This document shows, piece after piece, positions 1-64,000 of a stretch of 64,000 bases of DNA (within the stretch, counting starts at the first letter, position 1; the number at the start of each line of letters is the position of its first letter). Source of the DNA: Dysidea avara (taxonomy: Eukaryota > Porifera > Demospongiae > Dictyoceratida > Dysideidae). The stretch lies in assembly GCF_963678975.1 (NCBI RefSeq), contig NC_089272.1, positions 25,423,471 to 25,487,470 on the forward strand, given 5' to 3'. Under the pieces are notes generated by a model. It made no database searches. It worked only from the letters and a program-made list of their open reading frames with translations, and was not told the DNA's origin. A program made the position numbers and the translations under genes.

Positions 1-410
1 GTATATAGATTATTATTGGCATGCTGATTCAGTAGCCACACATTCAATTTCTTAAAATTAATGGTAATTTGCTAATGCAATAAGCTATGAATTTCAAATT
101 TGCACCATTAGAAAGCCCATGAAAATCTGATGCCAGCTTCCAAAAGTGCTTTGTTCTGTAACTAAACAAGGATCAGAGTCATCAAGGTTTAAAATTCTTC
201 CATGCATTTCATCGGACATCTTGGTTATGGTTTAACTATATACATGTGAATGTTTATATCAAAGAAGCCAGGTTAAAGATTTCTGATGGTGGAGTGAGGT
301 TACATATCCACTGGTTGATCTAGTTACTGTTCAGAGATAGGAAGTTTAATAAACTGTATATTTAATGCAATAGTGTTACAACCACTGTGATTTGCTAATA
401 AAAGTAGTGT
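1..410. other. No gene recognised
   Basis: AT-rich sequence downstream of the decayed minus-strand gene. I see no open frame, repeat or RNA gene here. It may hold the 3' end of the element that carries the neighbouring pseudogene. Confidence 0.4.
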
Positions 411-740
411 TCAATCTTCATAATCATCATCACTCTCTGTATTATTGATGCCATCTAACTGTCCTCCTTGAGGAACATCTTCTGTAGGCTGATTCTCGCA
501 AGATGACAGTCTGCAAGGTTCTGAGCATTTTAGTCCATTGACAACACAGCTGCACTTTGGTGCTGTGCATGACTTAGCACAGTTACATGCAAGGAGTGCC
601 ATAACTGACTCTGGAGCTGTACCAATTTCCATCCAATCAATTGTAAGAGTGCATTGACCTCTCAAGGTCTCCAGCTTCCAACCATGCCCATTGGGCAGTG
701 GTACTGTACTTCTGGCTTTGGTATAAGACATCTTCTCCAA
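411..740 (-). pseudogene. C-terminal Cys-rich (CXC/tesmin-like) tail of the decayed gene
   Basis: The last block of the gene encodes CNCAKSCTAPKCSC followed by NGLKCSEPC and one more C-x-x-x-x-C-like pair, then an acidic tail (ESDDDYED) and a stop. The C-x-C-x3-C-x4-C-x-C pattern with NGLKC matches the half-CXC motif of tesmin/TSO1-like proteins, a zinc-binding, DNA-contacting module that is also frequent at the end of invertebrate transposon proteins. The block overlaps the preceding one (662-1003) in a different frame, so the junction is frameshifted. Confidence 0.6.
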
Positions 741-1320
741 ATCGCTGTCTGATAGTTGACACGGAAAATATGCTTCTTCAAAGCATTACTGCAGGGTGGA
801 AGATGATGAGGTTCAACATTACCCTTTTTTGCTGCAAAGAACCCATACCGCAGATCATCAGCCTTAGTTGCTGATGTTTGAGACAAATATAATTGGCAAG
901 GGAATGTCTCTAGTTCATCATTAAGATGGCTTGGTACAATCCATTCTCTTTCAAGACCACCAAATGTTTCCTGTAGCTCAGCATCTTCTATCATCAGTTT
1001 CAATGCATTCAGCTTCCCATGTCCAGCAAAAGTGCTGACTGAATCACATCAAGTAAAACTGTGGAGTCCTATAATGGCTTTGCAAACAGACTCTCCAAAA
1101 CTTCTTGTGATTTTCCGTATTTCAATATATTTCACCCTAGCCTGGGTCCCACTTTTCCAGTGAAGTGAAGTAGTGATTTCATTTTGGAAAGCAATCAATA
1201 ACAAAAGATCATTTGTGTCATCCGAAACAGTCACAACTGCTTCAAAACCAGACATTATTACATGAGCTGAATGCAAAAGAATCCGTGTGTCTGCCTCTTC
1301 TTGGGTAGATTTTAGCTCTG
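662..1320 (-). pseudogene. PIN/FEN1-like segment of the decayed gene
   Basis: The minus-strand frame ending near 1049 contains STQEEADTRILLHSAH, then VSDDTNDLLLLIAF and finally GLHSFT. This spacing (an EADTR helix, a DTD-like acidic strand, and a closing GLH-F-TGCD-like strand) is what I know from PIN/FEN1-like nuclease domains in transposon-borne proteins. Here the second Asp of DTD is retained as DTND. The next block (662-1003, another frame) carries the usual following segment ending in the pyrimidine-rich tail. At least one frameshift separates the two blocks. The domain name is inference from motif order. Confidence 0.5.
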
Positions 1321-2854
1321 ATATTGCTTTACAGCCTTATGCAGTGACACATTTCATTGCATGTCACAAACAGATTTTCCATTAAGTTTCTCAATGTATT
1401 TCTGCTGCTTCCATTCACCTGAATGAGCTAGGGATGTTTTGTTACTTGTGGAAGTAAGAAATTTTCTCCACTGTAATACAAGCTGCTTTGATTGAATGTT
1501 GTTGTATTCTACACTTCCAGATGCTGATTACCGCAAATATCTTTCAGCATTTTTTATGGAGTTTTTGTTATAAACATCCAAGACAATGTCAAGCCTAGTA
1601 CTGTTTGAAGCTTCATGAACAGCTTTCAGCAAAATCAAAGATGCAATTTCACCAAATGTTTTCTTCTATCCTTTTACCTTGTGAACAATTTCCATTCCAT
1701 CAACTATGCAAGCATGCAGATGACAAAGAGATGAATTCAGATGATGGAACATTCTTTTGTAATTCCCTGGATAGTGTGGACTTCGCTGTTTTCCTAGGTA
1801 AACCATCAGCTGTAGCAAGAGAGTATGGCAAGGGACCTTTAAAATTTCTTTCATGTAAAGTTGTCTAGTCTGAGCCATCATCAAAATATTCCCAAACAGT
1901 CCAGTGGTTAATGTCCCTACCATTACTTTTCACTCTCTTCATTTTGCAAGTCTCACTAAAAATTTAAGTTTTATTTTGGGAAGGGTGTCATAAAAACTTT
2001 TCAATGGAGGATTTGCTTCGAGTCACTGCAATCTACATTGTTTATAAGCATCTTTACCATGTCTATGTGCTTGCATAAGATCTGCAGTGATTTCATCTGG
2101 TACAAACAATGTTGAGTAGTTCACTAGAATCTTTGAAGGGATGTACCAAGTCACCAATCACATCAATAACTTTGCTATCTGCTTTCTCATCTTTGATAAT
2201 TCAAGGGCTGTGAATATCTGCATGCTGTAAATCAGATTTGTTTACTTGAACCATCTCACGCAACATCCCAATGTAAGCACTTCTGTACTCAGAAGTTAAA
2301 TAGTAACGTCTGACAGCACCAGGATTTAAACTGAAATGACACGTTCCTCCTGGAGTTTTTGTATCTTTATTGATTGTTTCCTCTGCTGTCTGATCAACTG
2401 GAATGTGACCAAATGTATTTGACTCACCTATCTGAACAGCAAACCAACCTTATTTGAACCTTCATAATCATCAGGATGTATTTCATAAAGGTGAGACATC
2501 TCAGCATAATAAACACTAAGGTAGCGTGCATAATTGATTTTGTCATATGCAAAGCACCAAGGCAGCATATAGCGGATACATGCAACATGAAGATCCTAAT
2601 TGCCTTCTCTTGAAGCCCTTAAGAAGCCTAGCAAAACAGTGACCATATCAATGTAACTCATCCAACAAATCACCATTAATATTGTTGTTCCAAAGAAAAT
2701 CTAAGAATAATTCGAAGTAATGAAGCATACAATCAAGCTGTGTAACTGACATAGCACCATTGTATGTTTTTGGAGAAAGATCTTCATGTAGTTGTTGGAT
2801 AACTTTTACTCCCTCATCAATGCATCCTTTGCATAGCAAATGATTTTGTTCCAT

Positions 2855-3667
2855 CTAAATGGGAAATTCCTTAAATACCATGCGAAGGAAAGCTTCATAC
2901 ATGCACTTATGAGTTCTTACAGCTCTGTTGTATTGACGACCTTCCAGAACACCTACAACAGATCCCTGGGCTACTTCTATTATGATGTCTTTGAACCCAC
3001 TATCTTGAAACCGTTTTCCAATGATAGGTATTAGATTGTACATAATGTGAAATGCTCCCATGCGCAAGATCACATCTTTAAACTTGTCTGGATGTTTCCG
3101 AATTATCTCCACAGCTTTGGCATATATTGCCTGATCAAACATGACCACAATTTTAGAAAGACCAAGATCGTTGCGGATCAACACTGATTGTCTCAGTTTT
3201 TCATGTACAGTTGTCATTTCAGTTGCAGGGGCATTAATAGTTGGACGGTAAACAATTTTATCTATTAGGTCCTTTCTGATGACAATATTGAAGCCTGTCC
3301 ATCCCATCACTTGTTGATTTTCTGTATGTATTTGTCTGGTAAGCATCCATACAAGGTTTTTTTTGTGTGCTTTGTTAGTGACTTCAGAACTATGCAAGTC
3401 TACACTTTGGAGATTGGGAGAACCTGTGCGCTCACCTGGAACATAAACAGGCAATGGATCTTCATCTAAAGTTAAACTTCTCTTCTTGTCTTTCTGAACA
3501 GCTGGGCACAGTGGTTTGTTTGGCTCTGATCCAAATGTCTTTGGCTGAACAATGATGCCATTACCTCTGTGAATTGTACCTTCTCCTGTAAGCATTTCCT
3601 CAATTTGATCAACGTTATCCCAGGCTAAAGTGGTGAATAAATGTGGAAGTATATTTTCAGGCAACAT
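2855..3667 (-). pseudogene. Central domain, possible RNase H-fold (DDE-like) core
   Basis: This 270-codon open block is the best preserved part of the 0.4-4.4 kb pseudogene. Landmarks in order are TTLAWDNVDQIEE near residue 12, WTGFNIVI near 122, TINAPATEMTTV near 141, VVMFDQAIYAKA near 174, MGAFH near 203 and VLEGRQYNR near 240. The spaced acidic residues (AWDN, FDQA, LEG) inside beta-like hydrophobic strands could be a DDE-type catalytic core. This is an inference from spacing only. I know the motif set from uncharacterised invertebrate repetitive proteins and do not know a proven activity. The frame continues directly into 2648-2854 after one stop. Confidence 0.5.
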
Positions 3668-4555
3668 AACTTCATCTGCTGCACCAGAAATCTTAAGCAG
3701 ACACAGAGCAGTTTCATTTTCTTCACGTATGACACACCATGTCCAAGCCTGTTTAAAATTTGTATAAGCTCAACATTGCCAATCAATGCTTTTACAGCTA
3801 CTGGCAGAAGAATATGCTTTGGAGGCACTTGTGATCCTCCACTCACTGCATAAACAATATCCTGAGCAATTGAGTCAACATGAAGTAAACTACATTAAAT
3901 TTTGTTGGATTCTTTTGAGCAACTCTCCAGTAATTTAAGTAAAGATAAAATTAGTGAGATCTTCTGGAATTTGAAGGTCAGTCAAAGCAGACGGCAGAAA
4001 TGGCCAATTGTTGCTTTTTTCCAGATGTTTTATAGATGCAAGGCTGCTTTTGCTAAAACATGCGGGACATTTTCAGTATCTTCTTTTAGCGTGCTCAGCT
4101 CTTTTTTCAGTTCCTGATTTTCACGCACTAGATTGTCGGAACTTAAGCTGACTGGAAATACCAACAGTTTCCCTGATGCATTAGATATTATGTGCAACAT
4201 GTTCCCAAAATCTGTTTCCAGTTTTCTTCGAAGGTGTTTCCTAGTGCATTCTTGTATTTCTATTCCAAGTGACAGCATGTGTTCCTTTAACATACTTGTT
4301 GATTGTGTGAACTTCACAACTTTAGGAGTTTGAAACAGTTCACATTGAACATACTGTGTCACACAACAACAGCAAATTAATACTTTTGTTGAGGAAGCAT
4401 GGAACAAATTAGTGTTTACTATTTTGCTGATGAAAGCTACTGTTATGGACTGCTATCATGCCTATTATTACTGTCTATGAGTAGATATTTTATATGATAC
4501 CAACAGAACCTTGAATGGCACCAACCAATCATTGTGACTCATGGGCTAAGCTTTA

Positions 4556-5225
4556 CTGATATAAAAACCACAAATACAGATAGCGGCATAACTGCGGTTG
4601 TTACCATGGTAACAAGTGTACAAAATGTGATAACCATTGAGAGTAATCATGTGCAAAAAACAGAATTAAAATATGTGGTGTAGATCAAAAGTTATAATCA
4701 AAAATATGAAATGTAAAATTGTCTTAGAGATATATCTTGTCGTGCCATAAACTAGAGGCCGTACAGTGAGAAAGCTACTGATTCAGCATTGCGCTATCAT
4801 GCCAATATACAATCTATAGACATGTATCTTTCAGGAAATGCATGATAGAATTGACCACAATGAATGGTACTGATGTGACTCAAGGGCTAAATACTAATCT
4901 AAAAAAACATAAATACACAAATAGCAGCATAATAGTGGTGATTGCCATGGCAACAATTATACAAATAAGTAACAACCCTTGAGGGTAATCATGTGCAAAA
5001 AAACAGAATTACGATATGTGATAAAGATCTGAAGTTATAATCAAAAGTGTGAAATTTAAAATTATCTAGGAGTTGATACCTTGTTGCACCATGGTAACAT
5101 AAACAGGGGCCGTACAGTAGGAAAGCTACTGATTCAGCATTGCTATCATGCCAATGTACAATCTATAGACGTGTATCTTTCAGGAAATGCATGATAGAAT
5201 TGGCCACCTTGAATGGTACCGATCG
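4556..5225. repeat. Imperfect tandem duplication, two units of about 320 bp
   Basis: The stretch at about 4556-4880 recurs at about 4895-5225 with small changes. Shared landmarks are CCATGGTAACA-like or CCATGGCAACA, AATCATGTGCAAAAAACAG, GGCCGTACAGT, AAGCTACTGATTCAGCATTG and TTTCAGGAAATGCATGATAG. A more distant, inverted relative of the middle part lies at about 20460-20600. No coding signal is visible. Confidence 0.75.
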
Positions 5226-6089
5226 GTCAAATTTGGGTGGCTGGCTCATGGACTATTTTGTGGGCCGCACTCTTTTTTTACAGTTTGGCTGTTTTGGTTT
5301 AGATCAAGACACACGATAGTGTGTCCGTGCGGCCCAAGAAGCCGGCGCGCCACACCGTGAGTATATTAACAGGAAGAAAGAAAACGCAATTTTCACACCT
5401 ATGTAGCTCTGTGATCCCTTATCCGATTGGAACCAAATTTTCTAGAGCCTAGATACCAAATTTGAAGAAAATTGCTCCAGCCATTTCCGAGATACAAGCG
5501 AACAAAATTTCATTTTAATTTCTTCGTTTTTTCTTTCTTCTTCATCTCCATTTCGTACACTTCGCAAAACTCGCCATAAAACACGAATGCGTGCTAGGAT
5601 TGGGCTGAAATTGGCACACTTAAAGGGCTCATTAAGGCGGATTTCCGTACCAACTTTGGTAGGAATCCGATGAACATTCAGAGTTATGACCGATTATTTG
5701 CGCAAAATAAGGTCGAAGGTCTGTCATGCCTACAGGGTAAACCCCTTGGAGGAATCAGTTGAAAATTGATATGTAGATGGAGCAACCATCGTAGGAGTGC
5801 CTTTTTGTGGTTTGAAAGGAATCGAGATAAAGACCATGGAGATATGACACAAAACCCAACCTGTGTCAAAATTACGCGATCAATTTTTATGAATAAAAAA
5901 ATTATTAATTTTCGTGTCTACCAGACAAACCGCTTAGAGCAATGAGCTGAAAATCTGTATGTAGCTGGAATAATCATCATAGAAAGTCCTTGCAGTAGTA
6001 CAGAAGAATCGGATTACAAATCACTGAGTTATGATTCGAAAGGCAACTACGTGCAGCAAATGCGAGATCGAGATACTCTAATAGAACAG

Positions 6090-9000
6090 TCACCCTAATA
6101 AAGCATTCAGTTGCATGTATAATTTACTCAGTTATATTACATTGCAAGTTATTCTGTAGGGAATTCAGCTACAAACAAGTCACCCTGTAGTCAGATCAGC
6201 TAGAAGAAGGTACCTAATAGAGAGTTCATCTACAAAGAAGCCATCATGTAGAGAGTTCAGCTCAAATAAATCACCCTTTAGAGAATTCAGCTACAAACAA
6301 ATTGCACTGTAGAGAGATCAGCTAGAAGAAGTTACCTTGTAGAGAGTTCAGTTACAAAGAAACAATCATGCAAAGAGTTTAGCTGCAAACAAATCACCCA
6401 GTAGAAAGTTCCGCTATGAACAGATCCACTATAGAGAGTTCAGTTAGAAACAAGTCATCCTGTAGAGAGATCAGCTAGAAGAAGTCACATTGTAGAGAGT
6501 TCAGTTACAAAGAAACAATCATGCAAAGAGTTTAGCTGCAAACAAATCACCCAGTAGAAAGTTCCGCTACACTGTAGAGAGTTCAGTTAGAAACAAGTCA
6601 TCCTGTAGAGAGATCAGCTAGAAGAAGTTACCTTGTAGAGAGTTTAGTTACAAAGAAACAATCATGCAAAGAGTTTAGCTGCAAACAAATCACCCAGTAG
6701 AAAGTTCCGCTATGAACAGATCACACTGTAGAGAGTTCAGTTAGAAACAAGTCATCCTGTAGAGAGATCAGCTAGAAGAAGTTACCTTGTAGAGAGTTTA
6801 GTTACAAAGAAACAATCATGCAAAGAGTTTAGCTGCAAACAAATCACCCAGTAGAAAGTTCCGCTATGAACAGATCACACTGTAAAGAGTTCAGTTAGAA
6901 ACAAGTGATTCTGTAGATAGATCAGCTAGAAGAAGTCACTTTGCAGAGAGTTCGGCTACAAAGAAACCACCATGTAAGAGAGTTCAGTTGCAAACAAACC
7001 ACTCTGTACAGACTTCAGCTACGAACAGATCACCCTGTACAGAGATCAGCTAGAAACAAGTCATCCTGTAGAGAGTTCAGCTAGAAGAAGTTACATTGTA
7101 GAGAGTTCAGCTACAAAGAAACTACCATGTAGAGAGTTCAGCAGCAAACAAATCGCGCTGTAGAGAGTTCAGCTACAAACAAATCACCCTGTAGAAAGAT
7201 CAGCTAGAAGAGGTCACCTTGTAGAGAGTTCAGCTACAAACAAATCACCCTGTAGAGGGTTCAGCTACAAACAAGTCATCCTGTAGAGAGTTCAGCTAGA
7301 AGAAGTTACATTGTAGAGAGTTCAGCTACAAAGAAACTACCATGTAGAGAGTTCAGCAGCAAACAAATTGCCCTGTAGAGAATTCAGCTACAGACAAATC
7401 ACCTTCTAGAAAGATCAGCTAGCAGAAGTTACCTTGTAGAGAGTTCAGCTACAAACAAATCACCCTGTAGAGAGTTCAGCTAGAAACAAGTCACCCTGTA
7501 GAGAGATCAGCTAGAAACAAGTCACCATGTAGAGAGTTCAGCTAGAAGTTACATTGTAGAGAGTTCAGCTACAAAGAAACTACCATGTAGAGAGTTCAGC
7601 TGCAAACAAATTGCCCTGTAGAGAATTCAGCTACAAACAAATCACCCTGTAGAGAGTTCAGCTAGAAACAAGTCACCCTGTAGAGAGTCCAGCTAGAAGA
7701 AGTTACATTGCAGAGAGTTCAGCTACAAAGAAACTACCATGTAGAGAGTTCAGCTGCAAACAAATTGACCTGTAGAGAATTCAGCTACAAACAAATCACC
7801 CTGTAGAGAGTTCAGCTAGAAACAAGTCACCCTGTAGAGAGTTCAGCTAGAAGAAGTTACATTGCAGAGAGTTCAGCTACAAAGAAACTACCATGTAGAG
7901 AGTTCAGCTGCAAACAAATTGCCCGGTAGAGAAGTCAGCTACAAACAAATCACCCTGTAGAAAGATCAGCTAGAAGAAGTTACCTTGTAGAGAATTCAGC
8001 TACAAACAAATCACCCTGTAGAGAGTTCAGCTAGAAACAAGTTACACTGTAGAGAGATCAGCTAGAAACAAGTCACCATGTAGAGAGTTCAGCTAGAAGA
8101 AGTTACATTGCAGAGAGTTCAGCTACAAAGAAACTACCATGTAGAGAGTTCAGCTGCAAACAAATCACCCTGTAGAGAGTTCAGCTAGAAACAAGTCACC
8201 CTGTAGAGAGTTCAGCTAGAAGAAGTTACATTGTAGAGAGTTCAGCTACAAAGAAACTACCATGTAGAGAGTTCAGCAGCAAACAAATTTCCCTGTAGAG
8301 AATTCAGCTACAGACAAATCACCTTCTAGAAAGATCAGCTAGAAGAAGTTACTTTGTAGAGAGTTCAGCTACAAACAAATCACCCTGTAGAGGGTTCAGC
8401 TAGAAACAAGTCACCCTGTAGAGAGATCAGCTAGAAACAAGTCACCATGTAGAGAGTTCAGCTAGAAGAAGTTACATTATAGAGAGTTCAGCTACAGAGA
8501 AACTACCATGTACAGAGTTCAGCTGCAAACAAATTTACCTGTAGAGAATTCAGCTACAAACAAATCACTCTGTAGAGAGTTCAGCTAGAAACAAGTCACC
8601 ATGTAGAGAGTTCAGCTAGAAGAAGTTACATTGTAGAGAGTTCAGCTACAAAGAAACTACCATGAACAGAGTTCAGCTGCAAATAAATTGCCCTGTAAAG
8701 AGATCAGCTAGAAGAAGTTACATTGTAGAGAGTTCAGCTACAAAGAAACCACCATGTAGAGAGTTCAGCTGCAAACAAATTGCCCTGTAGAGAATTCAGC
8801 TACAAACAAATCACCCTATAGAGAGTTCAGCTAGAAACAAGTCACCCTGTAGAGAGTTCAGCTAGAAGAAGTTACATTGTAGAGAGTTCAGCTACAAAAA
8901 AACTACCATGCAGAGAGTTCAGCTGCAAACAAATTGCCCGGTAGAGAAGTCAGCTACAAATCACCCTGTAGAAAGATCAGCTAGAAGAAGTTACCTTGTA

Positions 9001-9180
9001 GAGAATTCAGCTACAAACAAATCACCCTGTAGAGAGTTCAGCTAGAAACAAGTTACACTGTAGAGAGATCAGCTAGAAACAAGTCACCCTGTAGAGAGTT
9101 CAGCTACAAACAAGTCATCCGGTAGAGAGATCAGCTAGAAGGATCACCTTGCAGAGAGGTCAGCTACAAAGAAATCACCT
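6090..9180 (+). repeat. 30-31 bp satellite array with higher-order pattern
   Basis: About 3.1 kb of near-continuous repeats with the consensus start GTAGAGAGTTCAGCTACAAA, each 30 or 31 bp long. Variants differ after the first 16 bases: ACAAACAAATCACCCT, AGAAACAAGTCACCCT, AGAAGAAGTTACATT, ACAAAGAAACTACCAT and GCAAACAAATTGCCCT types. In 7550-8950 these alternate in a recurring order of five, giving a higher-order unit of about 154 bp. In 6400-6900 a different unit of similar length recurs, with GCAAAGAGTTTAGCTGC and GTAGAAAGTTCCGCT members. It is internal to the family S element. Confidence 0.9.
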
Positions 9181-9289
9181 TGCTTCATCTTTTCTTCTTC
9201 CAGTAGTAAAGAAAAAATGACAGGTTAAAAATCCCTAAAGCCGGCCATAGGCCGGCTTTGGGGTATACAAATACAAAAAGAAGTGAAAC

Positions 9290-9470
9290 CTAATCAAAAA
9301 CAGCCAAGCTGTAAAAAAAGGAGTGCGGCCCTTGAAAAGGCTATGGTGAAAAAAGATGTGAAATCCAAGGTGGCGGCCAAGAAATGGCTGTGATGGTAGG
9401 TTAATGGTAAAAATTTTAATAACGACAATTCAGGTGAATTTTGTGCCAAGACCAAGCGGCACCAAATTCA
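9290..9470 (+). repeat. Single arm of the 330 bp foldback
   Basis: CTAATCAAAAACAGCCAAGC to AATTCAGGTGAATTTTGTG matches the left arm of the full foldbacks at 17413, 27000, 33996 and 44465. The returning arm is absent here. Confidence 0.7.
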
Positions 9471-9659
9471 TTATCAATAAAACAAATCCATTACTGGATT
9501 AATAAAAAGTACACAAAATAGATGAATAAAAAATGGAAAATTTTAAAATGGGAATAGGGATCGCTGAAAATAGCCTCCAAACAAGAAGGGATCGCTGGGA
9601 TGGTAATGTAAACCAAAAATCCCTACTTTGACTCATTTCAAAATGACTGGAGTATGTAA

Positions 9660-9736
9660 CATGTATGTATGTAATGTATGTACGTACGTACGTACGTATG
9701 TATGTATGTATGTATGTATGTATGTATGTATGTATG
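9660..9736. repeat. TATG/CGTA tetranucleotide microsatellite
   Basis: About 75 bp of TATG repeats interrupted by a CGTA run. Reading it in the reverse direction gives a spurious Tyr-Ile-His-Thr repeat protein. Confidence 0.95.
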
Positions 9737-9772
9737 GTACTGCTCAAATGTAACATCACTTGATTGCAAGTA

Positions 9773-9888
9773 ATTAAAAAATTTGCTAATTAAAGGGCGT
9801 GGCACCTGTTTCCTTAGTGAGTATGAAACTGGATGAATACTCGCAAAGGAAATGGGTGTCACGCCTTTTAATTAGTGAGTTTTTTAAT
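9773..9888. repeat. Hairpin MITE of about 116 bp
   Basis: The left arm ATTAAAAAATTTGCTAATTA with GGGCGTGGCACC pairs with the right arm GGTGTCACGCC and TAATTAGTGAGTTTTTTAAT. The loop holds GTGAGTATGAAACTGGATGAATACTCGC-type sequence, itself partly self-complementary. It abuts the 3' side of the FN3-like exon. Confidence 0.7.
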
Positions 9889-9986
9889 CACTACCAATCA
9901 AGCAGTGCGAGCAAGTGCAACATTATGTTTGAGTGGTACCGTAGACCTGTACAAAGCATAGATATTGTTTAACTGAATCCACATAC

Positions 9987-10262
9987 TTGTTGTTGATCCA
10001 CCTAATGTAGTAGCAGTTATCATTCTGGTCACACTACCAGCTCTGTTAGTAGCTGTCACTGTGATGGTGTACATTGTACCATTTTCCAAATTGGATATTG
10101 TAACCATGTCATTGTTTTCATCCACATCAACATCAATATTTTGGTGGCTTGGACTTGTCACCACATTAATTGATGTATCTCCACAAATAAGATTATTTGT
10201 AACTTCCCATTCAATAACAATGATATTGTGTGTAACATTAGTACTTGATAGCACTGACAAAT
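9987..10262 (-). CDS. Fibronectin type III-like exon of a cell-surface-type gene
   Basis: On the minus strand a TTTTAACTACAG acceptor precedes the exon and a CAA/GTATGT donor follows it. The exon is 276 nt, 92 codons, phase 1 on both sides. The translation has the FN3 pattern: IVIEWEV (the conserved Trp of strand B), NLENGTMYTITVTATNRAG (the Y-x-V-x-A-x-N-x-x-G of strands F and G) and an ATT exit. Phase-1 symmetric exons are typical of shuffled extracellular FN3 modules. It is probably downstream of the exon at 51695-51991 in the same gene, but the 41 kb between them is unproven as one intron. An alternative donor at 10002 would shorten it by five codons. No signal peptide or membrane segment is in view. 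Confidence 0.7.
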
Positions 10263-10492
10263 CTGTAGTTAAAATAAGTGATAATTTAAGAATTTGTATA
10301 CTACTTAAGATAGCAAACTACTCTGTGGTCCTGTCAATATTCAATTTAGGCACAGCAAGCAACATACTGTAAAGTAAATTTCTATAAGTGTAGGAATATT
10401 ACAAGCTAGTAGGGATTTCCCTTAAATACAAATTTAATCCCTTATTAAACTAAAGTGGGGATTAAATTGACATAGTGATGTCCTTTGTTTAA

Positions 10493-11176
10493 CCCTTAAA
10501 GCCAAACACAGTTATTAATAAAAGTGCACTAAAAATGCACAGGCCGATATTTCTGCCGTAATGCGTGACTGTAAACAAAGTGTTGTAACTTCTGTACAGT
10601 AAGCGCTAAGGCTATGCAATTTGTATCATTCTATCCATGATGCAATAAGGAACAAAACAGTATACCTAGGGTTTCACCCTTTGGTGAAAGCATAAGGCCA
10701 AAACTCGTTGTGAATACTAGCTGTCACAAAACAGAAAAACAACTCATTACATACCTTCAGAAAACAGTTGATAACTTCTTCACAGTGTGTCCTATGGAGT
10801 TTTAGTAAGGACCATTGGATTCTCCATTTAATGATAAATCACGCCATATAAAGCCCATGCGAGTCAAATGTTTATATAAATGGCTATCAACGCGATGCAT
10901 GTTAAGCAACAGGACATTGAGTTGCTGTTCTTTGTGGCGTCATAACAAATGAGCGATTGTTGTTACAACACTTATTTATACTTGTCTAAGTATCCCAATG
11001 AATAAACCTTCCAATGATATAAGGTTTTCAGTTAACATCATTAGACAAGCTTGTTGTGCTGGTTGCTTAGAAGCCATTCTTTAAGCATATGTTACTTACA
11101 ATATTTGTGCATTTTACATGCTTAAAAATAACAAAAAAAACCCCGGTCGATATATTGGCCTATGCGGCTTTAAGAG
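10493..11176. mobile_element. piggyBac-type MITE with TTAA target duplication
   Basis: TTAA at 10489-10492 is followed by CCCTTAAAGCC. At the other end GGCTTTAAGAG is followed by TTAA at 11177-11180. The termini match at 10 of 11 bases and the target duplication is exactly TTAA, as in piggyBac elements. The 684 bp interior shows no coding frame, so it is non-autonomous. A 5'-truncated copy lies at 41573-42116 and a diverged 3' end at about 11635-11852. Confidence 0.7.
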
Positions 11177-11278
11177 TTAAGCACTTTTTGTTCATTGTAA
11201 TAGAGGACTTGCACCTGTGATGACATGGACTAGCAACATATCTATGGTGCACATTGGGTCAGAGCAAAGGTAATGACA

Positions 11279-11613
11279 CTTATTCACTAAGGTGTTCTAT
11301 CATTTGGAATCCCAAGAATATTTGCAAGCTAGAATCAGTTCAGAGAAGAACCACCAAACTTATACCCTCCCAGTGTGAACTGAAAGACTTCAGAGATTCA
11401 GTTTGTCAAGTTAACTATATTTTAGAAGTACTAATTACGATTTATAAGGTTCTGAATGGACTTGTAGCTATGGACAAGAGTTATTTTTTTACTAGATCAC
11501 ACAAGGTCAAACGAGTTAAAACTTTCCAAAAAAATCGATTTAGTACCAGTGTAAGGATTCAGTACCAATGCAAGGAAGTTTACTTATTCTCAAAGGATAT
11601 CATAAATGATTAA
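11279..11613 (+). pseudogene. LINE reverse transcriptase C-terminal fragment
   Basis: The translation contains SIIWNPKNICKLESVQRRTTK and later YKVLNGLVAMDKSYFF. This is the layout just after the catalytic core of Jockey/CR1-type LINE reverse transcriptases (V-W-x-P, then K-L-E-x-V-Q-R-R, then Y-K-x-L-x-G-L). The catalytic part is absent, so it is a remnant of at most about 110 codons. Family identity beyond non-LTR retrotransposon is uncertain. Confidence 0.6.
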
Positions 11614-11634
11614 AACAGATGATGTTGCATCTGC

Positions 11635-11852
11635 CCCTAATGTACTTATTTTGCATAACGACAGTTTCAGGGCAAGTTTTGGTTCTATGTTTTCGTGCTA
11701 GGGTAAATCCCTTGGTATCAATTTAATCCTAGTTTAATTACGAATAACATGGTGTTGCTTATGTAGCAATAGGAAGAACGGTTTGCAAGTTATAGGGCTT
11801 TGTTTACAGCCATGTGTCAAAACTGATTTATCAGCGTATGCGGGTTTAAGGG
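11635..11852. repeat. 3' end of a diverged TTAA-type MITE
   Basis: The stretch ends GCGGGTTTAAGGG followed by TTAA at 11853-11856, resembling the right end of the MITE at 10493-11176. Its left limit is not clear. Confidence 0.4.
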
Positions 11853-12218
11853 TTAAAGGTGAGAACTAGTCTTACAGAGCATTCATAAGTGCTTCGGCAC
11901 ATTTTTGAATATGGACATGCCCACATTACAGACAACACGAGTTAACCACTCTATAACGAAGCTTACCCTTTTAGGTCTTTAATATAATAAGTTGTGATTA
12001 GTCTTTAAACAACGTGAAGCATTAAAACATTTGTAAATTCCACGAAATTTACCCTACTTGACTTTTCCATGATATCCATAGGACTTGTCTGTTTATTATA
12101 ACAATCATCGTTACAACGTTACTTACTGTCTAACCATAATCAAATCTTTCAAACATGCATATAAAATGAATCCAGTGGTTGCACTTGTGGCTATCAGCTT
12201 GAAATGGAAGTGGTACAT

Positions 12219-13817
12219 ATCAAGACACACAATAGTGTGTTGTGCAGTCCAAGAAGCTGGTGCACCACACCGTGGGTATATATTAACAAGAAGAAAGAAA
12301 ATGTCATTTTCACACCTTTACATCTCAGTGCCTAATCAGATTGAAACTAAATTTGCTGCAGAGTTGTCAGCTAGTTAGGGGAGTGCACACTCTAAATTTG
12401 AAGGAAATTACTCTAGCTACTTCCGAGATACGAGGGGCCAAAGTTTTGATGCTTTTCTTCTTTTTGCACACTTTGCAAAAATTGTTATAAAACGCCAAAC
12501 ACTATCCGATTACCTTGAAATTTGGCACATCTAAAGGGAGTCTAAAGGCAAATCTTAGTATCAAATTTGGCCCAAATCTGATGAATGGTTCAGGATTTAT
12601 TCACATAAAACACGATCAATTTGTTGTCATGCATGCAGGGTAAACCACTTCATGGAATGAGTTGAAAATGGGTTTGTGGATAGATCAACCATTATAGGAT
12701 AGTTTTTTGGCGGTTTGCAAGTAACCGAAATAAAGATCACGGAGATATAACTCGAAACCGAAGGTGCGTAACAATTGCATGAACGAGATTTGCGAAAAAA
12801 ATAATAACTTTCACGCCTACCAGGCAAACCGCTTAGAGTAATGAGCTGAAAATCAGCACGTAGCTGGAATAATCATCATTGAGAGTCCTTGCAGTAGTAC
12901 AGAAGAATCGGATTACAAACCACTAAATTATAATTTGAAAGCCAACTACGTGTAACAAAAATGCAAGATCAATAGAACAGTCACTCTAACAGCTACATTA
13001 ATAACTTACTCCATTATAGAATTCGGCAAGTTATTCTGTAGGGAGTTCAGCTACAAATAGTTAATCTTATAGACAGTTCAGTTACAAGAAAGTCACCATG
13101 TAGAGAGTTCAACTACAAATATATTGCTGTAGAGATTCAAAACATTACAAGTCACAGACTGAAGAGAGTTCAGCTAAAAACAAGGCACCCTTTAGAGATT
13201 TCAGCTACAAACAAGTCACTTTGTACAATGTTCAGCTACAAGTAAGTTACTCTGTAAAGAGTTCAGCTACAAACAAGTCACTTTGTAGAGAATTCTGCTA
13301 CAAAAAAGTCACTGCGTAGCGAGTTCAGCAACAACAACAAAAAAAAAACTACTCTGAAAAAGAGTTTAGCTATACAAACAAGTTACTTTACAGAGAGATC
13401 AGCTAGAAACAAGAGAGAGCTCAGTTACAAACAGATCACCCTGTAGAGAGTTCAGCTAGGAACAAGCCACCCTATAGAGAGATCAGCTACAAAGAAACTA
13501 CCCTGTAGAGAATTTAGCTACAAACAAATCACCCTGTAGAGAGATCAGCTCACTTTGTACAGAGTTCAGCTACAAACAAATTACCCAGTAGAGAGTTCAG
13601 CTAAAAACAAGTCACCCTGTAGAGAGATCAGCTAGAAATAAGTCACCTTGTAGATAGATCAGATAGAAGAAATCACCTTGTATAGAGTTCAGCTGAAAAT
13701 AAATCACCCTGTAGATATTTCAGCTATAAACAGATCACCCTGTAGAGAATTCAGCTACAAATAAGTCACCCAGTAGAGAGATCAGCTAGAAGAAATTACC
13801 TGTAGAGAGTTCAGCTA
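12219..13817 (+). mobile_element. Satellite-bearing element, family S, copy 2 (right end missing)
   Basis: It begins ATCAAGACACACAATAGTGTG, runs through the conserved core (about 12219-13010) and then a diverged satellite array (about 13020-13817) made of GAGTTCAGCTACAAACAAG-type repeats. The constant right end and foldback arm are absent; after 13817 the sequence changes to unrelated CCCTCCTTTTGC. It lies between inverted repeat arms, so it probably inserted in a foldback element. Confidence 0.7.
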
Positions 13818-14144
13818 CGCCCTCCTTTTGCTATCTCTTTGTGCCATTATATAGTCACACATCTTAAGATCGATTGTGGGATTAGGTGAGTAGTTTCTTT
13901 GACTGAAATGGAGCTGTTTTTAATACAGTGAGCTCTGTTTTAATAAGTTCTAGACATCTGTCTCGATGTTACATAACATGCACTAAGTAAACTGAACCAT
14001 TAGAAGCGAAGTGGTATTCAGGTGCGACTAATTTTATTCATGGATACAATTTATTCATGATTATTATAGTAAATACCTGGAAACAGCATTAAAACCATCA
14101 TTATCATGTGACACTTTGATATCCTGTGTCTCAATGTTACGTAC
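13818..14144. other. No gene recognised; TCGATTGTGGG motif at 13869
   Basis: A short spacer between the truncated S copy and the returning inverted arm. It holds the recurrent TCGATTGTGGG motif and nothing coding that I can support. Confidence 0.4.
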
Positions 14145-14510
14145 TGCGTGCTAAGGTTGATAGCCTTGATGCCAATACGAGTGTAACCACTGGATTCATT
14201 ATATATGTATTCCTGAAAGGTTCAATTATGGTTAGGCAGCAAGTAACGTTGTAGCTATGATTGTTATAATAAACGGACGAATCCTACGGATATTGCAGAG
14301 AGTCGAGTAGGGCAAATTTCAGGGAAGTTACAATTGTTTTAATGTTTTTGTGCTGTTTTAAGACTAATCACAACACTATACTAAAGATCTAAGCTTTGTT
14401 TTAGAGTGGTTAACTCGTGTTGTCCGTAATTTGGGCGTGTCTGCATTCAACAATGTGCCGAAACACTTGTGAATGTGCTGTAAAATTAGTTATCACCTTT
14501 AAGTAACATT

Positions 14511-15190
14511 TTCCAACTTGTAGAACGCCAAGGATACCAAAACGCCTTCATTTGACTGCTGCTTCTGGCAACACTTCAATTCGTGATAATCATCAGGTGA
14601 GCATTGATTTATTCCCACAATCGATTTCGGTATGAGCTTGTATAAAATAAACAGAGCGCGATACCACTACCGCATCCACATCAAGGCCATGCTTGCTTTT
14701 GATGAAAGTGGCTTGCTCTTTTGGAAGTGCAACCACTTTCCAAGGATACATTTTAATGTATACTGGTGTACATCTAGATGTCTCCCTGTAAAGAGGTATA
14801 ACATGGCAAATGTATCCTCTAAAATTCCAGGTGTGGAAGTGTTACATATGTATATATATATATATGTACCATGAAACCACCTAACTTCAAAGCCAAATTC
14901 CAGGGTACAAATCTTATAAACCCTGGCTGGCCATGGTACATTTAAGTTAAACCATGGCTGGCTATGGTACATTTAAAATAAACCATGGCTGGCCATGATA
15001 CATTTAAATGTACCATGGCCTTGATATATCTGATGAGGTAACGTTGTTTGTTTTTATAAGAATCCTGGCAGTATTCGATTGTGGGAGTTTATTATTACTC
15101 ACGTGATGAAAACCATGAACCCGATTTTGCATTCTACAGCACTCATACGAAGGCGATTCGACACCCCCACCACCCTACGAGTTGACAGAC
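14511..15190. repeat. Mixed spacer with TA microsatellite and CCATGGCTGGC minisatellite
   Basis: A short TATATA run at about 14850-14870 is followed by three imperfect copies of GGTACATTTAA plus CCATGGCTGGC at about 14930-15020, the last inverted (TTTAAATGTACCATGG). The open frame overlapping this spacer is not protein-like. Confidence 0.5.
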
Positions 15191-15194
15191 GGAA

Positions 15195-15540
15195 GTTTAA
15201 GGTGAGAACTAGTGTCATGGTTAATTTACAATTGCGAGTCCGCATGTTTGATTACGTACCACGCCCACTTTTCGTATATCACGAGGTAACCACTCTACAG
15301 CGAAGCTTACCCCTCTGGATGTTTAGAAAACATTGTAAACAGTGGTTAAACGATGTAGCAACTTTGAAACACTTGTTAAATCACAAAATTGAGTGTTTCC
15401 GTGATATTCATAGGATTTTCCCGTTTATGTTAACAAACGTAACTGCAACGTTACTTGCTGCTGACCCATAATCGAATTTTACAAGACTCTCTATATAATA
15501 AATCCAGCGGGTTGCCTCGTATTGGCTTTGGTGATTAGTC
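15195..15540. repeat. Third copy of the 11.9-kb inverted-arm repeat
   Basis: Collinear with 11860-12190: AAGGTGAGAACTAGT, GAGGTAACCACTCTA, GCGAAGCTTACCCC, TATTCATAGGATTTTCC, AACGTTACTTGCTG. A 130-codon open frame spans it, but it follows the repeat boundaries and has no protein family pattern. Confidence 0.6.
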
Positions 15541-15557
15541 GCCCACCACAGTAGGCT

Positions 15558-15722
15558 ATTAGCCTACATGGTACATATCAGTTGTATCACGTGCCCTCGT
15601 GATTTGCCTGATATGTACACCCAAGCTCGAGGGCCTAACGGCCCTCGAGCTTGGGTGTACATATAACTGCCCTCGAGCTTGGGTGTACATATCAGGCAAA
15701 TCACTCAGGTACATGATACAAC
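15558..15722. repeat. Hairpin element H, copy 1
   Basis: Outer arms GGTACATATCAGTTGTATCA and GATACAACTATTACATATA-type sequence enclose TTTGCCTGATATGTACACCC and its complement. The centre is a near-perfect palindrome, ACACCCAAGCTCGAGGGCC, TAAC, GGCCCTCGAGCTTGGGTGT (15616-15659), and one arm is repeated. Related hairpins lie at 17741 and 38126. Confidence 0.75.
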
Positions 15723-16199
15723 TATTACATATACAGTGTTGGGAGTAACACGTTACATAATATTATTACTTTTGTGGTAACTAAGTAATATAACGAAATA
15801 CGCTATAAAACAGGTAATATAACTCAAGTTACTTTACTTACTAATATAACGCCTTACCTAAGTAATATAGTTACTGTAACGAGTCTAATATTATGTAATA
15901 TTATTACTACAAGTAACGAAGTTACTAATGTCATTAGTAATCCACTGTGTAACGCCTAGCCACAACGAAGTAATGAAGCCTACTGAATGAAGCTTATTCA
16001 CCAGCTTCTTACTTGTAACCAAGATTTGCAGATTGTCCAACAACGCAATCATGTCACGTGATAAGGTGGTAGTTTCACACGTGACAGCTTAAGGCTGTGG
16101 ACACAAAGTAATATAGTATGTATTATAGAACTTTGCGTGGGTGAGATCAAAAGAAAAGTGTACTTTAAATTTCATAAAGTACACTCTCAGCCGGCGAAC

Positions 16200-16312
16200 A
16201 GTGCTTCATCGACCACAAAGAGTGCTTTATTGCACCGCAAAGAGTGCTCTATTGAACGAATAAAGCACTCTTTGCGGTGCAATAAAGCACTCTTTGTGGG
16301 CAATAAAGCACA
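16200..16312. repeat. Hairpin of AAAGAGTGCTTTATTGC repeats
   Basis: CCACAAAGAGTGCTTTATTG plus CACCGCAAAGAGTGCT pairs with the following GCACTCTTTGCGGTG and CACTCTTTGTGGG. It is internal to the hAT-like element. Confidence 0.75.
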
Positions 16313-16790
16313 GTTGCCCACATGCTCTAGAGCAGGCTAATAGCTTGCGGGACTCACGCCAGTACCACTAATCACCTAAGCCAGTGAAGGCTGATAGCGT
16401 TGCCGTCCTGAGTGATCAATCACCCCAGCCGATATGATATCTACCACTGGAATGCTTTTATAGACATACCTAAATGCGTCGATGATGGGTGGGAGAAGCT
16501 AATATTGCTGTTATGTTTGTTAATGTAAACGGACAAGTCCTGGAGATATAATATTTCACCATGTGACTCACAATAAAATCGATTGTGGGCTGCGAGCAAA
16601 ACCTGCCAAAATACGCAATGAATGTCTACCATGCCAAACTATGATGAAATATGCGTGAGTTACTTTGTTAAACTAGTTTGTGTGTGTTCAGGCTGCTAAT
16701 AATTCGTGCAACACATGTTAATTATGAGTCCTAGTGTATGGTGAAGCTACACGACTAGTAAGTTTCATAAATCATTTACAGCATAGCCTT

Positions 16791-16928
16791 GCTCGTGCTA
16801 TATGAAAAATAAAGTACTCGGCGCTTGGCCTCGATGCTAATAAAGTACTCGGCGTCGCCTTGTGCTTTATTAGCATCTCGGCTGTGCGCCTCGTACTTTA
16901 TTTTTCATATAGCACTCGCGGCTATGCT
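16791..16928. repeat. Hairpin with AAAATAAAGTACTCGGCGC arms
   Basis: GCATAGCCTTGCTCGTGCTA, then ATGAAAAATAAAGTAC, pairs with GTACTTTATTTTTCAT, then AGCACTCGCGGCTATGC. The inner part holds a second stem around TAATAAAGTACTCGGC and GCTTTATTAGCATC. Confidence 0.8.
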
Positions 16929-17050
16929 TTAACATATACATATTATTATAGTTACTTCATTTTATGGGTAATATGTAACTGTAACTAAATAGTTCTATTG
17001 CAAGTAATATGTAACTAGTTACTTATAAAAAGTAACTGTCCCAACACTGC

Positions 17051-17057
17051 GTATATA

Positions 17058-17117
<60 letters not shown>

Positions 17118-17191
17118 TGTATGTATGTATGTATGTATGTATGTATGTATGTATGTATGTATGTATGTATGTATGTATGTATGTATGTATG

Positions 17192-17222
<31 letters not shown>
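17051..17222. repeat. TA, GATA and TATG microsatellite
   Basis: A TA run, three TAGATA units, then about 130 bp of uninterrupted TATG repeats adjoining the right end of the hAT-like element. Confidence 0.95.
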
Positions 17223-17224
17223 TT

Positions 17225-17412
17225 ACTGATAAAAATTAAAAGTACAGATGTGGTTAAAGTATTAAAAATCTCCTTTAAAAGTTTTTCTTGTGGTAAAGAA
17301 AAAAAAAGATCGATAAAGAAAAAAAAAGATTGATAAAGAAAAAAAAAGGTAGGTTAAAAAAGCCCCAAAGCCGGTCATAGGCTTTGGGGTATACAAAAAC
17401 AAAAGAAGTGAT
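17225..17412 (+). repeat. Isolated right end of family S
   Basis: AATTACTGATAAAAATTAAAAGTACA, then repeated GATAAAGAAAAAAAAAG, then CCCCAAAGCCGG and TTTGGGGTATACAAAAAC match the constant right end of S copies 1, 3 and 4. Left end, core and satellite are missing. It runs straight into a complete foldback. Confidence 0.65.
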
Positions 17413-17736
17413 ATCTAATCCAAAACAGCCAAGCTGTAAAAAAAGAGTATGGCCCAAAAAGGCTATGGTGAAAAAAGATGTGAAACCCAAGGTGGCAGCC
17501 ATGAAATGACTGTGATGGTAGGATAATGGTTAAAAATTAACAACGACAATTCAAGTTAATTTGGTGCTGCTTGGGTCTTGGCACCAAACTCACCTGAATT
17601 GTCGTTATTGAAACTTTTACTATTACCCTACCATCACAGCCATTTCTTGGCCACCATCTTTGATTTGACATCTTTTTTCACCATAGCCTTTTTTGGGGCC
17701 GCACTTTTTTTACAGCTTGGCTGTTTTGGATTAGAT
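17413..17736. repeat. Complete 330 bp foldback, copy 1
   Basis: Starts ATCTAATCCAAAACAGCC and ends with its complement GGCTGTTTTGGATTAGAT. The arms (about 155 bp each) pair almost throughout; the loop is the short GGTGCTGCTTGGGTCTTGG region. Internal landmarks are AGTATGGCCC, AAGATGTGAAACCC and ACGACAATTCA. No coding content. Confidence 0.8.
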
Positions 17737-17740
17737 TAGC

Positions 17741-17862
17741 TGTAACATGGGCACTTGTGATTTGCCTGATATGTATATATGCCTGCAGCCCTCGGGCTGC
17801 ACCCTTGGGCTTTGGGCATACATATCAAGCAAATCACTTGTGCCCATGTTACAAGTATAAAA
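17741..17862. repeat. Hairpin element H, copy 2
   Basis: GCTGTAACATGGGCACTTGT and TTTGCCTGATATGTAT pair with ATACATATCAAGCAAA and CACTTGTGCCCATGTTACA. The centre is GCAGCCCTCGGGCTGC. It is immediately beside the foldback end. Confidence 0.75.
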
Positions 17863-18297
17863 TGTAGCCAATATACAGCACAGCATCAACTAGAGGTCAC
17901 TGGTAGTTAAATGGGTTCATCAGTAGTGTGGCAATAGCACAGTGATGGGTGTACACTATATGCATACATAACTTGTAGGAGATAAACAATACTGCATGGT
18001 AGTTAAGCCAGGTAAGCCAGATAAAGAAAGACAGCCAAACCAGCCAGAGCCTAGTAAGCCAGGACAATGCAAGCAAACAATAAAGCATACCACACTGTTA
18101 ACAATACACTTACAAACAGACAGAGCCAAGCCAATCAGAGCCTAGCAAGCCAGGAAAATATGAATGCAACTAAACAATACAAACAAACAAACAAACATAT
18201 TTCTATTAATCTTCTTCCTCCTCTTGTGTAACTGGCATGGCAAACTTCCTTCATATTGAGGAAACAAGTCGAACAAGATTAGATGGTCACTAGCTAA
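17863..18297. other. Short-repeat sequence, no gene recognised
   Basis: Contains two loosely repeated AGCCAGC/AAGCCAG-rich segments (about 18005-18060 and 18120-18155) and an outer inverted arm (about 18260-18290, AACAAGATTAGATGGTCACT) whose complement returns at 19006-19030. No credible frame. Confidence 0.4.
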
Positions 18298-18901
18298 AGG
18301 CATTTTCACACTGCAGTCGAATGTGCATTGAAGCCAGATCAAATGATTTTACACCTGAGCTGGATTGACCGCAATGCACATTTGATCTGGCTTCATGTCA
18401 ATCCACCTCGAGAGGTGAATTGGCTGGACTTGATGCGCATTAGCTCCATTAGCAAGGGGCGCCGTACAGTCTCCAGATATCTTACGCAAAGCTATTGCGC
18501 CAATACTAAAGCAATGGCATACCTAGTGTTATACTTGGCTTGTAGAAGTGATACAGTGACCATGAATGAGTGTCGAAGGAATAGCATACCCTTCTAAAAT
18601 CATCATTCCCAGTACAGGTTTCCTCCTAAGAATTAACCAGCTTCTTGGCACCCAACGTTTTGTAAGTGTACTAACAACATTCCTTACTGCGAATACTTTT
18701 CTGACTCCAATGGGAGGTTGTACAATGACTGACGCGTTTAATTTTTCGTTACATAATTGAGTAATTCATCATGTGTTATGAAAGTGAATAGAATTCAGTT
18801 GCTGCAGGCGTAGTGTAAAATGGATTGATGCACATTTGATCCACTTTCAGCCTGACCAGAGTTGGATCTGTATTCAATGCGTATTAAGTGTGAAAAGGCC
18901 T
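18298..18901. mobile_element. PIF/Harbinger-like MITE with TAA target duplication
   Basis: TAA at 18295-18297, then AGGCATTTTCACAC. At the other end GTGTGAAAAGGCCT, then TAA at 18902-18904. Termini agree at 13 of 14 bases, and a 3 bp TAA-type duplication is characteristic of PIF/Harbinger. Internal inverted motifs (GAAGCCAGATCAAATG and CATTTGATCTGGCTTC at 18330-18395) add a stem. No transposase frame. Confidence 0.6.
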
Positions 18902-18904
18902 TAA

Positions 18905-19001
18905 AATGAGACACATTTTAATCCCTGCGTTTGGCTAATTTGATATAGCTAGTCTCATGTCAAGATGTTAGCCAAAAGTAGGCATTAAAATGTGTCTCAT
19001 T
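18905..19001. repeat. Hairpin of about 97 bp
   Basis: AATGAGACACATTTTAAT pairs exactly with ATTAAAATGTGTCTCATT. It abuts the Harbinger-like MITE and both lie inside a wider inverted pair (18260-18290 and 19006-19030). Confidence 0.8.
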
Positions 19002-20270
19002 CTAGCTAGTAGCCATCTAATCTTGTTGGACTTTTACTTCCTTACTTTTTGTTGCGTGCATCATTTTCATAACATTTTATTTACTTTTTGTAGCATGTGT
19101 ATTATATTGATCCTTTAAATTTTTAATTTTTTAAATAGCGACTGTAGTTTGTTATACAACCACGTACTAAAGATAATAAGAAATGTGGTCAAAATTACAT
19201 CATATGAAGTAATGAATGAATTAATCAATGTACACAAAAACTACAAGGCGTACACAGACATGCACTAACCAGTGATAGAGATGCCATTAACTGAAGGTAC
19301 AAACGTATAATGCTAACTCATTTTTGTGCTGATGGCTAAAAGCCATGTTATTCCATATAATGCACACTACAAAACAAGTAATTAAGGTGGTCACGCCCGA
19401 CACCACTGTTTGTCACGTGAATAACTCTCATTTCAACTGTAACATTTTGAGTTTGTTTCTTGCATGTGTATTATATTGATCCCTACTTCCTTTCAAATGT
19501 TCTATAGTTACTTTGTTCACTTTTTTTATGTCTAGCTAGCTAACTAGCTATACTGTACACAATCACACCCTTTCAAAAGAATTTCAACACAGAATAGAAC
19601 TCATGGCCTCATGGCCCTTCTCCAACTACAGGGTATTCTTGATATCTTGCCTTCTTTCTGTTAGCTACGTACCTTCTCTTTGTTTTCCATGTCATGGTAG
19701 CTAGAAATTTTGTTGTAGCTTTTCTTCTCCACTCCTTTCAAAGACATTGCTGATTACCTCGCCAAAACTAAACTGGTAAGATCATAAAGCAACTACATAG
19801 CATTAATGAATCCTAGAGATAATGACTCCTTGACTACTATGCCCGTTCACTCTCCGGTTACACAGGTATACATGTTCACACTTCATAAAATCACTTGCAA
19901 AAATAATGTGCTTAGACAGTGGTTTGCACTGTAACTATCAATTATCTTTCAGGAAGAAGAAAGGCCAATAAATGATGCAAAAAAACAGCATGGTGCAGTG
20001 GACAAAATATAATCGCAAAATATAATCAACACAACAGTTTTGTGAATCTGGCATCATTACCTTGACTGTCTGAAATTTCTGGAGCTGTACACCTAACACT
20101 ACTGGGTCTTATGGCAGGCAGCAGATGAAATGCAGGTGAATTTCAGAACGTTTAAAATTTACTGTACATTGAAACATTTGACTTTTCACTTTGTTTAACA
20201 AAGGTACAGCATCATTAAAACTGTACTAATGTATACCAGGTGGTTTGTTTGTGGAAATAGTGCAGTTGTT
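19002..20270. other. No gene recognised
   Basis: AT-rich, mostly single-copy looking sequence. A fragment CACGTGAATAACTCTCATTTC and scattered short motifs are present. I see no coding frame, hairpin or repeat boundary that I can support. Confidence 0.4.
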
Positions 20271-20990
20271 GAAGGTTAAAAAATGACCATACCCGTAAAA
20301 AATGGTATAAAGATAAATCTGGTACCATTAGATGCAGAATTTTCTGGAGAATAACATCCAAAATCCTCTAAAATCCTCTTTGGGAAAAAAAGTTATGGAC
20401 GTTTGAAGTTTTATGCTAATATAGTGCAACAAGGCATTAACATCCAAAAATTTTTAATTTCATGTTTCTGATAATAACTCGAGATTTACACCACATATCT
20501 TAATTCTGTTTTTTTTTTTGTACATGGTTATGCTCATGTATCTTTATTTATTTGTATACAGTTACTATGACAACAACCACAATTATCTAGCGATTTGTAT
20601 GCTCTTTTGGTTTTTTTTCATATCTAGTTTTACATATAACAACTAGTTTTGAGTTTTGTAACAATTTTGTGGTAGATGAAAACTCTCATTAAGCTCAACA
20701 ATTCAGTCATTAGCCCATTATTAAAAAAAAAATGTTTTGAAAGTTATGACCATTTTGCGATTTGCATAAGGTTTCATAAAAATATTTCTAGTTTCAAATA
20801 CCTCAAAAAATTTTTGGATATGTTTCTGGAAGAAGATAAACATGTATTGGTCTGGCTGTTGAAGGGTGATACCCAGCAAAATGATATCAAGATAAATTTG
20901 GTGTCATTAGCTGTAGAGAACAACATAACCAAAATCCTCTAAAATCCTTTTCGAGAATTTTTTCTACAGTCGTTTGATTTTTAATAAAAA
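20271..20990. repeat. Diverged direct duplication with AAAATCCTCTAAAATCCT landmark
   Basis: The stretch around 20290-20410 (GGTATAAAGATAAATCTGGT, TCCAAAATCCTCTAAAATCC) recurs around 20870-20970 (GATATCAAGATAAATTTGGT, ACCAAAATCCTCTAAAATCC). Between them, 20460-20600 is an inverted relative of the 4.6-kb repeat. The 88-codon frame here is a by-product. Confidence 0.55.
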
Positions 20991-20999
20991 AATACTATC

Positions 21000-21450
21000 A
21001 TACAGTACGATAATACTGTATAGTAGGGACCACAAAGGAGTAGGCGTGGCCCACGAAATAACATCACCTAAAAACCAGCCTCATTTTCTCTCACGACGAT
21101 GAGGCAGTATTGGTTAGGCTCAAACAAGCTTTCAGATCAACTGGAAACGCTTTCAACAAGTTGCTACAGAATTTTAAAAATATATTATTTAATGGAATTT
21201 TCTACTGACTGAGTAAGTAAGTCACTGACTGATGCCTTCAGACAAGCGTAACTCGATAACGGCTAAAGCTATGGGCTTGATTTTATCACTGTTCGATGTC
21301 GCTTCTTCCCGAGAGGTGCCTTTTGGCATACCGCAGAATTTACAATGCATTCTTCAAGGACTTACCATTGTCTTCCTTTGTGTCCCATTCATCTGTTCGC
21401 TGACAGCAAAGTGTCGATTTGGCGATAGTGCATGCCCGGTAGCACATAAA
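21000..21450 (+). repeat. Dispersed repeat Q, copy 1
   Basis: Landmarks in order: TACAGTACGATAATACTGTA, GTAGGCGTGGCCCACGAAAT, GATGAGGCAGTATTGGTTAG, GCTTTCAACAAGTTGCTAC, CTGATGCCTTCAGACAAGCG, GAGGTGCCTTTTGGCATACC, ATTCTTCAAGGACTTACC. Same order at 59768 and 63105, and inverted at 41215-41400. The small open frames over it are not protein-like. Confidence 0.8.
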
Positions 21451-21925
21451 TGCCGGGCTTCTATTATTGCTGACCTCAAGGTTTCGTGAAACGTTAGAAT
21501 AACACGTGTACCAGTCTTTCGAACTGAATGCCAAGGTGAAGTTAACTTGACTGCTGTAGGCGTAGCACGTAGCAATACCATAGTATTTGTTTGACAACGT
21601 TGGAAAGACGTAAGTGAAGATATTTCACGATTATCCGCTTGTGTTTCTAAACACACACTTTGCTGTTATTGATACCATTAAATATTGTGCATTGGATGTT
21701 AGTTAAGCATCTTTTTGCATTTCTTACTGTTGTTTTGTCCGAGGTATTGTTCATTGAAGTCAGCTACACGACGATGCCTTCCAAGGATAGAGAAGGAGTA
21801 AGAGGAAGGAAGCACACAAATCCTATTACGACACCAATAAAGACACAATACTTTCAGACAGGAAGGATAAATATGACAAGGACAAAAGATCTGGGCGTCA
21901 CAATGAGGATTACTATAGAGATGTT

Positions 21926-22296
21926 GTGGCATTACGAATGAAGTCAGCTGAAAGCAGTAAAGTACACTATGAGAAAGATTTAACAACGTCTCATGCTGAA
22001 TCGGCTAAAACAACAAAAAAACACTATGAGAAAGATTTAGAAACTTCCTGTAGTGAATCGGCTAAAGCCAAAAAGAAGCATCATGAAAAGGATTTAGAAA
22101 CATCTCGTGCTGAATCGGCCAAAGCCAAAAAGAAGCATTATGAAAAGGATTTAGAAACTTCTTGTGCTAAATCAGTTAAAACCACGAAGAAGCACTATGA
22201 CAAAGATGTGGCAAGATCAAGAAGTAAAAGTAAATCTTCCACAAGCAAACATTATCTTGTGAATCTTGATGAACTTTGTAAAAGGGCAAAGCACAG
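21926..22296 (+). pseudogene. Helitron N-terminal exon with KHYEKD repeats
   Basis: Four to five repeats of about 22 residues, each with AES-A-K-x-x-KKHYEKDLETS, end in RSRSKSKSSTSKHYLVNLDELCKRAKHR. Such K-H-Y-x-x-D/N repeats are a known N-terminal feature of invertebrate Helitron proteins; their role is unknown, perhaps DNA binding. A frame upstream from 21774 (MPSKDREG) may be the true start but is frameshifted from this exon. The exon ends at a GT donor. Confidence 0.65.
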
Positions 22297-22370
22297 GTAT
22301 GATCTTCTGTGTGTGTGCCAGTGTGCCAGTGTTCTGTGTTATTTTGATTTACATCTTCCTTTTGTTGTAG
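22297..22370 (+). other. Putative 74 bp spliceosomal intron in the Helitron gene
   Basis: Begins GTATGATCTTC and ends CTTCCTTTTGTTGTAG, with a good polypyrimidine tract. Removing it joins KRAKH-R to YFLRPPSDPDV in frame (phase 2 junction). The unspliced frame runs to a stop within the intron-exon boundary, so splicing is the better explanation. Confidence 0.65.
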
Positions 22371-23294
22371 GTATTTTCTGAGGCCACCATCTGACCCTGA
22401 TGTGAAGTCATATGTGGATAACCTGATAGAGGTTCTTCTGCAACAAAAGGAAACATGCAGTGATATTATTCAGAAGTTTATGGTACTACAGCTGACTCAA
22501 TGTCACATGCCATTAAGGAGAAGATTGCTTGCCGTTTAGTGCCCAAGAAAATGGTACGTGATGCACTGTCAGCCAGAAAAAGCTATGTTGGCAATCTTTT
22601 AAAGACCCTTTGAAAAATTAATGCCATCCAAATTGTAAGTGAAGATGACTTGCTGCAGGGATTGCACATTATTTCTTCTGAGCCATACTTTTACGATACT
22701 GGCTACAAATCATCAGCCCTTAAACAGGTGACTATAGTTGACCACGATAAAAGGTGTCTAGTTACCAAGGAAAAATGTCCAGAAGTAAATGAGTGTGCTT
22801 TGTATGACATGGCAATTCCTGTGGATGAGAAAGGACGTTGTGTTTTGTCTGAGACAGTTGGCGAAGAAAGAACCAGTGATGATCGTCCTAAAAACTGGAA
22901 ATGTTGTGAATTGTGCAAGGCATTGACAGATCAGGAAATTGATGAAATATTGAATATCAAAAAAGTATTTGAAAGACCCTTGGAAGAAATCAGGGCTTTC
23001 CTTCATGAAATTGATTCTGGATGCCAACATGGTCATTACAACAAGGTCATACAAAGTAAAAACTATGGTGAATGTATTCAAGAAGAAAAAGAAATTATGG
23101 GACATCCCATCCAGTGTGCTGCTGGAATGTGTGAAAGCCCTCTTAGGCTACTACGACAGGCTGCAGTACACCACTCAGTGATTCGAAATCTTCCTGTGAA
23201 CATATATAATGCTCGCACTAGCAGCAAGCTTATTGACCAGATTGATACGGGATTTTGTTCTGGAAACATTGAAGATGTTAAGGAAGCAATTTAA
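22371..23294 (+). pseudogene. Helitron middle region
   Basis: After the intron the frame continues with YFLRPPSDPDVKSYVDNL, then shifts by one near 22480 and again near 22610 before the longest block, 22650-23294. That block has paired cysteines (DHDKRCLVTKEKCPEVNECALYD and NWKCCELCKALTDQE) and ends MCESPLRLLRQAAVHH-NLPVNIYNARTSSKLIDQID. These fit the region between the N-terminal repeats and the DUF6570-like segment in invertebrate Helitrons. I do not know its function; the cysteines suggest zinc binding. Confidence 0.6.
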
Positions 23295-24474
23295 TGTGAA
23301 ATTTTGTCTGACCTTTTGATTGAAAAAGTGCCAGATTATGAATCCTCTGAAGTGTCATCAACACCTTCTTGTGACGAAGACACAGAGACAGCATTGCAAG
23401 TGAAATATGCTAACACAATATGTGAGTATGAGAAAAACTCCTAGATGATCCTGAGTTTGCATGTTGCTCATGTGAGCGTTTACACTTGAAAGAAATGTAA
23501 CCACATTCAAATTTTATGACGAAAAGTTTAGCTCAGATATTTAGAATGATCTCAAAGATTATCTCGTTCAGAATGATCCTACTGTAGTTTATAAGTCATT
23601 GTATGTCTGTGAATATTGTCGCAAATCCCTAAACAGCAACAAAATGCCTTCTCACTGTGTGCTCAATGGGATATACACTATTTCAGTTCCAGATGAATTA
23701 GCCAAGCTAAATAAACTGGAAACACAGTTAATTCAACGTGCTAAATGTTTCCAGACTGTGGTGAGGTTAGGGACTTATACTGGAAAAGTTCCCATTTACA
23801 ATGCCCTCAAAGCTGCTAAAGGCACTATGTTTTTTCTGCCACTAGATTTGCAGAATACCTTGGAAAGATTGGATGAAGCAGGTTACATAAGCGACTCCAC
23901 TATTGATAAATTGGTTGGCTTACCTGATCCAGAAATGTAAATCATCATTGATAGCCGTCCAACTAAGGACAAAAATTTGTCTGGCAGAGTTTAGTTGATG
24001 TGCCATGTGTCAAACTTGCCGCACAGAAATTACAGGAAACTAACTGGCTATATGGATCAATTGACTTAGCATGTATTGATGATGCAGCAAAGAAAACTGT
24101 TGATGCAGCAAAGGTGGTAGATAGTGTTGATGCAGCTGAAAAGACTATGGGTATTGTCAATGATGTAACTAGTAGTGTCATAAAAAAGGCTTCAGATGAA
24201 GATGTGGCTGGACTGCAAGCTTATACTGTACGATCAATGGACCAAGATCTACCTACAGGTAAAGACATTCAGCATTACAAATTGCTTACAGCCCATGAAC
24301 TTCCAATGGATAATCGTTTGCACTTTCTTGATGTACTGTGTTTTTCCACACTATTTCCTAATGTCATTTTGGTGAATTGCACCCACGTGTTGAGAAACTA
24401 ACATTTCCTGAATATGTGAAATCTAGGCTGTTGAATAAGGACTCAAGATATAGAAAAAAAATGCAGAAATCGTA
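23295..24474 (+). pseudogene. Helitron DUF6570-like region and link to Rep
   Basis: At 23599-23940: YVCEYCRKSLNSNKMPSHCV, then QLIQRAKCFQTVVRLGTYTG and KGTMFFLPL. This cysteine pair plus N-K-M-P and the Q-R-A-K-x-F-Q-T-V-x-R-L-G motif are the DUF6570-like landmarks that precede Helitron Rep domains. A second block at 24000-24401 contains EDVAGLQAYTVRSMDQ and NRLHFLDVLCFSTLFP. From about 24400 the frame shifts and reads LLNKDSRYRKK up to the S insertion at 24474. 23295-23598 is frame-broken but recognisable. Confidence 0.7.
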
Positions 24475-25254
24475 TCAAGACACACGGTAGTGTGTCGTGC
24501 GGCCCAAGAGGCTGGCGCAACACCCGTGAGTATATTGACAGGAAAAAGAAAATACAATTTTCGCACCTCCGTAGCTCTGTGCTGCCTTGGTGAAACAAGA
24601 CGATTTTTGCTGTGGACACTCCCTCCAACTTCAGCACTCCACATTCCAAATTTGAGTGAAATTGCTTTAAGCGTTCCCGAGATATGCGACTTCAAAAAAT
24701 TGGCTTAGTTTCTTCGTTTTTTTTTTCTTCCTCTTGTCGCACACTTACAAAAACTGCTATAAAACGCGAACGCAATATCCGATTGCCTTGATATTTCGCA
24801 CACAGAAGGGGGGTATAAAGGCGCATCTCGGTACCAACTTTGGTTAGAATACGATACACAAGAAAGGAGTTATGATCGATTATTCACGAAAATTAACACA
24901 AATATGTTGTCACGCCTACAGGGTAAACCGCGTATGGGAAGAAGCTGAAAATCAGTGGGTGAATGGGTTAACTATTGAATCTCAAACCTTTTGCGGTTTG
25001 AAAGAAATCGAGCCAAAAACCAGGAAGATAACCAACAGTGTGTAACAATTATGCAATCAAGATTAGCTAATAAAAAACGACTGCTTGCCACGCCTACCAG
25101 ATAAATTGCTTGGGCTAATGTTTTGAAATTTGTTTTACAGATGGAGTAATTATCTTAGAAAGGCTCTTCAATGGTGTAGAAGAATCAGACTTAAAGGTAC
25201 GGAGTTATAACACGAAATCCAACTTGGTGCAGCAAGTGCGAGATCGAGATACTC

Positions 25255-26850
25255 TAATAGAGCAGTCATCCTAATAGAGCAGTCACCCTGAAGAGAATTC
25301 AAGAGATCAGCTAGAAACAAGTAACCTGTATAGAGATCAGCTACAAACAAGTCACCCTGTAGAGAGATCAGCTGGAAGAAGTTTCCTTGTACAGGGTTCA
25401 GCTACAAACAATACACCCTGTAGAAAGATCAGCTAGAAGAAGTCAGCTAGAAGAAGTCAGCTTGTAGAGAGTTCAGTTACAAAGAAATCATCATGTAGAG
25501 AGTTCAGCTGCAAACAAATCACCTGTAGAGAGTTCAGCTACAAAGAAACCATCATGTAGAGAGTTCAGCTGCAAACAAATCACCCCGTAGAAAGATCAGC
25601 TAGAAGAAGTCACCTTGTAGATAGTTCAGCTACAAAGAAACCATCATGTAGAGAGTTCAGCTGCAAACAAATCACCTGTAGAGAGTTCAGCTACAAACAA
25701 ATCTCCCTGTAGAGAGATCACTAGAAGAAGTTTCCTTGTAGAGACATAAGCTAAAGAAGTTACCTTGTAGAGAGTTCAGCTACAGAGAAACCATCATGTA
25801 GAGAGTCCAGCTGCAAACAAATCACCAGTAGAGAGTTCAGCTACAAACAAATCATGCTGTAGAGAGATCAGCTAGAACCTTGTAGATAGTTCAGCTACAA
25901 AGAAACCATCGTGTAGAGAGTTCAGCTGCAAACAAATCACCTGTAGAGAGTTCAGCTACAAACAAATCTCCCTGTAGAGAGATCAGCTAAAAGAAATTAC
26001 CTTGTAGAGAGTACAGCTATAAAGAAACCACCATGTAGAGAGTTCAGCTGCAAAGAAATCACCCTGTAGAAAATTCAGCCACAAACAAATTGCCCTGTAG
26101 AAAGATCAGTTAGAAGAAGTTACCTTGTAGAGAGTTCAGCTACAAAGAAACCAGCATGTAGAGAGTTCAGCTACAAGCTAGTAACCTTGTAGAGACATCA
26201 GCTAAAAGAAGTTACCTTGTAGAGAGTTCAGCTACAAAGAAACCATCATGTAGAGAGTTCAGCTGCAAACAAATCTCCCTGTAAAGAGATCAGCTAAAAG
26301 AAATTACCTTGTAGAGAGTACAGCTACAAAGAAACCACGATGTAGAGAGTTCAGCTGCAAAGAAATTACCCTGTAGAAAATTCAGCCACAAACAAATTGC
26401 CCTGTAGAAAGATCAGTTAGAAGAAGTTACTTTGTAGAGAGTTCAGCTACAAAAAAACCATTCTGTAAAGAGCTCAGCTGCAAACAAACCGCCTGCACAG
26501 AATTCAGCTACAAACAATTCAGAGATTAGCTAGAAGAAATTACCTGTTAGATAGTTACCTAGTAGATAGTTCAGCTACAAACAAATCTCCCCGTAGAGAG
26601 ATCAGCTATAGAAGAAATTACCTTGTAGAGAGTTCAGCTACAAAGAAACCACCCTGTAGAAAATTCAGCCACAAACAAATTGCCCTGTAGAAAGATCAGT
26701 TAGAAGAAGTTACTTTGTAGAGAGTTCAGCTACAAAAAAACCATTCTGTAAAGAGCTCAGCTGCAAACAAATCACCTGTACAGAATTGAACTACAAACAA
26801 TTCACCCTGTAGAGAGAGAGCATCTAGAAGAAGTCACCTTGTAGAGTATT
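25255..26850 (+). repeat. 30-31 bp satellite array of S copy 3
   Basis: GTAGAGAGTTCAGCTGCAAA and GTAGAGAGATCAGCTAGAAG monomers, more diverged than in copy 1, with a four-monomer pattern (AAGAAACCATCATG, GCAAACAAATCACC, ACAAACAAATCTCCCT, AAAAGAAATTACCTT) recurring several times. One block of about 180 bp (26070-26260 and 26380-26470, 26660-26760) recurs almost unchanged. Confidence 0.85.
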
Positions 26851-26999
26851 CAGACCACCATGGAGATTTCTATATAATTCGTACATTTACTGATAAAATA
26901 TTTAAAGTACATCCACTTCATCTTTTCTTCTTCCTGTGGAAAAGAAAAAAATTATAGGTTAAAAAAGCCGGCGGGTATACAAATACAAAAAGAAATGAA

Positions 27000-27328
27000 A
27001 TCTAATCCAAAACAGCCAAGCTGTAAAAAAAGAGTGTGGCCCTGAGAAAGGCTATGGTGAAAAGATGTGAAATCCAAGATGGCGGCCAAGAAATGGCTGT
27101 GATGGTAGGTTAATGGTAAAAATTTTAATAATGACAATTCAGGTGAATTTTGTGCCAATTGACCAAGCGGCACCAAAATTCACCTGAATTGTCGTTATTA
27201 AAATTTTTACCATTAACCTACTATCACAGCCATTTCTTGGCCGCCACCTTGGATTTCACATCTTTTTTCACCATAGCCTTTCTCAGGGCCGCACTCTTTT
27301 TTTACAGCTTGGCTGTTTTGGATTAGAT
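27000..27328. repeat. Complete 330 bp foldback, copy 2
   Basis: ATCTAATCCAAAACAGCC to GGCTGTTTTGGATTAGAT, arms of about 155 bp, loop CCAATTGACCAAGCGG. It forms the right end of S copy 3. Confidence 0.85.
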
Positions 27329-27331
27329 TGT

Positions 27332-28052
27332 ATTATCTCTGGCAAAAAGAGCTTCGAGAGCTTTCAGCTGGAATTTATAATGTCTTGAGTTCCTGTGGTA
27401 GAAGAGATCTAACTGTTAAACAGTTTCTGGACAATATTAACAGGTGTGATGTTTCTACTGAAGCAAGCCTTTTGTTTTCTAATCTGTTAAAGGTATGAAA
27501 CAATTTTGGTACTTGAGAAAATACTGATGTAATGGCAATGATTCGTGAATATGGGTCTCCAACTTTGTTTATGACTTTTTCATGTGCGGAGTATGATTCC
27601 CCTGAAATTGTACGTTACCTGCACAAAGCGAATGAAGTTCCACCTAAGTATCCAATACCAAAAGTTAAGTTTGCACTGAGGATCCGATTTCTGTATCACG
27701 AAAATTTAGCCAAAAGTTTCATGACTTCTTTTCGACCTTTATTGTGAAAGGGAAAGTACTCGGAAAAGTTTCACATTTCTTCTGGAAAAAGGAGTATTGA
27801 AGCAGAGGTGCTCCGCACTACCATGTTATAGTGTGGATTGAAGATGCACCAGTGATAGGCAGGGATGCACCTGAAGATGTAATCAAATGGATCAAGAGCA
27901 GAATCTGTTGCAAGATTCTTGACGAAAAGGCAAACCCTGAACTTTATCGGTTGGTGACAAAATACCAGCTCCATAAATGCTCTAATTACTGCAAAAGGAA
28001 GAGTAAATATGGAACAGCTTACATCACTAAATGCAAGTTTGGTTTCCCATGA
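27332..28052 (+). pseudogene. Helitron Rep domain, first part with HUH motif
   Basis: Blocks: YYLWQKELRELSAGIYNVL (from 27332), REYGSPTLFMTFSCAEYDSP (27544), then after a shift RGAPHYHVIVWIEDAPVIG (about 27805-27860). HYH followed by four hydrophobic residues is the metal-binding HUH motif of rolling-circle Rep nucleases. Next, CNYCKRKSKYG-like cysteines (HKCSNYCKRK) form the usual zinc-finger-like segment. One stop near 27500, a frameshift after 27747 and a TGA at 28052 inactivate it. Confidence 0.85.
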
Positions 28053-28094
28053 GAAGTTAGCGAGGAAGGAGAACTAAAATGTATAGATGATAGC

Positions 28095-28877
28095 TTGAAA
28101 TCAAAGAGCAAAATATATGCCCTCCCAAGATCTGAAAACGAAGTGAGGGTAAATGATTATAATCCACTTCTGTTACTGCTGTGGAAGGCCAACATGGATA
28201 TTCAGTTTATTTCAGAGTCATCTTTAGCTCTTGCACAATATGTGACTGGCTATATTACCAAGGCTGAGAAGAGTCACATGCAAGAAATATGGGAAGAAAT
28301 TTGTGATGATGACTCGCTCTATAAAAGGCTGTACAAATTTGGTATTAAATCACTTCGTACTCGAGAATGTGGACTTTATGAAGCTTCTGATTTACTGTTA
28401 GGGGACCATTTATGTGAAAAGTCAGACACTGTTCAGTTTGTGTCTACTGACATGCCTCACAAAAGGAGAAGGAGAGTCAAAAAGCACAAAGAGCTTAAGG
28501 AGATGTTAGAGATAGATCCAGATAGTGATACACTTTTTGAACAAAACTTGCTGGATGACTTTTATCCTAAATGACCTGAAGCTCTCAAAGACGTGTGTCT
28601 GTATGACTTTGTAAAGTTCTATGTCAAAACTGATACAGATGCAAGTGGAAACAGGCAGTACAGAAAGTTAATGAAGCCAAAAATTGTAAATCACAAATTA
28701 TTTGATCCAAACAAACCCGAGCAGCGAGAAGACTATTTCTATACTCTCTTGTTGTTGTTTGTGCCATTCACTGTTAAATCTGATTTCATTGAAGAAGGCC
28801 AAACAGCTGAAGAGGCTTTCAATCAATTCTTAGGAACATGTGAAAGTTTGAAAGATCATCATGAAAGCCTACAATGA
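28095..28877 (+). pseudogene. Helitron Rep domain, second part with Tyr motif
   Basis: Contains SEVR-like SENEVRVNDYNPLLLLLWKA, then AQYVTGYITKAEKSHMQEIW (about 28233-28290), in which two Tyr four apart followed by Lys are the catalytic Tyr motif of Helitron Rep. Next RSLRTRECGLYEASDLLLGDH, then at 28593-28877 VCLYDFVKFYV and HKLFDPNKPEQREDYFYTLL. A single stop (28572) separates two in-frame or near-frame parts. It links Rep to the helicase. Confidence 0.8.
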
Positions 28878-30494
28878 ATGCTAGAAGCACAATCAAAAAT
28901 TAAAAGAATTGATGAAGCTAGAAAAGAACAAGAGGGTGAGCATGATGCTGAAGAAGGTGACAATGAACATGAGGAATGTGTTAAATTGGTTGGCGAAGCA
29001 GAAGCAGCTATGCATGATGTTCAGGATATGGAGGATAATGCTTCCAACCATTTAGACTTGGAGCAACGCATTGAAATGTTAAATGAAGATCAGAAACATG
29101 TGTTTGGCAAGATCGTAGAACAGTTGAATCATCAACATGAGCATGATACTGGAAAATGTAAATGTGAGAAACTTAAGCCATTGCAGATGTTTGTATCTGG
29201 TGTTGGTGGTACTGGTAAATCCTTTTTGATTGAAACTATCAGAAGCCAAGTTAAACAAATCTGGAAGGATGATTTTGCCAATGATGCAACTTGTGCCGTG
29301 GCAACTTCTACTGGCTTGGCCACGTACAATGTTGGAGGTGTCACTTGTCATAGGCTGTTTCAACTGCCCATTGAACACGAAGGTAAAACTGCAGGCTACT
29401 GGCATTTGTCTAACGATGCACAAAAGATTATGCGTGCACTCAAGCTGATAATAATTGATGAGGTGTTAATGCTGTCCAACTTAAATCTAGCTTATATCCA
29501 TTTGAGACTGCAGGAAATATTTGGTGGAACAGAATGGTTTTGTGGAGTCAACATATTATTTGTTGGTGATATATTGCAGCTACCTCCAGTGAATGGCAAT
29601 CCAGTATTCTCCAAGTTGACCAATACTCTTGTTGCTAACAAAATTGGTTGCGGGCATGCTGTTAACATCTGGCAGAAGACACTTGTCTATGATGAGCTAA
29701 TCATAAATGAACGCCAGAAGAAGGATGGGCAGTATGTACAGATTTTAGATGAAATTTGCCATGGATATGTCTCAGAAAATACCACAAAATGTCTATTAGA
29801 AAGAGTCATTGATGGAAAAATTGTTGATAAGTTCAAAGAACTACGTATGTGAGAAGAGCCATTCTCCTGTGTGTTTGTTTCCAACAAGAAAGGCTTGTAG
29901 TGATTTCAATGCTGACATGCTGAGTACTTTAGACAACAAAATATGCAAGCTCAATTGTGTGGATGAAATTGATGAGACAACTAGCTCACGTAAGTGGGAT
30001 AAAACAGCTGCTGAGAAACTGAAAATGCTAAACAAGGATTGCAACATGACAGCAGGTTTGGAAGCAGAACTATCCATTGCTGTTGGTTGCCGAGTAATGC
30101 TTCGACGCAACATTGATACAAAGCATGGACTTGTTAATGGTGCTCTAGGAACAGTCACATCCATTGCTGCTCATACTGTCATTGTGAAATTTGATCATAT
30201 TGAGGAGCTTTATCCCATTGAATGAGTCAGAAGTAAGTTTATGCTATTGAAAAATTTTATGTGTACAGAAAACAGTTCCCCCTGACAGTGGCTTATACAA
30301 TCACAGTACATAAGTGTCAAGGGCTCTCACTGGATTGTGCAATCGTGGACCTATCCCAAAAAGTGTTTTGTGCTGGAATGGCTTATGTGGCAGTATCCAG
30401 GGTAAGATCACTTGATGGCCTATACTTGACATTGTTTGATCCAGCATCAATTATTGTGAACAATGATTGCCTCAAGGAAGTCAATCGACTATGA
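28878..30494 (+). pseudogene. Helitron PIF1-type helicase domain
   Basis: A 5'-3' helicase of superfamily 1B. Visible motifs: Walker A GVGGTGKSFLIE (near 29200), TSTGLATYNVGGVTCHRLF, Walker B LIIIDEVLML (near 29445), GDILQLPPVNGNPVF, then after frameshifts at about 29840 and 30225: GCRVMLRRNIDTKHGLVNGA, TITVHKCQGLSLDCAIVDL and AYVAVSRVRSLDGLYL. Usual DEVSML is DEVLML. The first block of 324 codons is intact; two shifts break the rest. It would unwind DNA during rolling-circle transposition. Confidence 0.9.
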
Positions 30495-30518
30495 GGTTGC
30501 TTCCGAAATGATCTTCCT

Positions 30519-31323
30519 TTGTATGAAATTACTGAGCAAAGGAAGCCAACAATAAAAAGAAAGTTGGATGATGCCTTTAATGAAATAGCCCCACCAATGA
30601 AAAAATCTTCTAAAAGCAAGCCGACTAAGAGACCATTGTCTGATGATGCGATCAAGAGTCATTCAAAAAAGACTGCATGTATCCCATCAACCAGTTCATC
30701 ATCACATGGTGAGGAGTGTGTAATTACTGCTGTTCACAGGTCAGCAGTACCACAAACTGAATGGAAAGACTACAGGTACTACCCTATTGATACAGAGTGG
30801 CAAAGACAGAAGTGCACACAATTGGGATTACCTTTTGTGAAAGTGTTTAACAGGCAAGATGGAAGGCCAGATCTTGTATTGACTCGGCCTGATCTACGTT
30901 CAATAAAGAAAATCAGGTGACGGAAATTGTCTTTTCAGGGCATTATCATACATTATCACTGGCTCTGAAGACCAGCACTCGGGAATACAATGTGCAATTA
31001 CTGCCCACATGTTGTCTATACCTGAACTACTAACTGGTCTTGGGGCTGATGGTAGGGAGAACTACTTAGAATACTATAATGGTTGTTGAGCAGTACCTAG
31101 AATGGCTGATAGTGGAACATGGGGTACTGACTTTGAAATGTCAGTGCTTGCTCATATATTGCAAACAGTTGTCTACTCCTACAATGCAACTGGTGGGTAT
31201 TGGATTGCTTGCTTTCCAAACAGCATTGATAAAACCATCCCTGAGGATGTACATGTAAAATCTATGTATGTACATCATACAGGAAACCATTTTGATGTGG
31301 TCACATCTATACGAAGAAGATAA
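30519..31323 (+). pseudogene. Helitron C-terminal OTU-like cysteine protease domain
   Basis: After a basic linker (KRKLDDAFNEIAPPMKKSSK) the text PIDTEWQRQKCTQLGL leads to a shifted frame with GDGNCLFRALSYIITGSEDQ at about 30917, the Asp-Gly-Asn-Cys catalytic segment of OTU proteases. One stop near 31088 follows, then WGTDFEMSVLAHILQT and finally HTGNHFDVVTS with the catalytic His (31270-31310). OTU domains are known in some Helitron groups, where they may act on ubiquitin; the role in transposition is unclear. Confidence 0.8.
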
Positions 31324-31705
31324 TGATGGTATGCTTTAATTTACTCACTTCTTATCTGTTTATATATCCTTTCTAGGTTGTCAATCATTGATTATTAATG
31401 TGTTTTCAACATATGTGACCTGGTGAAGCATGTAATCAATTTGGTGGGGTGTTAGAAACACAATAGACTCCATATCCGTTGGATGCTCATCACATGTGTA
31501 ATATTTCTATGCAAAGCCAGTCACTCAACAACTACTGAGATAAGTAATCCTGTTCTGTTCATTGTTATTGAGACAGGAAACCAACTCTAAATGGTGACTG
31601 CCGTGGTAACATGGTTTTCTGTGTGGGCTTACAACTATTGTGTGTGATACAGTATGTATAGAGCTGTATTGTAGCTTCTGTTGACCAACTAATCAGTCTT
31701 TATTA
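31324..31705. other. Helitron 3' flank, no gene recognised
   Basis: AT-rich sequence after the OTU stop. It may contain the Helitron 3' end, but I cannot identify a hairpin plus CTRR. Confidence 0.35.
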
Positions 31706-31710
31706 ACATT

Positions 31711-32035
31711 TCAGTACTCAGCCAGTGGTGAGACATGTAGTCTAACTGGTAGTGCTGAAATTTGTGACAATCAACTCCACCAGTAGTAGGAGTGTGCCCT
31801 AACTGGGAGTATGTAACCACACAAAACTGGATTGTTCTCAGGTGTGCACGGCCAGTGGTGGAACATGTGGCCTAACTGGGAGCACTTGTATACCACATGT
31901 AAAAGGTACTCGGCCAATGGTAGGAATGTGGTCTAACTGGGAGTACATAACCACACAAAACTGAACTGTACTCAGGTGCAGTCTGGTGTGCTCGGCCAGT
32001 GGTGGGACATGTGGCCTAACTGGGAGCACTTATAT
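31711..32035. repeat. Minisatellite, about 65-75 bp unit, dimeric pattern
   Basis: Five units built around GGCCAGTGGTGGGACATGTG and CCTAACTGGGAGCAC. Units 2 and 4 share ACATAACCACACAAAACTG-like ends, and units 3 and 5 share GAGCACTT-TAT ends, so the array is made of dimers of about 140 bp. Confidence 0.8.
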
Positions 32036-33536
32036 GAAATGAAAAGGAGGATAAGCCTTGAGTGGCTTTTATTAGTTGGTCAACACAAGTTACAGGATCA
32101 GTTACAGCACATTATTTGTGTGTGCTGTAAATGCGGGAGTGTGGAGGGAGTGTACTAACTGACCACTAAAGTTATTATAAAGTGTGCTACCAGCTTATGT
32201 GATAAAATGTTTGTGTATAGTGGTCTCTATGTTTAGAAGACATACCTCCTTCTGTTCACTGTATAGTGTGTTACAAATAGAGCTAAGCATTCGCCAATTA
32301 TTAAAAGCTTTTGAACTGTTCTCAGGTGCAGTTCAGAGTGATCCCAGCTGTATAGACAGAAAAGGTGTGCAATTGTTGGGATCACCCATACATAAGCACA
32401 CCAAGTGACCTCTACTGTTAGTACATAAATTTAATGTAAGTTGTTGGCTTAAAGTGCTAGCAGCATAATTGCATTGGAAAAACTAGAGGTCACAAAGACA
32501 TGTGCACCTGACCTGCAATTCTAAACAAATGTACGTGCCAGCAGGTCAGTTAACTGCACGTAGAGGTCTGGCCTGTTCTCAGGTTATTCATTCAATGTAT
32601 GACTTACAAACGTGCACATGCTCTGCGTGTCATACAACTGCTCATGCAGTATAGACCTCCACCTGAGACTAGGATAAAACTGCTAATACAGCTCTATTTC
32701 TGTATACAGTGGTCAGCCAGTCAGTACTTACAGTGTTGTATGAGTGTGCAGCATGCACGGGAGTGTGGAGGGAGAAGACTGGCTGACTACTGGTTATTGC
32801 TTATTGCAATCTGTTCTCAGTAACTGTAGGTGGTAGAAGGTGTCAAAGTGGCAGAATTTGAGCAATCAGCTTTACCAATGTAAGGGAATTAAGCTTGCTT
32901 GCATTTATCTCAGTTCATTTAGGGCCATCATTGTGTGGACGGTCCATGTGATCATGGAAGTGACTGGAGGTCAACCTTTGAATCAAGGCATGGTCATCAC
33001 TTATGAAGGATAACCATTGTAGTTGTTCTTGGAAATTTGCTGTCGCAGATCTGTCAGCCAATAAGTGAGTAAGCAAAACAACTTATTGATGTTCATGTGT
33101 TAATCATGCTTATTTTCAGGTGTCAAGGCCATCATAATCCTGCAATGAACATGACTAAAACAACACATATACTATTATAACATGGTGTATTTTCCATTAC
33201 ACTAAAATAAAATACAATGTATGATATTTGCAACTAAAGTGCGTAAGCTACATAAAATGTCATGGTTATAAGTCACCAAATTAAATGATAGCCTGTGTAT
33301 ATAACTTTATCTTGAAATTTTAAGCCTGCAGATTATCAGTAAACATGTAGCTCATGTAAGGGTAAGGCAGAGGAATGACAGTGGAAAGTATAATAATGTT
33401 TAAATTTAAGTGTAGCCACTCTTAATGTATACAAGTACTGTATGTAAGGAATTTTTAACTAGAGTATAAGGGTCCGTAGTACATCAATAGCTAGCCAAAA
33501 AATTATTTTACAAAAAAAGTTAACAAACAAGTATAC
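32036..33536. other. No gene recognised; loosely repeated segments
   Basis: TGTTCTCAGGT recurs (about 32320, 32575, 32810) and GGAGTGTGGAGGGAG recurs (about 32140, 32760). This could be the edge of another repeat family. The small open frames show no protein pattern. Confidence 0.35.
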
Positions 33537-33830
33537 GAAAAAATTTGGAATTTTCAACTAGAGTAGGGACAATAGCACATCAATAAAAAGTACTGAAACA
33601 AGTTGGAATAGTCCATGATATTAAATCACAGTTAAACTATAAGAAGTGTTATATCCCTACTGTGCATTTCCGTTATGGTATCTTAAGCACAGTAGGGATA
33701 TACCACTTCTTATAGTTTTACTGTGATTTAATATCGTGGACTATTCCAACTTGTTTCAGTACTTTTTATTGATACGCTATGGTCCCTACTCTAGTTCAAA
33801 ATTCCAAATTTTTTCGTATACTTGTAATTT
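33537..33830. repeat. Foldback P, copy 1
   Basis: AATTTTCAACTAGAGTAGGG, ATCAATAAAAAGTACTGAAA, GATATTAAATCACAGT and GTTATATCCCTACTGTGC pair with their complements after the loop ATTTCCGTTATGGTATCTT. About 140 bp arms. Copies at 40575, 61185 and 63456. Confidence 0.85.
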
Positions 33831-33995
33831 ATAGGAGCATGAATCAGTTATTGATTTTACAAAAAATAGCTTTTTAAACACTCTAACCTTAACCTTATAT
33901 GTGCATAAAATTTAAACAAAGTGATTTTTACTACTTTTATGTAATTCAGAACTGTGCAGCTGCATGCTTGTTTTGTTACTGTTTGTATACATAAG

Positions 33996-34481
33996 TCTAA
34001 TCCAAAACAGCTAAGCTGTAAAAAAGAGTGCGGCCCTCAAAAAGGTTATAGTGAAAAAAGATGTGAAATCCAAGGTGGCAGCAAAGAAATGGCTATGATG
34101 GTAGGTTAATTGTAAAAATTTTAATAATGACAATTCAGGTGAATTTTGGTGCAACTTGGTCTTGGCACAAAATTCACCTGAATTGTTGTTATTAAAATTT
34201 TTACCATTAACCTACCTTCACAGCCATTTCTTGGCCGCCACCTTGGATTTCACATATTTTTTCACAATAGCTTTTATGAGGGCTGCACTCTTTTTTTACA
34301 GCTTGGCTGTTTTGGATTAATTTCACTTCTTTTTGTATTTGTATACCCCAAAGAGTCTATGGCTGGCTTTGGGGCTATTTAACACTACCTATTTTTCTTT
34401 ACTACAGGAAGAAGAAAAGATGAAGCAGATGTTAAATACTTTAAATATTTCTGATGTTATCAGTAAATGTACAAATTATAT
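33996..34481. repeat. Complete foldback plus inverted S right end
   Basis: 33996-34320 is foldback copy 3 (TCTAATCCAAAACAGCTAAG to GGCTGTTTTGGATTAA). It is followed by the constant S right end in reverse orientation (TTTCACTTCTTTTTGTATTT, CTTTACTACAGGAAGAAGAA, AGTAAATGTACAAATTATA) and then directly by the left end of S copy 4. Confidence 0.75.
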
Positions 34482-36460
34482 ATCAAGACACACGATAGTG
34501 TATCGTGCGGCCCAAGAAGCTGGCGCGTAACACCCGTGAGTATATTGACAGGAAGAAAGAAAATGCAATTTTCGCACCTCCGTAGCTCTGTGCTTCCTTG
34601 ATGAAACAAAAAGATAGTTGCTGTCGACATGTCCTCCAACGTCAGCACTCCACATTCCAAATTTGAGCGAAATCGCTTCACACATTCCCGAGATATGCGA
34701 CTTCAAAAATTGGCTTAGTTTCTTCGTTTTTTTTCTTCTTCTTATTTTTCTTCTTCTTGTCGCACACTTACAAAAACTGCTATAAAACGTGAACGCCATA
34801 TCCAATTGCCTTGAAATTTTGCACACAGAAGGGGGGTATAAAGGCGCATCTCGGTACAACTTTGGTTGGAATACGATAAACAGGCAAAGAGTTATGGGCT
34901 ATTATTCACGAAAAATAACACCAATATGTTGTCACGCCTACAGGGTAAACCACGTATGGGAAGAAGCTGAAAATCGGTGGGTGAATAGGATAACTATTGG
35001 ACCTCAAACCTTTTGTGGTTTGAAAGAAATCGAGCTAAAAACCAGGAAGATACAACAAAAAAACCAACAGTGTGTAACAATTATGCAATCAAGATTAGCT
35101 AATAAAAAAACGACTGCTTGCCACGTCTACCAGATAAACCGCTTGGGGTAATGCTTTAAAAATCGTTGTACAGATGGAGTAATCATCTTAGAAAGGCTCT
35201 TCAATGGTGTAGAAGAATCAAACTTAAAGCCATGGAGTTATAACACAAAATCCAACTTGGTGCAGCAAGTGCGAGATCGAGATACTCTAATAGAGCAGTC
35301 ATCCTAATAGAGCAGTCACCCTGAAGAGAATTTAAGAGATCAGCTAGAAACAAGTAATCTGTATACAGATCAGCTATAAACAAGTCGCCTTGTAGAGAGA
35401 TCAGCTACAAACAATTCACCCTGTAAAGAGATCAGCTAGAAGAAGTAACCTTGTAGGGAGTTCATGCAACTATGGAAAGAGATAGTTTAGCTAGAAGAAA
35501 TCGCCTTGTAGAGTTCAGCTACAAACAAATCTCCCTGTAGAGAGATCAGTTAGAAGAAGTTTCCTTGTAGAGAGTTCAACTTCAAACAAATCACTCTGTA
35601 GAAAGATCAGCTAGAAGAAGTCACCTTGTAGAGAGTTCAGTTACAAAGAAACCACCATATAGAGAACTCAGCTACAAACTAGTGACCTTGTAGAGACATC
35701 AGTTAGAAGAAGTTACCTTGTAGAGAGTTCAGCTACAAAGACACCATTCTGTAAAGAGCTCAGCTGCAAACAAATCGCCTGTACAGAATTCAGCTACAAA
35801 CAAATCTCCATGTAGAGAGATCAACTAGAAGAAATTACCTTGCAGAGAGTTCAGCTACAAAGAAGCCACCATGTAGAGAGTTCAGCTGCAAAGAAATCAC
35901 CCTGTATAAAATTCAGCCACAAACAAATTGCCCTATAGAAAGATCAGTTAGAAGAAGTTACCTTGTAGAGAGTTTAGCTACAAAGAAACCATTCTGTAAA
36001 GAGCTCAGATCACCTGTACAGAATTCAGCTACAAACAAATCACCCTGTAGAGAGATCAGCTAGAAGAAGTTACCTTGTACATCGTTCAGCTGCAAACAAT
36101 TCACCTGTAGAGAGAGCATCTAGAAGAAGTCACCTTATAGAGCGTTCAGTTACAAAGAAACCACCATGGAGATTTCTGTAATCAATATATGTATTATATA
36201 TATATAATTTGTACATTTACTGATAAAATATTTAAAGTACATCTACTTCATCTTTTCTTTTCCTGTGGTAAAGAAAAAAAGATAGGTTAAAAAAGTCCCA
36301 AAGCTGGCCATAGGCCGGCTTTGGGGTATACAAATACAAAAAGAAATGAAATCTAATCCAAAACAGCCAAGCTGTAAAAAAAGAGTGCGGCCGTCAAAAA
36401 GGCTATGGTGAAAAAAGATGTGAATGTGAAATCCAAGGTCGTGGCCAAGAAATGGCTGTG
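34482..36460 (+). mobile_element. Satellite-bearing element, family S, copy 4
   Basis: Starts ATCAAGACACACGATAGTG; core to about 35300, satellite about 35310-36170, right end about 36180-36350, one foldback arm 36351-36460. The core is very close to that of copy 3 (both share AGGAAGATA, CAATCAAGATTAGCTAATAA and ATCGAGATACTCTAATAGAG), so these two form a subfamily. No coding frame. Confidence 0.75.
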
Positions 36461-36469
36461 TATATATAT

Positions 36470-36712
36470 ATGTACCACTCTGCGTGGGCAGTTCAAAGGC
36501 ACCGCCAGTGCCATAATTTGTATATTGCACTGCTGCAGACCGCAGCGAGTGCATTATAACTTATAACGCACTGGTTGCGGTTTTTTAGACCACAACGACT
36601 GCATTATAAGTTATAATGCACCGACCGCAGTGCAATATACAGATATTGCACTGGCTGCGGTTTTGTGCAGCATAGCACAAGTGCCGGTGGCGAAGACCAC
36701 TACGACACCTCA
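36470..36712. repeat. Foldback with GCATTATAA stem
   Basis: Outer arms GGCACCGCCAGTGCCATAAT / AGCACAAGTGCCGGTGGCG and inner arms GTGCATTATAACTTATAAC / GTTATAATGCAC pair, with TATATTGCACTG / CAGTGCAATATA between. It abuts the cut-off foldback arm of S copy 4. Confidence 0.7.
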
Positions 36713-38125
36713 CCTAATAGGTAGAAAGACACTTCACAGATCACTCGAATTCTTTTATAGCCTGACATGTAAAGGTCGATTGTGGGCCATAATGTCACCA
36801 ATACGTATAATGTTTACAAGCAGCCAATGGCGATCGAAAAATCCAACACGGGTGGCCACAACTCTAGTCTACATATATATATAAACGTACTTATACACCT
36901 TACTAGTCTGGTGCCATCTTAGCCCAGATTAAACTGTAGCCCACTTCGACAATGACTCAATAAAACAAATATATTCTAAATAATACTAACCTTTACGTTC
37001 GATTGTGGTAACCAGTTTTGTCATGCCACCTGATTCGAGTTTAGCCAGTGTGAATAGTAAGAATTAGACTAGCATCGTTTAGTGGTTAGGTTTTGTTTAC
37101 TTAAAACGTCTATTTAGCTACTTTTTTGCTCGAGAGAATCACTATGGCGATTGGTCTGGCGCTTAGTCTATATGGCGATTGAGTGATCACGCTGGCATGC
37201 TGAGCACTACATGATGAGAGTCGAACAGCGAATGCAGGTTAGTGATATAACCCATAGTGTACTAGCTTTCAATATCTCAGGTGGCAGCGGTACTGCAGGG
37301 GGAACGTCATCGCAACGTCCGGCTTGGTTAGCCACAATGAATGTTAGAAACCTGGCCTTTATAATAAGTGTTACAGCTGTCTTGTGAGACTCTCCCCACC
37401 TATTAGGTGAGTGGTGCATAACGGTTATGCAACGTGCACTCGTGCTCTGCCTGTATGGGCGCACTTGCCTTCGCCTCAGGCTCGTGCGTTTATATCAGGC
37501 AGGGCGCTCGTGGCCGTTGTATAACTATATAATATATGTAACACTTTCACACCTCAAATCAAAGGAACTACCTAGTAGGCTACATTTTGTATGTAGCCCA
37601 AATGTAGCAGGGCTACAACTAGGCTGTTTTGACAGCTAGACTATTTTAACATATAAGGAAGATCAGGGGTGAATGTGGTAATTACAACTATTATGCAATA
37701 TTTTGAAGTTGTATTTAAAGCCTTAAAGTCATTAAATCAATCAGTTTAAAGCTTTTGAAGTTACTTCATGTATTTGAGAGTACTTTTGATGTACTTGAAA
37801 GTGCTTTTGATGTGGTTTGGTATAGTTTCAAAATAGTTTCACCTATAGCACTAGCACTTACTATGTAAGGTTATCAAAATGTGTAAGAAACCTATATCAC
37901 CAAGAGATAGTTTTATTGTGGGATTCAGTTTGTCTCAATTGAGAGCCACAGTAGACTCAATTGTAAGCCACATGAAACCCACAATGTAAAGTGCATTTGT
38001 CTATATAGGTTTTATATAGTTTTTAAAAGAAAGAAAGCTTAATACAAATAGGCAGATCAAAGGAAATTCCTTGATCTTCCCAGATCAAAGGTATTATTTC
38101 TTTGATCTACCGCAAAGTGTTATAT
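36713..38125. other. No gene recognised
   Basis: Contains the TCGATTGTGGG motif at about 36777 and a close variant near 36999, relating it to the 13.9-16.8 kb repeats, and a diverged TATATCAGGCAGGGC hairpin relative near 37495. From 37650 to 38125 the sequence looks single-copy. No supported gene. Confidence 0.4.
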
Positions 38126-38327
38126 ATTAGCTGTAACACGGGGCATTCAGGCTTTGCCTGATATGTATGCCCTCTGCCCTCGGGCATACATATCAGACAA
38201 AGCTCTCATGGCATATCAAACCAGGCAAAGCCCTCAGGGCATATCAAACAAATTGCCCTGTAGAGAGATCAGTGAGAAGAAGTTCCCGCATACATATCAG
38301 GCAAAGCCCGAATGCCCCGTGTTACAA
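38126..38327. repeat. Hairpin element H, copy 3, with captured satellite piece
   Basis: TGTAACACGGGGCATTCAGG plus CTTTGCCTGATATGTATGCC pairs with GGCATACATATCAGGCAAAG-like sequence and CGAATGCCCCGTGTTACA. The interior holds one and a half monomers of the S satellite (AATTGCCCTGTAGAGAGATC, AGTGAGAAGAAGTT) at about 38250-38284. Confidence 0.75.
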
Positions 38328-38341
38328 TATATAATACATAT

Positions 38342-38516
38342 ATTTATTACAGAATTCTCTACATGGTGGTTTCTTTGTAACCGAACTCTCTTCAAGGTGA
38401 CTTCTTCTAGCTGAACTATCTCTTTCTGTAGTTGAACTCCTTACAATGTAACTTCTTCTAACTGATCTCTCTACAGGGTGAATTGTTTGTAGCTGAACTC
38501 TCTACAGGGTGATAGT
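38342..38516 (-). repeat. Short inverted island of S satellite
   Basis: Five to six monomers in reverse orientation (GGTGACTTCTTCTAGCTGAA, GGTGAATTGTTTGTAGCTGA). No other part of S is present. Confidence 0.8.
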
Positions 38517-39285
38517 AATAGAATTAGGCAGCCACTAATAGGTGAAGATGTAATAATTCTACGGTGAATCGCAAGACTACGGATTTGTGGCTTACTCCAG
38601 GTAATTCCACTTTGTTACAATCACTTTCTATCACAGTATCGCTGTGACAATCCTTTTAGAAAGGGCATTTTGGCATCTCTTTCTTAGTAAAGTTATTCAT
38701 ACGAAGCCACAAAGCTGTTTGTGGTTATTTGTAGGTTTCTTGGTAGTGGCCACCTTAATTACTGAATTGCAATGAAACCTTACACTGATTATTCGACTAA
38801 TTTCATTAGAACTGAATGAATATTTGAATACAGTAAACCACTATTCGTTTGAGCTTTAATAATTTCTTACTGGTCCCTACCAGGGTATTTGATAAGGCAA
38901 TATGGCACTCCATTGGCCCAATGTGAGCACAAATGGCCTACACATCTCATGCCTTCTGCTCCATTTTTATCAACACAAGTTCAGTTTTGTGACTGATTTA
39001 CTCCAAACTTAAAGTAACTGGCCCAGTGGTATACCACTGGTGGAGCAATCAATGTCTGAAATGGGCCAGTTTGGCCGAGAGTCCAAGTACTTACTTATGA
39101 TGCAATTTACACACATAAACTTTAGTTGAGCTCCTTCTCCCCTGTTCTGAAGAATCGATAAATATCAGTTAATATCAGTATATCATATATATGAATAGGT
39201 AAATAATCGCTATCGTAAATGTGAAAAAATGCATATCAGTGCAAAATTACAGTTGGCTATGTAATAAGCTACTCAAAGCATTACC
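38517..39285. other. No gene recognised
   Basis: Single-copy looking sequence with a small inverted motif GGCCCAGTGGTATACCACTG near 39020. No coding frame. Confidence 0.4.
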
Positions 39286-39289
39286 TTGT

Positions 39290-39830
39290 AAAGGTAATTA
39301 CAAGTCACCCTGCAGAGGGTTCAGCTAAGTTACAAGTCATGTTGTAAAGAGTTCAGCTACATTACAAGTTGCCCTGCAGGTATATAGAGAGTGCAGCTAT
39401 GTTACAAGTTATACTTTGGAGGGTTCAGCTATGTTACTAGTTACTGTGTAGACAGTCCAGTTACAATTTAAGTTACCTTGTAGGAAGTTCTACTCTAAAT
39501 CAAAAGTCACCCATGTAGAGTTCAACTACAATACAAACCATCCTATAAAACCTTTAGAGGGTTTAGCTACAAACAAATCCCCCTTTTAGAGGATTTAATT
39601 ATGTTCAGTCAAATTACAAATATCTGTGTAGACTGTTCAACTATAGTTTACAAGTTACTTGGTAGAAGCCTCAGCTTGGTTACAAGTCACATTGTAGAGA
39701 GTTTAACTATGTTACAAGTCATCCTGTAGAGAATTCAGCTTCAATACAAGCCAACCTGTAAAGTTCAGTAACATTACAAGTCACCATGTAGAGTTCAAAC
39801 TACAAAGAAACCATCCCGTTAGGTATATAG
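39290..39830 (+). repeat. Degenerate satellite related to S
   Basis: Irregular units of about 35 bp with AGAGTTCAGCTA and GTTACAAGTCACCCTG; the TTACAAGT insertion distinguishes them from the monomers inside S copies. It looks like an old or ancestral form. Confidence 0.65.
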
Positions 39831-40043
39831 TTTGCAAATCAATACACAACAAAGAGACACATGTAGTTCTTCTATTCTCTCTTCCCCCTGTAGGAAAGAA
39901 AAAGACAAACAAAAAGAAAGCCTCAAAGCTGGTCTACAGAAACGTATGGAACTGCAAAGAGTTTATTTATTTTTAATACTTTCCAGACCTCCATTTTGGA
40001 GTACATACGCACAGATACATACAAAAGAAGTATACATACAAGT

Positions 40044-40260
40044 CTATAGCTGGGTTGATACATAATAGTCCACAATCTTTTTCTTAAAGATATCTGTATT
40101 TATTGCTTTAATTGTCGTAGCTGGGAGAGTGTTCCATAATTTGATAGTGGCAGGAAAAATAAGTGTAAATATACATTTATGTGAGCTGGCACCTATCTGA
40201 ATCTCTGAGAACGTCCTCTTGTGCATGTAGTTGATGGTGTAGGAAGGTGGTGGTTGCGGA
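40044..40260 (-). pseudogene. LINE reverse transcriptase extreme C-terminus
   Basis: The minus-strand translation has IFPATIKLWNTLPATTIKA, the F-P-x-T-I-x-x-W-N-x-L-P signature near the end of CR1/Jockey-type LINE ORF2 proteins. Only about 60 codons remain. Confidence 0.6.
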
Positions 40261-40574
40261 TAGAGAATTCATTACGCAAAATTAAAAAAACAACAACAAC
40301 AACATAATACACTTGGACATTCTTGTCTACATTCCAAAGACATCCAGCCAAGTGCTTTCAACATCCCTGTAACACTAGATGTAATGCCATAATCACTAGT
40401 CAAAAACCTTGCAGCTCTACGCTGCACTGATTCAATCAGATTAACTTAGTTATATCTATACCAAAACAGCTGAATTGTAAAGTATTCAGCCTTCCGAAAA
40501 ACCATGCCGAAAAAGATGCAAAATCTATACAAGAATGGCTGTGATGGCAGGTCAATAGCAAGGTTTTTACAAGT

Positions 40575-41400
40575 ACACAGAAATATATGGAGTTTTCAAC
40601 TAGTGTAGGGACTATAGCACATCGATAAAAAGTACTGAAAAAAGCTGGAGTAGTGCACGATATTAAATCACAGTAAAACAATAAGATGTGTCATATCCCT
40701 ACTGTGCATCTCCATTATGGTATCTTGAGCACAGTAGGGATATAACACTTCTTATTGTTTTACTGTGATTTAATATCATGCACTACTCCAGCTTGTTTCA
40801 GTACTTTTTATCAATGTGCTATGGTCCCTACTCTAGTTGAAAATTTCAAATTTTTTCTGTGTATATACTTGTATTGTTAACTTTTTTTATGACTGGTGAA
40901 CCCATGCATCTGAAATGGCACCACACACCCCAATTATCATCTGAAAAGTGAAGTGTCCATTATGCTTCATTGTCAGCCATGTTCAACCAGTTACACAGCA
41001 GTTCGAATCAAGAACTGTTTGAAAAGCACCTCTGCAATCAACGCATACTGAAAGAAAGAAATGGTGCTGCACATCCCAGTTGTATCAATTATCGTCTGAA
41101 AGTGAAGTATCAATTACGCTTCGCTGTCGGCTATGTTTAACCCGATACACAGCAGTACGAAACAAGAACTGTTCGAAGAGCACCTCTACTATCAAAATAG
41201 CTACTATGACAAATACGGACGATTTCCATTACGAAGGGAAGCCATCATGTGCTATCGCCACATCGACACTTTTTGCTGTCAGCAAAGATGAAAGGGACAC
41301 AAAGGAGGACACTAGTAAGTCCATGAAGAATACATTGTATGTTCTGCGGTATGCCAAAAGGCACCTGTTGTGCTGAATCAATGTCGAACAGTGAAAAAAA
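40575..41400 (-). mobile_element. Composite repeat P-L-L-Q, inverted copy
   Basis: From left: foldback P copy 2 (40575-40870), two direct units with LINE 3'-end like sequence (40915-41055 and 41060-41210; TTACACAGCAGTTCGAATCA, CAAGAACTGTTTGAAAAGC), then repeat Q in reverse (41215-41400). Read in reverse, the order is the same as at 59768-61455. Confidence 0.7.
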
Positions 41401-41572
41401 TCAAGCCCGTAGCCTTACACTGCGTTCACATTAGCACGGTAGCACGGTTCAGTTCGACTCGGTTCGGTACGGCCCGGTATTGCCTCTGTTCACACTATGC
41501 AGTCTCGCTCGCTAAGTCATCTGGTTTCCATAAGCGCACAATTAAATATTAATTAATTTACTTACTAAAACT

Positions 41573-42116
41573 GGATAAGTGCTAAGACTATGCAATTTGT
41601 ATCATTCTATCCGTGATGTAATAAGGAACAAAACAGTACCTAGGGTTTTACCCTTTGGTGAGCATAAGGACAAAACTTGCCGTGAATACAATCTGTCACA
41701 AAACGTGAAAACAACCTATTACATACCTTCAAAAAACGGATGATAACTTCTTCACAGTGTGTTCTATGGAGTTCTGATCAGGACCATTGGATTCTCCATT
41801 CAATGCTGAATCATGCCATATAACACTCATGTGAGTCAAACATTTTTATAAATGGCTACTGATGTGATGCATGTGAAGCAACAGAAAATATAGTTGCCGT
41901 TCTTCATGGAATCATAACAAGTGAGTGATTGTTGTTACAACAACTATTGATACTTGTCTAAGTAGCTCAATGAATAAACTTTCCATTGATATTAGGTTTT
42001 CAGTTAATATCATTAGACAAGCTTGTCTGTGCTGCCTGTTTAGAAGCAAGCATGCGTTGCTTATAATATTTTGTGCGTTTTACGTGCTTTTAAAAAATGG
42101 CCAATGGCTTTAAGGG
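41573..42116. repeat. 5'-truncated copy of the TTAA-type MITE
   Basis: Collinear with about 10600-11176 (TATGCAATTTGTATCATTCT, CACAGTGTGTTCTATGGAGT, GGACCATTGGATTCTCCATT) and ends GGCTTTAAGGG then TTAA at 42117-42120. About 110 bp of the left end are missing. Confidence 0.75.
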
Positions 42117-42815
42117 TTAATAGCACAGTCAAAAAATGGCAATTCCATGACCACTCTTCGACTAACATGTTTTGATGACTAATTTCACTTCTTGGGGTTA
42201 TTTATTGAAAATTTAGCTCTCAGGTTTCTCCCAAAAGTCCTGGCATTTTTGCTGTGGCGCAAAATTTAAAATTGCTGTTCGCTCAACCTAAAATTGGGGT
42301 ATGCTGCATACAATAGTGCACAAAGACACACTTTAAGATAAATAAACCTCAAAAATTCCAATCCTGGCATCAGTTTCATGCTATGACCTTTATTAGACCA
42401 AATAATCAATAATAGTTTCAATTAGAAGAGCGAAAAATGTGTAAAATCGAGGTAAAATGCTTCAGTATATACATGTAGAAACTTGTGTAAGGATGAAACT
42501 TGTACATTTGATGAGGTAGCAGTATGAGCATGATCATGCAGGAATGTTGAGATTTAGTGAAAATACAAATTTTTGAGCCACTATTCAGTCAGTTTAAGTT
42601 GTCAATTTGGGTAAGTCACCTTTTATAAAACAAGAATTTGCAGTACTAACTGCTATACTCCTAGCCCTCTGATTGATCAAATTTAGTGGCAAAAAAAACA
42701 CCAAAATGCATATTTTTTGCAGCGGCATCAAGAAAAGGTATGTGGACTAAATGGTTATTTTGGTATTATAGTTAAGCCCATTTTGGCCATAAACATGTAG
42801 ATTATAACAAGACTG

Positions 42816-43538
42816 ATGGAGACAGCTGAAGTACCATGCACGCTTCAGTGTGGTGAGCCTTGTAATCCAGACACGGATGCCATTGGTTCCATTGAGAGGT
42901 GGGAGAGTATCAGGCAAAAGACTCTCCTCTGGAAAGGTCTTGACAAGTTTGGAAGTGTTCATGAATACATAGATTGGGTGAAAGGTCCAGTTGGACACTA
43001 TTCATGATTCCTGCAGATTGACACTTAGCAATACCAAGAAGCTATAACAGGCCCAAAAAGAGAGACAGAAGAAACGTGAAGTGGATGAATACCAGTCTCA
43101 GTCTTCATCCATAACTGAGGTTAGTTCCCAAGACAGCTACCAAGAGGCTGCAATCAAGTTTATGGCTGATTTATGACAAAAAAACAAAACAAATGTGTTT
43201 GGTGTTGAAAACCAGAATAAGCAAAGCATCCAGAGTCAAGGCTTTTGTTGATTTCATAATATCATCACTGTGCATGGGCTGCTTTCAAGAGCCACACAGT
43301 GGCCCTTGAAGATCACAAAAAGCGTGACAAAATCAACTGTCTGATTGATGCTGCAGCCGATCAGCCCTATGCTCTTGAAATCAGGTATCATCACAAATGC
43401 TGGCTAAAGTATGTTTGGAAATTCCAGAAAATGAGTGAAGATGATAAGCTTCTGCAAATGCAGAACATCACTTATCGTGAGGTTCAGACTATGATTTTTG
43501 ACCACACAAAAACATGGTTTGAACCTCACGATAAGTGA
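42816..43538 (+). pseudogene. Zinc-module N-terminal gene fragment, left palindrome arm
   Basis: The plus-strand translation starts METAEVPCTLQCGEPCNPDT, continues LLWKGLDKFGSVHEYIDWVK, breaks at a stop next to HDSCRLTLSNTKKL in another frame, and later reads LEIRYHHKCWLKYV and YREVQTMIF. CGEPC with HDSC, and YHHKC, are paired cysteine/histidine modules seen at the start of large repetitive proteins in marine invertebrates; the pseudogene at 0.4-4.4 kb could be the remaining part of such a protein. The fragment stops at the palindrome centre. Confidence 0.6.
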
Positions 43539-44191
43539 TGTTCTGCATTTGTAGAAGCTTATCATCTTCACTCATTTTCTGGAATTTCCGAACATACTTT
43601 AGCCAGCATTTGTGATGATACCTGATTTCAAGAGCATAGGGCTGATCGGCTGCAGAATCAATCAGACAGTTGATTTTGTCACGCTTTTTCTGATCTTCAA
43701 GGGCCACTGTGTGGCTCTTGAAAGCAGCCCATGCATGGTGAGGATATTATGAAATTAACAAAAGCCTTGACTTTGGATGCTTTGCTTATTCTGGTTTTCA
43801 ACACCAAACACATTTGTTTTTTTTTTTGTCATAAATCAGCCATAAACTTGATTGCAGCCTCTTGGTAGCTGTCTTGGGAACTAACCTCAGTTATGGATGA
43901 AAATTGAGACTGGTATTCATCCACCTCACGTTTCTTCTGTCTCTCCTTTGGGCCTGTTATAGCTTCTTGGTATTGCTAAGTGTCAATCTGCAGGAATCAT
44001 GAATAGTGTCCAACTGGACCTTTCACCCAATCTATACATTCATGAACACTTCCAAACTTGTCAAGATCTTTCCAGAGGAGAGTCTTTTGCCTGATACTCT
44101 CCCCCTTCTCAATGGAACCAATGGCATCCGTGTCTGGATTACAAGGCTCACCACACTGAAGCATGCATGGTACTTCAGCTGTCTCCATCAC
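43489..44191 (-). pseudogene. Zinc-module N-terminal gene fragment, right palindrome arm
   Basis: Mirror copy of the previous fragment with few differences (CTLQC becomes CMLQC; WKGLDK becomes WKDLDK). It has the same break just before HDSC, so the damage pre-dates the palindrome or the arms have been homogenised. Confidence 0.6.
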
Positions 44192-44464
44192 TCTTGTTAT
44201 AATCTACATGTTTATGGCCAAAATGGACTTAACTATAATACCAAAATAACCATTTAGTCCACATACCTTTCCTTGATGCAGCTGCAAAAAACTATATGCC
44301 TTTTGGTGTTTCTTAGCCACTAAATTTGATCAATCAGAGGGCTAGGAGTATAGCAGTTAGTACTGCAAATTCTTGTATTATAAAAGGTGACTTACTTAAA
44401 TTGATGACTTAAACTGACTGAACTACGGTGTGTGCCAAAATAAAGTTCACACAATGTAAAAGTA

Positions 44465-44800
44465 ATCTAATCAAAAACAGCCAAGCTGTAAAAAAAGGTG
44501 CGGCCCCCATAAAGGCCATGGTGAAAAAAGATGTGAAAAAAGATGTGAAATCCAAGATGGCGGCCAAGAAATGGCTGTGATGGTAGGTTAATGGTTACAT
44601 TTTAATAACAACAATTCAGGTGAATTTGGTGCCAAGACCAAGCGGCACAAAATTCACCTGAATTTCCGTTATTAAAATGTAACCATTAACCTACCATCAC
44701 AGCCATTTCTTGGCCGCTATCTTGGATTTCACATCTTTTTTCACCATGGCCTTTATGGAAGCCGCACCTTTTTTTACAGCTTGGCTGTTTTTGATTAGAT
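44465..44800. repeat. Complete 330 bp foldback, copy 4
   Basis: ATCTAATCAAAAACAGCC to GGCTGTTTTTGATTAGAT, with CGACAATTCA replaced by CAACAATTCA on one arm. It is continuous with the inverted right end of S copy 5. Confidence 0.85.
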
Positions 44801-47800
44801 ATCACTTCTTTTTGTATTTGTATACTGCAAAGCCGGACTATGGCTGGCTTTGGGGCTTTTTAACCCATGTGTTTTTTTCTTTACCACAGGAAGAAGAAAA
44901 GAACTTAAAGAAGAATTTTAGTACTTCAATTATTTTTGATTTTATTAGTAATTATACAAATTATATACATATATTTATTACATGCTCATTATTCCCCACA
45001 GGATTTTTTTTGCAGCTGATCTCTCTACTGGGTGACTTGAAATGTAGCTGAACTATATACAGGATGGTTCCTTTGTAGCTGAACTCTCTGTAACAGGTGA
45101 TTTGTTTGCAGCTAAACTCTCTACATGGTGGTGTCTTTGTAGCTGAACTCTCTATAAGGTGACTTCGTCTAGCTGAACTCTCTACAGGGTGATTTTTTTG
45201 TAGCTGAACTCTCTGCAGGGTGATTTGTTTGCAGCTGAACTCTCTACATGATGGTTTCTTTGTAGCTGAACTCTCGACAAGGTTACTTCGTCCAGTTGAT
45301 CTCTCTACAGGGTGATTTGTTTCTAGCTGAACTCTCTACAGGTGAATTGCTTGCAGCTAAACTCTCTACATGGTGGTTTCTTTGTAGCTGAACTCTCTAC
45401 AAGGTAACTTCTTCTCTACAGGGTGATTTGTTGTAGTTGAATTCTCTACAAGGTGGTTTGTATGAGGCTGAACTCTCTACATGGCGGTTTCTTTGTAGCT
45501 GAACTCTCTACAGAGTGATTTGTTTGCAGCTGAACTCTCTACATGATGGTTTCTTTGTAACTAAACACTCTACAAGGTGACTTCTTCTAGCTGATCTTTC
45601 TACAGGGTAAATTGTTGTAGCTGAACTATCTACAAGGTAACTTCTTCTAGCTGATCTCTATACAGGGTGATTTGTTTGTAGTTGAATTCTGTACAGGTGG
45701 TTTCTTTGTAGCTGAACTCTGTACATGATGGTTTCTTTGTAGCTAAACTCTTTACAAGGTGACTTCTTCTAGCTGAACTCTCTACAGGGTAATTTCTTTG
45801 TAGCTGAACTCTCTATATGATGGTTTCTTTGTAAATGAACTCTCTACAAGGTGAATTCTTCTACCTGATCTCTCTACAGGATGATTTGTTTGTAACTGAA
45901 CTCTGTACAAGTGCATTTTTGTGGGTGATCTCACTGCAGGTTGATTTGTTTGTAGCTGAACTCACTAAAGGGTGATTTTGCTTGTAGCTGAACTCCTTGC
46001 ATTGTATCTAGTTTCTAGCTGATCTCTCTACAGGGTGATTTGTTTGTAGCTGATCTCTCTACAAGTTGATTTGTGTGTAGCTGATCTTTCTACTGGTTGA
46101 TTTGTTTGTAGCCGATCTCTCTACAGGGTAATTTGTTTGTAGCTGAACTCTGTACAAGGTGCTTTTTTGTAGGTGATCTCACTGCAGGTTGATTTGTTTG
46201 TAGCTGAACTCACTAAAGGGTGATTTGCTTGTAGCTGAACTCCTTACATTGTGTCCAGTTTCTAGCTGATCTATCTACAGAGTGATTTGTTTGTAGCTGA
46301 ACTCTCTATAAGGTGATTTATTTGTAGCTGAACTCCTTACATTGTGTGTAGTTTCTAGCTGATCTCTCTACAGGGTGATTTGTTTGTAATTGATCTCTCT
46401 ACAAGTTGATTTGTGTGTAGCTGATCTCTCTGCAGGTTGATTTGTTTGTAGCCGATCTCTCTATAGGGTAATTTGTTTGTAGCTGAACTCTCTATAAGGT
46501 GATATGTTTGTAGTTGATCTCTCTGCAGGTTGATTTGTTTTAGCTGATCTCTCTGCAGGTTGATTTGTTTGTAGCCGATCTCTCTACAGGGCAATTTGTT
46601 TGTAGCTGATCTCTCTACAGGGTGATTTTTTTGTAGCTGACCTCTCTTCAGGGTGATTTGTTTCTAGCTGATCTCTCTAAAGGGTGATTTTTTGTAGCTG
46701 ACCTCTCTTCAGGGTGATTTGTTTCTAGCTGATTGCTCTACAGGTTGATTTGTTTGTAGATGAACTCTCTACAGGATAATTTGCTTGTAGCTGAACTCCT
46801 TACTTTGTGTCTAGTTTGTAGCTAATCTCTCTACAGGGTGATTTGTTTGTAGCTGAACTCCTTACATTGTGTGTAGTTTCTAGCTGATCTCTCTACAGGG
46901 TGATTTGTTTGTAGCTGATCTCTCTACAAGTTGATTTGTGTGTATATAGCTGATCTCTCTGCAGGTTGATTTGTTTGTAGCCGATCTCTCTACAGGTAAT
47001 CTGTTTGTAGCTGAACTCTCTATAAGGTGATTTGTTTGTAGCTGATCTCTCTGCAGGTTGATTTGTTTTAGCTGAACTCTCTACAGGGTGATTGCTTGTA
47101 GCTGAACTCCTTACATTGTGTCTAGTTTCTAACTGATGTCTCTACAGGGTGATTTTTTGTAGCTGAACTCTCTTCAGGGTGATTTGTTTCTAGCTGATCT
47201 CTCTGCAGGTAGATTTGTGTTAATTTGTTCATTGCTGATCGCTCTAAAGGTAATTGATTTGTTGCAGTTGAACACCCTGCAAAGTGTTTTGTTTGTAGCT
47301 GATCACTCTAAAGGGTAATTTGTTTGTAGCTGAACTCTCTCCACAGTGACTTGTGTGTAGCTGAATTCTGTGTAACTGAATTCTCTAGAGAGTGACTTAA
47401 TTGTAGCTGAATTCTCTACACAGTGCATGACTTGTTTATAGCTGAACTTTCTTCAGTGTGACTTGTAATGTTCTGAATCTCTATAGTGGTATATTTGCTT
47501 AACTCTCCACATGGTGACTCTTCTTGCTGAACTGTCTATAAGATTAACTGTTTGCAGCTGAACTCCCTACAGAATAACTTGTGATGTAATAAAATTCTAT
47601 AATGGAGTAAATAAATTAGCCGAATGCTCTATTAGGGTGACTGTTCTATTAGAGTATCTCGATCTCGCATTTGCTACACGGAGTTGGCTTTCGAATCATA
47701 ACTCAGTGGTTTGTAATCCGATTCTTCTGTACTACTGCAATGACTTTCTATGAAGATTATTCCAGCTATACAACGATTTTCAGCTCATTGCTCTAAGCGG

Positions 47801-48448
47801 TTTGCCTAGTAGGCATGAAAACTAATACTTTTTTATTCATGAAAATCAATCGCGTAACTGTGACACAGGTTGGGTTTTGTGTCATATCTCCGTGGTCTTT
47901 ATCTCGATTCCTTTCAAACCACCAAAAGGCACTCCTACGATGGTTACTCCATCTACATAGCAATTTTCAACTCATTTCATGAAGCGGTTTACCCTGTAGG
48001 CGTGACAACAAATCGATCTTGTTTTACGCGAATAATCGACCATAACTCCTGAACCATTCATCGGATTTGTACCAAATTTGATGCTAGGATTTGCCTTTGG
48101 ACTCCCTTTCTGTGTGCCAAATTTCAAGGCGATCGAAGTACACGTTTGCTTGTTATAGCAATTTTTGCAAGTGTGCGAAAAGACGAAGAAGAAGAAAACA
48201 ACGAAGAAAAAAAAAAACGAAACTTTGGCAGCTTGTATCTCAGAAATGGCTGGAGCGATTTCCTTCAAATTTGGAATGTAGACTCCCTTGGCTGGCGGGC
48301 AACTGTGTAGCAAATTTGGTTCCAATCAGATAAGTGATCACCGAGATACAAAGGTGTGAAAATGACGTTTTCGTTCTTCCTGTCAATATACTCATGGTGT
48401 GGCGCGCCGGCTTCTTGGGCCGCACGACACACTACCGTGTGTCTTGAT
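44801..48448 (-). mobile_element. Satellite-bearing element, family S, copy 5 (inverted)
   Basis: Reverse orientation: right end 44801-45000 (TTGTATTTGTATACTGCAAA, CTTTACCACAGGAAGAAG), satellite 45005-47630, core about 47630-48420, and the left end finishing CACACTACCGTGTGTCTTGAT at 48448. With the foldback it spans 44465-48448. Two internal satellite subfamilies occur: CTTCTTCTAGCTGATC-type up to about 45900 and GATCTCTCTGCAGGTTGATT-type after it. Confidence 0.8.
45005..47630 (-). repeat. 30-31 bp satellite array of S copy 5
   Basis: Complement of the GAGAGTTCAGCTACAAACAA monomers. A segment of several hundred bases around 46000-46330 is repeated at about 46790-47100 (TGTGTCTAGTTTCTAGCTGA, TTGATTTGTGTGTAGCTGAT). 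A frame across 46355-46594 is only satellite. Confidence 0.85.
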
Positions 48449-49806
48449 TCTGCTCGTACTACAAAGTAATTACTATCAAAATTCTGTGAATTACAGTCGT
48501 AATTGTAGTGTAATTACTGTACTTTTATGATCGTATTTACGTCTCCATTCTGTAGAATAATTTGTGCTTGCCGTGACACAATCAGTGATGAAATGCAAAT
48601 AGCTACCCCCTCAACAAATCCTGCCATTTTCAGTGGTAAGTATTTGTTGTACAATACCATCAATAATTTTAACTACAGTGTCATCATTTCAGATTTGCAG
48701 TAAAGGTGTCTCAGTGATACTACGACTCACCACAAGCTGCTGGAAGACACTGATGGAGTTGAATTTCAAGAAAAGACGTAGCTACATGTATAGCAATCTA
48801 TATAATAATCTACTTATGCATGGAAAAGCTAACTAGGTATACATACTTTATAAGTTGGTGTAATATAGTCATGGTGTAGTTTATTAATTTACCTGTTATT
48901 GTACTGGTTGATAACTACGTACGTATGCTTGTGTCTACTTATAGTCGCCTTGTGATGGCAAGAAAACGTTATAATTCTTTCTGTTGAAACTGGATACTAG
49001 TTGTGCATATAGCTATGCATCCAGGCTAACTGTCTGGTACTGCACTAGAATGCTTCGTTAAGCCTGTTACTAGAATGGGAATCCCCGGGGGAATTACCCT
49101 GCTATTCTGCGTGTTAGTTGCATACGCAAACATACGAACGTGGCTACATGCACCTGGGTAACTTCGCTCTCTAGTGGTATAGCCTTGCAGGAGCGGCAGG
49201 ACTGATATCTAGCTGCTCTAAGATATTATTATTACTTTTATCTGAAGAAAAGCTATAGCTATACACAGAAGGCTTATATACTGTACAAGGTGGTTCCCAA
49301 GATTCTATAAACATCATCACACAGCCGGATACGTACTTTGGAACGAATTATATAGCTGCATGTGTATAGCGCTATAGCCAGCTATATCAGTATGTTGATT
49401 GAACATGTTGCTTCGAACATATGCACAGCCAGTTTGTCATGTATAAATTTCATGGACAATGGGTATACAATACATATACAGCTGTATAATAGGTCACAAA
49501 ATTTGAACCACCTACAATGCTATTGCTAGCCGTGTATGTATATTACGGCTACTTCTTAGGCGGCTAGCTAGCTAGCTAGTTGGTTGGTTTCTGTAGTTGA
49601 CGAAACTTAGTAATAATGTTGGATAGATATATACCCGTGAAAAATATCAAAATATGCATGGGTAATTGCAGTATTAGCCCGTCCAGGCTTTATACATACG
49701 TACCGTACCAACGTATAATGCTTCTACATTGGGCGTAATTACGATCGTAATTACTTAGAACTATGCGGAATTATTTATTCCCATTTTTACACCGTAACTA
49801 CAATGT
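48449..49806. other. Interior of the TA-flanked element, no gene recognised
   Basis: Contains short GTAATTAC palindromes near both sides (about 48465, 48520 and 49735-49760) and CTAGCTAGCTAGCTAG near 49565. No protein-like frame. Confidence 0.4.
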
Positions 49807-50286
49807 AATTATTTTACATTGTGTTAACTTTATTTTGACGAGTAGAGTAGTGGCTCAAAAATCTGCATTTATACTAAATCTCAATATTCCTGCACGATCA
49901 TGCATCAAATATGCAAGTTTCATCTTGCCTTATGCAAGTTTCTACATGTATATACTGAAGCATTTTACCTCGATTTAATGCTTTTTTCACTCTTTCAATT
50001 GAAACTATTAATGATTATTGGGTCTAATAAAGGTCATAACATGAAACTGTTGCCACAATTGGAGGTTTATTTATCCTAAAAAGTGTCTTTGTGCACTACT
50101 GTATGCAGCATACCCTGATTTTAGGTTGCAGCAGCAGCAATTTTAAATTTCGTGCCACAGCAAAAAATGCCGGGATTTTTCGGAGAGACCTGGGAGCTAA
50201 ATTTTCAATAAATGACCCCAAGAAGTGAAATCAGTCATCAAAACATGTTAGCTGAAGAGTGGTCACGGAATTGCTATTTTTGACTG

Positions 50287-51694
50287 TACCATAAGTGGTA
50301 GATGACCTGGACAAAAAGTAACCAATTGGTTTCAACGTTGGTACAAACCATAAACCAAAACAGGTAAAGTAATACTGGCGCAGTTTTGCAAATCGTTTTA
50401 TGAAACTGTGACATCCTGTTTATGGGCACATGTTTAGACCACTATAATGAAGCATGCTAGCCTGGAAAATGGTGTAAAGTAGGACTCTGTTAACGGGTTA
50501 CTAAGAAAAAAGACAGTGGCAAATTAGCACAGTTGTGCTCTAGGGATGGTTTATGGCTTATACAAGCCAATAATATCCCTTATTATGATGTGGTCTATAT
50601 CTGTTAAGTAATTGTGTGTTCTTTCTGCTATGAAGTATTAAATTGTTCTGTGTTTCTTTGATCCATTTAAGCTTTATTTTGATACAATATCTAGTGGACA
50701 CATAGAATATAGAAATCCGAACCGAGTAGTGCTGACACATAGAATACAGAAACCCGAACTGAGTAGTGCTGGCACGGCAGTTTTATGCGGGCTGGCCTGG
50801 TTTGGTTCAGCTCAGTTTGGTGAGAGTTTATACTGTAGTGAAAACCAAAACGAGTCGTGCCGAACTGAGCCAGCACACAATATGAGGCAAGTGTAGATGC
50901 AGTGTAAGCTCCATCCCTTTTCTTTTGATAACTAGGACAACATGTCTGAGCAAACTGATTTATACACAGAGGCTGTTTGGGCAAATGTCCAGTGACTGAC
51001 TATTATATTTGTCTTTGCACTATGGTGTTTGTGCATGCAATAGCAGACACCTATTGCTATCTACTTTATTGTACATGATAGACCCTATCAGAACAAATAC
51101 CTCTCCAACACAAAACCCAAAATGATCAAAATTTTGGCTGATGGCAGGTAAAAAATTGCCATACAGATTGATTTTGGTGCTGTGAATTGATTCACCAAAG
51201 TAAACTCCACTTCTATGATAATCGTTGATGATCATAAAGCTATCTTACAAGAGTAACCAAAAATTTCCTATCACGTGAAAAACAAGATCCAATACTTGTA
51301 TTTTAATTATGTGCTTGGGTTATCGGATAGTTTTTATCTTAACTTTTGGCCAGACTGTGGCTAAAAGGAGGTACTGTACTTAGCCTAACTTGTTACAACC
51401 ATTGTAAATTGGGTTACAACATGGGCGGCAGCCTTTGATCCACTTACACATTAATGATATACCAATAGCTTTAGCTGAGGAGGGAGCTGAAACATCACAG
51501 CTCCAAAGCATAAACAGCTGTACAGTAGATTCTTTACTTGTTTACTAGATTCTTTATGGTTGTTTTGAAATGTATAGTATGAAACAATGTAATGTAGTAA
51601 ATAATTGTACATATAGCAAAAATGCACTGTACTGTAACTAAACTATAATGAACTATGACAGAAATTAATACACAAATATAACATTCAAAATTAC
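50287..51694. other. No gene recognised
   Basis: Intronic-looking sequence between the palindrome and the FN3 exon. A stretch near 50690-50760 has a direct duplication (GACACATAGAATA-AGAAA-CCGAACTGAGTAGTGCT, twice). No coding frame. Confidence 0.4.
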
Positions 51695-51991
51695 CCGGAA
51701 GAAAACTGTTTAGATTAGGAGTAGTGACCATTTCCATATTAGACAGTCCCACACCAGCAGCATTTCTACCAGCCACAGTGACAGTATAAATTGTAGCATT
51801 TAATAATCCAGCAAAACTGTAGGAGGTGTCAGTTATTCTCATCATCGTTACTCCATCAGATGGTGATATTGTCACATCATATAACAGTAATCCACATACT
51901 GGATTACTAGTAACAGCACCCCACGACATATTGAAATTAACTGAACATGCTTCACTCTTCACAGTGATCATTCCAACTGGAGATGGTCGAC
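51695..51991 (-). CDS. Fibronectin type III exon of a cell-surface-type gene
   Basis: The minus strand has an acceptor TTTGTGTTATAG and a donor CCGG/GTAATT. The exon is 297 nt, 99 codons, phase 1 at both ends. Translation: RPSPVGMITV at the start, FNMSWGAV (strand B Trp), LLYDVTISP, SFAGLLNATIYTVTVAGRNA (strand F Tyr and following N-x-x-G) and a Pro-rich exit. These are standard FN3 landmarks for an extracellular adhesion or receptor protein. It follows the edge exon and precedes the exon at 9987-10262 in transcription order. The gene itself is not identified. Confidence 0.8.
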
Positions 51992-52384
51992 CTATAACAC
52001 AAACATTATTAAATAATTATACTCATGACTCAAAACAGATTCACAACAAATGGCTGTTATCGTGTTCAAAATTATGAACTAGTTGACTCAGCACAGTAAT
52101 GTTTCTAAATCAAGTAGTTATATTGACCATACCCATGAAGGCCAATAAGAGTTTTTGCTCTTCAAATACTTGAACAAGTGCCCCATTTACCATTTCAGAG
52201 ATTGGCCAGCCACATCCCTTTAAGTACAGTAACATGATAAAATCGCTTATAAGAAAGCTAACCTTCACAAGTGTTTAATACAGCTCGTAAATACAGTGAA
52301 ACCTTGTTAGTAGGGCCACCCATGGGACCCATGATAAGTGGCCCTATTACTGAGGTGGATGAAAAATCTCATTAATTTAATTAA
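51992..52384. other. Intron sequence with a pogo/Tigger-like fragment
   Basis: ACAGTGAAACCTTGTTAGTA at about 52291 followed by GGGCCAC and TGGCCCTATTACTGAGG resembles termini of pogo/Tigger MITEs and the copy at about 61480-61702. The left part is unremarkable. Confidence 0.4.
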
Positions 52385-53057
52385 CCCTCTCACCGCCAAA
52401 TTTGTAGAGGCTCCAAATCTACTACTTCTAAACTGCTGTAACTTATACACCATACCATATACTCATATAAAACTATATATCAAATTACTTGGAATTCAAG
52501 GAATTCGATTTTGAAGTTGTTGTTTACACAAGAGCAACCACAAATCCATTATATAACTTTAAAGTACGAAAATCGATCTAAGTGAAACCAAACATGAAAT
52601 TTTACTACTTTACTAGCTAGCACTGTTTATAATTATACAGTAAACATCACTAACCTGTTTACAGTTGAAGCGATTATCTCTAAGTCAGATTTTCCAGCAT
52701 TTGAGCAAGTGCGTATGTGCATATAAGCACGAGGTCACTGGTTTGAGGTGTACAAAAGTAGCAATACACCACTCCAACCTATATAATCCCATTTCTGTGT
52801 AGTGCCATTATCACATCAAAGAATCATCTACAATGCTTGTTATCAATGTTCCGAAAGTGCATGATTGTATCATCTAACTGTGCAATAGTGCGCGAGAGAC
52901 TGGTTATCCCAGTTCCCATTCACTTAAGGGCGTACCCACTACAGGATAAGTGCAGGGGCTACTAAAACGCTCAACTGAAGTTACAGAGTGTTTAGAATGT
53001 GATGCTACGGGCATTTATAACTGAAACTGCCATATGGCGGTTGTGGCGGTGAGAGGG
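52385..53057. mobile_element. piggyBac-type MITE with perfect TTAA flanks
   Basis: TTAA at 52381-52384, then CCCTCTCACCGCCA; at the other end TGGCGGTGAGAGGG, then TTAA at 53058-53061. The 14 terminal bases are perfect inverted repeats. 673 bp, no coding frame. A different family from that at 10493. Confidence 0.8.
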
Positions 53058-53061
53058 TTAA

Positions 53062-53527
53062 GGGTGCTAGTAGGTTGTTGAAGCATTTCAAGGGCCAACC
53101 ATGTAACCACATACAGCTGTTACATCATAATTGGCAATAATACACATACTTGAAGTATCCATGTTAAGCAGCTGTGTTTTTCACCTAAGAAAACAGCCAA
53201 AGAACAAACTGTTTCGTAACTCAAGAAAGAAGAAGTGCAAAGACAAATTCATGTGCTAAATGTCCACAAGTTTGTTGAAGAACCTTCACAGCGAATTTGG
53301 TACCTGTAAAAGCAGTCAGTATCTTGGAATAAGAAAAATGTATGAGTTTGCTTTGAGGGACTATAGTGGTGAATGAAATAAGGTATGCCCTTATGCTTTG
53401 GTCTAGAAAGTTGAATCAATATTTGAAGCAGTAGTTTAGATTCCTGTAGCTTCACTATCAAGGTTTTCAACAAACCAGCAACTGCCTAGTTGCTGTAACA
53501 GGAATTTACAAATGATTTAAATATATT
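53062..53527. other. No gene recognised
   Basis: Spacer between the MITE and the BEL/Pao 5' LTR. No feature supported. Confidence 0.4.
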
Positions 53528-53707
53528 TGTAAGGAACTTGATAACTTTCTTTCTGTAAATATAAAACTTTTTCAAAAAAATGATCACGTAATGATAACAG
53601 ATAATTGTTGTTAATGGTGTGTTAACAAGTGAAGTTTAATCCTTCTATCTCGGGCCAATCTGATAGTGTATTCGACTGAAGTTGAGACAGATAGCCACTT
53701 TGAAACA
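53528..53707 (+). repeat. BEL/Pao 5' LTR
   Basis: TGTAAGGAACTTGATAAC to AGCCACTTTGAAACA. Compared by eye with the 3' LTR, 163 of 180 positions agree with no gap (about 9 percent difference, mainly transitions). Confidence 0.9.
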
Positions 53708-53709
53708 TC

Positions 53710-53727
53710 TGGCGCCCAACGTGGGAC
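53710..53727 (+). promoter_or_regulatory. tRNA primer-binding site
   Basis: TGGCGCCCAACGTGGGAC lies three bases after the 5' LTR. TGGCGCCCAACGTGGGG-type sites are usual in BEL/Pao and would bind a tRNA 3' end. Confidence 0.75.
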
Positions 53728-53905
53728 CTGAAAACACGCCAAACTGAACTCAAGCAAACCCTCCTGCAACGAATCACACTTAAACGCTGTTGTACCGTGG
53801 CATAGCACTTGGAAATGGTACCCGAGAATGCAAGAACCCTCAATGTATTGACTAGTTATTTGCTTGTGTGTTTCAATACTGTAGGCCTTCGACACTTGGA
53901 GAGTC

Positions 53906-54960
53906 ATGACCGAGGAAGCAAACCACAACCGTTACAAGGCCTATAGAGCCGGACATAGAGGAGCACTTACTAGACTCACGAAGGAAATTGACGAAGTGTT
54001 AGCGTCCAAGACTCTGAACGAAGAACACCGCCATAAGCTGAATATCGTACATCAACAGCTGGAGGTGAAAGCCAAGGTGTTAACCGAATTAGACAATGAT
54101 GTAATGAAGTGTTGTGAACTTGGCGAGATTGAAAGAGAGGTACAAGAAGCTGATGTGATCGCAGCTAAAATAATTGAATACAAGGCAAAACTCAAATCTG
54201 TTATGCGACCAGCTAATAATACTGATCCCACGCGAATCATCTTGGATCCATCTGAGACTTCTTCCACTGTCACCAGGCCACATCTCTCAAAGCTCACCTT
54301 GCCCACATTTAAGGATGACGTTACCCGCTGGACATCATTCTGGGATTCTTATGACTCTGCTATACACAGTAACACTCAACTTTCAACTGTGGATAAGTTC
54401 AACTACTTGCACAGTCTGTTGGAAGGCCCTGCCACTCGTTCAATCAAGGGGTTGACTCTCACTAAAGCTAATTATGAATCAGCAATTGATCTTTTAAGGA
54501 AACCGTTTGGGAAGCCTCAGAAAATTATTGATGCACACATGGAGATCATCAAGATACCTAATTGTACTACAGACAAATCCCAAATGCTCAGGTCAGTCTA
54601 TGGTCAGATTAATGTACATATAAGGAGGTTGGCTGCTCTCAATGTGAACTCGGACCAATATGGTAGCCTTTTAATTACAATAATCATGTCTAAGCTTCCA
54701 GATAACGTGAAACTGAGGGTAGCTAGAGAGGCTACAGAGGAGGTGTGGAAAATCGACGATTTAATGGATGTTATTAAATGAGAGGTAGAAGCCAGAGAAG
54801 CTTGTGATGGCTGGAGGGCCAAAACCCAAGGCAAACCTAATGTTATTCCTGCACGCCATCCCCCAAACACTGGTATATTTGTCACACAGGGTGCTAGTAT
54901 TCGATGTGCTTATTGTCAAGGGCAACACTATTCAGCCTCCTGTGACAAGGTTAGGACATT
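53906..54960 (+). pseudogene. BEL/Pao gag
   Basis: ATG at 53906, 291 codons to TGA at 54779. Landmarks: MTEEANHNRYKAYRAGHRG, then LSKLTLPTFKDDVTRWTSFW, LSTVDKFNYLHSLLEGPATR and NYESAIDLLRKPFGKP; these are the DUF1759-type BEL/Pao gag landmarks. The frame continues past the TGA and reaches a first zinc knuckle, CAYCQGQHYSASC, near 54910. So the stop, or an intended readthrough, comes before the knuckle. Confidence 0.85.
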
Positions 54961-54978
54961 AAGGCTCGTAAGGACATA

Positions 54979-55425
54979 TTGCCTAAGAATGGCCGGTTCT
55001 TTAATTGTTTAAAGAGTAATCACTGGCTTAGGGACTGCTGTAACCCAAAAACTTGTCACAATTGTCATCACCAACACCACCAGTCGATCTGCAACAGCCT
55101 GTCAGCTGAAGCTGAACCATTTGTACCACAGTCAATTAATGAAACCGTGACAACTGGTAATAAGGATACTATGACCACCTCTTTAAGTAATACCACCAAT
55201 ACACAAGTGTTCAAGGGTGGCGTTTTGTTGCAAACAGCACGAACCATTGCCTCTGATGAGACTGGTACACAACAAGAGCTAGTTCGTGCCTTATTTGATT
55301 GTGACAGCCAAAGGTCTTATGTGACAGAGAACCTTTGTTCCAAACTGGGATTATCTCCTGTCCAGTCTGAGAGACTTTATTTAAACACATTTGGGGATGC
55401 ACAACACAGGGCTAGGAATTGGTAA
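54979..55425 (+). pseudogene. BEL/Pao zinc knuckle and aspartic protease part
   Basis: Starts PKNGRFFNCLKSNHWLRDCC then CHNCHH, the second knuckle. Near residue 108 is LVRALFDCDSQRSYV, where BEL/Pao proteases usually have D-S-G-S-Q; the active-site serine and glycine are replaced, so this copy is inactive. The frame is shifted by about one base from gag near 54970, and again after 55425. Confidence 0.75.
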
Positions 55426-56884
55426 ATTATTCAAGATGTATTTATGCAAACCAGGTTCGTCCGACAAAGCTGAGATTCTTGTTCTGAGCTTTCCTGTCAT
55501 TTGTTCTGCTTTACCCCTTGTTTCAAATCTCCACCAATTTACTCACTTAATGGGTCTAGAACTGGCAGATACGTAATTCCAGGTCTACTTGAGATTCAAT
55601 TGATGTACTGGTGGGGTCAGATTTTTATTGGAGTTTTTGTGGGTAGTGAGGTCCGTCAGGCTGGTCGCGGCCCTGTTGCTATCAATAGTAAACTTGGCTG
55701 GCTGCTATCGGGGCCCTTGAATTCTGTAGACTATCAGAACATTACTTCTACTAACCTATGATGACAGTAGCATTGCTTCTGCAAACGATGAGCTTGTACA
55801 TACCCTGAAGAGATTTTGGTAGGTCAAAGTGATTGGCATAACAGATATTCCAGCCCAACAATTAGATTTCTTGATAACATAACATTTACTGGTGAACGCT
55901 ATGAAGTGAACTTACCATGGAGGGAAGGAAATTTGAATTTTTCTGATGGTTACATTCTGAGTCTAAATTGTCTGAGGTCACTGCACCACCGCTTGTTAAA
56001 GGACCCTCAAATATTGAAAGAGTATAACCACATTCTCCAGGAACAACTGTCTAAGGGCATCATTGAGAGAGTTCCAGAATCACAGACGAGGTATAATTCC
56101 GCACAAAGGGCCATGGTTCATTACTTACCCCAACATAGAGCGGTGTGGCAGCACGGCAGCACGGCAGCACTACCAAACGCCGCATCGTCTATGATGGCTC
56201 AAGCCAAGGCAGGGAAGGATGAATACTCACTAAATGACTGTCTACAAGTTGGACCAAATTTTATCCCAAAGTTGTTTAACATCCTCATCAAGTTCTGATC
56301 ACACCCAATAGCTATCACTGCAAACATTGAGAAAGCTTTTCTCATGGTGGGCATTTCCAGTTTGGACCAAGATGTTTTCAGATTCCTGTGGCTTGAGGAT
56401 CCATTGAACCCCCAAAGTAATGTTACATAGTTTAGATTCACCAAGCTAGTATTTGGGCTAAGATCTTCACCAGCCATCTTAGGGGCAGTTATATCACACC
56501 ATCTGCAGTCATACAAAACTCTTTGCGCAAATGTCAAAGAAACAAATAGAGGACAGCCTTTATGTGGATGATTTGATCACTGGCACTACCACTGTAGAGC
56601 AAGGGATGGAATTGTATCAGAATGCCAAGTACATCATGAAAGAAGCAGGGTTAAATTTGTGCAAGTGGAACTCTAATTCTAAGTCACGATTGAGTAAGAT
56701 TGCTGAGAAAGAAGCAGCGCCCCAAGGTACTGATAGTGTGCCAAGATTGCAACAATTGCTTTGTGGGGAAGAGGAGTCTTACTCCAAATCATGTACAGGC
56801 TTGCCACATTCTGTAGATGAAGTAAAGCCCCTGGGTATAATTTGGGACAGCCACACAGACCAATTGATGTTTAAATTTGACTAA
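55426..56884 (+). pseudogene. BEL/Pao reverse transcriptase
   Basis: Frame-broken. Landmarks: ERYEVNLPWREGN (near 55890), SLNDCLQVGPNF (near 56230), then in another frame ANIEKAF near 56317 where the first catalytic Asp of A-D-I-E-K-A-F is Asn, FRFLW, a frame with FTKLVFGLRSSPAILG, and LYVDDLITGTTT with the YVDD box at about 56560. An 8 bp CAGCACGG tandem near 56145 sits at one frameshift. Confidence 0.85.
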
Positions 56885-56929
56885 CTCATCGATTATGCGA
56901 ACAGCCTTCTACTCAGTAAACAATCAGTC

Positions 56930-57814
56930 TTGAAGATAACTGCAAAGATATTTGATCCCTTGGGTCATCTCAGTCCCTTTGTTATCCAATTTAAGATAAT
57001 GTTTAGAAAATTGTGTGTTGAGAAGGCGGAGTGGGTTGAGCTATTACAGGACGACCTGCTAAGACAGTGGAGATTGATACTCATGGAGCTTGAGACGATA
57101 AACGAGATCAGAATCGACCGATGCTATTTCATTGAAAATTCCACCCCTGTGACTGTTCAACTACATGCTTCAATTGAGGCTTATGCTGCCGTGGTGTATT
57201 TACAAGTCATGTACTCAGACAACAGCGTAACATCAATGATCTTGGCATCAAAGACGAGAGTGTCACCTCTGAAGGTTCAAACTATATCCCGGCTTGAATT
57301 ACTGTCAGCTGTTATCTTATCCCGACTTTTTACAACAATTAGAGACCGTTTGTCATCTTTAAAGCCTGTGGACATGTTTTTGTGGACAGACTCAACTTTA
57401 GTGTTGTGTTGGCTTCGTAGTAATAAACCCTGCAAACAGTATGTTAGCAGCCGAATAAATGAGATTCATCGATTGACGAGCAAAGAGAATTGGCACCACT
57501 GCTCTGGAGCACTAAATCCAGCTGACATGCCATCCAGAGGTGTGAAAGGGTCCAAGTTGTTGGGCAGTAGAACATGGTGGGAAGGACCTCTGTTCCTTAA
57601 ACTAGCTAAAGAGAAATGGCCTTGCTCAGATGTGACCGATGTTTGTGAAGTGGCCCAAGATGAATTAATATCAAGCCCTCCGGAAGTGGTCCATACACTG
57701 GAAACCTATGTTGCAAGTGGTGCACGTAGTCTAGTTAAAGTGTTTGATGTGATTGATTGTACTCAGTTCAGCAATCTGCACCGTCTTCTAGTGGTGACTG
57801 CTTTTACACTGTGA
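56930..57814 (+). pseudogene. BEL/Pao RNase H region (Pao peptidase A17-type block)
   Basis: An intact 294-codon frame: KIFDPLGHLSPFVIQFKIMF, then LHASIEAYAAVVYLQ where an F-x-D-A-S motif is expected, then LSRLF, MFLWTDSTLVLCWLRSN and LNPADMPSRG. TDS and NPAD-PSRG are RNase H-like landmarks. The first acidic residue appears to be lost. Confidence 0.8.
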
Positions 57815-57871
57815 TTTATAAAACGGTGTCAAAACAGTAGTGATGGCTCTCTCCCCTGCCCTGATTCCCTA

Positions 57872-59361
57872 GTGGAGGAGACTACTGCTGCTGAAAGGCA
57901 CTGGATTAGGGGTATCCAATATCAGTATTTTCAGAGGGAGATAAGTTACTTACAGAGAAACAGAACGCCTAAACCTCTCTTGGTTGACCAGTTCGGCCTG
58001 TGCATTGATGAGCATCAAATTGTCAGGTGCAGGGGTAGACTCAACAACAGCTCTCTTCCATTGGGAACAAAGAATCCAATGCTTCTACCTCACAATCACC
58101 ACTATGTGAAATCACTCATACCTGATGTTCACCACAGACTAAAGCACAGCAGAGTCAATGACACTCTTGCAACAATCTGTGAAGAATTCTGGATATTGAG
58201 GGGAAGGCAGGCAGTTAAGAATGTCATACGACACTATATTATTTGTAAGAAGATGGATGGTCGTGCTTATCCCCCAGTGAACATCATGCCTGATTTGCCG
58301 AGTGTCTGATGATCCTCCTTTATGAGCACAGGAGTTGACTTTGCTGGACAACTCTACATAAGTCAAGCCTCCGATTCTGTGTGTGCTTATTCACTTGTGC
58401 TTCCATTACGGCAATGCATCTGGAGCTGGTTCCCAATCTCAATGCTGAGCCATTCCTGCTTGCTTTTTCCCGATTTGTGAGTAGACGTGGCTTGCCTACA
58501 ACACTTTTGTCGGATAACGCGAAGACTTTCAAATCTGCTAGTAAGAAGATCCGTGACATCGTAGGCTCAAGAGAGATTACCTCACATTTGACCAGGCACT
58601 GTGTTACTTGGCATTTTATTGTTGAACGATCCCCCTGGTGGGGGGGATTCTGGGAGCGGATGGTACAACTTGTCAAAAGATGTTTGAGAAAGGCTGTTGG
58701 CAGAAGCACCTTGACCTTTGATCAGCTTAACACTGTGCTAGTTGAAGTAGAGGCCATCGTGAACTCAAGACCCCTAACTTATGTGTACGATGACATGGAA
58801 GGTGTCAGTTATTCCATTTCATCATCCCACTTGTTTTATGGCCGAAGAATCACCAGAAAGCCCAATAGGGAAGCTTATGAGGTAACAAGTACCCATGATG
58901 CCTTGTTGAAGAAGAGCAAGCAGCAAAGACACACAATGAATAGATTTCTCTCTATCTGGAGGAAGACGTATCTAACAAATCCTAGAGAACATAAGAGTGA
59001 CAAACGGCAATCTCACAATGGACCAAGGATAAATGTTGGAGATGTTGTGATGCTCAAAAATGATTCCACCAAGCGGCTCTTTTGGAAGATTGCCATTGTC
59101 CAAGAACTGTTAACTGGGAATGATGGAAAAGTTAGAGCCGCAATCATCAAAACAACTGACGAGCAAAACAAACCTCAATTACTGCGAAGAAGCACCCAAC
59201 ATTTCATCCGGATCAAAGTTGGTGAAACTGAAGAGATGTCACCACCACCGTCTGCTGATGACAGTACCACATCTACTCAAGAAGTAACTACTACAAGGAG
59301 ACCACGACGACAGGCAGCAGTGGTGGGAGAACTGAACCGTAGAGTAAACAAAACTTATTAG
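57872..59361 (+). pseudogene. BEL/Pao integrase
   Basis: Blocks 57872-58309 and 58381-59361 are in different frames. The first has HHRLKHSRVNDTLATICEEF and VIRHYIICKK, a zinc H2C2-type region in which one cysteine is replaced by Tyr. The catalytic Asp lies in STGVDFAG (near 58330, in a third frame), the second in TLLSDNAKTF (near 58512) and Glu in WWGGFWERMVQLVK. The chromo-like C-terminus ends VNKTY at 59361. It would join element DNA to the host genome. Confidence 0.85.
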
Positions 59362-59440
59362 GACATTTACTTTCATTTTGTATATAATTTTAGGTTAGGC
59401 GATTTTGGCGATTCACTTTCTGGTGAACGACAGCTGGGGG

Positions 59441-59620
59441 TGTAAGAAATTTTACAACTTCCTTTTTGTAAATATAGAACTTTTTCAAAAAAATGATCAC
59501 GTGATGATAACTGATAATTGTTGTTAATGGCATGTTAACAAGTGAAGTTTAATCCTTCTATCTCGGGCCTATCCGATAATGTATTCAACTGAAGTTGAGA
59601 CAGATAGCCACTTCAAAACA
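59441..59620 (+). repeat. BEL/Pao 3' LTR
   Basis: TGTAAGAAATTTTACAAC to AGCCACTTCAAAACA. A short purine run (AGCTGGGGG) precedes it and may be the polypurine tract. Confidence 0.9.
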
Positions 59621-60245
59621 ATACTATAACATGTAGAGTTTATCACAGAGAGAGGTAGGAACATGCACTGTATGTACCAATCATTCCAGCAATACTTTGA
59701 AACATAATGGTAGAAAAAGCATGAAGTATACCACAAGAAAATGGGTACAGCCAGTAGTCAACATGTCATACACTACGATAGTAGTGTATATATAGTAGAG
59801 ACCACAAAAAGTAGGCGTGGCCCACGAAATAACACCACCTAAAAAAACCTTAATTTTCCCAGACGATGATGAGGCAGTATTGGTTAGGTAAAACTAAGCT
59901 CAAACAAGCTTTCAGATCAACCCGAAACACTTTCAACAAGTTGCTACGAATTTAAAAAAATTTTATTCAACGGAATTTTCTACTGACTGACTGAGTAACT
60001 GGCTGATGCCTTCAGACAAGCCTAACTTGATAACAGCTAAAGCTACGGGCTTAATTTTTTCACTGTCGATGTCACTTCAGCCTGAGAGGTGCCTTTTGGC
60101 ATATTGTAGTACGTACAATGCATTCTTCATGGACTTACCAGTGTGTCCTATTCATCTTTGCTGAGAGCGAAAAGTGTCGATGTGGTGGTAGCGTGTGATG
60201 GCTTCCCTTTGTAATGAAAATCGTCTGTATTTTTCATAGTGGCTA

Positions 60246-60635
60246 ATAGTTCTGGGCGGTATTGAAAAATAGCAAACGGTATACCTCCCACAAAAAGTAT
60301 CACAGTATTACTAAATATCATGGTATTAATGTAAAAGCCATTGGTATTAAAGTAACTGCCATTTACCTCAACAAAAGTACCAAATACCCATGGTAGGTCA
60401 GCAAACCTCAGTACAAATTACCACAAACAAACTTGTTTACATAGTTTGGTAAGTTGACTACATCAGCACCTGCCTACAAACATTGTCACATGTCTGGTTA
60501 CCTTCTAAATATGGGAAGAAACAAGCCCACAGGGAGGCCATAGTGCCCAGATGGTATGGCGGTGTTTAAAAAAACTGGCGGTATCAAAACCGGTATGACT
60601 TAAATATCACAGATTACTGGTATATTGCCAAGCTC
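60246..60635. mobile_element. hAT-type MITE inserted in repeat Q
   Basis: Flanked by TAGTGGCTA on both sides (60237-60245 and 60636-60644), an 8-9 bp direct repeat as left by hAT elements. Termini ATAGTTCTGGGCGGTATTG and CAATATACC-like complement of the right end (GGTATATTGCCAAGCTC). 390 bp. The copy at 41215 lacks it and shows the empty site. Confidence 0.75.
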
Positions 60636-60844
60636 TAGTGGCTACTTCTATTGCACAGGTGTTTTTAAAACAGTTTTTGATTCATAGTGCTGTGTAACGG
60701 GTTGAACATAGCTAACAATGAAGCGTAATGGATACTTCACTTTTCAGACGATAATTTATATAACTGGGGCACACGGCACCAATCTTTTCTTTTCTTTTTT
60801 GGGGGGGAAAAGGGAAGACAGCAAAGCTGATTATGCCCAAACAA

Positions 60845-61110
60845 TTATAAGTGCTGTTCAATCAAGTTTGAAAATGTAGCTAAAGTGTTCAGTTCGATTA
60901 GTTGCGGTGGCAGTGAATTCCATTCCCGAATGGTCCTTGGAAAGTAACTTGTCATGTACGTAGGTGGTGGTGTTTGTCGGCATGCGTGGGTTGCAGAGAT
61001 GCTTTTCGAACAGTTCTTGATTCGTACTGCTGTGTAATGGATTGAACATAGCTGACAAAGAAGCGTAATGGATACTTCACTTTTCAGACAATATAGCTGG
61101 GGCGCGTGGT
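60845..61110 (-). pseudogene. LINE reverse transcriptase C-terminal fragment
   Basis: The minus-strand translation reads TSYFPRTIREWNSLPPQLIE, the S-F-F-P-R-T-I-x-x-W-N-x-L-P signature near the end of CR1/Jockey-type LINE proteins. Upstream part is in another frame. Confidence 0.65.
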
Positions 61111-61475
61111 GCCATTTCAAATGTGGTATGTGTGGGTTCACTAATCATAATAATATTATTTACAAAAAAGTTAACAAACAAGTATTTCTGGAATTTTCAA
61201 CTAGAGTAGGGACCATAGCACATCGATAAAAAGTACTGAAACAAGTTGGAGTAGTGCACGATATTAAATCAAAGTAAAACAATAAGAAGTGTTATATCCC
61301 TACTGTGCATTTCCGTTATGGTATCTTGGAGCACAGTAGGGATATAACACTTCTTATTGTTGTACTGTGATCTAATATTGTACACTACTACAACTTGTTT
61401 CAGTAATTTTTATCGATGTGCTATGGTCCCTACTCTAGTTGAAAATTCTAATTTTTTTGAAATACTTGTGTACTT

Positions 61476-61702
61476 GGCTTAAGAGCAGCAACTTTTACAG
61501 TGATACCTTGACTGTCTGCTCAGCTGGCCTCTTCACTAAGAGAACATTGTATTAGTTTTACTAGTTTGGTCCTGCAATATGTGGCCACTGGCCTTAATAA
61601 TGAAGTGGCCCTATTAATGAAACTTAAATAAATAAATACGTTTGGACTTGTTGGAACTGGTCACTATAACAAAGTGGCCTCATTACTCAGGTTTTAGTGT
61701 AC
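61476..61702. repeat. Pogo/Tigger-like MITE, diverged
   Basis: Begins ACAGTGATACCTTGACTG and ends CTCAGGTTTTAGTGTA, with GTGGCC-CTATTAATGAAAC inside. Ends are only partly complementary; TA-type flanks possible. Confidence 0.4.
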
Positions 61703-62510
61703 ATTTTATAAACTGGGGGCCAGAGAATACATATCTTGTTGATTAATAACCAACTACAGCATCAAGTTGACAGGGAGTTCGTTCAAACAACAAAAAAATT
61801 GAGGTGGAATGTGACGTTGGTAGTTTTATGAAATTTAGCTCTGTTAGCAAACAGAGCTTTTGGAAGTTGAGAGCTCCAATCATGTTGATCACTTTTCGCC
61901 AACTTTTCTCCACAGTACATTGGGCTAGTTACCTTTAGGATGGTATGTTGAAGTGCTGGAGGGAATGATACACAACAGCTAACAAAGTCAGGGCCAGGAG
62001 GCACTGCATAACAAATAGATTTTTTAATGACAGTAATGTACAGGCATGGTATCACGATAGTTAATACAAAATATCGAGATATTGATACTTTCTCGAATAC
62101 TACTTACACGTTCTACCTGTCATACATTATATTGTATTAGTGTATATACAATAGTGTTCTCTATAGATATACATTAACAGGCTGGATCAGTAGTTCATGG
62201 CTTGCTTTTATAGCTAAGCATCTTAACTTGAACAGCTTTTAAATCAACTACAGGGCAGTAGCTATAGCTACTGTGAGTGGCTACAAATAGTACTTGTGAA
62301 AATTACTTGAAATGAAATGCTAAATCAATAGCCTAGCAATATACCACTGAAGTTGAAAGTTTACTGCACATCACGAATGCCTGATGAGTTTCGCAACAGC
62401 TCTCCTGGCCTTTGTCGTGGTCAACTAGCTTTTTCAATAGCAAAATCATCGCAGTCCGGTATTTGTACATTAACATACTGTACATTATATGTGCTTTCTG
62501 TGACAGAATC
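61703..62510. other. No gene recognised
   Basis: Single-copy looking sequence. Short open frames have no family pattern. Confidence 0.4.
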
Positions 62511-63068
62511 ACAATGGATGAATTTCATAATAATTAAAGTTGCCCCTAGCAACCTGAATTTTACAATATTTGTAGGGATAAATGTCTATAGTAACATCTC
62601 CAAATTTTAAAAAGATAGCACAAAAAGGTCATGAGATATAACGCTTTAAAGTTTGTCATTTTTCCACACATTGTCTATGAGAGGGAGCAACAGTTGCCCC
62701 TTCTGGGCAATCACATAAATAATGTGCGAGAAAACAACAAATTCAATTAATGTTTCTCAATTTAACATTATTCGTAGGTGTGAATCTCAAAATTAACCTC
62801 TCCAAATTTTAAAACGATGGAGTATATAGATCATGAGATATCACATTCTGAAATTTGTGGTTTTCCCATACATTATCCATGTGATTGCCCAGAGGGGGCA
62901 ACTTATGGAAAAACTGCAAACTTTAAAATGTCATATCTCATGACCTATATATGCTATCCCTTTAAAAATTGGAGATGTTACTTTTGACATTCACACCTAC
63001 AAAATAATGCAAAATTCAGGTTGCTAGGGGCAACAGTTTACAATTTCTTATTATGAAATTCATCTATT
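62511..63068. repeat. Long inverted repeat with partial third copy
   Basis: TGGATGAATTTCATAATAAT, AGTTGCCCCTAGCAACCTGA, AACATCTCCAAATTTTAAA and GTCATGAGATAT pair with the right arm (GGTTGCTAGGGGCAAC, TTATTATGAAATTCATC). A third, direct, partial copy of the left arm is at about 62745-62880. Confidence 0.75.
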
Positions 63069-63104
63069 GCAAATTACGACTATAATTACTATGCTATATC
63101 ATAC

Positions 63105-63705
63105 AGTACGATAGTAACTGTATAGTAGGGGCCATAAAGGAGTAGGCGTAGCCCATGAACTAGCATCACCAAGAAATCAGCTTCAATTTTTCCTGCCCGA
63201 AAAAACCTTCAGATTGACTCGAAATGCTTTCAACAAGTTGCTACAGAATTAAAATATAATTAATTCAATGGAAATTTCTTATGACTGACTGACTGACTTG
63301 ACTGACTAACGTTTTTAGACAAGCGTACATCGATAATGGCTGCAGCTAGGGGCTTGATTTTTTCACGGTTCGCCGTTGCTTTCTCCCGAGATGTGCCTTT
63401 TGGCATGCCGCAGTGCGTACCATGCATTCTTCATGGACTTACCGTTGTCCTCCTCTGATTTAATACTGTGATTTAATATCGTTGCACGATATTGATTTAA
63501 TATCGTTGCACGATATTAAATCACAGTAAAACAATAAGAAGTAATATATGCCTACTGTGCTTTGGTAACTCGGGCACAGTAGGGATATAACGCTTATTAT
63601 TTTACTGTGATTTAATATCATGCACTATTCAATCTAGTTTCAGTACTTTTTCTCGATATGGTCCCTACTCTAGTTGAAAATTCCAAACTTTTGTGTATAC
63701 TTGTT
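63105..63705 (+). repeat. Q copy 3 joined directly to foldback P copy 4
   Basis: GTAGGCGTAGCCCATGAA to ACTTACCGTTGTCCTCC, then AATACTGTGATTTAATATCG and the P foldback with GCCTACTGTGCTTTGG loop and CACAGTAGGGATATAAC. LINE-like units of the composite are missing. The first P arm contains a local triplication of GATTTAATATCGTTGCACG. Confidence 0.75.
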
Positions 63706-63958
63706 AACTTTGTTTTGACATGCACTGTATAGAGTAAAAAGTAAGAAACAAGTGACTATATACATACCTGTATGTATGACTAATGACAGTATACAGTTAC
63801 TGTGCTACACCTACGATAAAGGCAAGAGCAATAACGATGCTATGTAAGTTAATCAAAACTGCATATTTTATGTATTTACGCAGTTCTTAAAACTTCAAAT
63901 TACACTGCATGCTTACAAGTAACTACAACACAATAAATATTTAACTATATAAACATAC

Positions 63959-64000
63959 CAGTAACATTTAGAGTTAATGAAGACACAAAACTAGTTGGAG
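63959..64000 (-). CDS. Partial exon of the same gene, cut by window edge
   Basis: Minus strand: PTSFVSSLTLNVT then a GTATGT donor after one extra base (phase 1). SSLTLNV is like the last strand of an Ig-like or FN3 domain. The phase fits the next exon at 51695-51991. The 42 nt are too few to be certain. Confidence 0.5.

Follow-up and report, generated by a model that had tools for sequence, protein, structure and literature searches.

Family S of the sponge Dysidea avara has its closest described counterparts among rolling-circle transposons. In the accessible part of their description, the Cg_HINE elements of Crassostrea gigas are, like S, non-autonomous, rolling-circle and dispersed, with a central satellite-like array, inverted repeats at both ends, a 3′ palindrome, no target-site duplication (TSD) and no known autonomous partner; the oyster satellite carriers could not be related to any autonomous element (PMC7492417). 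They differ from S by a TT-rich target and an inverted repeat nested with the 5′ pair, while S has an A^T target and a palindrome of ~326 bp, and by their arrays of ~165-bp monomers with a mean of 3.62 per array, against 33-138 monomers of 31 bp per S copy (PMC7492417). In the oyster cluster with 166-bp monomers, arrays reach 29.3 monomers (PMC7492417), which by our own multiplication (29.3 × 166 bp) corresponds to ~4.9 kb. The S arrays measure 1.80-4.25 kb (16 uninterrupted genomic arrays), so that the view of the first-pass annotation, that the satellite is much longer than in known elements, is right for the mean and wrong for the range.

As far as their accessible description goes, Helentrons and DINE-1 elements share with S subterminal inverted repeats, a 5′ inverted-repeat hairpin, a 3′ stem-loop and central repeats, but insert at TT and encode an endonuclease fused to the helicase; OTU protease genes also occur in Helentrons (PMC4067079). 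Their subterminal inverted repeat lies 2-4 nt from the 5′ end (PMC4067079), while that of S follows the hairpin. The Helentron arrangement (a nested repeat placed 2-4 nt inside the 5′ end, its inverse 38-60 bp from the 3′ end) is not the one found in S, while the central tandem repeats expected of Helentrons and HINEs are present. The proto-Helentron of Phytophthora infestans is closer in its A^T insertion without TSD; it has no endonuclease, ends in CTAG as does element A of the sponge (see below), and differs from S by its 5′ TT, with no giant palindrome, terminal hairpin or satellite mentioned in the accessible text (PMC4067079).

Among Helitron2 elements, FoHeli1 and FoHeli2 of Fusarium resemble S by a 5′ TC followed by a hairpin, hairpins at both ends and an inverted repeat situated about 20-51 bp before the 3′ terminus, and FoHeli elements by tandem insertions and joined-end amplicons; they differ by a 3′ ATTTT and an inverted repeat within the 5′ hairpin, and the accessible text mentions neither a giant palindrome nor a satellite (PMC5148889). 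S has hairpins at both ends, and its inverted repeat is present but lies outside the 5′ hairpin. Finally, Helraiser, the canonical bat Helitron, has a 5′ TC, an A^T target and head-to-tail circles, to be compared with the tail-to-head junctions of S, and encodes an HUH Rep and a helicase (chain 7lcc matches the helicase of element H, below); its 3′ hairpin, which acts as terminator, is short and followed by CTAG, unlike S, and no 5′ hairpin, subterminal repeat or satellite is mentioned in the accessible text (PMC4778049). Of the broad Helitron features, the 5′ TC, insertion between A and T and absence of target duplication are found in S. Those of canonical Helitrons (Helitron1) are not: in agreement with the first-pass annotation, which saw no clear CTRR at the termini, S ends in TTAGA and H in CTTG, while A ends in CTAG|T, and in place of a palindrome of 16-20 nt some 11 nt before the 3′ end, S has one of ~326 bp that reaches the end. 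In openly accessible titles and abstract openings, no Helitron ending in a palindrome of hundreds of bases is described.

The window, i.e. the whole 64-kb stretch analysed here, contains the following S features:

5253..5303, +, remnant (~50 bp) of the end of a terminal palindrome, in direct contact with copy 1 at its left end
5304..9470, +, S copy 1: core 5304-6110, satellite 6154-9179, right block 9181-9286, truncated palindrome 9287 to ~9470
5308..5325, +, 5′ terminal hairpin of copy 1, 7-bp stem and GATA loop (from folding and covariation across families)
5327..5335, +, 5′ subterminal inverted repeat GTGCGGCCC of copy 1
12220..13818, +, S copy 2: core 12220-12992, satellite 13027-13818, without right block or palindrome
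17219..17735, +, isolated S 3′ part (right block and palindrome), preceded by a TATG microsatellite
24475..27327, +, S copy 3, complete: core to 25285, satellite to ~26853, right block 26874-26998, palindrome 26999-27327 (also from the empty site)
33996..34479, -, isolated S 3′ part in inverted orientation, immediately upstream of copy 4
34483..36460, +, S copy 4: core to 35318, satellite 35335-36172, right block 36204-36349, truncated palindrome to 36460
39296..39934, +, remnant of an old S copy: satellite of diverged ~32-bp units, then right block (E 5.7e-7), palindrome absent
44466..48447, -, S copy 5, complete, inverted: core 48447-47621, satellite to 45005, right block 44964-44802, palindrome 44800-44466

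The five left ends ATCAAGACACAC lie where the first-pass annotation had placed them (5303, 12219, 24474 and 34482 on the forward strand, 48448 on the reverse strand), with A directly before TC in 5/5 as it had noted. The left boundary is sharp and the flanks are unrelated between copies. The announced 0.8-kb core is alignable in all five copies (65-90% identity), the 30-31 bp satellite follows downstream, and stop-to-stop frames of at least 150 aa are absent from all five, in keeping with a non-coding family; shorter frames are present in the part listed (18000-34480). The 7-bp 5′ hairpin, which in copy 1 begins 4 bases past the start of the TC end, stands for copies 1, 3 and 5, while the stem has 6 bp in copy 2 and is damaged in copy 4, which folds otherwise. 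The right end had to be moved. The GGCC hairpin, proposed as the right end of four copies, is exact in copies 1 and 4 only, deleted in copy 3 and degenerate in copy 5, and we rejected it as a terminus because copies extend to the outer end of a ~330-bp palindrome, ~350-380 bp further on. This palindrome is complete in copy 3 (2.85 kb, to 27327) and copy 5 (3.98 kb, to 44466), cut short in copies 1 and 4, and absent from copy 2, which stops inside the satellite.

The exact 32-bp S 5′ end occurs 6,314 times in the 550.8-Mb Dysidea avara genome (control, 0). A common plan, made of a 0.82-kb core, the 31-bp satellite, a right block of ~110 bp and a terminal palindrome of ~326 bp, was found in 19 of the 20 genomic copies that we read, the exception (L022) being truncated; the array itself was observed in these 19 and in the window. 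The 19 complete copies are 3.2-5.6 kb long and have their own ends, TCAAGACACAC... at 5′ and ...TTAGA at 3′. All 19 read A|TC...TTAGA|T, which places the right end ~350 bp past the GGCC hairpin, and have no convincing target duplication; flank repeats of 5-10 bp were seen in 3/19, two of these in TA microsatellites. The exact left-end and satellite patterns gave no result in viral and prokaryote contigs, nor did the exact palindrome pattern in viral contigs. As a related Helitron in viral contigs, we rejected the single locus found (L001), whose ORFs are phage-like by our reading.

Spread by segmental duplication rather than transposition would leave the same flanks around each copy, which is what two copies (L012 and L014) show. 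Apart from this pair, the flanks of the genomic copies differ (18 different flank pairs, hence 18 independent insertion sites, among 19 complete copies), their ends align at ATCAAGACACAC, and the copies are dispersed over contigs. These copies thereby pass both refutation checks set by the first-pass annotation, on the alignment of the ends and on the identity of the flanks. Together with the unrelated flanks in the window and an exact empty site, this refutes segmental duplication as a general account, and we give it practically no weight.

The empty site was obtained at copy 3, which is inserted inside the gene of a decayed Helitron, H. This element and its relatives in the window are:

20998..33824, +, Helitron H, decayed: A|TC, hairpin and AGTAGGGACCA at 5′, palindrome and CTTG|T at 3′, split by S copy 3
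23545..23940, +, H DUF6570 domain (E 3.1e-9)
27517..27747, +, H Helitron_like_N domain, part (E 2.7e-8)
27801..28052, +, H Rep region, its translation containing an HYH motif (REP_ORF2-G2P, E 7.7e-4; 20.1 bits, below the curated cut-off of 27.8)
28878..29852, +, H PIF1-like helicase (match to Helraiser chain 7lcc, E 1.7e-6)
29800-30225, +, H Pif1_2B
30237-30494, +, H UvrD_C_2, below cut-off
30907..31323, +, H OTU-like region, split in two (E 0.039 and 0.0022, neither reaching the curated cut-off)
33527..33824, +, H terminal palindrome
40570..41417 (start approximate), -, n41, H relative, 5′ truncated, palindrome ending CTTG|T
59766..61468, +, n59, non-coding H relative with 5′ covarying hairpin and palindrome ending CTTG|T; G, not A, before TC
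63099..63714 (end approximate), +, n63, short H relative

When the flanks of copy 3 are joined, two Helitron genes that lack the insertion, L032 and L037 (the latter the same place as L052), align to them gap-free at the junction, giving an exact A^T empty site; the junction is also covered by the alignment rows of L031, L033 and L034. This empty-site comparison, suggested by the first-pass annotation, was run on paralogous genes. Shortly upstream of the junction, a 2-base indel distinguishes the paralogues from the window. An AT^T site, deduced from the reading frame of H, was rejected since the paralogues show a gap-free A^T. The inserted unit runs exactly from the core to the outer palindrome end.

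This bears on the origin of the palindrome, which might be an independent foldback MITE inserted near the end of an S ancestor that consisted of core and satellite. Two right block-palindrome copies without core and satellite in the window, and the lack of a palindrome in copy 2 and in the relic at 39296, are consistent with this. Against it stand the inserted unit at the empty site, the 19/19 complete copies that end at the outer palindrome end, and the giant palindromes of different sequence that also reach the terminus of H and A. We consider it very unlikely, and a reading in which right block and palindrome merely adjoin S as a separate element was rejected on the 20-copy reading and the empty-site test. 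The palindrome may nonetheless have been captured in a remote ancestor.

Terminal palindromes were analysed in 21 S copies; they are likewise carried by H and A (389 bp, 96% in A). In S, 11 private changes are common to both arms, against 0.13 expected. Yet the two arms of one copy are on average barely more alike (identity 0.967) than arms of different copies (0.961-0.964), and some of the differences that separate the inner arm from the outer one are fixed. These observations exclude that the palindromes are made anew at each jump and indicate that they are inherited, with some arm-to-arm conversion.

At the 5′ end, the hairpin stem varies between families S, H and A while a GRTA loop is conserved. 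The resulting signature, TCA-N6-AC[AG][AG]TA[AG]T, has 9 matches in the window (5 S, 3 H and 1 other). Fixed before locus L060 was retrieved, it matches once in this locus, at 1.1 kb ahead of the first long frame; across L010-L061 (273,301 letters) it finds 22 S ends, A and two more A-flanked perfect hairpins. Over nine ends, 96.8% of 63 cells are paired, 18 cells are changed on both sides and the covariation score is 0.821, each value being reached by 0/500 shuffles; two of the five measures are weak (pairs in which both sides change, 111/500; further pair types, 14/500). A TC with some 6-bp hairpin behind it is frequent (52 instances in the window); taken by itself, the hairpin is therefore little evidence, and the argument rests on loop, register and covariation. 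Beyond the signature, the 5′ ends of S and the H family are convincingly similar for n59 only (0, 3 and 7 of 1000 shuffles), against 50-494 of 1000 for H and n63. In the stretch tested, the subterminal repeat of S occupies 5′ positions 24-32, past the hairpin and not inside it, with its inverse ~35-45 bases from the 3′ end (copies 3 and 5). Its score is moderately beyond chance, 9 and 16 of 500 shuffles having scored as high, while that of n59 was reached by 73/500. The repeat seen in A was without shuffle control.

Could S nevertheless be a Helentron-derived HINE of the oyster or Drosophila type, moved by an endonuclease-bearing Helentron, as the kinship put forward by the first-pass annotation would have it? 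In favour are the non-coding sequence, the tandem repeats in the middle, an inverted repeat close to each end, the 5′ inverted-repeat pair, the 3′ palindrome and the lack of TSD, which together are very like the Cg_HINE scheme, as far as its accessible description goes (PMC7492417). In S, however, the 19/19 copies and the empty site all show insertion at A^T, not TT, and the inverted repeat lies past the 5′ hairpin instead of within it. The pieces of H that were scanned and the two long frames of A showed no endonuclease domain; the palindrome of ~326 bp also contrasts with the 5-10 bp given for HINE palindromes of mite families in the accessible text (PMC4067079). The A^T target, and the fact that this domain was not seen in H or A, speak against the Helentron or HINE label, and we regard this kinship as very unlikely.

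Element A is an 11-kb relative of H with an open frame of 1,822 aa, a 53-bp array of its own and a CTAG|T 3′ end. H and A have the plan of S (5′ GRTA-loop hairpin, subterminal inverted repeat, giant terminal palindrome) and not its sequence. In both, the Rep model scores below and Helitron_like_N above the cut-off; the H gene is broken, and its Rep fragment gave no result against the PDB. Rep-helicase loci have 47 matches in the genome, H and one A copy having been read to both ends; a second A copy (L035, C3) is 99.9% identical over 3.5 kb. Among the elements so read, we found no autonomous one with the end sequences of S, and models of the S core, right block and palindrome gave no match to A.

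Altogether, the ends, 18 independent sites, empty site, copy number and dispersal strongly support that S is a mobile, satellite-carrying rolling-circle element. We conclude, with a probability of about 0.87, that it is a non-autonomous Helitron-type transposon, presumably mobilised in trans. A Rep-helicase, possibly of the H/A type, would nick A|TC beside the short 5′ hairpin; one strand would be peeled off, probably through a circle, copying would end at the ~330-bp terminal palindrome ending in TTAGA, and the strand would insert between A and T without duplicating its target. Situated between core and right block, the 31-bp array travels along and would change its length in cis.

Circles or concatemers might be read from tail-to-head junctions. 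The exact TTAGA form occurs 67 times genome-wide (control, 0), each known from a 28-base match alone, and copy 1 has a variant outside these 67 (TTTAGA|TCAAG) with a tail relic of only ~50 bp. Both points leave room for ordinary tandem duplication or re-insertion at the A^T of an old tail, as the S 3′ end itself offers A|T. Random insertion at A^T sites would yield fewer than 2 exact junctions by our own estimate (6,314 copies, ~52 million AT sites guessed from window composition, both arms as targets), against the 67 found. We rate duplication or re-insertion at only a little short of even odds.

Terminal hairpins serve as fold-back primers in some single-stranded DNA replicons. S, H and A could form a separate Helitron lineage, defined by a GRTA-loop origin hairpin, a terminal palindrome of 300-390 bp and a family-specific array, a proposal that we make tentatively and hold to be clearly less than an even bet. 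The hairpin, at a fixed distance from the nick, would be read as a structure by Rep, the palindrome would be the end terminator and perhaps a fold-back primer for the second strand, and the array before it (31 bp in S, 53 bp in A) would be a standing part of the element. If so, satellite birth and dispersal would be built into the transposon.

As S copies carry the satellite block, jumps of S spread satellite DNA through the genome. With the median length of the sampled copies assumed for every exact 5′ end, S would make up ~25 Mb, or 4-5% of the genome, our own extrapolation from a biased sample of copies. Satellite dispersal by such elements is already known. Here, a satellite is linked to a single rolling-circle transposon family whose ends are exact and whose 5′ end has thousands of exact occurrences in the genome, and the same genome holds two Rep-helicase elements of the same plan, one with an open frame of 1,822 aa. 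The giant terminal palindrome and the covarying origin hairpin look new, and lead to testable predictions on how Helitrons recognise their origin and terminate.

The left-end positions that the first-pass annotation had claimed for the five copies (c1 to c5) of S, a non-coding element carrying a satellite, were all borne out (5/5), with an A preceding the TC in each. Their left boundary is sharp, similarity beginning exactly at the element end next to unrelated upstream flanks, and is followed by a core of ~0.82 kb that can be aligned across all five window copies (65-90% identity), then by an array of ~0.8-3 kb made of 30-31 bp units. The GGCC hairpin, previously taken for the right end, in fact lies inside a right block directly behind the satellite and is exact only in c1 and c4. 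A palindrome of ~330 bp comes after this block; c3 and c5 have it whole, in c1 and c4 it is cut short, and c2 lacks it. Since an old relic retains satellite and right block together, these two parts belong with each other; right block and palindrome also occur at two other places in the window, without core or satellite. The window features are as follows:

39296-39934, old S relic, satellite and right block retained (right-block match, E 5.7e-7)
20998-33824, forward strand, H, a decayed Helitron interrupted by c3: DUF6570, Helitron_like_N and PIF1, with OTU in broken pieces and a Rep match that stays under its cut-off
42584-44422, 1.85-kb inverted repeat with 95% self-identity that stops ~45 bp away from c5's right end; possibly a further palindromic element, or else a fold-back introduced in assembly
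53885-59361, a run of frames resembling those of retrotransposons, carrying DUF1759 and a Pao-type Peptidase_A17

We searched the host assembly (550.8 Mb, 108 contigs) with the left 301 bp of S and scored 40 of the 2,901 first-look candidates. Setting aside the row of the window itself, we examined the 20 best-scoring of the remaining 39. The order core, satellite, right block and palindrome (~326 bp) is found in 19 of these 20 copies, some with interrupted arrays, the one truncated copy being L022. All 19 read A|TCAA...TTAGA|T at their ends and, as L012 and L014 have common flanks, represent 18 sites. At most 2-4 bp are repeated between the two flanks in 16/19; longer flank repeats were seen in L016 (5 bp), L019 (6 bp) and L021 (10 bp), the latter two within TA microsatellites. 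Full length ranges from 3.19 to 5.57 kb (median 4.03), uninterrupted arrays (n=16) from 1.80 to 4.25 kb (median 2.74), and the copies examined hold 33-138 monomers, spaced by 30-31 bp in 91% of cases. The exact 32-bp 5′ end of S occurs 3,220 + 3,094 times in the genome, whereas the reversed control was never found (0). Of the copies examined, 18/19 have the c1-type GATA loop, against GGTA in most of the exact 5′ ends listed, indicating that our sample is biased to one subfamily. Two exact 5′ ends on contig C1 (4878982 and 4879037) share one orientation and are separated by 55 bp, one of them possibly truncated just past its start.

Copy c3 is inserted inside a Helitron gene. We joined its flanks at A^T and compared them with paralogous genes from the Rep search: the alignment is gap-free at the junction in L032 (92%) and L037 (86%; L052 denotes this locus too), and L031, L033 and L034 also span it, as taken from table rows, not from the alignments themselves. 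The joined flanks of L015, in which the reading stays open across the joint, match one more place besides their own two halves; this match (69%) runs through the junction from base 6 to base 159 of 160 and is weakly in line with an empty site. The L018 copy seems to sit inside another S, because its neighbours are an inverted satellite on the right and an inverted right block on the left.

Among 278 window monomers, 60% have their nearest relative in their own array; label shuffling lowers this to 23.5% (31% at most). The c1 array repeats with a period of five units, monomer identity being 0.83 at lag 5 versus 0.77 at lag 1. Copies c3 and c4, whose cores are 90% alike, have their left array edge in common and a partial common monomer order (Spearman 0.48 and 0.44) while differing in monomer number (46 and 24 scored), so that arrays seem to be inherited at their edges and to change length internally. 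Monomer order in c2 gave +0.61 with c5 and -0.58 with c1; no common order was found between c1 and c5. In c3 and c4 the array is edged by degenerate 17-bp units (CTAATAGAGCAGTCACC) that look like the 31-mer minus 14 bases, a hint that the satellite may have arisen from the element's own sequence.

The 5′ end of H (TC and hairpin) is also found in two non-coding relatives, n59 and n63, preceded by A in H and n63 and by G in n59; four copies of the H-type palindrome have CTTG|T as their end. A 5′ signature was drawn up from S and H ends before L060 was fetched for its Rep frame, and it matches there at L060:123, reading A|TCATGTACCACGGTAGTGGTACA. Downstream, an open frame of 1,822 aa in this 11-kb relative (A) contains DUF6570, Helitron_like_N, PIF1 and OTU, its Rep match being below cut-off. 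A also carries a 53-bp array (26 copies) and a palindrome of 389 bp, whose arms are 96% identical and which ends CTAG|T; within it lies the inverse of AATAGGGATCA from its 5′ end (scored without a shuffle control). The proposed ends of A rest on this anatomy of one copy, and S models gave no match to A. Between array and palindrome (L060 9616-10000 and L061 1-860), a stretch at about L061 270-720 looks by eye like a short intron-bearing gene, perhaps captured or accessory. A 173-aa segment of H is also matched at 44-45% identity at C4:21414114, C8:9719448 and C8:31226235. The open frames concerned are very long (2,095, 2,798 and 2,769 aa) and, judged from these protein matches, probably represent further Helitron families.

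We aligned nine 5′ ends from five families or variants over 24 bases without gaps; c5, which is identical to c3, and n63, with an additional stem base, were not included. The 7-pair stem is paired in 96.8% of 63 cells, with 18 cells differing on both sides and a covariation score of 0.821, none of which was reached in 500 shuffles. The stem was defined from S, which somewhat favours it in this test. Weaker measures were pairs changed on both sides (111/500 shuffles) and further pair types (14/500); slid stems pair in 13-48% of cells. Because hairpins of one kind or another follow TC quite often (52 sites in the window), the argument rests on loop, register and covariation. Across L010-L061 (273,301 letters), 25 matches to the signature were counted: 22 in S, A itself, and two perfect hairpins with an A flank in L028:

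L028 3755, forward strand, 5′ end of the S/H/A hairpin class
L028 6786, reverse strand, 5′ end of the same class

One is an S variant with a compensated stem (GACTCAC/GTGAGTC), the other a new family with stem ATTAAGTAC/GTACTTAAT. Outside the signature, S and H 5′ ends align unevenly. Against shuffles, the inverted repeat is beyond chance in H (0/500), moderate in S (9 and 16/500) and n63 (7/500), and weak in n59 (73/500).

In the excerpt of PMC4778049, circles of Helraiser, the canonical Helitron of bats, join TC to CTAG and a 3′ hairpin signals the end. By analogy, the 5′ hairpin would mark the nick site and the palindrome would act as terminator. The truncated palindromes of c1 and c4 and the 67 exact tail-to-head S joints in the genome (fewer than 2 expected, by a rough estimate) fit this model; alternatively, deletion could have shortened the palindromes and re-insertion at old tails could have produced the joints.

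S shows the broad features of Helitrons at its ends and insertion site, and the CTRR end is absent in both S and H. The earlier Helentron/HINE label does not hold for the target site or the inverted-repeat position. Rolling-circle elements bearing satellites are already known from oysters, according to the excerpt of PMC7492417. Compared with the literature surveyed by title and abstract start, what appears to be new is a giant terminal palindrome common to three families, a GRTA hairpin that covaries, and an array of its own in a Rep-helicase element built on this plan.
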